64,000 nt of DNA from the NCBI GenBank assembly GCA_964036195.1, contig OZ038455.1, positions 10,061,855-10,125,854 of the forward strand. The letters run 5' to 3'. This document shows, in pieces, positions 1 through 64,000 of this stretch (positions are counted from its first letter, which is position 1; the number at the start of each line of letters is the position of its first letter). The notes under the pieces are model-generated. The model ran no database searches, was not told the DNA's origin, and worked only from the letters and a program-made list of their open reading frames with translations. The position numbers and the translations under genes are program-made. This stretch comes from Sphaerolaimus hirsutus (Eukaryota; Nematoda; Chromadorea; Monhysterida; Sphaerolaimidae).

Positions 1-563
1 ATAATCTATTTGAGGTAAATGAAGTAATTTGGTTAAATTTTGTGTTAAAAATAGACTGTGTGTAGGTATTCTGCAAATCCTGGGGCAGTGTCTGTTATTG
101 GTATAATAATATATTTAAATCATTTCAAAACGATTTTTTGCAACTGGCTTTGCATCATTTGTTTGCATGCAAATTAGCTCGCAAAAAAATTACTTTGAAA
201 TTGAAACTATTGTAATTTAACATATATTTACCCTCATATCATTTAGAAATGGATCAGTATTAGATCAGATCAATGGATTTGTACTTGGTCCATGACAAGT
301 TGTAGATTTGTATCTTCATCGGCTTTCATGTAATTTTATGCTTGAATTTTACATCGAGCTGTTATCGACCCTTTCTGCTGAATATTACCGTTGAATAATT
401 GCCATTAAAAAAAATGCCTGATGAAAAAGTATTCAGGGGACACAAATAAATATAGGTAGGTATTTTGTATTGGCATACATATAACGATGTTTTTTTGGTG
501 ATAAATATCGAAACTGCACCCGAACGCAACAACTGTCAGGAGAACTCACTCATTTAAGACCAC
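1..563. other. No gene recognised; fragment of a GCTGCGATTAC-type repeat end
   Basis: AT-rich sequence with stops in all frames. Around 330-370 the text TTTTACATCGAGCTGT resembles the right end of the repeat at 22255-22647, which suggests a decayed half copy. Nothing else is recognisable. Confidence 0.4.
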
Positions 564-773
564 AATGGCGGCCCGCACATTAGTTGACACGCGTTTGTCA
601 ACTGATCTGTGTCAACTCACATTTCGGCGATCTCCAAATGCGCATGCGGCAATGTTGAAGAAAAATGTTACGGCAAGTGCATTGGAACATCGGTCTGCGA
701 CATGTGAAGCCGTAATCAGAGTTGACACTGAGCAGTTGACACACGTTTGTCAACTAGTGTGTGGGCCGCCATT
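564..773. repeat. Foldback element, CACTAGTTGACA family
   Basis: Both ends read AATGGCGGCCC toward the interior, followed by CACATTAGTTGACA on the left and CACACTAGTTGACA on the right. Inside each arm sit smaller hairpins of TTGACA/TGTCAA. Related copies lie at 25691-25899 and 59190-59407. The internal open frame is repeat-derived. Confidence 0.75.
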
Positions 774-1221
774 AAGAATACCGATGGGTGTAAAGTGTTG
801 TTTTACGTGCATTTTACTTATCACAGTATGAGACAAGTAAACATTATGTGATTTGACTTGATTTGATTAACCATTTTCACAAGAAAAAAAATCTGACCGT
901 TTTAACACGTTTCCACCGCATCCATCCCTGTTCTGCATTTTACTGTAAATATTATCACTTGTTAAAAGTTGTCTGCAACTGTGCGGCGGTGGATAAATTT
1001 AGCATCAAAATGCAGTCAGAGTTATCATCAAATGCAGGCAAATAAAGTTGTGAGTGGAATTGAAACTGATGAAGGCACAAAATGTTGGAAGTTCACAAAC
1101 GGTGCATAAATATTGAAATTTCATGAACATTGGCGAACAAATTTCTGTCAAAATATTAACTCCTCCCCTCATAAAAGGCCATATAAAAATTTTTCACTTG
1201 CGCGTTTTTACGCTTTCCTCA
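774..1221. other. Spacer, no gene recognised
   Basis: AT-rich sequence between two repeats. Short open frames here show no recognisable domain or codon bias. Confidence 0.4.
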
Positions 1222-1596
1222 GTACCGTATTACCTCGAAATACCCCCATGGGGGTTTATTATTTCGCCAGCAAAATTTGAGGCGACCCCCCCGGGGGTTA
1301 TTTTTTCGTCAGAAATTTTTGTAAGTATCGTAGTAAATAGTAGCCATTTGCATACCCAAAACAGGTAATAAATGTGTCCAAACAGGGTATATTTGGACAT
1401 AAAAACGTAGATAGCTAGACAAACTAGTCTATGTGTAGTTGCATGCAATGCCAATTAGCGGTAACAAAATACATCATGTACATTGCATACATCATGTACA
1501 TCATTCCGGGGGGTATTTCGAGGGGGGTTATTATTTCCCCAGTCCATTTTGAGGGGAAGGGGTAATTCAAGGGGGGAATGATTCGAGGCAATACGA
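1222..1596. mobile_element. TACCGTAT-type TIR element, CTCGAAATACCCC variant
   Basis: The left end is TACCGTATTACCTCGAAATA and the right end is the inverse, GATTCGAGGCAATACG. The interior repeats the subterminal motif as GGGGGTATTTCGAGG. A core segment (GTGTCCAAACAGGGTATATT onward, then CATCATGTACATTGCATACA) is shared with the elements at 9530, 52529 and 55644. Confidence 0.75.
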
Positions 1597-2484
1597 TTGA
1601 GTTTTAATACTCAAAATCTGGTATTAAAATTCAAAAATTCAAAAATTAATACTCAAAGTGCATTTATGCTTATGCTTACGCAGTTATCTTGTCAGTTACG
1701 CTTACCAAAAATACCAGTATTTTAACAACTCCGCTATCTACATATCCTATGCTGGTGACATTTATTATGTTTGGTGACATTTATTAACATGAAGAAACAA
1801 CACGTGAATCGTCCAGATTAAAAGCGAAAATTTCGGGCCACAAAACAAGTTCATGTTTAGTTCTTTCATGTTTTAGTATTAGGGAAGTGTCAATTTAGAA
1901 TACTTATTGTTTACGTTTCTTTTGAAAAAAGATGCACTTTTAACAACTCTGTTTAGTAGGTGGGCCGACAAATGGCACTGTCGTAGTTTGGGCAATAAAA
2001 GTAAGGTGTTTCTTGGCAATAAAAGTAGGTGTTCCTGGGGAATAAAGTAGGTGTGTAGAAACATCGCTTGAAAACGTCTAGAAATTTTCATCACCATTGA
2101 CTTTTGTCTTCATGTTATAATTATTTTAACAACATTAATTTTTGCAGTTCTTTAAAAATTCTAACCTAAACCCGGTGGGGCGGGGACCAAATCTAGTAGA
2201 GTCACGTTTTACGACCTTTGGGGTCATAATTATCTAATATTTACAATAAACATCTAGGCTAAACATAATATCTCCATAACACATGGAGGCAATAAACAGT
2301 TAGGCTTACTAGGTCCGAAATATTTATTTAAAAAACATGGTAATTTATCAACAAATTTTGTTCATCACAGTAGCTAGAGAAATGTTTCAAACAATAAAAT
2401 CTCAACCGCTGAATGCTGACGCGTGCGTCATTGACGTAAAACTTAGGCATTTTTCACACTGGCGTTTCTGTGAATTATCTGATC
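1597..2484. other. No gene recognised; short tandem motif
   Basis: Around 1990-2055 the phrase AATAAAGTAGGTGT is repeated three times with changes. Near 1720 the text TATTTTAACAACTCCGCT matches one end of the AGTAGTTAAAAGTACT repeat seen at 15372. No coding signal is seen. Confidence 0.35.
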
Positions 2485-2606
2485 TACCGTATTTGCTTGA
2501 ATAATTCCAACTGGGTGGAATAATTCAAGGGGAGGACTTTTGCCTCACTCGTCTAACAGGGGGCGGGGCTTATTCAACGGGAGAAATTATTGAAGCAAAT
2601 ACGGTA
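2485..2606. mobile_element. Short TACCGTAT-type TIR element, CTTGAATAATTCC variant
   Basis: A 122-bp element with ends TACCGTATTTGCTTGAATAA and TTGAAGCAAATACGGTA. It is the most compact intact copy of this superclass in the window. Confidence 0.75.
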
Positions 2607-2799
2607 AACTAAATCTGATTACCGGTAGTGATGGAAACGAAATTTCGGTGGATAGTGCGGCCAAATTTATTTCCTATTGATCAACACAAAGGCAATTCTT
2701 TTTAAAAGTTGGTATTCTAAATATAACAGGGGTTATCTTGAATTTCGACCCTCTGAGTGGTTGGATAGATAGCAAATCACTCCTCCGGAGGGATAGATA

Positions 2800-3240
2800 G
2801 CTGAAAATTTTTCTGGGGGGGGGGGGGTTGGGGGGGGGGGTTGTGGTGGTTCGATATATAGGCTTTTTCGGGGCATAGAAGGAAGAAAAATCGCTAAAAG
2901 TAGGTGTAAAGTAGCTCAAAAATGGTATACAAGAGCATTTAGTACTAAAAATAGCTGAAAATAGGCAAGTAGGAACCAGAACTATGATTTTGGAAGTGAA
3001 AATCTATAAAAAGGAATGAAAAATAGCGATTTTGAGTGAAAATTGGGGTATAGTTTCTTAAAAATCGCTCCAGATAGGTAGATAGCTGGGCGATTTGGGG
3101 GGGGGGGTTAGGGGGTAGTAGCCCAAAATTTTGCCTCGGGATAGATAGATAGCTGAGCGGCCTCCGGGATAGATAGATAGCTAGGCGGTTTGGGGGGTAA
3201 CCCCCCCCCCCCCAACCCACCCCATTCGAGACCCCTGAAA
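2800..3240. repeat. G-run and GATAGATAGCT low-complexity tract
   Basis: Runs of 8 to 12 G alternate with GGGATAGATAGATAGCT motifs. The same mixture recurs at 53990-54120 and 40320-40390. The minus-strand proline-rich open frames across it are artefacts of the G runs. Confidence 0.6.
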
Positions 3241-4098
3241 TATAACCTGTCTGCTAAAATATAAACAATGAGCATACAAAAATGTAGGTATGCAAGGGTA
3301 CAATGTACATTTTTGATGGAAAGTCGTTCCTTTTTCCTTAATCTGGAAAATTTCGTTATATTTAACGGGCCTGTAACTTTGTATCATCCAATTTGTTCCT
3401 TTATCCTTATTCTCATCTTTCATCAGTGAAATATTTACTTCAAAAAATAATACCGTATATCCTCTAAATACCCCCGGCGCAATTGCACTTGGGTAAATAC
3501 TTGGAACATGATAAAAAGGAACATGATAAAGATCTACTCCTTTGTTAAATTGGGGTGTTTCGGAAGTAGTTTAAATTGAATGCAAGTGAAAGTCTATATA
3601 TTCGACATTTTTTCCACTACTAGTGTGTTTCTTCCTTATTTGATCATAAATATTCGATTCAATATTTACTTCCGTGTATACACTTAACACGGGTGAAAAA
3701 TAGGGTAAAAAACACGCAATGTACAAATGCGACGAGTGAAGTGTAACGATGGCAAACGGTCGGAAAAAAGTATTTAAATTTTTAAGTGTTTTTTCTGAAA
3801 TGAATTTTCGAATTTTTCTCCAAAATAATTTTCGAATTTTGAATTTAATTTTCGAATTTCGAATTTTCGAATCTTTTTTGGCAATTTTCCGAATTTTTTT
3901 GGCTATTTTTCGAATTTTTTCAAATAATTTTTGAATTTTTTTTGAAAAATAAAGAATCTGAACCTTAAAACACAGAATTTGGACTGTTTTGATGTTTTTA
4001 TCAGTTTTAAACCTTATTTTCACCATAACTTAGCATTAAAATGGTGGGAGGAAGGAGTTATGGGGACCAGTGTGCTGCATTGCGTGTTTGCACATTCG

Positions 4099-4661
4099 CC
4101 CTACACACACTAGTTTTCACTGTGACTTGGGTGAAAACTGAAATGAAAACATGGCGACATTTAGGTTACAGTATGCTATCATATGCTATTATATGTGCCT
4201 TCGTTTTCAAATATTTTAATTTCAACTTTCATTAATCAAAATTATAATTCAATTTAATCATCCCACTGTGATGATTAATTTGCATTTTAAATTAAAAATT
4301 CAGTTTCACTAGTGATGTGAAAAGTGCCATAACTTTGGCGCCAAGTGCCAAAAGTGCTATGGTGCTTTTCTGACCCCTAGCACCAAGCACCAGAAGCTTT
4401 TTTTCTGTGGTGCTAGCACCAAGCGCCAGCACCAGGCATTTTGTTCCTGGCGCCTGTCAAAAATAGCGTCAATCGCCAAAAGCTAAATGGCGCTTTTCAT
4501 GGGCATGGCACCAAGCGACAATGGCACCACAACAAAATAGCGCCAAGCGCCAAAAGCACCATGGCGCTGTTTGCTTTGGCGCTAGCGCCAGGCGCCAGTG
4601 CCATGGCGCTTTTACATCACTTGTTTTCACTGAAGTCATGGTGAAAACTAGTGTGTGTAGG
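4099..4661. mobile_element. Nested CACACACTAGTTTTCAC foldback element
   Basis: Ends are CCTACACACACTAGTTTTCA and its inverse. Flanks CACATTCG and CACATTGC form an approximate 8-bp duplication. It is inserted in the TTCGAA element and is interrupted by a GGCGCC-type element. Confidence 0.65.
4310..4622. mobile_element. Nested GGCGCC-type element
   Basis: Ends are TAGTGATGTGAAAAG and CTTTTACATCACTT. The interior is built from GGCGCCAAGCGCCAAAAG units. Flanks AGTTTCAC and GTTTTCAC match at 6 of 8 positions. This is the innermost of three nested elements. Confidence 0.65.
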
Positions 4662-4923
4662 CACATTGCGGCACCATTTTCCCTTGGGCTGAATGCCTTC
4701 AAAAAAACACATGTCAGACACAACGAATAGGTAGTCAATTTTCATGTCATGAAAGCCAGAAAATTTTTGTCTGCACACAAAAAGTGTAAACGCTGCTTAA
4801 CGTTTCCATTTTTCATACGCGTCGCGTATCAATTACCGATTTATGTCACATGTTGAAAATTCGCAAAAAATTCGAAAATTCGAAAATGTTTTCAAATTTT
4901 TGAATCTTTTTTTGCCATCGTTA

Positions 4924-5791
4924 GTAAAGTGACGTATGCGCGTAAAGTTGTACACAGTCTACAGAAAACGAAATAACGGTGTTTGTCCGTCACGCCCAAT
5001 TAGAGATGGCCGGTGTATTTTAACGTTTAAAAAAATATCTTTTGAAAAAACACAGATATGAAACCGTTTTTAAAACGCACCCAATTTTTTTGTACTTATG
5101 GCCTATTTTGCAACCATTTTGCGCTCAAGCACGCAATTTCATACCTAGGTACACCTTACCGTTGGTGGTTGGATTCATTGATTTTGAGGCATTTTTAGTG
5201 TAAAAGCTTCCATTTGTTCATGCTATTGTCTAATAATAAGCCGTGTGATGTTAGTCTAAATAGCATAGAATATCCAACCAATGTGTTCCCACATACTAAT
5301 ACAGTGCGAAACGTGTCTTTCTTAAGCACTTTTCCATGCTGAACAAATGTTTGAACAAAATGTGCTATACATAACAATCAACATAAAAATGGATATTTTT
5401 GACAGAAATCACCACTTATAATGCTATCCCATGGCTCCGCAGCCATTCTATGGCGGTATAGTTATAACATCACAAGTATTGACACTTATCTTGTATTTAT
5501 ACCTGTATATTTTGCCTCATAACTATATTTGGGATCTTTAAAAAAACAGAGTTGTTGAAAAAAATTCCATCCCTACTCCCAATATTAATCAATCACAGAT
5601 CCGTGTGGAAATTTTCACTTTCTACACCGAAATAAATGGTCTTCTTTCGTCCATTCAAAACACGGTACCGGTAGACAAAAGCGCTGAAACTGGACACGCA
5701 ATTTCCAATGAAAACTGTTGACCTCGTCAGCAAACTTGCGTCCACCACTGGGAGGTGCGGGTTCGCGTTTACCGCCTGCGAAGTTTGATTG
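4924..5791. other. No gene recognised
   Basis: AT-rich spacer. Stops are frequent on both strands and no TIR pair was found. Confidence 0.4.
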
Positions 5792-5942
5792 TAGTGATGG
5801 AAAAGCGCCAGGAAAAATGGCGCCAGGTGCCAATGGCACCGTGACGCTATTCAAAGTAATGAGGCCACATAAAAGGGCGGCAGGCGCCATCTGAAAAAAA
5901 ATGGAGCAATAAATCATGGCGCCGGGCGCTAAAATAGCGCCA
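5792..5942. mobile_element. GGCGCC-type element, right end eroded
   Basis: The left end is TAGTGATGGAAAAGCGCC, as in the full copies at 17907 and 48392. The right half (GGCGCCGGGCGCTAAAATAG) has no matching CCATCACTA, so the copy is truncated or decayed. Confidence 0.6.
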
Positions 5943-6261
5943 ACAATTATATTTACCTATTTCACCATGTTTATCGATACAGAATCGTTTAAACTGCGGC
6001 GGCGTTATGTATTACATTCTTTGATGGTAAAAGGCCGAACACACTGCGTCTATCCATTAAAAAATCATAAAAAGTTTTGTTGGGAAGTGTTTTCATAGCA
6101 CTCTCTTGAGAGGGTCTTCAATTTTCAAAGGGTTTAAAAGAATCAAAAATGTGCCACACACACTGGATGTCAACTTGTAGAAACCCAGTTGACATCGGGT
6201 TTCATCGGATGTCAACTGTGCTGACTGGTTTCAATTAAGATTTTATTTGATGGGTTGCGGC

Positions 6262-6925
6262 TAGGGTTGGAAAAAAAACGTTTTTTTTTAACTCGATGTT
6301 TTTTTTAAAAAAAAAAACGTTTTTTTTTAAAAGCTCCCAGATATGACCTAGTGTCAACATATATAGGTATATCAGACACTGGCAATACTCTGTGATGTTA
6401 AATATGACCATATAATGGCTGTGGAGCCATGGGATAGCATTATAAGTGGTGATTTGTGTCAAAAATATCCATTTTCCGTCGACATATCGTTCGTATATCG
6501 CCTTATAGTCAAATGTTTGTGACTTCAGGTAAAGTTTGGCACGGAATGGTGATCAAACAAGGTTATAAAAGGAGGTTGTTACTTTGGGAGTGAAGTTACA
6601 CACTGTGGAGGTACATGGAAGCACATTACCTCAATATTATATATTACAGCAACATATGTCGGCTTATTCACCCATGGTAGCACATAGAAATGGATGTTTT
6701 GATACTAAAAATGCAACAAAACCAATGAAAACAACCACCAATGTCAATTTGTGTGTGAAATTGCGCGCTTGCGCGCAAAAATTTTGCAAAATACCTAGTG
6801 CTTAGTACTAAAAATTTCAGCCGATGTTTTTTTTAAAAAAAAAACATTTCGGACGTCATGTTTTTTTTAAAAAAAAACGTTTTTTTTAAAAAAAAAACGT
6901 TGAAAAAAAACATCGGCCAACCCTA
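6262..6925. mobile_element. hAT-like element with AAAACGTTTT interior
   Basis: Ends are TAGGGTTGG and CCAACCCTA. A perfect 8-bp duplication GTTGCGGC lies at 6254-6261 and 6926-6933. Subterminal blocks are AAAAAAACGTTTTTTT reiterations at both ends. The middle is ordinary AT-rich sequence. Confidence 0.85.
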
Positions 6926-7837
6926 GTTGCGGCGGGACCATGTTCAAATGTACATTTCAGTATTAATTCCTTTCCGACATTGCCGCATGTGCACTGATAA
7001 ATTGTCTCGCTACCTAAATTGGGTTAAAATCGAGTTGAAACCAGTTAACATCCAGTTAACTAGCAACGGACACAATTCACAGTGTAAATGAAGATTACCT
7101 AAGTGAAAAAGCCACAAAGTGTCGTTACTTAACCGTACTGTATCAATATTTGGCACTCACCATTAGCCCATTATCAATCAATTCATTCACAATTGATGCA
7201 GCAGATTTCGAGTCGTCACTCGCAATCATTATATTTTCTATGCCACTGGTTTTCACTTGAGATACTGAAAATTTGCCATATTTAAAAAAATTGAAACTGA
7301 AAAAATGCACAGTAAAAATACATTGAAAAGGTCATCAATTTTCGGAAAATATATTCAAATATAATCTCAGAAAATCTCTCAAGAATAAAATATAATTTAA
7401 TCTCTCTCAAAAAACCTGGAAAAAATACAAATAAATATAAATATCCGAGTTTGAGAAATTTTCTGATATTTTTTAAAATCTCACAGAATCTCACAAAAAG
7501 AAAATATAATTAAATCTCTCTGGAAAATTGTGGAAAAATTATAAATCTCAAAAAATCTGAGATTTTTAAATATGCAGAGATTTTGTCAATGCTAACAGTG
7601 AAACAAACGTATTGTTCTGATTATGGTTTGTTTCGAAGGGAAGCACATTTCTGTAGTGATTTTGTCGACCTTTTTCGTGAAGTTTTTCGTCAACGGATTT
7701 TCACTGCGCACTTGCAAGCATTGGTAGGATGCCATGAAATTCAACTGATTGTCCATTTTGCTCACACTTTGGCATGCACTTCGCCAATCCTGTGCCCACC
7801 TGTAAATATGCTACCTATTTGGTGTTGAGATAGGACA
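6926..7837. other. No gene recognised; AAATCTC-rich tract
   Basis: At 7330-7575 the motif AAAATCTCTCAAAAAA recurs, ending in AAAATCTGAGATTTT. It is probably another low-complexity repeat. No domain is seen in the flanking open frames. Confidence 0.35.
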
Positions 7838-8240
7838 TACCGTATTACATACTGAATAATTCCCCGGGGAATCATTTTCTTCCACAGACGTTTTTGAGGG
7901 GGCACTGTACAAAGGGGGGGGGGGTTATTCAAGTCGGGGTATTATTATATCATCAACTTTATCAAACACGTTTTTTATCACATTACATTCACATGTACGT
8001 CCTGTCTCCGTTGGTTGTGCACGTTTAATTACACCTTTGAACACCGGATTAGCTGCCTTCGCATTCGCCGAATCAATACCAGACACAGCTCTTTTGCCTG
8101 GTTTGACTTCATCGATTGTTTTAAAAAAGTTCTGTCCATCTTTCTTCCATCAGTGGGTGGGGAATTATTCAAGTGGGGGAAAGTTTTTTCCTCACTATTC
8201 TAACAGAGGGGAAAGATTCAAGTGAGGGAATTATTCGAAT
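7838..8240. mobile_element. Decayed TACCGTAT-type element, CTGAATAATTCCCC variant
   Basis: The left end is TACCGTATTACATACTGAAT. The interior carries GGGGTTATTCAAG and GAATTATTCAAGTGGGG motifs. The right end is poorly preserved, so the boundary is approximate. Confidence 0.5.
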
Positions 8241-8245
8241 TAATT

Positions 8246-9342
8246 TTCAATTGGTGTCTACATGCGTTTTAAATGGGTCGAAGAGAACCCCTCTAGTTCA
8301 TAACGTTGACAAAAGTTGTTTTTTAAACCAACACACCTGAGATGAACTCCAATGAAGCTGGCATGCGTGCTACCAAAATTATCACTGAGGATCCTATCAC
8401 TTTCAGCGACAACAAAATCGCTGAACTGCATGTATGCTTGTAATTGAATGTGACCCTGGGCCATGGGGAAGCTGGCTGCAAGGAGCTTGACTCATTTGAA
8501 TCGTCCCCTGCCTCAATGTCACTTTAGGTTGACTGTTTTATTTTAAATGTACTTTTAGCTGCCACGCTGTTCTCAGATAACTGAGAAAATGCCATGGCGC
8601 CTGGCGCCATTTCGCCCTGGTGTTAAACTCGACGGACATTATGGAAGTCAATGCTCTACGGGATTTTCGTACAACTGCGTATATTCGTAGTTGGCACTCG
8701 TCCAAGTTACCGTTTGAGAGAATGTTACCCAGTATGAAAGATGCAGGATTTCCGTCTGCGTCACCAAAAATGGCTGCGGAATGCGATTAAGCGAACGCAA
8801 TTGGTCGCTAATGGCGGCGCACACACGAGTTGACACACATGTTGATTTAATTGGATACCGCGGTCATTTTTGTTGACGAGAGCGGAAATCTAGCGTCTTT
8901 TACCTCATTCGTATTCAACGCAAAGGTAACTTGGATGCACTGGGAAGTTCATACGTTCTTTTTTGAAGGAATTCGTCGAGACTGCGACGATAAGATCCGA
9001 CCTAAGACCTTACAATCTGACTTTCTATAACGATTTGTCTATCAAACTCATCTCGTTCTCGCATAAAAAGTTGGATTGAATCAAAAGTATCGTGAACCGA
9101 ATGGAATCCGTCCATTCAAGTTCGAATTAAAAAATATACGTCATTGGTAACCAAGGGCCGAATACCTGATTCGTTTCATGTCTGCCGAGTTTACTGGCGC
9201 TCGAAGCTATTTTTCTGTGAAGACAGGAACAAAAGCACCTGGTGCTGAAGCCAAAACAAAAAGCGCCATCGCGCCGATAAAACGCGCCATATCCACCCAC
9301 ACAAGAACCGTTAAAAATATGCAAATTATCCTACTAAATACT
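8246..9342. other. No gene recognised; repeat fragments
   Basis: A GGCGCC fragment lies near 8593-8610. An ATGGCGGCGCACACACGAGT end of the CACTAGTTGACA family lies near 8811. No coding evidence is seen. Confidence 0.35.
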
Positions 9343-10150
9343 TACCGTATATCCTCGAATAAAGCCTCTGGGGATTTTTTTTTCGTCAGAGTATTTCAGC
9401 GGGAGTGTTTTCACATGGGAGTTGTTTTTCCGTCTAAATTACATTATTTATCAGTTGTTTATGCCATAGGCTTACATTCTTTTGCATTTCAGACACTGTA
9501 CTGCATTTAAATATTGTACTACCGTATTTCCTCGAAATACCCCCAGGGGGTTGATTTTTTCAGAGTGGAAATTTTGAGGGGGGTATTTCGAGGGGGGGGG
9601 GTTAATATTTCGTAAGCAATTTTCACGAAATTCATAGTAAAGAGTACGCTTTTATATACACAAAACAGGTAATCAACGTGTCCAAGTAGGGTATATTTGG
9701 ACAAATCAACGTCTATCGCTACACAAACTAGTACATGTGTTGCTGCGATGCAAACTGCGACCAATAAATATATAAATACATAATGTACACTGCATACATC
9801 ATGTACATAATTCCAGACGGGAGGTATTTCGTGGGTGGGTTTATTTTTTCCCCAGCCCAAAAACACCTGGGGGTATTTCGAGGGGGGGTTTATTCAAGGG
9901 GGGGGGGGGTAAATCGAGGAAATACTGTAATTCAATCAAATACATACTACACATAAAATGAATCAGTCCACGAGTACCTGTATTTTGTCTGTCTGACTTC
10001 ATCGATGGTTACTTCATTTTTGCTTTCATTTTTCCACCCATCACAGGGGGGTATTCAACTGGGGGATGTTTTCAAGGGGGAGTTATCTTTTCCTCACCCG
10101 GTCAACAGGGGGAGTTATTCAAACGGGGTTTTATTCGAGGATATACTGTA
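9343..10150. mobile_element. TACCGTAT-type element, CCTCGAATAA variant, interrupted
   Basis: Ends are TACCGTATATCCTCGAATAA and TTATTCGAGGATATACTGTA. The whole interior between 9530 and 9929 is a second element of the CTCGAAATACCCC variant, so one TACCGTAT element has inserted into another. Confidence 0.75.
9530..9929. mobile_element. TACCGTAT-type element nested in its relative
   Basis: Ends are TACCGTATTTCCTCGAAATA and ATCGAGGAAATACTGTA. The core TCCAAGTAGGGTATATTTGG and CATGTACATAATTCC segments match the copies at 1222, 52529 and 55644. Confidence 0.8.
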
Positions 10151-10849
10151 CTTTGAAAACTATTTATTATTACAACCATAAATGCCAATAGCTGATTGAG
10201 TGGCATACAATGCAATATTTTTTGTTCAACTGACTATCTTTGTGTCTAAATTTGAAGCAATTCATAATAATTGTTTCTGAGTTCGTTTCAAATGAGCCAA
10301 GCACCTGGCGCCCCTCGCAGGGCGATCACCGGATATTCGGATCCTGAATGTTTTGGGTCAGTTTTATAAAGTTGGACACTTTAGGCTTTACCCAGATCGT
10401 GCAAAGCTTAGAAAATTGAGAATCTGTAAATAGTACAACCCACCAGGATAATATGTCTGCCACAAAATCGGATTTTGATACGTGATATTGAATCCCTCTG
10501 TTCGCACAAAATCGATTCCCATTTCATTCCAGAAATTTTCAAAAGGGTTGCCTGTCGTTTTTGATTAAAAAGGTTATCTTATAAAGATGTATTAGCATAA
10601 GGTTGCTATTATGTAGGTTTTTAACAAAGTTCATAGGTAAGGTTCATCGACATATTTTACAAACGTTACAGTTTACATTTGCAGTGACAGTTCAAAAGTG
10701 TATATTTACCTCATATCCCTCATTAAGTCCACAGAGCAGTTTTTTCCGTCGGATTTTTTGAGTGGGGAGTTATTCAAGGCATTAAATTATTAAGAATGTG
10801 TCTAAACTCAGCGGGATATTTGCACAGCAAGAGATGGGGTGTGCGTGGG
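10151..10849. other. No gene recognised
   Basis: AT-rich spacer. The text AGTTATTCAAGGC near 10765 is a fragment of a TACCGTAT-type element. Confidence 0.35.
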
Positions 10850-11690
10850 CGGTTAAACGTCGTGTAGCGGCTTCACTCCAACACTCCCAGACGCTTCACC
10901 AAGCACGTTGGTGCTTCCACTCACATCACGAAAATCTACACGATAACACTTCACGCTTCTCGGTAGCCGCTGGCACGCAAGTCGCAAATATATACCGTAT
11001 ATCCTTGAATAAGACCCCCCCCTTGAATAATACCCCCCCTTGAATAACACCCCCTGTTGGCCAGGTGAGGAAAAAATAACGCCCCCCCCTTGAATAACTC
11101 CCCCCTCTTGAATAAGTTCCCTCTCTGGGTAAAACGATCGATGAGCAACACACTAAAATGAAAACAAGACAAACAGAAAAATAAAGCTATTTATGTCTGG
11201 GCTGATTCATCGAATGCAATCGAATGGGGTTTGGTGTGTGAAACGAAAAATACAAAAGAATGTTAGCCTATGAAATTTTTAGGTTTAGATGATTGAACAC
11301 GAATTTTAGGATGGATACGTTGTTTTGTTAGTGTTGAACTGGTCATTTTCTGCATTAGATGTGAGTACGGAATGCATACAAACAATGAATAAAGTGAAAG
11401 TTTTCCTGGAAGTTCTGAGGAAAAAATAACTCCCCCCCCTTGAATAGTACCCCCCCTTGAATAACTCCCCCCTCCAAAACCTCTGACGAAATAATAACGC
11501 CCCTGGGGTCTTATTCAAGGATATACGGTATGTTAGCGAAGCGTGTGAAAGTGCTAGCATTGTGAAGTGTCTTCCTCAACTTTGGAATTTCGTGAAGCGT
11601 GTGGAAGACACTTCACCTGAAATTTCGTGATGCTGGTGGAAGCGTGTGGAAGCGCGTCGCTTCCACACGCTTCACAAACCCATCTTTTGC
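10850..11690. repeat. GCTTCACACG foldback, interrupted by another element
   Basis: Left motifs such as CACTTCACGCTTCTC are mirrored on the right by GAAGCGTGTGGAAGCG and CTTCCACACGCTTCAC. The element at 10993-11530 lies between the two halves. Outer boundaries are approximate. Confidence 0.5.
10993..11530. mobile_element. TACCGTAT-type element, CTTGAATAAGACCCC variant
   Basis: Ends are TACCGTATATCCTTGAATAA and TTATTCAAGGATATACGGTA. At least four CCCCCCTTGAATAA units are stacked at the left and more on the right. A unique AT-rich core lies between them. Confidence 0.8.
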
Positions 11691-12164
11691 CGTGTTGGCT
11701 ATGTAGTTTCTCTAGTAAAAGACACTTACCCTTCTTTACCTCACACGGCGCTCCATTTCTGCTGTAACAAAAACCGTATCTTTTGTCCCGTGGCCATATT
11801 GTCGTCGCGTGTTCGAGAAAGCTATCATGAGTTATTACCCTATGAAAATCTGCTAGCTTCCCGTATTTAAACCATTCTGAGAATGCTATGTTTTTCTGCG
11901 TTTGATGTGATTTAAATTAGTGGATTATTTAATTATCCAATAAGAAGAAAAGTTTAGTTAGGAAGGAAAGATCTGTTGGTCTGCCCATTCCATCATTAAG
12001 TGATGAAAAAAGCGACTTTTAATGCCAAGCGACAAATGCACCATACAATGGCGCTTTTCCATCACCGTAATGTGAAAACGCAAAAGAGTGGTTGACTTCC
12101 CAACCTTCTAAAATGCACCCCCCCCCCCCCACGGACAGCTGTGGTTAGAACTTCGAGACAAACG
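11691..12164. other. No gene recognised
   Basis: Contains a GGCGCC-family fragment near 12000-12065 (AAGTGATGAAAAAAGCGA to GGCGCTTTTCCATCACC) and a poly-C run at 12118-12130. Confidence 0.35.
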
Positions 12165-12367
12165 GGCCAGTTCTGCAAATTGAGAAGTGAGGAGTAAAAT
12201 GGCACAAACGAAGTGAATTGAAAAGTAAAATGGCAAAAGCGCAGAGAAATTACTTTTTATTTTTTACTTTGCTTTTGCCAATTCACTTGCCATTTAACTT
12301 CGCCTTTGCCAATTTACTTCGCATTTGCCATTTTACTTCTCATATCTCAATTTGCGGAACTGGCGCC
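12165..12367. repeat. CCAGTTCTGCAAATTGAGAA foldback
   Basis: The left arm begins CCAGTTCTGCAAATTGAGAA and the right arm ends TCTCAATTTGCGGAACTGG. Between them AAAATGGCAAAAGCG-type units are inverted about the centre. A related element lies at 54208-54305. Confidence 0.7.
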
Positions 12368-12402
12368 AGAAGTACACGTCCATCACAAATAGGCGTTGAC
12401 TT

Positions 12403-12699
12403 CTAATATTGACGGAGAATGCCCAAAAAATGGATGTCGCCCAAATTGCATTCACTGCATTAATTGCATCCGAACCCTGCCCCCATCGGGGACATTATTG
12501 TACTTTGCGGTTGTACTGTGGAAAGAATTGGACATGTTTCAAGTTTCTAAGTAAATATCATACATACATAAGTTCTGAATGGAGGAAGGACCAGTGTCCT
12601 ATTGATCTGCTTTGCAAATGCCAACCCGCCAAGGAAATGCTCCACTTGGTTGCCAAAACGGCCTGCATAAACGATGATTTGTGTGCATTCTTTGATTGA
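12403..12699 (+). CDS. Possible small cysteine-rich coding exon, unrecognised
   Basis: An open frame with nine cysteines in about 65 residues. It includes [29 protein letters not shown] and ACINDDLC, followed by a natural stop. That density is unusual for random AT-rich DNA and would fit an extracellular disulfide-rich domain. No start with a convincing signal peptide, no clear splice partner and no known family could be assigned. It is not a Kunitz or lustrin pattern. It may be one exon of an otherwise unseen gene, or chance. Confidence 0.25.
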
Positions 12700-13027
12700 A
12701 TTTGAATGGTCACAAAATTAAAACGTTGAATGTCACAATATGGCTATTGGCTGTGTTCCAACAGTCATGAAAAGCTCCATCCAAATTCCATCAATCGCAT
12801 GGTGTTAAACAAAAATAATCGGTCTCATATCAAGAAACACACCCATGCATAGGCAAAAAATTATGTAGCCATTTACATCTAGTATCATCTCTCCACATTT
12901 ATACGACGTCGACTGATTATGATTGATGAATGGTTATTGGGTGATCGACATTTATCTGCCCACTGGTTTAAGCTTTCGCCCTTTTTATCATTTAAATCGA
13001 TTATATTTAGGTGATATTTACAATTGG
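12700..13027. other. Spacer, no gene recognised
   Basis: AT-rich, with no TIR pair and no coding signal. Confidence 0.35.
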
Positions 13028-13827
13028 TAGGGTGGCAGACGGTACGGCCTTGCGGTAAACCGTACGGTACGGTAAATTTACTATTTTGCGGTAAACGGTA
13101 CGGTACGGTAAATCTTCAATTTTGCGGTAAATGGTACGGTACGGTAAATCTGTAAAGTGCGGTACGCGGTACGGTACGGTACGGTACGGTAAATTTCCGA
13201 TTGTCAGAATTGTATCAGTGCCGGACTACAGAGAACTTTTACTTCATAAATTGACACCAAATTCATTGACACAATTTGATAAATGGACTTAAGAACCCAA
13301 TAACAGTATGATGACATAAAATTCCATTACCCACAATGTAGGGGTTCAATATATAGGTTCATTCAATGTGTAGAAGGAAGAAAATGAAGAAAAATTACTC
13401 AAAGTGGGTGAAAAATTGCTAAAAGTAAGTGAAATTTACACCTTAAGAGCGTGTTGAAGCACATGGCTTGATTTTATAAACACATTCTACTAATGTAAAT
13501 CATGACTTATATCAATGAAATGAAAGAGCTTCAAATCAGGAAAACAGTGCTGTGAAATTTGCGTGCTTGCGCGCAAAAAAATTTCAAAATACTGCGTTAA
13601 TTGTCATCAATAAATTGGCATATTTAATGTCAATCTGAGTAAAATTTACCGCATTTTCTGCGGTAAATGAGTGCGGTACGCGGTACGGTACGGTAAATTT
13701 TGGAAAATGCGGTACGCGGTACGGTACAGTAAATTTCTAAAAGTGCGGTAAACGGTACGGTACGGTACGGTAAATTTCCCAAAAATGCGGTACGGTACGG
13801 TACGGTACGGTAAATTCTGCCACCCTA
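13028..13827. mobile_element. hAT-like element with CGGTACGG interior
   Basis: Ends are TAGGGTGGCAGA and TCTGCCACCCTA. A perfect 8-bp duplication ACAATTGG lies at 13020-13027 and 13828-13835. Both subterminal regions are built of GCGGTACGGTACGGTAAATT units. The middle (13200-13640) is AT-rich and resembles part of 2850-2930. Confidence 0.9.
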
Positions 13828-14061
13828 ACAATTGGTGAAGTCTGCCAATCAGAACCACACAAAATAGAGCATCGAAAAAATTTTTGGATTGACTTTATCG
13901 GTATTTTATGCCCGACCAAAACACGTTTTGTTGACAAATTTGCACACTGTGTGCAATGGCGACATGTGTCGCTATGGCAGCTGATGCTAACATCATCGAC
14001 TCCCCTTTCCCGCAGTTTTGTGTGGGCGAATGATTAGTTTGATATACGCGGAAGAAAGGGC

Positions 14062-14283
14062 TGACACATGCTAGTTGACATCGCGAATTTGTGTCAACTA
14101 AATCCGTGTCAATGTCAACTAAATTACACAAAAAATTGAGGCATCGCACTTAACAGAAACCATGAAAATTAAGCGTGAAAATGAAAAATTAACTGCGCTA
14201 TCAGATAGGACAGCTGAAATCACAAAAAATTCGCTAAAATTTAGTTGACACGAATTCAGTTGACATCCAGCGTGTGTGGCGCA
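14062..14283. repeat. CTAGTTGACA foldback variant
   Basis: The left part reads CATGCTAGTTGACATCG and the right part mirrors it as GTTGACATCCAGCGTG. Several TGTCAACT blocks lie between, among them ATTTGTGTCAACTAAAT and GTTGACACGAATTC. Confidence 0.55.
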
Positions 14284-15371
14284 AGATGTAGCAATTGCTG
14301 TTTTTTTGCCGTCTTTGAGACAAAATTCAGGGCGTGATTTCATAATAGATCCTGCGAAAATGGTTTACCTGAATATTTTGTTGTCTTCCTGGTAAAAACC
14401 TACTATCAAAAAACATCCAAATTATTCAAAACTAAAAGCACAAAAAAAACCTTCCCTTGATATCCTCAAGTATCCATTGTAACATTTAAATTCGACATCC
14501 CCCGCGTTCAATCTCGGTGTCTAAGCGCGGCACGGCCGAACACACACTGGGATATCTGCACAGTGGCGCCGCACCTGGCTCGATTTACCTCTACAGTACA
14601 ATAACGATGCTGTAAATACTGAGGGGTATGTGTGCTTTGCACGGAATTTACCGTAAATTCGTTAATATAGTTGGGTGATTCATTTTGTGGTGAATTGTAC
14701 TATAGTTGAAGCTTGTGTTCCGAGGAAAAATATAGATTATTTTGTGGTTTTTTATTCACGTGAGATACGGTAGATCGGAATTCAAAGCGTGCAGTCGGCG
14801 GTTTGAAACGAATTCTCGCCGCCAAAAGCTTTGTACCTGTTCGTGCACAAGCATAAAGCCCCCACTAATCTACACGGCGGCCCAGGAAAAAAGTTATGGT
14901 GCAAATCTTCAATTCCCATTGTCGTTTCGCTTTCTTAAAATTCGAATTGTGTCGACTGGATACCAAATGGTACATAAAATTGTCAGAAACTTGGCAAACA
15001 TCCATAAATAAATGTTGTGATGGACAGTGTAATTAATGCCACAGTGCATCCATTCAAATTTTTTAGAATATAGTCATAAATACTTGTATTTCGTGGACCA
15101 CCATGCACCAGATATCCTGTGTGTGTAGACAAAGGATTTCTGTGCCGTTAAGAAACACTTGAGAATTTTTGGTGTAAAACTGAGAATGGCACATTTTTCG
15201 AAGTTGTGATGTCACGTGAAACTTAACCGTTTGATTGTTTGCAAAAGTATTTCTGTTTTCCGGGCGTGGGACCGTGGGTGTTTAAGTGGTGTTTTAGGTG
15301 GGACCCTAGGCTAGACGGATCGATAAACAATCTACTGATGATTAGCGGCAAGAATTTAGCGCCAAAAATCA
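14284..15371. other. No gene recognised
   Basis: Lower repeat content than its surroundings. An 89-codon open frame at 14742-15011 has no recognisable domain and no supporting splice signals. Confidence 0.35.
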
Positions 15372-15826
15372 GAGTAGTTAAAAGTACTGAACTTTTTTGA
15401 AAGTAAACGTAAAGTATTTATTTTTTACTTTTACTCATTAGTAAACGTGAGTAAATTACTTTTGTCCCCGGAAAATGTAAAAGTGGGTATTTTTGAGAAA
15501 TTTTGCCCCAATTTTCTCTCAAAATCACTAATTTTCGAACTTTTTCACCATCCAATTCACTAGTTATTGTGTTTTTGCCTATTTTTATGCTATTTTGGAT
15601 ATTTTGTTCCAATTTTTAGCTTTTCTATTTTTTGTTTCCTTTATGCCTTGAAGAAGCCAATTAAAAAAGCTTTTTTTAAATACGTTTTCTGTACTCGCGT
15701 ACTTTCAAAAACTACGCGAGTAACTGAGTACCGGTATTTTTTCAGGAGGAAACGTAAACATATTTACGCAGTACTCGAGTATCCGTATTTATCGAGTAAA
15801 CGTAAATACGTTTTAACAACTATGCC
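15372..15826. repeat. TAGTTAAAAGTACT element with AACGTAAAGTA interior
   Basis: Left end TAGTTAAAAGTACTGAACTT and right end ACGTTTTAACAACTA. Interior motifs AAACGTAAAGTA and TAAACGTGAGTAAA recur in both orientations, another motif-filled element. A related left end lies at 19582. No clear target duplication was found. Confidence 0.6.
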
Positions 15827-15924
15827 AAAAATGCGACGCGGATAGAAAAAGCACCACAACAAACCAAGTTTCATTGCCATACTATAAAAACTTTTAAATA
15901 TAACTCCACGGTAACGACAATATA

Positions 15925-15985
15925 AACTGACTGGGTATACGCGTGCTATACGAGGGACGCGGGTTCGATTCCCACCTTTGGCAAT
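15925..15985 (+). pseudogene. tRNA-like 3' half, probable tRNA-derived relic
   Basis: GTATA-CGCGTGC-TATAC forms a 5-bp stem with a 7-nt loop. It is followed by a five-base spacer and GGGTTCGATTCCCAC, a good T-arm/B-box. The loop lacks T33 and no 5' acceptor strand or D-arm matching CTTTGGC is present upstream. I read it as a degenerate tRNA or a SINE remnant. Confidence 0.3.
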
Positions 15986-16900
15986 GAAAATTTTGCACTC
16001 TCTTTTTAGCAATAAAAAATTGCAACAACACAACAATGAATCATAATCCAGCAATGACACTACGAGAAAACCCTTGTTGTTTTTGAATTGAATGAGAAGA
16101 GCTCCTTTTCTAATGTTTCATAAGAAACGTGGAACATTTTCAGGTGAATCAAATCAAATGGTTTAGTAATGCTCATGTACACGGTGCATAATCTAAAGTT
16201 AAGTCAATTTGCATGGTTCGAATGTCAAGCTGGTTCAGTGGATTATAAAACGACAGAGGAAAATCATAAACATGAAAACTCTGAAAACATGCAGTTCGTT
16301 GAGCCATGTTGAGTTTACTGGTGTTATCAAACTAGAGTGTGAAGCGCCATTGATTTTTGTGAAATATGTGCCTAATTTTTGATTTGCAGAAACGTTGTGT
16401 ACTATGGACAATACTTTCAAAATGTATGCATAAAGGTGGGTACAGGTACGTTTTTGCAGGTATGTATTTTTCAAGTGAACATAAATACGTCTTAACTATT
16501 GTGCACCCCAAACAGGTGCATCAGAGGGTGGATTTGGTGGATGGCTGCCATGCGACAGTCCTCCAAGCTCCTGCTTATAAATACAACAATAAATAGGTAC
16601 CTATTTACAAATATATTTAGCTAGGTGAAGTATGTGAAGAAAAATAACCCAGTGATCAGACACCAGTATAGCACACTGAGAGCCAAAAAGCACAGTATGC
16701 AACACAAACAATGCCTAAAGTGTGCAGCCAAAACAAATTTACTAATATTTAGTTTTTATGTGGTGAATTCAAGTTCCGTTTTACTGAAATAAATATAATT
16801 GATTGAAATATATATTTATCAATTTTGTACCAGATTTTGCGAACATTCCGATGAAAAAACTGCACTCGAATAAATCCCCAATCACCCCCCCCCCCCCACA
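15986..16900. other. No gene recognised
   Basis: AT-rich. A short poly-C run lies near 16886-16898. No TIR pairs were found. Confidence 0.35.
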
Positions 16901-17377
16901 CTAACAAAGTCTGATGGAAAAACCAACTTTTTGAAAAGTATCTGTAAAAATAGGTATGCATACCTCAATACACAAAAAGTACTTTATTTTTGCTGCAGAG
17001 GGTGGCATTGCAAATAATTTCATAACACTTTGACAAGGATTGGTGATTTTCTCGCGTTTCACTAAAACATTCTTTACTGGCGTGCAGATTCGAAAAATCT
17101 TAATGGTAAGTGCGCGGTGGTCAGAGACACAAGTGCTCTGACTAGTTTTTCTCTCTCGAAAATCTAATGTCTTTTGTAGAATGTTTTTTGAGTGCTTACA
17201 GCTGCAGCCCACACGATTTTGGTCTGGTCTTACAGAATACATTTGCATTTTTTTCTGAATTTTTTGACACTTTTTTAAGTCACATTTTACGCGAATTCGA
17301 AAGAATTCTGCCCGCCGGCTATTAATAAATACCTCGGTATTTCTAATGATGCGGTAATCTGTACAATTTTGTACCAT
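16901..17377 (-). CDS. Unrecognised 158-codon open frame
   Basis: The longest open frame outside the large gene that is not made of repeat units. Composition is mixed, rich in Lys, Arg and Cys, with no signal peptide, transmembrane segment or family motif that I recognise. There is no adjacent exon or neighbour to support it. It could be a coding exon, a fossil of a mobile-element gene, or chance. Confidence 0.15.
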   Translation of the reverse strand: MVQNCTDYRIIRNTEVFINSRRAEFFRIRVKCDLKKCQKIQKKMQMYSVRPDQNRVGCSCKHSKNILQKTLDFRERKTSQSTCVSDHRALTIKIFRICTPVKNVLVKREKITNPCQSVMKLFAMPPSAAKIKYFLCIEVCIPIFTDTFQKVGFSIRLC

Positions 17378-17906
17378 TCACCAATTTTGCAAAAAGCCAA
17401 AGGAGACTTGGATTAAGCTCAAACACAATCAATGTAGCACACACTTTGTTTGCAGTTTTACCTGACTTCAATAAATCCAGTTACTAAATACAATACACAC
17501 TTGTGCACAGGGTGGCTCAGGTTTTGTTGCACTCCAAAATTTCATTTGTTTGTTGCTGAAGGATAGTTGATTATGGATGACACTCTTTTGTGAATGGAGA
17601 TGATAAAATGATATTACAGATGTTGTGATAAATTTGTAGGTTTAGGTAAAAACTAAAAGTGCATTGAGATATAACACAGACAATTTTTTGGGATTGTCTG
17701 TGTTTTGTCTCAATACATTGACTAGCATTCACATTTCTTTGAGACATTCCCAGAAATTAAGTACTGTCTGCATCATATTCGGGACACCCGGTAAATTGTG
17801 AACCTTGAACTTTGTGAAATTTTGTTCAATTGTTCAATTTATTTTGAGTACGGCTTTTCTGTTTGCTAAACGATACTTGTGCATTTACTCCCCGCGATAC
17901 TCTAGT
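17378..17906. other. No gene recognised
   Basis: AT-rich spacer leading to the duplicated site ACTCTAGT that flanks the next element. Confidence 0.35.
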
Positions 17907-18813
17907 TAGTGATGGAAAAGCGCCAGAAAAAATGGCGCCAGGCGCCAAGGGCGCCATGGCGCCATTCGGAAAGTGAGCGCCAAGCGCCAAGGGCGCCACA
18001 GAAAAAGGGCGCCAGGCGCCAAGGGCGCCATGGCGCCATTCAGAAAGTGGGCGCCAGGCGCCAGGGGCGCCACGGAAAGAGGGCGCCAAGCGCCAAGGGC
18101 GCCATGGCGCCATTTGGAAAATAGGGCGCCAGGCGCCAAGGGCGCCAGGATAAAAAAGTGCCTACAACACCATGCGTGTGCTAAAAATGTTTCTACAGCA
18201 CCATTGTACGCGCATTCACTTCTTAATTCGCGTTCTCCAGGATGTAATGAACAAAAACAAGGCTAGCAACAAAAATTTTTTTGAATAAAATCCACATGAC
18301 GAATTCAAACGCAATGGAAATTGTCATTTGACAACAATCCATTCATTACAAATAGACCTTTCCAAACAATGTTTCCTAATTGCAACGATTTAAATCCGTT
18401 TATTTATGATTTTGCAAGTTCGTCGGTCCATCATTCCTGTCTTCTGATCCGTCAGACAGATCTGATGAACCGTTGGACGAAAGATTTCCACCCACTCACA
18501 CCACTCCGTCCATTTTTCTGGCGAATTTTGATCATCCACGGATGCGTTTTTCATTTTTTTTTCGTTTACACGGCACTCACCGTGAAACCCTGCTGGCGCC
18601 TTTTTGGCGCCCTTCTAAAGCAGGGCGCCAGGCGCCAAGGGCGCCACGGAAAAAGGGCGCCAAGCGCCAATGGCGCCATGGCGCCTTTCAGAATGTGAGC
18701 GCCAGGCGCCAAGGGCGCCACAGAAAAAGGGCGCCAAGCGCCAATGGCGCCATGGCGCGGCGCCCTTTGGCGCCCTCAAATGGCGCCAGCGCCATGGCGC
18801 CATTCCATCACTA
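17907..18813. mobile_element. Full-length GGCGCC-type hAT-like element
   Basis: Ends are TAGTGATGGAAAAGCGCC and GGCGCCATTCCATCACTA. A perfect 8-bp duplication ACTCTAGT lies at 17899-17906 and 18814-18821. Each subterminal block of about 200-250 bp is made of GGCGCC units spaced by CAAGG, CATT or CAGAAAAAG. The central 440 bp is unique and is shared with the copy at 48392-49295. Ala/Arg-rich open frames across it are by-products of the repeat. Confidence 0.92.
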
Positions 18814-19709
18814 ACTCTAGTGATGTGTGACCATTTGGTTTTTCTAGCATTTCGATTCCACTGTGATTGTTGCACTTAAGATGGGATAAGGAAAAGCTGA
18901 CGTCATCTTGCAATCACACAAAGAGTGACATTTTGCAATTTTTTAATTCAATTCAAGTTTTGTCAAACATTCATCGATTCCCCTTTGATCATTCAAATGT
19001 CCTTGTTGTAATATAGAACTTTGGCTACTCCGTCAAATATGGTACAAAATTCATTATTTCAAACGCAATTTCACACTTTTGACATTCAAAATGTTGCCAA
19101 TCTTGTTTGATCAAGGTTTTGAAAGTGGGCATGTTTTCTGTGTCCACTCTAAAGATTATCTTATAGGACATTTTGGTAAGTAAACTCGGATGTAGGAAGT
19201 TTGTCTCGTGCTACTGTGTATCTGGCGGAATTTTTATTTGCTCAAATTTTGTTATATATATGTGCTATTGGACATACTTTTCTCGGGAAAATATCTCAAG
19301 TGAATATGTTATGTGCATAGGTATTTATATTACGACTATTAATATGTAAATAGTTACCTACAATTTGACATGCCTGGCAGTCATATTAAATGATCTAAAT
19401 ATCACAATTCCATTTTTGCATACCTAATATTTACTTTACCATACTTTTATTTTCTTTCCAAATCTGTCAGGTTTCCATACATTCAATACGAGTGCACATT
19501 TTTGACTTGTCCTTTTTATTAGGAAAAGTGAGTACATATAGTTACCTAGATAAGATAGGCGTATCAAACATCTATATTTATGCAGAGTTGTTAAAAGTAC
19601 TGCACTTTTATAACGGTAAGCGTAAATGTAGAGTATTTGTATTTTACTCAACACTGGGTACTGAATCGTAAACAACATTTTTTTACTTTTACACTGCGTA
19701 AAAGGTGAG
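18814..19709. other. No gene recognised; end of a motif-filled element
   Basis: From 19582 the text TTGTTAAAAGTACTGCAC begins a copy related to 15372. It is interrupted at 19710 by another element. The rest is unremarkable. Confidence 0.4.
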
Positions 19710-20179
19710 TACCGTATTTCTCCGTTTATAACACCCGGGAGTTATACACAATCAGAGCAATTTTCAGCGATCTTTTTTAAAACTTGTATAACACCCGGGT
19801 GTTAGGCCAAGGGGGTGTTATACGTGGGCAACTAACGTTAACACGGTAAAATAGCACTTAATTAACATTGTTTTATAACTTTTTATATTAAGAATGTAAA
19901 ATAGCAAAATATTGTGTGTAAAATATCCCGCGTGTTTCATTTTCTACAGACATCCCCCACATATTTTTTGGTTCCCAGCTCGCAGCTAATTCAATGGAAA
20001 AATATGCGTGCCACGCAATTACAATGAGTGACGCCACGCACAATATTTGAATTTGTTCAATTCAAGCCTAGCCAACTCAATGTGTTTTGAAATGTAGCAT
20101 AGCACCCCCGGGGTGCTATAAAATTGTGTAACACCCCGGGTGTTATGCACGGGGGGTGCTATAAACGGAGAAATACGGT
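19710..20179. mobile_element. TACCGTAT-type element, TCCGTTTATAACACCC variant
   Basis: Ends are TACCGTATTTCTCCGTTTAT and ATAAACGGAGAAATACGGT. Interior units ATAACACCCGGG and GGGGTGTTATA are stacked at both ends. It sits inside the element that starts at 19582. Confidence 0.8.
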
Positions 20180-20329
20180 TAAGTACTTTTCTTTCGGGTA
20201 AAACAACTTAGCGAGTATTTTTATCACAGAAAACGTAAAAGCGAGTATTTTCTCACAGACACGTGGCAGTTAATCTGATTGTTTCTGTTAAGTGTGATGC
20301 ATTTAACAATGTTTCCTGTTATTTAGTTG

Positions 20330-20410
20330 ACGTTCAGTTGACACGAATTTGCGATTTCAACTAATGTCTGCGGGCCCATCGTGCCATTGGCGGCTCGCAC
20401 ACTAGTTGAC
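20330..20410. repeat. CACTAGTTGACA-family fragment
   Basis: TTCAGTTGACACGAATTTGC and GGCGGCTCGCACACTAGTTG are single-ended pieces of the family at 564-773. Confidence 0.5.
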
Positions 20411-20503
20411 AAGTTGCGTACTGCGTTCAGAATCAGTTGCGAACTAAAAATTAAATATTTGGTGCTAGCGCCAAAGCGAACATAGTGGCATTGGAAGATA
20501 ACA

Positions 20504-21703
20504 TACCCTAAATCTTCGAATAAGACCCCAGGGGAGTCAATTTTTCGGCAGGGGTTTTTGAGGGGGTGTTATTTGAGGGGGAGTTATTTTTCCTCAGAAA
20601 TCTTGGACTTCATTGATTGTATGGTGCAGTCTGTCAACTCATGTGATTCAGGTATTTAACTGTCCAACAAAAAAAATATGTGTATACACTGCATACACCA
20701 ACGATGGAAAAAACACAGAAATTGAACACAGAAACTCATTGAGTTTCTGTGTTTTTGTTTTACACAGAAACACGGAAACTCACGAATTTTGAAAAACTCA
20801 AAACTCAAATGAGTTTTTTTTTGGAGAACACAGAAACACAGAAACACGGAAACACAGAAAAGTTTTTTGAGTTTTTGAGTTTTTTTCAGCGAAGTGGTTG
20901 AACACATTTTCAAAACGCACATGAATTCAGTTAAACTAAACAAGATAAGATATGCATGTATAGCATGTAAATATGTACATAATGTATTCAAATTTTATGA
21001 TGGAACAAAAAATAATTTAAGGATGGCATGCACATCTCCTGGTGGACATGTTTAAATATAGTTGAAGTTCAAATCAATTCTGGTGTCTTCCATACAGTGC
21101 ACATCCATTGAAGAATTTTGGAGTACTGTGTAAATTGTCCTTTGTGAGCATTTTGTTGATGCTGGTGTTGCGATGTGGGTGGATGTCCTCATTGAGGACA
21201 TTTTTATGGACTTTTTTGACACTTGAATGAATACACTTATGTTATGTGGGGTTAAAACATGTGCAAAACCAATATTTTATAATAAAACCGCTGTTTCCAC
21301 ATCAAAATGCCGTAAATCAGACTTTTTTGGGGGAAAACTCAAGTTTTTTAGACAAAAACTCGAGTTTTTTTAGAAAAAACTCAAAAAACTCGAGTTTTAA
21401 CAAAAAACACAGAAATAAAAACAGAGTTACTCAAGTTTTTTTCGATAAAAAAACTCAAAACACAGGTATTCATTTTTGAAAAACTCAAAACACAGAAAGT
21501 GTTTTTTTTTGGAGAACTTACCCATCGTTGGCATACACATCATGTATCTACTGTCGCTGCCATAGGCTAATTTTCTGTTGTATTTTTGTATTGTATCCTT
21601 TTCATCCAAAGGGGGAGTTATAGTTTCCTCACCTCGCCAACAGGGGGTGTATTCAAGGGGGAGTTATTCGAGGGGTGGGAGTCTGATTCGAGGATTTACG
21701 GTA
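20504..21703. mobile_element. TACC-type element, CTTCGAATAAGACCCC variant, interrupted
   Basis: Ends are TACCCTAAATCTTCGAATAA and TGATTCGAGGATTTACGGTA. Its interior matches the uninterrupted copy at 52931-53344, including GTCCAACAA and TGTGTATACACTGCATACAC. That pins the insertion of the 832-bp element at 20699-21530. Confidence 0.8.
20699..21530. mobile_element. hAT-like element with ACACAGAAACTC interior
   Basis: Ends are CAACGATGG and CCATCGTTG. A perfect 8-bp duplication GCATACAC lies at 20691-20698 and 21531-21538. The ends are filled with CACAGAAAC, ACTCAAAA and AAAACTCGAGTTTT units. The middle (20890-21290) is AT-rich. Confidence 0.9.
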
Positions 21704-22254
21704 AATGGCAAAATGGCACCAAACAACACGAGGGCACATTTTTCTCTGGCGCTAGCTCCAAATTTTAAATTTTTGGTGCGTACCTACGCAACTCGACGCA
21801 GTACGCGACTGAGCGCAGTACGCGATTTGTCAACTGGCTGGCCGCCATTATTCCATCCATTTCACCACCACTTACGTACCTGACTGTTTATTTATCTATA
21901 CATAGGTAAATAGTATTTAGTTGGTAGGGAATGGACTTTCAAAAGTCTTAGATGGAAGGTCATTTTTCCTATATACACCTAGGTATTTGAATAAATATTT
22001 TTGGCACTGGGTGTATAACTTTCCACACTCCCCAAATCATTCACTGTTTGTTTCATTTTATTGGAATAGACCAATAAACCAAAAATGGTTTCATTTCAGT
22101 AGCTATTATTCTACTTTCCGCAATGTTTACCATTGTACAGGGGATTCAATATTGTTTAAATATTACCGATATGCAAACGCAATATATAATTTTAATTGAT
22201 TCACAGTGTTTGATTTGTTTTACAGTTTGCAACATTGTTTCCTATTTTTCTAAA
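21704..22254. other. No gene recognised upstream of the gene start
   Basis: AT-rich. Short open frames here have no domain. This is the region in which a promoter could lie, but no core promoter motif can be named. Confidence 0.3.
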
Positions 22255-22647
22255 GCTGCGATTACAGCTCGACATAACAGCTCGAATTCAAGCATAAAAA
22301 ACACTCGCAAAATTTATTACATAGGTTAGTACCAGGTCACTGCTATTTGATTGTGAAATTTTCGAAATTTCGATTTTACGTTATAATTTTACGTCAGCTG
22401 AAGAAAAATCAATTCGACGCTGTGATGTGCATGCAATTACCGGGCGTACAATTAATTTTCTTCAGCTGTTCAAATTTTTTAATTTTCACAATAAAATAGC
22501 AGTGACTATTGACGCTGACCTTTGGACACAATTAACGTATTGACACATATATTGTCCATGGAAAATTGGCGACCTGTGTCATTATCCACTTTCATGTAAT
22601 CAATTTTGCAATGGAGTTTTAATTTTACGTCGAGCTGTAATCGCAGC
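22255..22647. repeat. GCTGCGATTACAGCTCGAC foldback
   Basis: The left end GCTGCGATTACAGCTCGAC is mirrored by GTCGAGCTGTAATCGCAGC at the right. A second pair, TTTTACGTCAGCTGAAGAAAA and its inverse, lies inside. It ends 71 bp before the predicted start codon. A relative lies at 41517-42560. Confidence 0.75.
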
Positions 22648-22693
22648 ATAAATGAATTTTGTCAAACCCCAACACATTGCAGCACCCCATGTT

Positions 22694-22703
22694 CCTGTAG
22701 CAG
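22694..22703 (+). promoter_or_regulatory. Possible acceptor just upstream of the start codon
   Basis: TTCCTGTAGCAG ends at 22703, 15 bp before the ATG. In a spliced-leader organism this could be the trans-splice site, and in any organism it could end a 5'-UTR intron. It rests on the motif alone. Confidence 0.25.
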
Positions 22704-22718
22704 GCGTCAATTTTAAAA

Positions 22719-22896
22719 ATGTTGCTCAAAATACCCGCGATAATCATTGCCACAATTGTCTTTCTTCCACATTTCTCCACTGGGAATACATTTCTAAATA
22801 CAGTGTCAAATTTTTTCGGGTTGCATTCTGATGGTTACAATGAAAGGATTCCTCTTAATAGCGATACGGTGAGGAAAACCAACAGGATAATGTTCT
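22719..22896 (+). CDS. Exon 1: signal peptide and N-terminal spacer
   Basis: ATG in the context TTTTAAAAATG. Residues 1-22 form a signal peptide: Lys at position 4, hydrophobic core IPAIIIATIVFLP, likely cleavage after STG. Residues 23-59 are a Cys-free spacer. The donor at 22897 is GTGAGT, a strong site that leaves phase 1, as exon 2 requires. A tempting earlier donor at 22869 (GTGAGG) leaves phase 0 and breaks the frame. The link to exon 2 is by frame and position only. Confidence 0.65.
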
Positions 22897-25800
22897 GTGA
22901 GTTTCGAAATCAATTGAAATTCTAATTTGATGATAATGATGATGTCCGGGGTCAGTCCCGTACATGTACAATGTCGTGGAAAATGTAAAATGTCACACAT
23001 TTCTAAAATGATCGGGAAAATGTACACGACCTGTTATTTCGCAACGTTTAACAACACTTGTCTGAATTTTCACCGGATGAGAACCAGCGGTGCAAAATCT
23101 CTACCTGACATTCTGACAATAAGCCATTCCCACCTCAAAATTTTTTTGCTGTATACACCGACGAAAACTACGAAAATAGGTGGGTAAATACGCACACCAC
23201 ACCGAGTGTCGTCCATCGACCACACGCTACGGTTCTTAACGATTTTGCATAGACAGGTAAAAAAAATTGGATGTGCGAAAACTTCATCGACAATACAAGA
23301 AACTTTGAATATTTCAATTTGTATTTATTTTCAACATTTATTTACACAATTTCAGCCAGTGGAGGCAAGCCAAACTCGTGCAATCTGCCGCAGGTTATAG
23401 GAACCGGACCCTACAGAATTCCCAGGTAATTAGGTAGATGTAAATATAGTATGCATACTTTGTGTTCTCCAGCGAAATTTACCATAATCCATCTGAATGA
23501 ACAGCCAAAAAATGTAATTGGTTTACAAGGTAACGAATATTTGAGAAAAGTATTAAATACCAAGGTCTATTAACTCAAGTTGCATTACTTAATTCCCAAG
23601 AACATGGTGGCAGTCAATAGATAAATAAGTTTATGCTCCTCCTGATCAATGCATTTCCTGATTAGTCCTGATTATTGCATTCTTTCGCTATCCGAACACT
23701 ATGACGTTTTCCCACACAGGTGGTACTTCAACACTGCGACAAGAAAATGTGAACTGTTTTATTACAGTGGATGCTGCGGGAATCAGAACAATTTTGCCAA
23801 TTTCGAAGCTTGCCAAGTTCTCTGTGAAGGTAAGTCTAGTTTTATTCACATTTTGTGGTGAGTGTAAATATGTTGTAAACATTGAATATTGGTTCCCACA
23901 ATTTTGATCACAAATGTGTTTTTCATTTTGTCCCGGTGATGCCCGTTCCATTTCTTGATACCCGGTAGACATCTTTCAAATTTAAGTTTTTTTCATGGTA
24001 TGTATGACAATTTCCGGGAAAGTGTACCTTCTATCCGCCCTTGTAGAAGATGTTCGGATTTGTTGCTTGGGTTTTCATATTTTTGCTACATCAACATCAT
24101 TTTTTCCACAGACACACACATGGATTTATGTGTTGCTCAAACTAGGGTTCAAACGATATGACTTTTCGATATCGATATTCGATATTCGATATTTTTTTCT
24201 GAAACTCGATATCCGATATCGATACGATATGGAACCTCGATATCGATATTCGATATTCGATATTGAGAAATGGTCGATATTCGATATTCGATATTTCGAT
24301 ATTTTCGATATTCGATATTGCGATATACTTTTGTATAGCAAGGCATATTTCAAGTGGCATATTGTATTTTCATGTGGTTGCACACATGTTTAATCATCTC
24401 TTTACTGAAATTTGAATGGTGCAAGTGATTTTAACAAGCTTTACATCACTCAATGGTAGAAAATAGAAAAAAAAACATGATGAATCAAAGTGTATCAGAC
24501 AAATAACAATTGGTAGATATTACAGTTCATCCTAACCTAATTGCTTAAGGGCATGTTGCAAAAAAGTATATCAGCGTTTTCTGGCTTCAAATTTAGCACT
24601 CCAACAACAATGACATTATAAATACTGTACTTTTACTCATCAAATACAATACTATAAGCACATAAGATCAACCATAAACATCTCAAAATGAAAATGAAAA
24701 GTAAATTTGGGGACACAATACAGGTTCGATATATCGAAAAAATGGTCGATATTCGATATCGATATTCGATATTTTTTCAAAATTTTCGATATCGATATTC
24801 GATATTCGATATTTTTTCAAAATTTTCGATATCGATATTCGATATTCGATATTAAAAAATGGTCGATATCCGATATTCGATATTCGATACGATATATCGT
24901 TTGAACCCTAGCTCAAACCCAAGTAGCAACTGATAGTTTGTGTGTGGTAATGGGGCTACTGTGTTTCATCGAAAGACCCCCCTCGAAATAACCCCCTGAA
25001 AATGAGCACTATGATTTTTTACCCCCCCCCCCCTCGAAATACCCCCCGCCAAATTTAGTGTATCTCTATATTCGACAATACAATTCGAGGAAATACGGTA
25101 TATCGTAGGTGCAACCACTTTTGTTGGCATGCATCCAATTATGAATATTATTCACTTCATGAATACTTCCCACAAGACACCCCCTATCTCCCCAGTCAGA
25201 TCCTATTGATGGAATGTCCTTTCGTAAAGTTTGTTATGGCTTGATTTATAAAATCACCTCTATAATATTTGATTTATAAATCATATTGGGGGTTCAATAT
25301 GATTTAAATATTTACGAATGTGATCCAGTTAACCTTAAAACCTTAAAAAATATCCCTGCACTGCAGTTATTACATGATGTAAATAACCTGATTGTTTTAG
25401 TACCCAAATAAATTGTCGCTTTTGATCATTCTTTCTATTACATTTTATGCAACTACAGTGCAGAGGATCTTTTTTCTCAATATATATTTTTTAAGTGGAA
25501 CTGAGTATTTTTGTTAGCATTGATTGATAAATACCTTAATTTATCCCTCTGACGAGACCGAAATTCAAAATGGTCCAAAATGAAATTTTCGCACTCATTC
25601 GCGTGGTTGAAAAAAATTATTACTCAAAAAGTGAAGTCTGATACTGTAGTCTGACAATGATTTGGGACCTATGAATTTGGTCCCTGCAGCAATGGGAGCC
25701 CACACACTCGTTGACAGATGTGTAGCAACTGGTGTGTGTCAACTCAGATTTCAGCTTCACGCGTCGCAGAGCGATCTCCAAATGCACATGCGGCAATGTT

Positions 25801-28800
25801 GAAAAATAAAAATCAGAACAAGTGCACACGTGAAGCCAAAATTCAAGTTGACACAGACCAGTTGACACACGAGTGTCAACTAGCGTGCGGGCCGCCATCG
25901 GTGATCTGAACCCCTTCTCTACCCATCCCACCACAAAAAAACTAGGCCTTCAAGTGCGCGTGTCCACTGCCGCCGAGACCAGACGCGTACGCTCCAAGCG
26001 CCAGCTGTCGCAGTTCTTCCCGCAAATGGGCGGCAACGTCAATTTCCCGCAAATGGGCGGAGCCAACATGAATTTCCCGCCCATGCAGCAGCAGAACTCG
26101 CAGCCGGGCGCTGGAGGGTGCAATAGGTGTATCAGGCCGCCCGTGTGCAACCCCTGCGGCACCCCCCAGCCTCCAGGTGTCTTTTTTGGGGGTGTTTTGG
26201 GGGTTTCCTGCTTCTGGCATGATTTTTTTTCGTTTCATTTTGTTTCTTTGTTTGGTTGAGGTTGCGTGGTGGGTATGTTTTTTTCTTTCATGGACAGTGG
26301 AGGTGTTATTTTTTAGAGGAAAGTGACAAAGGGTTCAAAGGGTACATTTTGCAAGCACATTAGAATGCAGAAGATATTGAAAACGTTGGAACCGTTGGAG
26401 TTTTGTTCAACGATGTTCTAGTCGATGTCAAACAATGTTAAACTCCCCAACAAAACTCCTTTTTTTTGGAAAATTGACTATTAAGCGCTTTTCCCAGAGA
26501 AAAAAATTAATTCGAAAACTTGAAAGATCCAATAAGTTTTCAAATGTTCAAACTTGTTTGATACTACCTATATTTCGGTATAATGATTTTGCATCCTGCT
26601 TTTGCATGTGGCATTTGTATATATGCACGCACACCACTCTGGTTTTGCATGGGCGCCCGGTTACATGAATGCATGCGCTCTAGGCCTTACACACTAGTTA
26701 GTTGACGGCCGAAATTTCGGCAACCTATGAATCTGTTTTGAAAACATTTGAATGTGTGCATCAAAGTGAATCATTTTCGATTCCCATCAAAAGTAGTTGA
26801 CGGACTCCTCATTCCCGTAAACTCAGATTCTTTCAAACCTTATTTGTCATTTTCCGAAATTTCAGCCGAGAACTAGTAGTGTACGTTGGGTCAATCAATT
26901 AAGAATTTGAAAAAGTTGGCAGAATGCCCAGTTTTAGCAAAAAAATTGCTTTACAAAAACCTCCTCAATTGCAAACTGGGCAAAACGTGTGAACGCTTCC
27001 TCTCCCAGTGGATCCTTGCTCGCTGAGTTTGGACACCGGTTTCGGGCCGATGCAAATTCAACGATTTTACTTCAACAACCAGTTGAAAATCTGCGACAAG
27101 TTCACGTTCACCGGAAATGGAGGCAACGCCAACAATTTTCAGAGTATAGAAGAGTGCAGGGCGAAATGTCCAGGTAAAGTAAGAACGAATATTGTATTAC
27201 GGAAGACTTAACGAGTCGGGTTTTTTTGTGTATTGTGGTAGTGCTTAATGATGTAGAAAGCGCCGTGGGGGCACTCACGAACCCTGTAAAATGTCAAATG
27301 TCATGAAAAGTGTCAATTGTAAATGTCTAACCCATTTTACAGCGAATTTTACATGACCTTTGACATACTGTATGACATTCGACATTTTACAGGGCTCCTG
27401 AGTGGCACAGAGTGCCTTTCGGCCACTAGTCGCCAGGAAATTTTACAGGTTACATCGAAATCTGTGCTTTAAGGAATGTTTAACAAAAACATCCGTTATT
27501 TACTGCTTTTAATGTAAAACAAAGTTCACGTTCCGAAGTCGAAAATGTGCAGTGTGCTCACAACAATCTGCTCACATGCGCACTTGCTTCACCAAAATTG
27601 CGTCGTGAATTGCTTCAAAACTACCTTTAAAAAACAACTCGAACGCGCTAATCGCTTTGCCATCGCTTCAAATGTCTTCATTGGCGCTGCGCACACTAGT
27701 TTACTGCCAGTAAACTCGAATTTCGGTAAACCTTGTAAACCTAAATCAACCTTGTATTTGAGTTTACTGGAATGAGGTGTTCGTCAAATACAGTTGACGG
27801 AGAGTTGATGAACATAACTGATTCCAATAAACCCAAATGCGTTCAAACGGCTAATTTATGAGTTAACTAATTTTTCAAATTTCATTGGTTAATTGGTAGT
27901 GTGCGCAGCGACAATATTGGTGCTGCGCACACTAGTTTTCACCCTGACTTTGGTGAAAACTGAAATTTAATTCAAATTCAAATGAACCAACTCAGTTTCA
28001 TGATTTAATTTAAATTTGAATATCAAATTATCAAAGTTTACATTTGAAAATTTGATAACTAAAACACATATAGCATACGATAATTGTACACTGGATGGCG
28101 ACATGTCGCCATTTCAGTTTTCACCGAAGTCACGGTGCAAACTAGTGCGCGCAGCGCCAATGTACCACCAAACTCATCTCCACCCCAAAACCCCACCAAA
28201 ACCCCCCTCAGAGAAGCCCAACCCGTGCCTCTACGGCACGCCCATGACCCAGCCGGGCACCAGCAGCTACCTGCAGTGCTCCCCGCTGCAGGGGCTCGGC
28301 TCGGGCCGCGGCACGTGCCCCCAGACGCACTTCTGCCACGTGGGCGACAACTCCTTGACAACTGTGTGCTGCGCTAAGCAGGGTGGGTTTGGGGGTTGTG
28401 GGCTACTGTCTGCTAAGGCTGATGTATACCCTATAACCTCGAATAAAACCCCAATGGAGTCCATTTTTCGTCAAAATATTTGGAGGGACGTTATTCAAGG
28501 GTATTTCTTGGGGTTATTTCTTCCTCAACTGGCCAACAGGGGGGAGTTTTTCAAGGGGGTTTTTGGTCGAGGATATACGGTGTTTTTTTTTGTCGGGAAC
28601 AGATACTCCTGTTTATTTCGATACTCGAGTTGAACGTAAATTTTTTTAGGCCTTTAAATTTAAATCGTAACGAGGCCTTTTTTCACCCCAATCATTGGAC
28701 TGTAGACGTGAGTCTACAGTGAGATTTACAGTGGCATTTTATCGGTCTTTTACGGTGTCCGGGACTGCCCCCAGCCGTATAAAACGAGTAGGTAAATCCC

Positions 28801-31800
28801 AAACCAACCCCTCAACCCCAGGCACGAACCCCTGCGAGCAGAGCATACGGGAGGGCGTGGGCCCCGCCCAACTGCAGCGGTGGTACTTCGACAGCCGGTC
28901 GCAGTCGTGCAGCCAGTTCATCTACAACGGCCTCCAGGGCAACGAGAACAATTTCCTCACCAAGGAACAGTGTGACGCGGCGTGTTATGGTTGGTGGTTG
29001 AGGGGGTTGACTCTGTGTGAGTGCAGGGACGTATCCAGGATTTTTGAGCGGGGGGGGGGCTCGTTGTTTACGGAGGCCGGCGAACGGGGGGGGGCTCAGC
29101 CCCCCCCCTAAAATTTTACCTACAGAGTGGTGGAATGGGGCCATGGCGCTGGCGCCATTAGTAGGCGCCACGCCATGGCGCCATTGGTGTTGGCGCCAGC
29201 GCCATGGAACGCTGTATATATATATATATGTAAATATACAGGGGTGGGCATCTTCAGTTACCGCTGGAAAAATGCGATAGCTTGAGCTACAGTTGAGCTA
29301 TCACAATGACATTTTAGCGCAATAGAGTAGACTCCATAGGACACCTATTCTGAAGTTTGCAACACAAACGGCCACATTTTGGGTGAGTTGTGGAACACAC
29401 TGTTTTCAGTGTAATTTTGTGATTTGACCCCCCTTATCTCGGGACTGGGGGACTATTCGAGAGAAAAAGAAGAATTTGGTTTTAGCCTCGACCCCAAACC
29501 CCAACATACTCAAAGGGCATCAAAATCGGCCAATGTACGACAGAAAGGCACCACACCAAAGACCGGTGAGCCCCTCCCCTAAAATGCTACCCTCGATTTA
29601 TCCTGTGGATGATGCAAAGTCACAAAATTACACTAAAAACTGTGTGTTCCTCAACTCACCCAAAATGTGGCCGTTTGGGTTGCAAACTTCATAATAGGTG
29701 TCCTATGGAGTCTACTCCATTGTGTTAAAATTTCACTGTGATAGCTCAACCGTAGCTCAAGCTATCGCGTTTTTCCAGCGGTAACTGAAGATGCCCACCC
29801 CTGTACATAGAATAACAGCAAAAAGCACACCATTGAGTGTATTTGTAACGATTTTAGGCCACATGGAGCAAATCTGATGGTAATACATTATGTGTTGTGG
29901 AAAATGCACGCTTACGTTGAAAAAGTCGCATTTTCCGGTCACTTTCTGGTCTCGCCCCGTGAAGGGGGGAGGCTGCAGCCCCCGCCCCCCCCAGGATACG
30001 GCCCTGTGTGAGTGTTTGTTTGTGGTGTGGTGAGTTGACCGGTTCAAAATGACCATGTACCATCATAAATGCCCGATAAAATCCACTTTTTAAACAGTTT
30101 CCCCTTTAATACCCCCCTCCATGCCAACAGAGTGAGGATTGAGGAACAATATAATTCCAACTCCCTTGAAAAATTCCCCCATTATATTTAAGTAAAATGT
30201 ACACATAACCACCCCCCAGTAAACCCGTGCCTGGGAGGGGCGCCCCAAATGCGCGGCGGCACCATAGCCCAGTGCAGTCCATTGGGCGCCAGTTCCGGCT
30301 GCAACCCGTCCTACTACTGCCACATCGGCGCCGACCAAAGGACCACCGTGTGCTGCCCAGAACTTGGTTCGTGTTGGCTGCGTGCCAAGTTGTGGTGAAA
30401 TTGTTAAAATTGGGGGTCTGGGAAGTGGGGTCTGTCTCGGACCTTGTAAAATGTAAAGTGTCATAAATACAAAGTGTCAAAAGTCATGTCAAATTCCAGG
30501 TGAAATATTTGCCAAACGAGTTTCTCATTTTACATTAGTTTTGACACTGCATGATATTTGACATTTTACACAGTCTGAGAGTGGCACCTGAATCAGAGAT
30601 GGGAAATGGGATGCTGGGTTTTTCTCACAGTGATGAGAAAGCTACGTGGCAAAAACACTCAGCAGGTTCAAATTGAGGTCATTTTTAATGTGCACGTGAA
30701 TGGATCGAAAATTAGGATCCGTAAATCGGGCAAAACTAAGTATGCATCCATTCGGACGTTCATTTTAAAACGAACTGAAGCCGACGAACCCTAAAAATAA
30801 AGTTCATTTTTACAAAATCAACCACATATCGTGATATCCATGTGCTTTCACATCACTGAATAATAAAATAAAATACATCTGCTTATGTAAACATGTAGAA
30901 ATATCTACCTGATGTCAGACAGAAACTTCGTGATTCTATGCATGGAAATTTTGTCCCAGAAATTAAACGAGCGCCGCGCTTTGCACCCGAAAAATGTTAC
31001 AAAAACGTTCAATAGTAGTATAGTCCTAAAAGAAGTCACAGAATGTTGATACCCATCCGCTGGTACTAACAAATGTGTTTTTAAATTTCACATTCACGCA
31101 AAATTGTCATGGCAAAATGCCACACTCTGCTGTGCTTGCCGACACTAGGACATTTCGCTAGTGCGGAAATGTGACAGCACAAAATGCATAAAACACGGAC
31201 AGTCTCATTATAGAACTAATGACACCAATTAACTGCCAAAAGCATCCTTATCAAATTAATTTACATTTGTAAAATTTGCGAATATTTCATCAAGGCCCTG
31301 ATGCATGTATACAAGAGGCTAGGAAGCTTGGCAATGGCAAAAGTGCACAATTGACTAGATGGACTTATTTTGCCCAGGACAGACAATGTGTCAAGGTTTG
31401 CTCGGCGCATTTCATTGTTTTTACCTACCTACAGATATGGTTACCTACTTATCTATGTATATCACAGTTTGTATATAGCGGCATGGGCGGAAATCAGAAC
31501 AACTTTCTCACGCGGGAATCGTGCGAAGAGACATGCAAAGGTGAGTTTCTCAATAGTGAGCCATGAGAACTGAGAAGTCATTGTGCCTGTAGTCCTGTAA
31601 ACCCGCTAGTCATGTAGACTCGCTGGTCATGTAGACTCGCTAGTCATGTAGACTCTCAGTCATGTAGACCCACCAGTCATTATTTTAAGTGATACTAGCA
31701 TGGCACGAGGGATTATCGGCATTGGGTTTACATGATTAGGGTACACAGCGCGGGCTTCAGTGTGTGTGTGTGCACGCACATTTCATTTCGCGCTCTTTTT

Positions 31801-34800
31801 CTTAGAGCAGCATCATAAAATGCCACAAGAACAAAGCAAGTGCACACGCACTGCGGCCCACGCCATGTACTCTACTAATCATGTAAACCTGCCACCACTT
31901 ATCCACTGTGTTGTGCTAATATCCCATAAACACATGACTGGCAGGTCTACATGACTAGCGGGTTTACGTGACTAGTAGGCCTACGTTGTTACTGATTATA
32001 AATATGTATGTTCAGTAATGTTAATTAAGGTGGAGGATAATAATTTTTTACACACAATGAACAATGAAAAAATTCCAGTGTATCCAAATGCATGCGGTCA
32101 GAACCAAGAGCCAAAATTGTCAGCCACAACGGGTTTGCCCGAGTTCTGTTCAAGTGATGAATCTTGCGGCCGGAATCAGAATGGCGCCTATTGGTGTCAT
32201 ATTGGCTCGGTATCGGAGACGACCATGTGCTGCCCAAATGGTATGTCTGAAAACAATTTACTTTCCAACAGTTGACCAGGAAAAATGCGGGTGAAATCAA
32301 TCACTGCAAAAATGGGTTTGTTGAGTACATGGATGGGTAATGAATATCACATTAACACTTCAATAAAAGCCAAAAATGTGCACTAGGAATTTTCTAGTGC
32401 ACGGAAAATTGTGACAAGCTGTGCACTTGACAAACCTTGCAGCATGAAGCATCTGGAGGTGCGATGAATGCTTCACAACGACTCTTCATAACTCTTCACC
32501 GCGCATCTCACACTCATTATTACTATAAATGATTATATCCACTGATGATCAGCTTTTAATGTAGGTTAAGAATTTCTGTACTAATTTTTTAAAAATGCTT
32601 CCAGCCGTCACGGACGTTTGTTCACTGCCAAGAAATGGCGGGTCCAGTACCGAAAGTCTCGTCAGATGGCATTTTGATGCAAACGCTAAAAAGTGCATGC
32701 CATTCACGTACACTGGACTTGGTGGCAACCAGAACAATTTCAGGAGCAGGGAGGAGTGCCTTAGAAAATGTCCTGGTTTGTTATATCGCTCGCAGTTTTT
32801 TTAATAAAATTTTTGGTGGCTTTTTAAGTCAGAGGAGTGACTGATTTTATATTTGATACGGAAGCCACTTAGCGCTTTTCTTGGGCATGGTGCCCAGCGC
32901 CAATAGCGCCACGGCAAAATGGCGCCAAGCGCCAAAACCGCCATGGCACTTTTTATTTTGGCTCTAGCGCCATGGCTCTTTAGTATCACTACTGGTACTC
33001 AGGAGCTATGTAATCACTTTTTAGCTAAATATAATAAAACCATTCCAAACGCAGAATTCATCAACCCCTGTCTGGCTGGCCAGCCGGAAATGGTTCAAAG
33101 CGGCCGCAACAGCAGTCCAAAACAATGCAATGCATTCGATTTGTCAAATTCCTGCAGTCAGGGCTTTTACTGTCATATTGGAGGGAATCCTGATAGCACT
33201 GTGTGCTGTCCCAATGGTGATTGAATTTGTCGATATTGGTACCACAGAAGCTAGTTTTCATGGTTCCAATTTGAAAACTTGATTGAAATTTTGTCGATCT
33301 ACTTGAACAGTTCATGGACTGATCATTTCTGTAAATTAGTAATTGCATCGTTATACTAGTGCGCTGAGTCTAAGTGGTCAGTTGCGGGATGGTGGAAGTG
33401 TCAATCAGCGTTCGCGTCGCCATTCAGTTTTTAAATCAGTTTTCAAATTGGATCCATAAAAACTAGCTTGTGTGGCCACATTGTGAAATAATTACTGATT
33501 TCCATATTCATTTTCGAGCACTTTTTCAGTCGGCGACCCGTGCGCGCTGACGGAAAATCCCGGGGAGGGCAATTTACAATTGAGAAGGTACAAATTTGAC
33601 TCTACTTCACGCCGCTGCACAGAGTTTGTCTACAGGGGCATGAAGGGTAATAATAACAATTTCATTAGCGAGCAGCAGTGTGCGGAAACCTGCCCAGGTG
33701 TGTATACATACGGAATATATACCTACCGTATATCCTCAAATAAGTCCCCAGGAGTCATTTTTTTCGTCAGAATATTTTGTGGGGGAGTTATTTTTTCCTC
33801 ACGCTCACAACAGAGGGGGTTTTGAGCGGGACTTATTCGAGGATATACGGTAGTTTTGCTTTAACCTACCAGTTTGATCTAACTAGGTGACAACTGAATC
33901 ATTGTTTTGTATCATTTCAGTGTTCATCAGCCCCTGTGCCAGTGCCAGAAATACGGGATTGTTTTTCAGCGAGGGTCTACAGCAGCAATCGACAATGTCA
34001 TGCTCACCTCTGAGGTACATAACTTTTGATTTTACAAGTTTTTTATACATCGATTCACCATAAAATGAGTAGAAAATTGGGGACAATTGCTTTTGCTTGC
34101 GCAGACCAGTGTGTCCAGATGGCTACTTTTGTCACATCGGTGCTGACACAGACACGACACTTTGCTGTCAGGGAGGTGTGCTGCATTTTTAATCCACTTT
34201 ATACTCAAATATGCCCTCATACACTTGTCTATTTTTATATGTCAAATTTACAGATGCTAACCCCTGCAACCAGATGAGAAATCCGGGCAGCGGTAATGGA
34301 AATCTACCTCGATTTTACTATGATTTTAGCAGCAGACAATGCTTGCCATTTACTTACAAGGGTCTGTACGGAAATGCAAACAACTTTCTTACAAAAATCG
34401 ATTGTGAGGTAAGACTCTTTAATTCCTTGTATTACAAACTTCTCAATTCAATCTGTTAATCTCACAATGTAACACAATGTAACTTTTACAAACCATTAAT
34501 CAGACCAAATGTCCCACGTGGATAAACGCGTGTCCCATCGAGTTGCCTCTGATGGCGCAGTCTCAAAACAAGCCCGTGTTTTGTGATGGGGACCAGAAGG
34601 GGTGCCCCAGTGGTTATTGGTGCCATTTTGGATACACTGAAGTGACCACCATGTGCTGCAAGGACATTGGTTTGTGTTGTGAAGTTTTAAGCGAATTTGT
34701 AAACTGTGGTCAAGACAAATGAATTGTATGGGATGTTGGTCAGTCATTATGCGTTTGAGACACAGTAGTGCATGGATGCATCGGTTTCCCATTTATTTCA

Positions 34801-37800
34801 ATCATATATTTGAAAAAATTCAAAGCTCAAAATCTCAAATTTTCCGACTGTCGAGGTGAAAATTTCTCCTGCACTATCCCACTGTAGAGATGCAATCTGA
34901 AATGTTACAAAAAAACTATTTTCAATTTTTATATCAAATCTCACATTCCTTACAAAAGTAATTTTTCCCCATGTCACAGGTCCAAGCGCCTGCGATCAGC
35001 CAATGTCTCAGGGCACGGGGGATGCGCAGATGTCCAGATTTGCATTCGACTACAACAGCAGAACTTGCGTTCCATTCGTGTATAGAGGTACGTTCCTTTT
35101 TATATTTACATTTATTGTCAATATTGACATTATTGACATTTTTGAGACAACATCGGTGTTGAAATATATTCTGACTGTTTTCCTTGTCAATCATCGCAGG
35201 ACTCAAGGGCAATATGAACAATTTCTTGAGTAAATCGGCATGTGAAACTATTTGTCCAGTGTTTGACAATCCGTGTCCCATTGGACAGCCCATTTTGGGA
35301 CCAAATAAAAGGCCGCAAGTCTGCAACCCTCTGGATGTCAACTCCTGTCCCGATAATTACTTTTGCCACGCTGGTCAGTTTACGTTTGATTTATCTTTAA
35401 TATAATTACTTAATGTATTTCCTCGAAATACCCCTTAGGGGTGATTTTTTCAGAGTGCAAATTTTGAGAGGGGGTGAACGAAGGGGGTATTTCGAGGGGG
35501 AGGGGCTTTTTAATACATAGTAGCCATTTCGCGGGGGGTATTTCAAGAGGGGGGGGGGTATTTGAGGAAATACGGTACATGCGTTTTTATGCGATGTAAA
35601 ACGTGCTGAAAATCTCACTTTTTGAAGAACTATTCCCTATAGTGATCCATTCCCAAAAACACTAAATTCACATTCAATCCAAGAAACCCCCAATCACAAT
35701 CCACTTTCCACAAACTCAGGGGGTTCGCCAGACACTACATGTTGTTGTCAAAAAGCGACGCCCGACCCATGCAATGCGAAGGCACCCCAATCCGGCACCG
35801 GAACATTCCAACTGCAGAGATATTATTTCGACACGTTCAGCAGACAGTGCAACAAGTTCACTTACAGGGGGTTGAAAGGCACTCAGGTGGGTGTTGATAT
35901 TTAGGGGTTGGCAGGTGGGAAGTTTGTGGTTAGTGATGGAAAAATACCGGGGAACCGGTTCCCCGGTGCTGGGCACCGAAAGGCACCAGCACTGGTGCCT
36001 TTCGGTACGGTGCCATTTTTCGAGTGTGCCCTGCAATTTTTTTAAAATAGCACCTGTGTCGGTGCGGTGCCATATTTCCCGGTGCCTTTTCCTTCACTAG
36101 TTGTGATGTTTGCGATATTGTGGGATATTTGTACCAATGGTAAAAGATTTGGCAACACTTTTCCATAAATCAACTTTTTGGGCTTATTGATAGTAAGTAG
36201 AGGCGTCAATTGTTTCTGTGATATAACAAGCGATTTCCCAGTATCAGATTTCGATATTCAGATATTTATTCTTTTGATAGGCAACTTTCTCTCACCTCAA
36301 TGTGAACATAAAATATTGTAAACAAACTTCATCGCAGAATAACTTCGTATCACTGGCACAATGTGAGAACAGTTGCCCAGTTTTCGAGAACCCATGTCCT
36401 GACAGTTTTGGTGCTGGAAATTCATTGGATGCAGGTTTGTTCCTCATGCCGATCATTCTACTACCTATATTTAAAAGTTAAAACCGGAATATTTTTTATA
36501 ATTTTTTTCTAGATCGACTAATTAAATGCTACCCAACAAATTTGAATTGCCCCTCGAACTTTTGGTGCCATGTGGGTGCAAGCGATGAGAGCACTTTATG
36601 CTGTCCAAATGGTATGTTGATTAACTTTATCTAGGTATGTAAACAATACACACCATTGTTTCTCAAATACCGTATTTCCTCGAAATACCCCCCCCCCCGC
36701 TCGAAATACGAGCCAGACTCGCTGTGCATTTTTACCCGCTGTGCATTTTTACCCGCTGTGCATTTTTCGCTGCCCGGTGTGCATTGTTGCCCGGTGTGCA
36801 TTGTTGCCCGGTGTGCATGGCGGCCGCCCCTCCATGCACACCGGACCGCCATGCACACCGGGCAACAATGCACACCGGGCAGCGAAAAATGCACAGCGGG
36901 TAAAAATGCACAGCGGGTAAAAATGCACAGCGGCACAGGCTCTCGAAATACCCCCCCCCCCCCCAATATAGTGTATAGAGGACGAAAATGACAAAGCTAC
37001 AGTTTGCTCCGGGAAACGCCGAATACACATTAAAAACAATGTTTGTGTTATGTTAGAACAGGGTTTATAATGTCTAGGTACTTATAAACGTCTATAGAGT
37101 CTTACAGATGACCGTTTTTGTTGCATGTTTCAACGTCTGTGCACGTTACAAACAACAATTTAGTACTGGGATTTCAAAAACTTTCTGGCGATAAAATAAC
37201 CCCCCTCGAATTACCCCCCTCGAAATACCCCCCTCAAAATTCTCACCCTGAAAAAATAAACCCCCTGGGGGTATTTCGAGGAAATACGGTAACTCGATCT
37301 ATCACAATTTGTGATTCACAAATGTCTTTTCTAAACTTCTCCCCCCACCCGCAGCAAAAGACGCATGCGCGCAGCCAATGAGCAGGGGTCAGGGCTCCGC
37401 CCAGCTCACCAGGTGGCACTACGACCCTGTGACAAAAAGTTGCAGCCAGTTTGTTTACACCGGCATGAAGGGTAACCAGAATAATTTCCTGAGTCAACAG
37501 CAGTGTGAACTGCAGTGTGATAGTAAGTTGCGTTTTAGTTTAAATGGGGGGGGGGTTTGTCAGCGGGCAGGGGACTGGGTACTCTCTCATTCCGGTCCAG
37601 TTAAAATTTGTACACATACCCACAAAAAATACAAACATTTCAAAAATCGAATTGAGAATGCATATCTGTAAACAAATTTACGAAAAGATTCTTTTGTATT
37701 TGTGTCTATTACAAGCCGACATTGCTAATTTATCTATCCAAACATATTCATATCTGAAGAGACGTTTCAGAAAATCCATTAGAACTTAGGCTTGAACTAT

Positions 37801-40800
37801 ACTGTAAATGGCAAAAATTTATGCAAGGAATGTGTCCTGCATCGTTTTGGATGGCTATACAACAAATAGGTGTAAAACTTTTGATCAAAAAATAGGTCTA
37901 AAATCTGGTAGGTTTTCGTCTTTTACTCTTCCTATCTAATTCTATAAAAAGTTCTTAAAAGCATTATCGTATTACTGAACCCCTACTGAATCTACCTATA
38001 ATCCCTAAAAGTTATTCACACCTCAACTTAAACATTATAAACAAGTAACCCTCCCCGCACCCAGCGTTCATCAACCCCTGCTCCAACGGTGATGCCCTGC
38101 GCTCTAGCGGCAACTCGGTGACCAAGTGCAACCCCAGTTTCCCCTGCCCCACCGCCTACTACTGCCACATTGGCAAGGACGAGGAGTCCACCGTGTGTTG
38201 TCCAGCGAGTCTGTTTGTTTTGGGATTGTGGAGACACCTGGGGACAGTCCCGCATTTTGGAAAAGGGCCCTGTAAAATGTCAAATGTTATGCGAAGTGTG
38301 AAAAGGCGTGTAAAATGCCCTGGAAAATGGGTGCCATTTTACAGAGCATTTTTCATGACTTTTGGCGCATATTGCATGATATTTGAGATTTTACAGGGCA
38401 TTTTACATGGTCAGGGAGTACCCCCTGGGCCCAGATTTGATGAGAACAGTAAGGCACCTTAAATAAAGCATTGTAGCAGCGGTAATCCGCGTGTCGGGCG
38501 CTTTACTTTCTAAACACCTTCCCGATCAAGTCCGGCCCCCTATTTTTATTTTCACTTGCATGCCCTATCTCCGGTTGTGTGAGGGGTGGAAAGCTAATAC
38601 TTGTGAGGTATATAGGTGCAACCCCCCACTACCCCTCATGAATAAATGGGGCAGCGGCGACTCATTATAGAGGGGGTCGCTGTATATGTGAAAAAAATTT
38701 GCGGCGTTTTCACTGTCCCGCACAGGTCCAGCCCCCAGTTTATTTCTTACGCTACGGCTTGTAAAAGGAAAATGGTGCTAAGTGCTAATGACATTCTCAA
38801 ATGGCGCCAGTGCCATGGCGCCATTATATCACTAATCCCGATGCCTCGATATTTTTTCCCAATCCCAAACCTTAAATTTGAAAAGGCTTTTTTCTCTTTT
38901 ATTTTGTAACAAACTTGACCCGCTGGTTTAGGGTGTTTTATAGAGGAAGGTTTAAGGTTCCAAGTTGCGTAAATAACTATACCCCAAAAATGCCTCCATT
39001 AGAAAATTTACTTGGGGTTAATTCAGAATAGAAAATGTTGACAATTTTTGTTCCTGTAATGGTGTAGTTTTGACATCATAAATTTCACCCCAAGTAAATT
39101 TTATAATTGAGGCATTTTAGAGGTAAAGTTTTTTATGCAGCTTGGAACCTTTTTCCCCCACTCTTAAAAACATCCTAAACCAGCGTGTGAAGTGTGTAAA
39201 AAAATAAAAGCAAAAAGTGAATTTTTAAGTTTTTCTTTTTCTTGTCTGCTGCTTAGGGGGTGGGTGTTTGTGGAATGTTTGTGGCTTAGGACCATGGCAC
39301 TGGCGCCATTTGAGGTAGCCAAGTGGTGCCACACCATGGCACTTATTTCCTGTGGCGTTATTGGTGCCTGACGCCTAGGGTGTCAACTTTCCGTTTTCCG
39401 TTTTCCGTTTCCGCTTTCCGCAGCCAAATTTTTTTCTGTTTCCGTTTCCGTTTTCCGGCTGCTAAATTTTTTTTCCGTTTCCTTTCCGTTTTTCCGGCTC
39501 ATTTTCCGTTTTCTGGCTAAAATTTCAGTTTTTCCGCCTTTTTTCCGTTTTCCGGCTCAATTGTCTGTTTTTCCAACTTTTTACCATTTTCTGACTCAAT
39601 TCTCTGTTTTCTGTTTCAGCCAAACTGGTAAACATGCATGCAGGTTCTCAATTATGTGAATTGTTTCTATGTCTGGCAAGATTTCTGCAAATTTTTTGAT
39701 TTCTGGATAAATTTCAGCAATTTTTTTACCGTTTCCGGCAAAATTTCAGCAATTTTTTTCCGTTTCCAGCATAATTTCAGCAAATTTTTCTGTTTCCGTT
39801 TCCGTTTTCCGGCCTTTCATTTTTCCGTTTTCCGTTTTCCGGCAGGTGCAAAAATTTTTCCGTTTCCGTTTTCCGGCAAGTGTAAAAAATTTTCCGTTTC
39901 CGTTTCCGTTTTCCGCCAAAAAGTTTTTGTTGACACCCTACGACGCCCCTTTTTTCAAGCCATAGCGTGAGAAATAAACTGGGGGCCAGACCTGTGCGTG
40001 ACAGTGAAAACACCGCAAATTTTTTTCACATATACGGCGATCCCCTCTATAGTTAGTCGCCGCTGCCCCATTTATTCATGAGGGGTAGTGGGGGTGCACC
40101 TATATACCCCACAAGTATTAGCTTTCCACCCCGCCCACAACCAGAGATAGGGCGTGCGAAGTGAAAATAAAAATAGGGGGCCGGACTTGATCGGGAACGT
40201 GTTTAATTGAGTGTGGTACCAGGCAATGATTGAACATTGTATTTTTTAAACGTACCATGTATTTTTGAATTATTCCTCGAGGAGTGACTCTTTTTGTCCT
40301 AATGTTTGAAAAGATACACAAACGAATAGCTGGGCGATTTGGGGGTGGGACCCCCAACTCTCTCCCTTCCCTACCCCTGGTGGACGACATGGGTTATATT
40401 CGAGGAGCTTATTCGATAATATATGGTACTAAAATCTTGAATTCATTCTTATCACACATACAGGGCGTAGTCAGAATATCTTCACAGTGCATATTTCAGA
40501 AACCAGTTTTAATATATAACACTGTGCCAAACAGCTTGCTGCATATTTTAAGAACACATTGTGCACCCTCACAAGTGTTGAAATGTTCTGATAAATACAT
40601 GCACATCCACCCACTGATACGTGTGTAAATGCATGCATTTTTATCAGTTTGGCGAAATGGAAAGTTAAAAAAAATTAAAAAAATTGTGCAAAAATGTCCA
40701 GCTATCATTTTGATAGTAATACAATTTAATGCATGTAATATGCATGTCGGCTAAATGCACGCAGTTACACACAGCAACTGCTTTACGAAAATACAGCAAC

Positions 40801-43800
40801 AACAACAACAACAAAATGCACTGCAAAATCAAACGAAAAATTCTCCCTCGAAAAATTGCATGCCTTTCACATTACACAAGTGCTAGCACCACCACCGTTG
40901 TAGACAAATTGCATAATCAGATGTAAAATAAAATGTTAAAAAACTATATGGATCAATGTAGCCACGCCCACTGGTATATCGTCGAAATTTCAGAAACTCA
41001 TATGCCTATCTGTTTTCAACACATTTGAGTTTGCCTTGCCAGCCTGAATGATCTTTGGACCGGTGCCTCTCATTATCTAAACCCACTCGTCATGTAGTCC
41101 CGGCCGTCATGTAATTCTACGTGGTTGTTATCGATTGTTGTTTACATGACTAGCATGCCGACGTCAATTTTTGATCGCCCTAAACATTGAATTGAAAGAC
41201 TCTATATTCTTGTAAACTCAAATATATTCAAAACAGTTTTATAAGTTCCCAAATTTCGACGATGTACCAGTGTGCGCGGCGCCGATGTGGCAAAGGCATA
41301 CACGTGACATATTTTCGCACAAATATAACCACATATCCACTATCATATTTGTGTATATTATAAAGAATTACTTGCGTGACTCAGGCGGCGACCCCTGCGA
41401 ACAGTCGCAGCGGCCCGGCACGGGAAACTCTCAGCTCGCCAGGTATTACTTCAACTCTGTCACCAGGGAGTGCCAGCAGTTCACGTACAGGTGTGTCGCT
41501 GCGAAACGCATATTATGCTGCGATTATAGCTCAGGCGTAAAATTGACCGGACGTAAAATTGAGTTTTGGGCGTAATATTAATTACAGGTGAATGGATAAA
41601 GATACGACGTTGTAATTTTAGTCAAAGAAAGCGCATATGCAGATGTTGCTCATCAGTTTATTTTAGTCGTACCAGAAGTTATGCATTTTGGCATAAATTT
41701 TTTTAATCTTACACCCTAATTTTATGCAACTTACAGCACATAATTGGAAAATTTAAGGCGTTTGGTTCCGTAATCTGTTAAGTGCAAAAGTGAAAAAAAT
41801 TGAGTTAAGTGCGGATCTGATATATATTTTCATTTTTCTTCATGATAAAAAAAAATTACCTCAATATCTCATACCGTTCCCGAGATACACAGATACCTAT
41901 TTTTGAAAAAAATGCAACTTTGCATCCGAAACCCGTTATCTACAGCCCAAAATAGATGAGTTTGCACTCGAAACCCGTTATCTACAAAAAAAACTATCAT
42001 TTTTGGCACCCGAAACCCGTTATCGGCAGATAAAAAAGTTTGCATCCGAAATCCATTAAGGATTTGGCTAAGAGGTGTCAAAATCACCATACAAAAATGG
42101 AGTTTGCACTCGAAACCCGTTAAGGAACAAATCTGCATGTACGTATGTTGATGTGATGTCAATCAAGTGGCCATAACTTTAACCATATTTGCCAGCCAGA
42201 GGGTTGTAAATATGGAAAATGTAGATAAATTCATGGTGTCTTCGAAAAGTTTTGGGCGAGCGTTGTCACTCAAACCATGCTGGCTCGGGCCAATGTCAAA
42301 ATTTTAAGTGTGATTTTCAAAAATCCCAAAAACGTGCAGATAACGGGTTTCGGAATCAAACTCCTCATTTGTGCTAAAATTCATAACTCCCAGTACAATT
42401 TAAATAAACTCATGAGCTTTGGACACAAGAAACGTCTGCATCTAAGCTTTCTTTGACTGAAATAACAATGTTGTGTCTTTATCCATTCATCTGTAATTAA
42501 TTTTATGCCCAAAATCAATTTCACGCCCGGTCAATTTTACACCCGAGCTGTAATCACAGCATTAGTGAAGTCTAGCCGTCGAATCAGGGGGGCACTCCCA
42601 TCCCAGACTCTGTAAAGTGCCCTGTGAAATCTCAAATGTCATGCAAAGTGTCTTAAGTCGTGTAAAATGTTTTGGAAAATGTTAAACGATAGTTTTACAT
42701 GACATTTTACATTTTACAAGGCATTTTACAGGGTCATGTGTTGCACCAGGCTCCGTCTGTGTCCAGGTAGTAGCTTTAATCAAGACGCTCTCAATGATTT
42801 CCATGGGCTTCGTTAAATTTCAGATGGTGTTTCTATTTTATGCGTTTCACCTATAATCACATTTGAAATCAGCATACTTTTTCTTCATTTCTGAACTGTA
42901 AAGGGATGAGATCAAGATTATTCGAGGTTACTTTTGTACTCACATGGATGACAGTTAAATTACTCATGAGAGAAGGCTTGCTTTTTTCGCAACAATATTT
43001 TCAATGTTTGGTCCTGACATTCACAATATCATTGTTTTTCAACTTTTCAGGGGCTTGATGGGCAATCAAAATAACTTCCTGAGCAAGGGTGACTGTGAAC
43101 TGACATGTCCAGGTTTGTCAACCGTTTAAAAAAAGCAATATTTATGGACCTATGTGTATCTGTAAAAATTTCAAAGGTATTCTTAACAGTTGAACTTTTT
43201 TGAGCCACAAGTCAACATTGGAGATCAATGTACATCCCTGTGTTTACGTTTGCGTTTTTTTGCGTTTTTGCTTGTATTTGAACCAATCACTATATCTTAA
43301 CAGGTCTGCAGTTTTTCACAAATTCATGTTAAAACCGTGTCAAATAGGCCCCACACACGCTAGTTGACATTGACACAAATGTCAACTGGTTCCGATCACA
43401 ATTCAATGCTTGCTGGCGAGCCAACAATCGACCTTCAAATACAAGCTTCGGATTGGGACCGGAACCAGTTGACATTTGTGTCAATGTCAACTAGCGTGTG
43501 TGGGGCCATATTGACTTTTTTCTAACAAAGTTGACACTGCGCTTTTAGCCACCGCCGAAATAATTTGCTGTGCTTTGATTTTTCGAATTGTGTTCCATAT
43601 TTTCCGTTTTCCTTTAGCGATGGGAGGCCATTGTCAGAGCGACGCTCTGATTTTTGCTCATATTGTTCACTGAATCGGGAAATAACTAGTCACCTAAATA
43701 GTTGAATTTTGTGAGCATGAAATGGGATTTTCTCAATGCACTCATTTTATTTCATTCATTTGAATGTAAATAAATAAATAACTATTAATTGAAATACATT

Positions 43801-46800
43801 TAAATATTGAAAAACACTCTTGTAAAATTTGCAACCTCTTTGTCACTGATCCCTGTTAAGATTAAAAATGCATATTGTAGACTTAATGATGGTGCTGAGT
43901 TTACAGCTAAAAGTGTGATACAAAAAATGTTTTTATTATTATTTTAGAATAATGAATTGAGGGACGGATCCTTTTATAAGCTGGCATGGCGAAAACTCTG
44001 TTGAAGGACCTCATCATGCTCCGGCCATATCTGAAAATGAATTTTGCGTGTTTTTTGCTTTAGTAACAAACCAAAATTCAGAATATTCAACTCAAAATTA
44101 CTCTGGCAAAGATAGCTAATTGAATGAACTGACTTCTAATCTAGAGCGATCAAGATAATTGTTAAAGTGTATACCTTGTGTTCAGTTACAAACTCGCCAC
44201 TAAATCGATTAATAAAAACAGTCAAAAAATCAATTCCGTATTTTTGCATCCCACCTTTCATCAGTAAACTCAGCCGCAATAGTGCCAACAAACAAACACT
44301 GCACAAATGACCCCATTACCCCCCAAAGCACACATTTACCCCCCACTCATCGATTTTAGTGTTCACAAACCCCTGCTCCGGAGGCCAGCCGAAAATGGGA
44401 CCAAATAACCGGCCGCAACAGTGCAGCATAAATGGCGCCGATTCTTGTGGAGCTGGTGGATTTTATTGCCACATTGGCGCCAGTTTGGATACCACCGTCT
44501 GCTGTCCAAAGTGTTGGTTGCTTTTTTGCATTTGTGTTGTGTACAGGGGGCACACCTGTAAGATGCCCTGTAAAATGTAAAAGGTCATGCAAAGTGTGAA
44601 AAGTAATGTAAAATGACTTGAAAAATGGCACGACTTTGCTAAATATGTATTTTCCTGTCTTATTATAAAACATTGTTCTCTGCAATTCTTTCATCATGGA
44701 CTACCAAGTCAGAAAATCTAGCGAATTTCGCTTGGCACAAAATTTGGAGGATTGCCAACAAATTTAAAAAAAATTAAATACTTAACTTTTCAGTGGGCCC
44801 ATCCGCGTGCAACCAAGCGAGAACCAGCGGAACAGGCGATGCTCAATTGCAAAGATACTATTACGATGCGAACTCTAGGAGATGCGCTCAGTTTGTGTAC
44901 AGAGGCTTTTTTGGCAATGAGAACAATTTCCTGACTGAGAAAGCCTGCCAAAATGCGTGTCCAGGTTGGGCATTCTTTGATTTTGTTTTGAAAATGCAAA
45001 TTGTGTGAGGGATTACAAATTCATTTCATATAGCCATGACGGGTATCCTAACATTTCAAAATTAAGATTTTGTAAAAAACCATTTCCTATATAGCGGAAC
45101 AAAAAAACGTTCGAACGCGGAACAAAAAATCTCGATCAGTGTACCTAGCGACTAGTGATGGAACAGCGCCAGAAAAAAGCGCAAAGCGCCAATGGCGCCA
45201 TGGCGCCATTCCATCACCTCTAGCGACCTTATCCTGGAACCTGATAAAAAACCCTCCAAACACCCCCCCCCCCTCCACAGTCTACACGAACCCGTGCGTG
45301 GGCGGCAGTCCCATGACCCCCATCACATTCTGCTCGCTGGCGACCGCGCAGAGGGCCTGTGGGCCCAGCGGGTGGTGCCACATTGGAGACCCCTCTGCTG
45401 TGCCCACGTCCACTTTGTGCTGCCCTCAGAGTAGGCGGGGCTTGGGCTTGTGGGGATTGGGGGGGGGTGTTTGGGGGGATTGTGTGGAGGGGGGTATTGG
45501 GTGTGATTATAGTGTGACGTGAAATAGACACCTCTGGGGGTACTCCCAGGGCCTGTAAAATGTCCTGTAAATTGTAAAATGGCATAGAAAATGTAAAATG
45601 TCATTCAAACTGTCAAAAGTCGTGGAAGATGCCCCGGACAATGGCAAACTCGTTACATTTTACATGACTTTTGACACCTCGCATGACATGAAACTTTTTA
45701 CAGATCCTTGCCCCAACATCTTTTGTCAAGAGTTCTGGGTAATATTGTAGAATCTTACATATTTCTACCTATTTTTCCAATTTTCTGTCCCATTTCTTTC
45801 TAGGGAGCGACCCCTGCATCCAGCCAAGGTCTACTGGCTCAGGGAACTCCAACCTACAGAGGTGGTACTATGATGTGAGATCAAGGAAGTGTGAGCAGTT
45901 CTCCTACAGGGGGCTGTACGGAAATCAGGTTTGCTGAACTTTGGCACACTTTGTATTGAACGACCGCTGGGCGGATAGTTACATAGTTCCGGAAGTTTGC
46001 TATACATATTCTTCTGAATGATGTCACGTGACATATTTACTGTGTGCTAAAATACCCAATGGTGAAAAATGTAATGCAAGGAAAAATAAAATCTTTCCCA
46101 GTATTCAGATGGGTTATGGTAGATTTATCTACCGTATTTCCTCGAAATACCCCCCCTTGAAATACCCCCCCCCCCTCGTTTGACCCCCCCCCTCTCGAGA
46201 CCACTATGAAACAATCACCCCCCCCCTCGAAATACCCCCCCCCAAATTGAGTGTAAAGGGAACGTACATGACAATAACTGTAGTTTGTGTTCAGTGTACT
46301 GCAGAACACACGTTAAAACAATGTCGGTGTCACGTTAGAACAGTGTACATACCATCTACATACTAATATTAGTCTACAGAACCTTATAAATGGCGGTTTT
46401 TGTTGCATTTTTCGACGTCTGCGTACGTTTCAGACGACAATTTCGTACTTGGTTTTCAAAAATTTTCTTGTGAAACAATAACCCCCCCCCTCGAAATACC
46501 CCCCCCCTCGTTTAACCCCCCCCCTCTCGGGACCACTATGAAACAATCACCCCCCGGGGGGTATTTCGAGGAAATACGGTATACAGCCTAGTGTATAGCA
46601 AAGTGTAAAGCCAATTCAAATCCCTGTGCACTTTCACCTCCATTCAGTTTTAATGACCAGTCAACAATTGTGCATCTTGCAGAATAACTTCGTCACTTTG
46701 TCATCGTGTGAGAACACGTGTGATGTGCTCGAAAATCCCTGCGCCAGAGGTGAACCTGCTTCCACGAGTTCAGGTCAGTCATGACAATATTACATAAATA

Positions 46801-49800
46801 TACACGAGCCTGTGCCTCTCCGAATGTAAACCCGCCCCGAATGTATACCCGCCCCGAATGGAAGCATACCCGCTCTGAAGGTAAGCCCGGCCCGAAGGTA
46901 ACTGATGCTACCTTCGGGCCGGGCTTACCTTCGGAGCGGGTATACATTCGGAGCGGGTATTCATTCGGGCCGGGTTGGAGATAAGCGGAGGGGGGGGGCA
47001 CGACTGGCGGCGCGTGTGCACCCATCGGCGCGGTGCGGCAAACACAAAGGGCAAATAACAATACAAAATGATACCCGAAATTGAATTTCAACTCATTTCG
47101 GGTATCATTTTCATCTGCTAGTTTTCATCATTTTTGGGAAAACAACATGGAACTAGCAGTTGAAATTGAAACCCAAAATTGAAATTTTGTACCAGATTTC
47201 AATTTCGGGTTTTTATTTCAGCTGCTAGTTTCATGTCGTTTTCACGAATACGTTGAAAACTAGCAGATTAAAATTATACCCGAAATGAGGAGTAAAGATA
47301 CCCCAAAATGTCGGCAGATCGTTTTCCAAGATGTCGTTTTCTGTTCGATTAAATGTCGGCAGATCATGTTGCACAAATGTTGCTCGAAAAGACACTGAAT
47401 CGCATGCCGAACCGGGGGGGGGGTCACTCATCAAACATCAAATATCGGTTGCGGTCTTGGCGGCAAAATATAAAGAGCCATGCATTGCTGGGCCTCATTT
47501 GTATTGTTATTTGCCCTTTGTGTTTGCCGCACCGCGCCGATGGGTGCACATGCGCCGCCAGTCGTGCCCCCCCCCCCACTAATCTCCAACCCGGTCCGAA
47601 TGTATACCCGCTCCGAAGGTAAGCCCGGCCCGAAGGTAGCATCAGTTACCTTCGGGCCGGGCTTACCTTCGGAGCGGGTATGCTTCCATTCGGTGCGGGT
47701 ATACATTCGGGGCGGGTATACATTCGGAATGAGCCTTGGTCAATATACACCTGTCATTTGCACATTTGACAAATTCGTGATTGTGCGATGGAATGAGTCT
47801 ACCGTATTCCATCGAAATATCCCTTCAAAATACCCCCCCTCAAAATACCCCGCTCAAAATGGTCACTATGAATTCATAACCCACACCCTCGAAATATCCT
47901 TCTCGTTTAACCCCTCAATATTTCCACTCAGAAACAATCTCCTCCGGGGGTATTTCAAGGACGTTTTTTCTGAAGTTTTGGGACGTGATCATGCCACATA
48001 CATTAATGCTTATCCATACCAATTTTCCAGGTCCCCAGTTCTGCACGGAAATCAATCCGAATGTGTGCCAAAGTGGTTATTATTGTCATTTTGGTGGTCA
48101 GAGAGACACAACCTTGTGTTGCCCACAATGTGAGTTTTTCTTTGCTTGTCCATTGTACGTGTTTACAACTAGATGTGTAAAAATATCGGAGAAGTAAATT
48201 AACAATTTTTCCAATGAAAACACAAAAGAACTTTACAGTGAAGTGGTCCAAGAAAAAATCTAAAGCATATGTATGATTTTATCAATATTTTCTTACCCAC
48301 GTTCAATATACATTAACCACAACACTTCGAATTTTCCAATTTTTCTTTGCCGTCGTTAGCGTTAGACACGGGGCTCTCCTACCCACACACCTAGTGATGG
48401 AAAAGCGCCAGAAAAAGGGGCGCCAGGCGCCAATGGCGCCATGGCGCCATTCGGAAACTGGGCGCCAAGCGCCAAGGGCGCCACAGAAAAAGGGCGCCAG
48501 GCGCCAAGGGCGCCATGGCGCCATTCGGAAAGTGGGCGCCAGGCGCCAATGGCGCCACGGAAAGAGGGCGCCAAGCGCCAATGGCGCCATGGCGCCATTT
48601 GAAAATAAGGGCGCCAGGCGCCAAGGGCGCCAGGATAAATAAGTGTGTATGATACCCTGCGTGTGCTAAAAATGGTTCTCCAACACTTTATTTCACACAA
48701 TCACTTCTTTAATTATGTTCTCTAGCATGTAATCAACAAAAACGAAACTAGCAACAAAAATTTGGCATAAAATCATATTTACTTACGCGTAAATTTTAAT
48801 TCAAACGCAATGAAAATTATCGCAAAGCATTCACCTCAAATAGATTTTTGCAATGGATGCTTTTTGAAGTGGATAAAAACGGAATTAAAACGATTTGAAT
48901 CCGTTGATTGACAAGTTTGTAGGTTGCACGGCCCATCATTCCAGCCGAAGTGTCTGGAAAACCATTGGACGAACGATTTCAGTCCACTGGCACCACGTGT
49001 ATTTTTCCAGCGAATTTCGATTATCCACGGGCGCGCTTTTTTCTTTTTTATCGTTTTCGCAGCGCTCACCTTGAAATCCTGCTGGCGCCATTTTGGCGCC
49101 CTTTTAAAGCAGGGCGCCAGGCGCCAAGGGCGCCACGGAAAAAGGGCGCCAAGGGCGCCATGGCGCCTTTCAGAAAGTGGGCGCCAGGCGCCAAGGGCGC
49201 CACAGAAAAAGGGCGCCAAGCGCCAATGGCGCCATGGCGCGGCGCCCTTTGGCGCCCTCAAAAGGCGCCAGCGCCATGGCGCCATTCCATCACTACACAC
49301 ACCCCAATAACCTGTCAAAATACGCAAATTCACACTTGTCACGCATTTCCAGTGGGCGGTTCAGCGTGTGCCCAGCGCGTGGAGCCGGGAAATGGACAGT
49401 ATTCCCTGTCCAGATTTTACTATGACGCACAAGTGAAACAGTGCAGGCCATTCACATATTCCGGTGCCGGTGGCAATGAAAATCAATTTCTGTCCCAAGC
49501 GCAGTGCGAGGCTCAATGTCCAGGTTTGACATTTTAGTGTTGGATTTTTTTGGATTTCTCTGAGGTACGGTTGAGCACATTGTCAGGTGTTTGTGCCAGA
49601 GATAATAAATTTAAACTTATAATAAAGTTTACGGTGATACGAAAGTTTGGAAATAACCAGTGAAGTTAAACTGATAAGAAAATGACATGAATGACAAGAA
49701 TCACCTATTGTATCCAAATTATTCCCCCGACACTATCGATTGCGATGCCGCCAACATCAATTTTGAAATTTTGAAAAATTTCTTCCACCTACACCAACCC

Positions 49801-52800
49801 ACTCTTTATGATGTGCGAAATTGACTTGTCTACACAAACAACATGTATTGTCCACCATTAAACTGACATTGTTTAATTGTACTCGCAGTGTACATAAACG
49901 CGTGTGCCCAAGGAGAACCTCAAATGGAGCCAGGAAGCAGCAAACCAAAATCGTGCACATTTGACAATTTAAACTTGAATTCAAATTGCGCCCCTGGATA
50001 CTGGTGTCACATTGGCAGCGGGCCAGAAACTACCATGTGCTGCAGAGAAAGTTGGTTCACACAAACTCGTTCTGATGTGTTATTTGTGTTATTTAAAAAA
50101 TTTATTGTGTTTTTGGATATATGTCGTAAAAATACTCATGCCAATATCCCTAGACAACTGGACATCTTTCACAAACAACTGCAATACAGTTCCTGTTTTG
50201 AAATACATAGCTGTCGGGTATAGTTACACTTGTAAAATAGTTTACGAAAACTTTTTCGAGTCTAGTGACAACGATTTGCAAGGTGTCCGTTTTCCAGCAC
50301 AATATTTACCATTTACCTTTACAAATATGTTCAAATATGGCTTGCTCAAATATTTACATTTATTATGGTGGAAGTATTTTTTTTCCCTGTTCTATTTTTT
50401 CAACCTGCTGGTGTTGGCTACGACTTACCAAAAAGCTCATTTCAGCTTGCAATAATACTTCTGGTGCAGAGGAACATTGTTCAGTAAAGTGGGCGGAGTT
50501 AGGCTCATTTCAATGGATTTGTTCACTTTTGGTGTGTGGGGGTGGCCACGACTAGAAATTTTTCTGCAATCAACTATCTTTTTTCATGCTTAAATGACAT
50601 CTCCCACGGATACAGAGTGCAGGCACACAGAGCAGGAGGGATCAAACGGTGGCCTTAATCACTTTCAATGCTTTTCAATCCTCAGACTTTTTACTGCATG
50701 CTCATTGGATGACACATGTACAGTATTACCTCGAATTATCCCCTCCCTTGAATTAACCCCAATGCAATAGCTAGATGCAATAGTGCATGCAGTTGTGTTA
50801 AGTTAACATCCGTGTTGAGTTATTATAACATACAGAATATTCATTCAAACTTTAACTTCAATAACAAAAATTCAATAACTACTTCAATAAAAGCAACGTG
50901 TTTTCCTACTTTGATCTGGGCAATGTTTTTAGCTCTAGCTTCACCCTGAATACATTCTGCATGTCTGCAAACAAACAAACAAATTTTTAAAGACTTACAG
51001 AAAACACTTGAATTTTTCCAAAGTGTGAAATCTTCCACACACTATTGAGAAGGAAATGTATTGAATCAGCAATGAAAACTGCACAGGGGGCACATTGAGA
51101 TATAAAAATGCTTAAATAATTTTTGCAGCTGGCAATGCATGTGAGCAGCCAGTGAATGCGGGCCAGGGTAATGCCAACTTGCCAAGGTATAACTACGATC
51201 AAGTTACAAGGACATGTCTCCCATTCATGTACAGGTTAGACCATTTTCATTATATCGTGTCAAGTGTTGAAACTTGGTTGAATTTAAAGGACTCTAGCTG
51301 ACAATCGCATCCAAGGTTGTCAAATTTTGCAAAATCAGTTAAAAACGAAAACAACATCTAACTAAATATACAAGGAGTGTTTCCGTATTTTTTGAAACAA
51401 ATGACGTGAAAAAATTTTTGTTGCAGCTGCACCCACAGATCAGCATTGAAAAAATCTCTAGATCTCGTTGTAAATACTTACATATAGGTACTCTGCGGAC
51501 TTCACACCTAGTATGAAAACCTACCATAACCCATCTGAATAATGAACCCACAATTTTACAGTTTTTCATTATAATATTTTGTTTTTACTATGGAATAATT
51601 AATTACGAAATTTATCGCAAAATTTTATTCATTAAATTATGGTAGGTTTTCATACTAGTTGTGCTGTCCGCCGAGTATACCTAAATAATACAAAAATGTT
51701 CCCACACTTTCAGGGGCCAACGGGGCAACCAGAACAATTTCATCACTTTGGATCAGTGCGAGAATAGCTGCAACGTGCGACCGAATCCGTGCAGAGACGG
51801 GTCTCCCTACAGGTGGATATTGTTTTTAGATCAATAAAATAATTTATTTAATAAATTAAGTAAATATAAATGTAACATTAAAAACACAGAAAATAGGTTT
51901 TGTGATTTTCTTCTTCAAAATGCGTTAAACATGTCCGCACATGGGATATTTCCTGTCGTGTGAACGATTGATAGAGCCATTGTACCGCGAATAGAATTTA
52001 ATGAATTATTTTAACTTCACACAATATTTCCTCATTTTAAAAAATTTTTCAAGCCTCATATTCTTTTGAAAAAATTCAAAATTCTCCGCAGCCCGGAAGG
52101 CGGCCGGCCGCAAACGTGCAACGCTCTGACAACCGTAAATTCGTGCCCGACAAATTATTGGTGCCACGTGGGCGCCGGCTTGGAGACCACCGTGTGCTGT
52201 CCCGGATGTTGGTTCAATTGCTATTTGTGTTTTTGCTCACCATTTTGGCTATTATTTACTGGTTCTGCAAATATTTACAAATGGGAATCCGGTGGGAGCC
52301 GGGTCAGGTGGCAGTCCCAAGCCCTGCAAAGTGTAAAGTAAAGTGTCAAATGTAAAGTCAAATGCAAAGTAAACTGCCAATTGTCATGCAAAGTTCAGTA
52401 ATAAAATCTTTTCCTTTTTGTTTTGATTGACACTTTACTTTGCATTTGACTTTACATTTGACACTTTACTTTACACTTTACAGGGCTTGGGACTGCCCCC
52501 AGGTGACACTGCCCGCAACAACTCGATTTACCGTATTTCCTCGAAATACCCCCGGGGGATTTATTTTTCAGTATGAAACTTTTGAGGTGGTGGTTCGAGG
52601 GAATTATTATTTCGCCAGGAATTTTCATGAAGGGTCGTAGTACAGAATAGGTCTTTACATACACATAAAATAACTAGTAATACATATGACTAAACTGGAT
52701 ATATAAGGACGTATCGATGTAATATACAAACTAGGCTATGTGTAGCTGCGATGCAAATTGGCCCCAATTAATACATCATGTACATTGCATACATGATGTA

Positions 52801-55800
52801 CATCATTCAAGTCGGGGGATGGGGTATTTTCTTTTGAAGTGGTTTGAAGTTTGATTAACTGGTTGCTGAAACGGTTTAAGCAGACTAAACGCTCAATGTA
52901 CAGCGAAGTGCCGCACATAAGCGTTTTTGTTACCCTAAATCCTCGAATAAGACCCCAGGGGAGTTATTTTTTCGTCAGACGTTTTGGAGGGGGAGTTATT
53001 CATAGGGGGGGGGAGTTATTCGAGGGGGGGGGAGTTATTATTTCCTCAGGAAACTTGGACTTAATTCATTGTATGGATGCAGCATGTAAACTCGTGTAAT
53101 TCAGGTATTTCACTGTCCAACAACAACAAAACAATGTGTATCCACTGCATACACATTATTATCTGCTGTCGCTACTATTCTTCTATAGTTTTGTATTGTA
53201 TCCTTTTCATCAGAAGTAAGAGTTATTTAAGAGGGGGAGTTATTCAAGGGGGGGGTTATTTTTTCCTCACCCCGCCAGCAGGGGGGACTTATTCAGGGGG
53301 GGGGGGAGTTATTCGAGGGGGGTCTTATTCGAGGATTTGCGGTATATTGTTTGGATTTGCAGTCCACTAGATGTTTCGGTGCGCGGACCCAAAGGCGGTC
53401 CACCTGCCGATAGCTTTATAATTTGAGGGGGGGGGGGGTATTTTTCCCTAAGGTGCCGGTGTCAGTACGGTACCCTCGCAATCTCCACAACCACGCAGTC
53501 ACATCAACACCGTGCGACCTGGGTCTGGAAATCGGCGAGGGCAATGCAAACTTGCGCAGATTCTATTACAATCCGGTCACAAAGAGGTGCGAGCAATTTA
53601 CGTACGGAGGTCTCAAGGGCAACCAGAACAACTTTGTCAGCCAGGTAGGTGGACACTGGGCATTCTTTAGTAAGCGGAATTTTAGTAAGTTTTGTGGTAG
53701 TTAGTTGAGTAAACAGATGATATGGAAGGGTCGATGTGTAGCGAATAGCTCTACCGCAAAAGTGGACCGACGTACCGGAAATGGAAAAAAAACACGTGAA
53801 AAGGGCAGTGCACTATTCCGCATCTAAACCCATCCCGCATGTTGACCCGGAACACATTTAATTATACCTGGCATGTTGAAAATACCTAATAAAACACATG
53901 ACCTAGTTATTTTGAGGTGAAAATCTATAAGAAGTTGGAAAATTAGGGAATTTTGGTGAAAATTAGGGTAAAATTGCTCAAAAACGCTCCAGATAGCTAG
54001 ATAGCTAGGCAATTTGCGTGTGTGGGGGTGTTCAAGGGAATGTAGCGAAGAAAAATTACGCCAGGGATAGATAGATAGCTGGGTGGTTTGGGGTGGTGTT
54101 ACCCACCCCCCTTTCTTACCCCTGCAGGCATAATGTGTCTATAATGGGTCTACATGCGGGCTGGGCTTTGATGCGGAATGGGCCCTAGCCCGTGAAAAGC
54201 GCCACCAGGGGCCAGTCCTGCAAGTTGACAAGTGTTTTACTCTTGACATTGCTTTTCACTGTTAACTTGACTCTCGACTTTGTCACTTGCCGGTTCCGCA
54301 AGTGACAAAGTCAAGAGCAAAGTCTAGAGTTTAGAGAAAGTCTGGCAAAGGCCACAATTGATTATGTCTTGGTCGATAATGCGCGACCAGGAATCAGGAT
54401 ACTTATGTATTCATTTTCGCAAAAAAAAATTTAAAGAAAAAGGCGATATAATTTTAAAGAAAAAGGCGGAGTCACGAACAAGCGTGCTTTTACAATGATT
54501 TTTTCCGAGGGTTTTCTCTTTTTTTGCTGGAACGATTTTTATTTTTATTAACGATGACGTCATGATGGAGTGTTTTGTTCAGAAATATGCATAGCATTCG
54601 GTCGGTCCGCCGAGTATACGAAAAAATTTCAAACAACATAAATATATGGGTAACAACACAAGTAAACCTCAACCGCCAAGGTCCTTTCACACCACCTGTT
54701 ACTTTCAGACAACCCCCCCCCCCCACCCCCCCAGGAATCCTGCGCGCGCGCGTGCAACGAAATAACGAACCCGTGCATCGGGCAACCCGCCACCACGCCG
54801 TCGGGCGACATCGTGTTCTGCTCGGCCACCAACATGGAGAACTGCCCCGTGAACTTCTGGTGCCACATTGGCTTCACGCCAGAGAGTACTGTTTGCTGTC
54901 CTGGTGGTGAGTGGACTCGCTTTTGGTGGAGTCTAGCGCGTGGCGTGTGGATAAAAGAGCGGCTTTAATGGGGATATTGAAATACCGTATTTCGTCGAAA
55001 TACCCCCGGTAACTAATTCACAGTGAAATTTGCTCACGCAAAGATCAAAAATAATTCATTCCGGTGAACTCCAATATATTGTAAACAAATTTATCAGCTT
55101 TGAACGAATTTTACATGTCAACTATTATGCACCAACTATTACCGTATTTCTTTTAATAGAACAGCGCCGTTTTTATTCTTCGTCAACTTTTTTACCTGCC
55201 GTTCTATTTCCCCCCACTCTTTCCACACATTCTTTGCATACCCTCCCAATACCCCCCCTCTCAGCGACAAACCCCTGCTCGGTGCCGCTGGCGCCCGGTA
55301 CCGGTACCCGGTCGCAGGACCGGTGGTACTACAACGCCGACGCCAAGCAGTGCCAGTCCTTCAACTACAACGGCATGCGTGGCAACCAGAACAACTTCAT
55401 CTCGCAGCGCAGTTGCGAGGACACCTGTCCCGGTTGGTGTCATTGTTCGCGGTTTTGGGGCACTCGCAGAGGCTGGAAATGAGCTGGAGAATGTCGAATG
55501 TATTTTACACTTTACTTGACATTTGACATTTTACAGTGTCAAGATGTGGTCGATTTGCCTGACGCTTCTGTCGGGCGACCCGATTCCTCTTGATTCCATA
55601 TATAAACGTGCATCTTACTGATGGCAGCGGTCACGAGCTCGGCTACCGTATTTCCTCGAAATACCCCCAGGGGGTTTATTTTTTCTGAGGTAGAATTTTG
55701 AGGGGGGTATTTCGAGGGGGGTTTATTATTTCGCCAGAAATTTTCTTAAATATCGTAGTAAGGTATGGGAATTTTCATACCCAGAACTGGTAAAAAAACT

Positions 55801-58800
55801 CCACCAAACTATACCAAACGTCACGTATTAGAACATACAAACGTTTATAGCTATACAAACGACTGTATGTATAGCTGCGATGAGATTTGACTCCAATAAA
55901 TACATCATATACATTGTATACATGATGTATATCATTCAAGAGGGGGGTATTTCGAAGGGGGGGTATTTTTTTCCCCAGATCAAAAACACCTGGGGATATT
56001 TCGAGGGGCGGGGTTAATTCAAGGGAGGGGTATTCCGAGGAAATACGGTATTTTGAAAAGGATCAAATTGATCGGGCACATGAACTTTAGAAAAACGTAA
56101 ACGCCATATTTTTATGGCACGTCGCCATTTTTATTACAACAATAATTGACTGAGCCATTTGTGACATTGGAAAGTACGGATAAATAGCGCCATTTTTCAC
56201 GTGATGGTAGCATCACCGATAACTACGGACCTGGAGTAATTGGTCAAGTTCCATTGTGCTCTACAAATTTTTCACCCGTTACCGTATTTTCCCTTAATTT
56301 GCCTAGAACAGAACTCAGGATTCCAATTGCTTGGAATTATTTTTTACAATTTTTTTGACTATTCAAAGACTGGATGCCCCGATGTGTGGCATGCGTTAGC
56401 TGTCAGTGGTCAATATCATGTTTCAGTGTAAAAGGATTAAGATTATCATTATACTTGACGTGCATTATGTAAGCGGCCGCAGTGGCATTTTTACAAGATC
56501 TACGCCCTTCACCACGATTATTTTCAGTTATGTTACATTTGTTATAATGCCAAAACATCACTAATCATGAGTGAAAACATGTACACAAATATGTATATAG
56601 GTAACTAGGTATTATACATGTAAATATTTGCACTTACGGTTCAGCTTTGACAACGTGATAAGTTTAGGCTAAGCTTTATACTAGCTGCTATCTAACAACG
56701 TCGAGAGCACAGCGGCTAGCACGCGGCACAAAAAAATAACTGCACATATTCGTAACCACTCATTTTCAATTACTGACATAAATAAATAGATTGCATGCGT
56801 CCGTTTTCATCAAATAAATGTCCGCGGACCCGAAACACAGTGTTCAAATCGCCATGCGCCAACGGGGCCGACCCGGAAACGTTCAGTTCGGGCCGGGTCA
56901 AAGAGTGCACGCCGCCGAGAAGGCCGCCCTTGGGCAACTCGCCCGGCACGGGGCTCGGCGGCACTTGTTCAGTGGGATACTTCTGCCTGCCTGGGGATGT
57001 GGAGAATGGAGACCAGAGTTATTGCTGTCCCAGCAAGAGTTGTTGGTTTGGGTTTGAGGGCTTGGGGTACACTCGTATGTGACTGACAGAACACTGATAT
57101 TATTTTTCATGTCTTAAACTTCTTTTTTCCGTTCATTTTTTCATTCAATCTAGGTAGTTGTAAAAATGTTGAACACCAATATACGTTGAACTGGTCCCAA
57201 AAAGACAATTGTTTCGGTTACGTTTGGTAAAATTTTCTTTTCACAATATCATTCAAACTGATTAGCTGAAATTGCACATTGATATGTATTTTTTACAGTT
57301 GAACGTTGAATCCTAGCGTAATTTTGATCAACTAAGATAGAAAAATTTCAAACCGCCACAAAACCATTGTAAAATTTCCAGCGTCGATTTGTGAGGCTCC
57401 AGCGCCCGCAGTGGGTGATGGCAATTTGAACATCAAACGATTTTACTACAATCCAGCTATGAAACAATGCAACGAATTCCAGTACAAGGGCATGGGTGGC
57501 AATGAAAATCACTTTCTGACCAGAGAAATCTGCGAAGATGCCTGTGTACCAGGTAAAAAATTTACCCTTATTTACCGTATTTACTAGAAAAATTCCCCCT
57601 CCTTGTATAATTCCCCTTGAATAATCCCCCCCTGTTAGACGAGTGAGGAAAAAATAATTCCCCCTCAAATAATTGCCCCTTCAAGCATATTTGTTGTGTA
57701 TAATTTGAACAAAAATAGTGTGATATGCTGTTAATAAAGCATATTTATGAAATGAGTTCATAGAAACATAAATGAAAATTTTTACAAAATAATAATCCCC
57801 ACTTGAATATTTCCCCTCTCGAATACTCCCCTATCAAAAAAGTCTGACGAAAAAATAATCACCCGGGGCGATTATTCGAGTAAATATGGTAATCCCCCGT
57901 ATAAATTGAGTAGGTAAATTACCACTTCCGTGCCTCAATTTCCAGACGTGAACCCGTGTTCCCTCGGCAGCGAGCCGTACAAGTTTGCCGGGCGCAATTT
58001 CAAATGCCATCAGAATGACACTAGCGATTTGCAAATGCAATGTCCCCTGGGTTATTACTGCCACATCGGCGCGAATGCCGCGAGCACCGTGTGCTGTCCC
58101 AGTGATGGTCGGTTTGTGTTGGTGGATATTTGCCAGTTTACTGATGCATCGTTGTTGAAAAGTATACTCGGCGGACAGCATACCTAGTATGATAACCTAC
58201 CATAATTTAATGAATAAAGCCTTTGTGATAAATTTCGTAATTAATTTTTCCATAGTAAAAACGAAATATTAGGAAGAAAAACTGTAAAATTTTTGGTTGA
58301 TTATTCAGATGGGTTATGGTAGGTTTTCATACTAAGTGTGCTGTCCGCCGAGTATACACAGAAATGTAAACTAGTTTGAGCTTGCTCACTGTTCAAATGC
58401 TGTATAGGTAAAGAATGCAGTCCTTTTAATGCTTAAGAATGAAGAAAAAAGATTTTTTCAAGAGATCCACCAAATGTATCAAAAATAAGCTGTATTTAAG
58501 CTCATTTTTTCCTTAAATGTACAGTGAATAATGAAATAATGCTTTCTGTAACTCTTAAAATAAGCAGAATGTAAGCGTACTGATTGTAAATAGTAAATAG
58601 CAGAAAGTAGGTGTACTACCATACTATGATGAATAAAGTCACGTAAAAAATAATGAACCAAATTCATTCATAATAAAAGTAATTGTATGGAACTACCTTT
58701 ATCTTTCCTCAAAGTTGGATCAAAATGTCTTTAAACATCCCGAAAAAGTCATGAAACACACCTTTAAACATCCCAAACACAAATCATCAAAAATCATTTT

Positions 58801-60710: not shown

Positions 60711-60910
60711 AGCTCTACCTTTTGTCTTTGACAACTCATTGTCAGCGGTCGATTGTCAGTTTCCCACATCTGGTTATGTTAGAAGCGACAAGTCAGCGCC
60801 AGGCGCAGTTTTTACTTGAAAGCGCCCTGACGCTTATTGCTTTGGCGCTGGCGCCAGGCGCCAAGCCAATGCCGTGCCGCTTCTACATAACCACCCATCT
60901 GTCATGCATG

Positions 60911-61039
60911 TAGTGATGGAATGGCGCTATTTTAGGGCGCCGTACCATGGCGCCCTCTTTCTGTGGCGCCCTGTTTCCAAATGGCGCTGTGACGCCATTT
61001 TCGCTTGGCGCCCGTTTTTCTGGTACTTTTCCATCACTA
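60911..61039. mobile_element. 129-bp GGCGCC-type element with perfect duplication
   Basis: Ends TAGTGATGGAATGGCGC and GTACTTTTCCATCACTA. A perfect 8-bp duplication CATGCATG lies at 60903-60910 and 61040-61047. It lies 200 bp downstream of the stop codon, probably in the 3' UTR or just after it. Confidence 0.92.
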
Positions 61040-61375
61040 CATGCATGTAAAATGACAAAGTTAAAAATGTGACAGACTCTGACAATGGGCTGTTTTTTGA
61101 AATGTTTACAAGTGTCCAGTACTTTCCTCCCATGATACTCGGGTTTCCGGAACCATTCTCGGTGAGCTGAAATTCTTCAAATCTCTTCAAAATGATTTTG
61201 CAGTGCACATGCATTGATGTTTGTGATGATCTACATTCAACAGTGAGTTTTTTATTGAATCCGGAGTTGCAAAAAAATGCAGCAGTAAACTAATATTTGA
61301 AAATACATATTGATACAGTAAATACGCCACAATGCTATTGATGTTGAGTTTTTTGGTAAAATTGCGACGCATTGG

Positions 61376-61544
61376 GCCCACACACACTAGTTTACCAACA
61401 TGGAATGCTCGACCATTTTGGTAAACTGTTTTGACAAAACAGTACGAAACACAGTACAACTCTGTACTGTGTTTCGTACTGTTATGTCAAAACCGTTTAC
61501 CGAAATGGTCGAGCATTTCATGTTGGTGAACTGTGTGTGTGGGC
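61376..61544. repeat. Near-perfect long palindrome with CACACACTAGTTTACC ends
   Basis: Arms of about 80 bp: GCCCACACACACTAGTTTACC in part, CATGGAATGCTCGACCATTT and CAGTACGAAACACAGTAC, mirrored on the right. The centre is near 61455-61460. Same outer end as the CACTAGTTGACA and CACTAGTTTTCAC elements but with a wholly different interior. Confidence 0.9.
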
Positions 61545-61921
61545 ACTCACTTTTTATTGTTATTATTGAAAATCTGATTACGCGACGTATGTGAACAAGC
61601 TTATTCTCGACAGCCGTGGCTACATTTTTTGCAACTCTCATTCATTTGGTTTACATTCATTGTTTTATTTACTTTCATTGCTTTTTCCTGCAGTCTTGCT
61701 TTTGACATAATCACTTGCTGTTGCTGTGCATAATTGCTTCATGTGCTGCATGGCATAATAATCACAATGTATTTAATTATTTTTGTCAAATAACAATGCT
61801 TTTTGCACCTGTTTATGTGTTTATTTTAGTTCCGCACTACAGCTACACTCCATTTGCAAAATAATATTTTTCCAGCATACTGACTGCACACTTTACACTG
61901 AAATGTACCGTATCCCCTCAG

Positions 61922-61927
61922 AATAAA
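61922..61927 (+). terminator. First AATAAA downstream of the stop codon
   Basis: A consensus polyadenylation hexamer 1.2 kb after the stop. It could be the true signal of a long 3' UTR, but AATAAA is common in AT-rich DNA and a variant signal nearer the stop is equally possible. Confidence 0.2.
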
Positions 61928-62239
61928 GAACCAAAAGGTTGTTTATTTTTGCATCTCATTGCATTGCTTTCAGAGTGAACTGAGCGAAAAATTTATGATA
62001 AATATGACTTGATTCATAAAAATTTGGTGAAATCCCATGTAAAGTGGACAGTCCGATCAGCGTACACTGTACTAAACGTTAAATAACTAAATTCACGTAA
62101 ATATTGATGGAGTGTGGCTGCTTTACTTACGTTTTTACTTACGTTTTTTAAATTAAATATTCAGGATTGAAATTAACTGAAATGAATCTTGCTCTGCTTG
62201 AAATAACATCCCGCCACTACGGGCAACATTGTTATAGTC

Positions 62240-62423
62240 TACTGACGGCACACCTTACAATGAAATCTATCATATTCCATCTGAATAAACGAACAGACAT
62301 TGAATTTGTTATGATTCACGTCATATTGATTTCACTTTTCGTTAGTTTGGTGCATAATTTTTCACGTGACATTATTCACCAAAATATGGTATAATTCGTT
62401 GTATAGCGTTCTGTCCGTCCAGT
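62240..62423. repeat. Decayed TATACTCGGCGGAC-family copy
   Basis: ACTGACGGCACACCTTACAA and ATCATATTCCATCTGAATAA at the left, GTTCTGTCCGTCCAGTA at the right. Recognisable only by comparison with 58163-58357. Confidence 0.45.
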
Positions 62424-62929
62424 AAAATGTGCCTATTTACAAAAAATGTAGAGTAGATGACTCTCAACTTAAAATAAATCACAATCAACAAAATGGCTCA
62501 TTTCCTTATGTTTTCCCGAAGAAATAAGTTTCACGTAATGTTCTTTTCAAAGTCTTTTTCATTAGATGTAAATGAAATTATTTTCCTGGAAACATGAGGC
62601 AATGGACTCCTGTTTTTGTTGCCATGCAGAAACATATTGACCACTGACAGCTGATACTGAGCAGCCCCTACTTTAAAAATATTTGGCAAACTGCCAAATT
62701 GAGTGAAAAAGTAGTGAAGGGGTAGTTCATAACAAAAGTCTAGGTTTCCTCTATTTTATGCGCCAACTTGTCACAATAATATTTTGTTTGGCATTATAGA
62801 CACTAGAAAACGATGGACACTAGATGGAAAAGACACTAGAAAATATGGCGCTTCCCCGCCGGTTCCTTTTCACAAAAAGGCTCATGGCATTTTGGAGCAC
62901 TAGCACTAGTGACAACTAAAGGGACCTCA

Positions 62930-63320
62930 CCAGGTGCCACTCGCAGACCCTGTAAAGTACAAAAGACCATGTAAAATGTCATGTGTTATGTAAAAGACCC
63001 TGTAAAATGTCACGTGTCATGTAAAAGACCCAGTAAAGTGTCAAATGTCGTGTGAAAAACCCTGTTAAGTGTCATGTGTATCCAAATCTCATTTTGTCCT
63101 ATCCAAATATTATGTTTTTGTATCCAAATCTAATGTCAAAAAGTAAGATTTGGATACAAAAATATTAGATTTGGATATGATGAAAGAAACTTAAGATACA
63201 CATGAGTATGACACGTTGCAGGATTTTTTACATGACACATGACATTTTACAGAGTCTTTTACACTTTACAGTGTCTTTTACAGGGCCTGGGAGTGTCTCT
63301 AAGCCAGGTGTCATTCCCAG
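62930..63320. repeat. CCCTGTAAAATGTCA foldback, expanded copy
   Basis: GTGCCACTCGCAGACCCTGT, then three or four stacked AAAGACCCTGTAAAATGTCA units at the left. The inverse ACACTTTACAGTGTCTTTTA and CAGGGCCTGGGAGTG lie at the right. The middle is a separate hairpin of ATCCAAATCTAAT and ATTAGATTTGGAT. Confidence 0.8.
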
Positions 63321-63489
63321 ACCCTGTAAATATATTTAAAAACGCCTTTTCCAATCCTAAGGCAGCATTGTGTTGCAACTTGCAAGCCTGATGAGTACCT
63401 ATGCTGATCGTGAATTTCCCTGACAGTTACCTGTAAGGAAAAAAACTCTCCCTCTTGAACAACTTGCAAAAAAGTTATGACAACATTAT

Positions 63490-63731
63490 TACCGTATTTC
63501 CTCGAAATACCCCCCTCAAAATGGGCACTATGAATTTGTGGTCCGGGAAATGCATAACAGACGTTCAAAACACTTACTGTGTTACGTTAGAACATTGTTT
63601 ATACCATCTACATCCTTATATAAGGTTCTAAAAACTTATAAATAATGGTTATTGTTGCATTTTTCACGATTTTCTCTCAAATTTTTACTCTGAAAAAATA
63701 AACCCCCGGGGTGATTCGAGGAAATACGGTA
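63490..63731. mobile_element. TACCGTAT-type element, CTCGAAATACCCC variant
   Basis: Left TACCGTATTTCCTCGAAATA, right TGATTCGAGGAAATACGGTA. The core ACGTTAGAACATTGTTTATA resembles that of the 36668 and 46130 copies. Confidence 0.82.
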
Positions 63732-63740
63732 TAATACATT

Positions 63741-63993
63741 GACTGGGGTCTAAAATCGTTTGTTTAGGTGAAAAAGTGGTTTACCGCTGGCGGGACCACG
63801 GGAACGCTAGCGGGACAAACGGCGTACATCGCGGGATGAACTCGATTTCGTCCCGCGATGGAAATCCTAATTATCATGGTAAAAAATACCACGATAGAAA
63901 AAAAAACTAAAAATAGCACAAAACGACTAGAGACATAACAAAAATAATAAGAAACACATTTGACGGAATAATATTCTATCGAGTGACCCCAGT
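63741..63993. repeat. Possible GACTGGGGTC element at the window edge
   Basis: GACTGGGGTC at the left and GACCCCAGTC at the right, with GCGGGACCACGGG and ATCGCGGGATG to TCCCGCGATGG inversions between. The right flank is cut by the window end. Confidence 0.45.
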
Positions 63994-64000
63994 CCCGCCA

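Follow-up and report, generated by a model that had tools for sequence, protein, structure and literature searches.

Family-specific arrays of short words near both ends of hAT-like elements in the nematode Sphaerolaimus hirsutus

Results

hAT-like elements in the window

The window, a 64,000-nucleotide stretch of Sphaerolaimus hirsutus contig OZ038455.1, contains eight hAT-like elements that are described here as E1 to E8. All eight starts given in the initial annotation were confirmed, all eight elements begin with a short terminal inverted repeat (TIR) of YARNG type, and the 8-bp target-site duplications (TSDs) that had been ascribed to most of them are exact in six, match at 7/8 positions in E1 and are slipped in E7. 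E1 (TTCGAA family, 1180 bp, 3744..4923) has the TIR TAACGATGGCAAA and the TSD GTGAAGTG/GTAAAGTG; over about bp 1–340 it is 80–83% identical to elements enclosing a hAT C-terminal remnant, and an older GGCGCC-type element with ends TAGTGATGTGAAAAG and AAGTGATGTAAAAG is nested in it (4310..4622). E2 (AACGTT family, 664 bp, 6262..6925; TIR TAGGGTTGG, exact TSD GTTGCGGC) has a decayed relative, E2b, on the minus strand (5001..5575; TSD CGCCCAAT/CTCCCAAT), with an interior about 71% identical to that of E2 and more diverged arms, the E2b ends being shifted by two bases in this comparison. E3 (CGGTA family, 800 bp, 13028..13827; TIR TAGGGTGGCAGA, TSD ACAATTGG), E4 (GGCGCC family, 907 bp, 17907..18813; TIR TAGTGATGGAA, TSD ACTCTAGT) and E5 (ACACAG/AAACTC family, 832 bp, 20699..21530; TIR CAACGATGG, TSD GCATACAC) all have exact TSDs, and a second copy of E5, at L064:1816-2646, is 95% identical and lies in the exact TSD GCCGTCAC.

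E6 (CGATAT family, 768 bp, 24143..24910; TIR TAGGGTTCAAACGATAT, exact TSD GCTCAAAC) can be aligned across nearly its full length to the genomic loci L060–L062. A hAT C-terminal coding remnant lies within it on the minus strand (24538..24593; NLKPENADIL and FLQHALKQL), as judged by tblastn with the C-termini of L060, L061 and L063, in which single fragments were weak (E 0.03). E7 (TTTCCG family, 565 bp, 39376..39940; TIR TAGGGTGTCAAC) is flanked by CTGACGCC and CGACGCCC, which are similar only with a one-base slip; both of its arms are 85–91% identical to L072, L073, L074 and L077, which retain a central hAT C-terminus. E8 (GGCGCC family, 904 bp, 48392..49295) has the exact TSD CACACACC, and its left 309 bp have at least 40 further matches in the genome.

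Two GGCGCC elements without interior also lie in exact TSDs, one of 67 bp (45153..45219; TSD CTAGCGAC), whose final two bases are CT and not TA, and E9, of 129 bp on the minus strand (60911..61039; TSD CATGCATG); their interiors were possibly lost after insertion. E10 (169 bp, 35931..36099; TSD 6/8, loose scan) combines a GGCGCC-type TIR with GGTGCC/CGGTGC filler, so that nearly one TIR occurs with two fillers, GGCGCC and GGTGCC. A hAT-like comparison element, C1 (29024..30006; TSD TGTGAGTG), was inspected for a subterminal array of its own and none was seen; nested in it is an inverted-arm element, C2 (29239-29803), from the loose TIR/TSD scan.

A strict scan, requiring YARNG ends, 14-bp TIRs with no more than two mismatches and 8-bp TSDs with no more than one, returned seven elements in the window (those starting at 3744, 13028, 17907, 24143 and 48392, together with 29024-30006 and 60911-61039) and none in each of 20 local shuffles. 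A looser setting added 20699-21530, 29239-29803 and 35931-36099, with 0–2 hits in each shuffle. The TIRs of the elements at 6262 and 39376 are too short for the scan, and their ends were read by eye. Neither the Rfam nor the tRNA scan gave a match in the window.

Composition, position and direction of the arrays

The initial annotation described interiors filled with a different, mostly palindromic motif in each family. The filler words instead occupy the outer ~150–250 bp of each end, and 50-bp bins between the arrays contain zero or single filler words. TTCGAA, AACGTT and GGCGCC are indeed 6-bp palindromes and the remaining fillers are not; only in E4 and E8 do the arms contain more 6-bp palindromes than the Markov maximum. 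The 12-mer ACACAGAAACTC, previously taken for a filler, occurs in exact form once per strand, the filler being a mixture of ACACAG and AAACTC words. Words are family-specific as described, except that the elements at 17907 and 48392 belong to one family, which leaves seven fillers among the eight elements. The top 6-mer count was above all 30 shuffles in E3, E4, E6 and E8; that of E1, E2, E5 and E7, in which A/T runs inflate the shuffle null, was not.

When arrays were aligned to each other, the same direction scored higher in E3–E8, E2 gave a tie and E1 leaned towards the inverted orientation. Non-palindromic filler runs in the same direction in both arrays despite the inverted terminal repeats: CGGTA in E3 occurs 17/0 times (forward/reverse complement) in the left half and 18/1 in the right, and the 30 copies of TTTCCG in the 565 bp of E7 are distributed 15/0 in each half. 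A foldback/MULE plan with repeat-filled inverted arms was rejected for E3–E8, where the direct score exceeds the inverted score. The arrangement corresponds to an Ac/Ds-type plan, in which one word recurs through roughly 200 bp of each end and the interior is apparently dispensable. The first core lies at bp 12–16 in 8/8 left ends (for the left end of E1 this is ACGG at bp 13 and not TTCGAA, a choice made post hoc) and in 4/8 right ends, the other four right ends having it at bp 25–40. The arrays are built of imperfect higher-order units of 16–74 bp. The observed/expected CpG ratio is 0.89 for the window, 2.0–5.3 in the arms of E1, E2, E3, E6 and E7 and 0.86–0.94 in those of E4, E5 and E8.

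The window also contains a TA-flanked, non-hAT transposon family with unrelated TIRs (ACCGTATTTCCTCGAA), in which same-direction arrays are clear in 3/5 elements (direct/inverted scores 78/14, 103/14 and 42/8; the remaining two 21/14 and 18/14). Array growth may therefore not be specific to hAT elements.

Transposase remnants in the genome

A search of the window's own 348-Mb genome with Pfam PF05699 gave 28 matches. A second TIR and TSD scan around these loci was given YARNG only, its counts being raw, and it recovered the window's own TIRs. The PF05699 domain lies inside an element with TIRs and a TSD at 17/28 loci, with an exact TSD in 15/17, and the enclosing elements belong to the TTTCCG (9), TTCGAA (7) and CGATAT (1) families. 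These three window families share their elements with transposase remnants. Filler was counted in 16 of the 17 elements, L069 being left out as the twin of L068, and matching filler was found in both outer quarters, with at most one copy in the middle half, in 16/16. The contrary outcome specified beforehand, transposase-bearing relatives with non-matching filler, was seen in 0/16 counted elements.

The TTTCCG, CGATAT, TTCGAA and TTTACG families each have a distinct transposase C-terminus, and the hAT identity of these four families is supported. The proposal of one filler per transposase lineage is supported for TTTCCG, TTCGAA, CGATAT and the further TTTACG family. For GGCGCC, CGGTA, AACGTT and ACACAG there was no transposase match: elements of these families were not seen around any of the 28 PF05699 loci, and their probable hAT membership is based on TIR and TSD. 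No full-length parent was found for any window family; for TTTCCG, CGATAT and TTCGAA the PF05699 loci contained none, with about 3.2 kb examined for most. Three GGCGCC copies suspected to be long parents were rejected, one being a 1109-bp copy with an exact TSD, one having no right end within 10 kb and one being compound with no matching TSD.

L055 and L081 together form a 6006-bp element with an exact TSD. L055 contains matches to a BED finger (22.2 bits against a cut-off of 20.6) and a hAT dimerisation domain (4.8e-17), and its C-terminus matches Hermes (9.3e-13); it is related to the window families and is the only hAT element here in which a BED finger was found. Its left end carries a CGCGTA array of nine words, a count that the top word reaches in 2/500 Markov sequences, and 18 CpG, a number reached in 0/71 interior windows. 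Its right end is not exceptional, as 78/500 Markov sequences reach its top word count. The CGCGTA and TTTACG fillers both occur under CAGAGTTG-type TIRs, and their transposases are related.

Sequence constraint in the arrays

E4 and E8 are 94.9% and 97.5% identical in their arrays and 74.2% identical in the interior; their left arrays align over 235 bp without a gap, and the interior has 52 gap columns. Among 18 GGCGCC copies, variants present in at least two copies affect 2/157 + 0/137 motif columns, 6/80 + 7/64 spacer columns and 122/439 interior columns, and CpG columns differ at 0.5% in the arms and 13.7% in the interior. The copies were selected by left-arm similarity, a bias that leaves only the right arm unaffected. 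Singleton variants are likewise depleted in the motif (14/157 + 7/137, against 14/80 + 14/64 in spacers; right arm p 0.0008). If singletons arose after insertion, this depletion is not predicted by selection on source copies; possible causes are gene conversion between units and a reduced mutation rate. In eight TTTCCG copies variation was 4.3% in the motif, 9.4% in the spacer and 8.8% in the interior, although five close copies showed no motif protection. Six TTCGAA copies showed no motif-specific conservation (motif 3.5%, spacer 2.1%, interior 2.5%).

Discussion

We consider it probable that these elements are internally deleted, non-autonomous hATs and that the subterminal array of each lineage consists of putative sites for its own BED-finger transposase, maintained under selection. 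From their sequence, we read the arrays as what may be an exaggerated form of the Ac/Ds-type subterminal region. A single animal genome would then contain internally deleted, non-autonomous copies of several hAT lineages. In each lineage a short word of its own, usually with a CpG, is densely repeated at both ends between about bp 12 and bp 150–250, and it is most likely this word that the BED zinc-finger transposase of the lineage recognises. Such an array could raise the local transposase concentration at the ends, and a larger array may raise mobility; a copy with TIR and array could therefore shed its coding interior and stay mobilisable. The shared direction of the arrays might help to distinguish left from right end, or might ease loss of the interior.

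Neutral growth, whereby slippage and template-switching in post-excision repair amplify words near the ends with any transposase and gene conversion keeps them uniform, is in our judgement rather unlikely, although several observations favour it: the imperfect higher-order units, the same-direction arrays of the TA-flanked family with its unrelated TIRs, the unprotected motif columns of TTCGAA and the depletion of singleton variants in GGCGCC motif columns. It accounts poorly for the gap-free GGCGCC left array of E4 and E8 beside their gapped interior, for the scarcity of shared GGCGCC variants in motif columns compared with the spacers between them, and for arrays that are confined to the outer 150–250 bp, start near bp 12–16 on the left and use one word at both ends. 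We regard a host role as improbable, with the arrays binding a repressor, methylation or silencing factor or acting as promoters or nucleosome-free regions; CpG-rich words, such as those in the five CpG-enriched pairs of arms, are plausible host-factor sites, yet one common word would be expected, and here different transposase C-termini go with different words. Capture of ordinary satellite DNA after insertion, which the prevalence of short tandem words in the arms might suggest, is very improbable and was rejected, being contradicted by multi-copy elements with TSDs. In 17/20 fetched GGCGCC copies and in 15/17 transposase-domain elements, an exact TSD encloses an element with the same word at its two ends, and the word therefore moves with the element; the motif-specific conservation in GGCGCC also argues against capture.

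If the arrays are indeed transposase sites, they bear on a wider problem. Sparse, degenerate subterminal sites make it difficult to investigate how BED fingers recognise transposon ends and how sister transposons become independent. In the present elements the putative binding word of each lineage recurs many times, and the recognition code may therefore be readable from sequence and could be tested with few purified domains. The elements may also exemplify arrays whose units changed in concert, possibly after the DNA-binding domain had changed. As a tentative extension, the genome could be seen as a naturally occurring set of orthogonal address codes for transposons: one hAT lineage after another would have switched BED-finger specificity, with its entire array being rewritten in concert, and one-direction arrays would give the polarity by which the transposase tells left from right end.

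A survey of the openly accessible literature at title and abstract level returned no description of this architecture. Three pattern searches in viral contigs gave 1, 0 and 5 stretches and one in prokaryote genomes gave 15. The 16 GGCGCC-pattern matches were rejected as relatives, having no right TIR and at most three GGCGCC in the next kb, as were the five CGATAT-pattern matches, by eye coding sequence without an array; E4 had no match among phage records. Repeats near the transposon ends also occur in foldback-type and Mutator-type elements, within long TIRs, but the arms of such elements are inverted, unlike the arrays here.

The statement in the initial annotation that no described class has this architecture was too strong, since the maize Ds2 plan is the same, with binding hexamers around foreign filler (PMC3260210). 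Ac/Ds elements of this class are hATs with 8-bp TSDs and ~200 bp subterminal regions bearing transposase-binding AAACGG hexamers at both ends, and Ds2-like elements keep the subterminal word region at both ends around a variable interior with unrelated filler (PMC3260210). The present arrays look much denser; they also differ in using different words across several families of one genome and in their common direction. In Hermes, a house fly hAT with an octameric transposase whose BED domains sit on subterminal repeats, the quasi-palindrome LE11-27 (bp 11–27) is bound by two BED domains (PMC10368747), compared with first cores at bp 12–16 in left ends here. Hermes has 17 and 14 AAGT/AAGC sites per end, with left sites 2–7 antisense and right sites 1–5 sense, whereas both arrays here consist of other words and share one direction. 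With inner left-end sites mutated, Hermes retained about 70% activity (PMC10368747), which by analogy would count against the binding-array reading. Herves of Anopheles likewise repeats one motif, CG/AATTCAT, at both ends, and a probe with four direct copies was bound (PMC3143072); it has several motif copies only, and its left end has three 100-bp tandem repeats, unlike the elements here. A study of hAT-type BED proteins found a preference for CGG, GCGC or AT-rich words and, for four proteins that are hAT-encoded, a match between the motif and their own subterminal regions (PMC8097297). These three specificity classes are also those of the fillers here, although the proteins of that study, among them the hAT-19-like CGG-binding proteins (CGGBP), are mostly domesticated and the present fillers are putative sites.

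Ends, duplications, and position of the filler

All eight hAT-like elements of the window were confirmed at their start coordinates and with YARNG-type ends: E1 (3744–4923, TTCGAA filler), E2 (6262–6925, AACGTT), E3 (13028–13827, CGGTA), E4 (17907–18813, GGCGCC), E5 (20699–21530, ACACAG/AAACTC), E6 (24143–24910, CGATAT), E7 (39376–39940, TTTCCG), and E8 (48392–49295, GGCGCC). The initial annotation had reported 8-bp target-site duplications (TSDs) for most of them, and these were exact in six, matched at 7 of 8 bases in E1, and slipped by one base in E7. A strict scan for terminal inverted repeats (TIRs) with TSDs returned seven elements, against none in 20 shuffles: five of the eight, 29024–30006, and a 129-bp GGCGCC element at 60911–61039. 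A loose scan, with 0–2 matches in each shuffle, added elements at 20699, 29239, and 35931. Two older GGCGCC-rich stretches (60773–60893 and 32870–32993) appear by eye element-like, with decayed TAGTGATG-like ends, and remnants of this family seem to be numerous within the 64 kb. Exons with Kunitz_BPTI and Lustrin_cystein domains (28004–28630, 28671–29108, 38049–38459, 48923–49534, and 55027–55479) look like a long-intron animal gene; a Kunitz domain starts ∼70 bp beyond the end of E8. Given these exons the host is probably an animal, the pairing of Kunitz and Lustrin-type domains being common in nematodes.

The interiors had been described as strings of motif, which did not hold: the filler is subterminal, because counts in 50-bp bins place the words in the outer 150–250 bp of each end, with none or single words between. 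With arm limits set by eye, six elements (E2–E6 and E8) have a middle part of 378–479 bp; that of E7 measures 65 bp and that of E1, which includes a nested element, 870 bp. The ends of Ac, Tol2, and Hermes are likewise required in their subterminal region, according to PMC3260210 and PMC10368747. The first core starts at bp 12–16 in all left ends (E1 counted by ACGG); in right ends it starts there in four of eight and at bp 25–40 in the other four.

Although the TIRs are inverted, the arrays run in the same direction, direct alignment scoring above inverted in six of eight elements (E3, 129/23; E4, 173/46; E5, 60/32; E6, 148/66; E7, 81/18; E8, 157/45). For E2 (58/59) and E1 (26/45), both with palindromic words, direction has little meaning. 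Two comparison elements scored 32/33 (29024–30006) and 17/268 (29239–29803). Elements at 46812–47735 and 36710–36942 carry inverted arms of 17-bp units (ACCTTCGGACCGGGTAT and GCTGTGCATTTTTACCC; 97 and 92% complementary); repeat-filled arms of inverted type are thereby present in the window too.

Association with hAT transposases

The genome of the window (348 Mb, 762 contigs) was searched with PF05699, the hAT C-terminal dimerization domain, giving at least 28 matches (108 candidates scored). A scan around these loci, supplied with YARNG alone and no family TIRs, recovered, together with TSDs, element ends of the types TAGGGTGTCAAC, TAACGATGGCAAA, TAGGGTTCAAACGATAT, and TAGTGATGTAAAAGCGCC; L063 and L074 also gave a few other end pairs. 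The domain lay within an element at 17 of the 28 loci (nine TTTCCG, seven TTCGAA, and one CGATAT; assignments leave out L067, L071, L075, and L079), with exact TSDs in 15 and 7 of 8 bases in L057 and L063; at L064 it lay outside the element found. The seven TTCGAA elements include L068 and L069, which lie 3.8 kb apart on contig C626 and have the same TSD; the pair probably reflects tandem duplication or an assembly duplicate. The initial annotation had proposed comparing each filler with autonomous hAT elements; in all 16 domain-enclosing elements counted, the family word was present in both outer quarters.

The hAT C-termini are distinct between fillers. E6 retains two short remnants of the transposase coding end, both E7 arms align to L072-type elements that retain the domain, and the left arm of E1 aligns to TTCGAA elements that do so. 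CGATAT arrays lie on either side of the domain at L060–L062, placed by alignment to E6 alone. L056 (1266 bp) and L059 (1003 bp), delimited by hand, make up another family: their ends are CAGAGTTG, their TSDs are exact, and TTTACG arrays flank the hAT C-terminus. Arrays were direct in 9/9 TTTCCG elements reached via the domain (92–169 versus 16–25 inverted), in L063, L064, and L056, and in a GGCGCC-type element neighboring L061; in six TTCGAA elements so reached, direction was undecided.

L055 with the adjoining L081 forms a 6006-bp element, belonging to no window family, with identical 11-bp ends (CAGAGTTGTTA) and an exact TSD (CGCCAAGG). It contains a BED finger (22.2 bits, cut-off 20.6) split by a predicted intron, and a dimerization domain (62 bits) that matches Hermes chains. 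Its left bp 13–160 hold nine CGCGTA/TACGCG words and 18 CpG; a top word as frequent occurred in 2/500 Markov sequences, and the CpG count was reached by 0/71 interior windows. The word count of the right end was unremarkable (reached by 78/500).

Conservation and change of the words

Between E4 and E8 the two arrays diverge by 5.1 and 2.5% and the interior by 25.8%, with 0 (left array), 7 (right array), and 52 (interior) gap columns. At least 41 genomic matches to the left 309 bp of E8, itself included, were found (40 of 2514 candidates scored). Twenty copies were fetched: 16 with exact TSDs, a 17th of 1109 bp, L032 (TSD 4/8), L051 (right end absent within 10 kb), and L052 (compound). E4, E8, and 16 fetched copies of 850–1000 bp, including L032, were aligned; L034, L037, L041, and L043 were dropped. 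Because copies were chosen by left-arm similarity, constraint is judged without that bias in the right arm. Divergence from the majority (left/right) was 0.74/0.29% in motif, 3.0/3.9% in spacer, and 9.0% in interior columns; at CpG columns it was 0.48% in arms and 13.7% in the interior. Shared variants, present in two or more copies, numbered 2 in 157 and 0 in 137 motif columns, 6 in 80 and 7 in 64 spacer columns (right motif versus right spacer, p = 0.0003), and 122 in 439 interior columns. Among eight TTTCCG copies across sublineages (L057 and E7 left out), the effect was weaker (motif 4.3%, spacer 9.4%, interior 8.8%).

Words differ between relatives. The element at 35931–36099 has GGCGCC-family ends yet GGTGCC/CGGTGC words; E2 and its decayed relative E2b are more alike in interior than in arms. 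E2 and E3 differ in filler and share with E2b an interior 33-bp block (6761–6793 in E2; 13559–13591 in E3, 4 mismatches to E2; 5104–5136, minus strand, in E2b, 5 mismatches) containing a hairpin, TTGCGCGC-TT-GCGCGCAA, perfect in E2 alone. L055 shares CAGAGTTG-type ends and a similar C-terminus with L056/L059, but its words are CGCGTA and theirs TTTACG. These patterns suggest that the words may change as a set.

Discussion

The arrays are probably transposase-binding arrays, one word per lineage, a reading that draws on word class and first-core position. BED domains read subterminal words of hAT elements, and the hAT-type proteins assayed in PMC8097297 favor words of three classes: CGG, GCGC, or AT-rich. 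CGGTA and TTTCCG resemble the first class, GGCGCC the second, and TTCGAA, AACGTT, and CGATAT the third; ACACAG/AAACTC has no clear fit among these classes. The first cores of all left ends fall where the Hermes left end binds two BED domains (bp 11–27; PMC10368747).

Neutral growth, by repair or slippage that amplifies words near transposon ends whatever the transposase, is a less likely reading, with several observations in its favor. A non-hAT family with a TA-type target, its ends ACCGTATTTCCTCGAA/TTTCGAGGAAATACGGT lying between T and A, has same-direction C-run arrays, clear in three of five nearest end pairs (direct/inverted: 10994–11529, 78/14; 36669–37290, 21/14; 46131–46580, 103/14; 60169–60273, 42/8; 63491–63730, 18/14), so such arrays are not peculiar to hAT elements here. 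Motif protection was not found in TTCGAA (six copies) or among five close TTTCCG copies, a negative result that would fit neutral decay of the copies once inserted. Single-copy variants (left/right: motif 14/7, spacer 14/14; interior, 96) were also rarer in GGCGCC motif columns (right arm, p = 0.0008), a pattern expected from source-copy selection only if many of these variants come from the sources and were each caught a single time. The arrays may arise through a general process of repair or slippage, selection then retaining the useful ones.

Interior-free elements with exact TSDs (45153–45219 and 60911–61039) are either TIR and array brought in by transposition or copies whose middle was lost afterwards between same-direction arrays. 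The suggestion that this architecture belongs to no described class goes too far: the plan is that of Ac/Ds2, here taken to an extreme. What appears new to us is the array density, the several distinct words within one genome, and the shared array direction.
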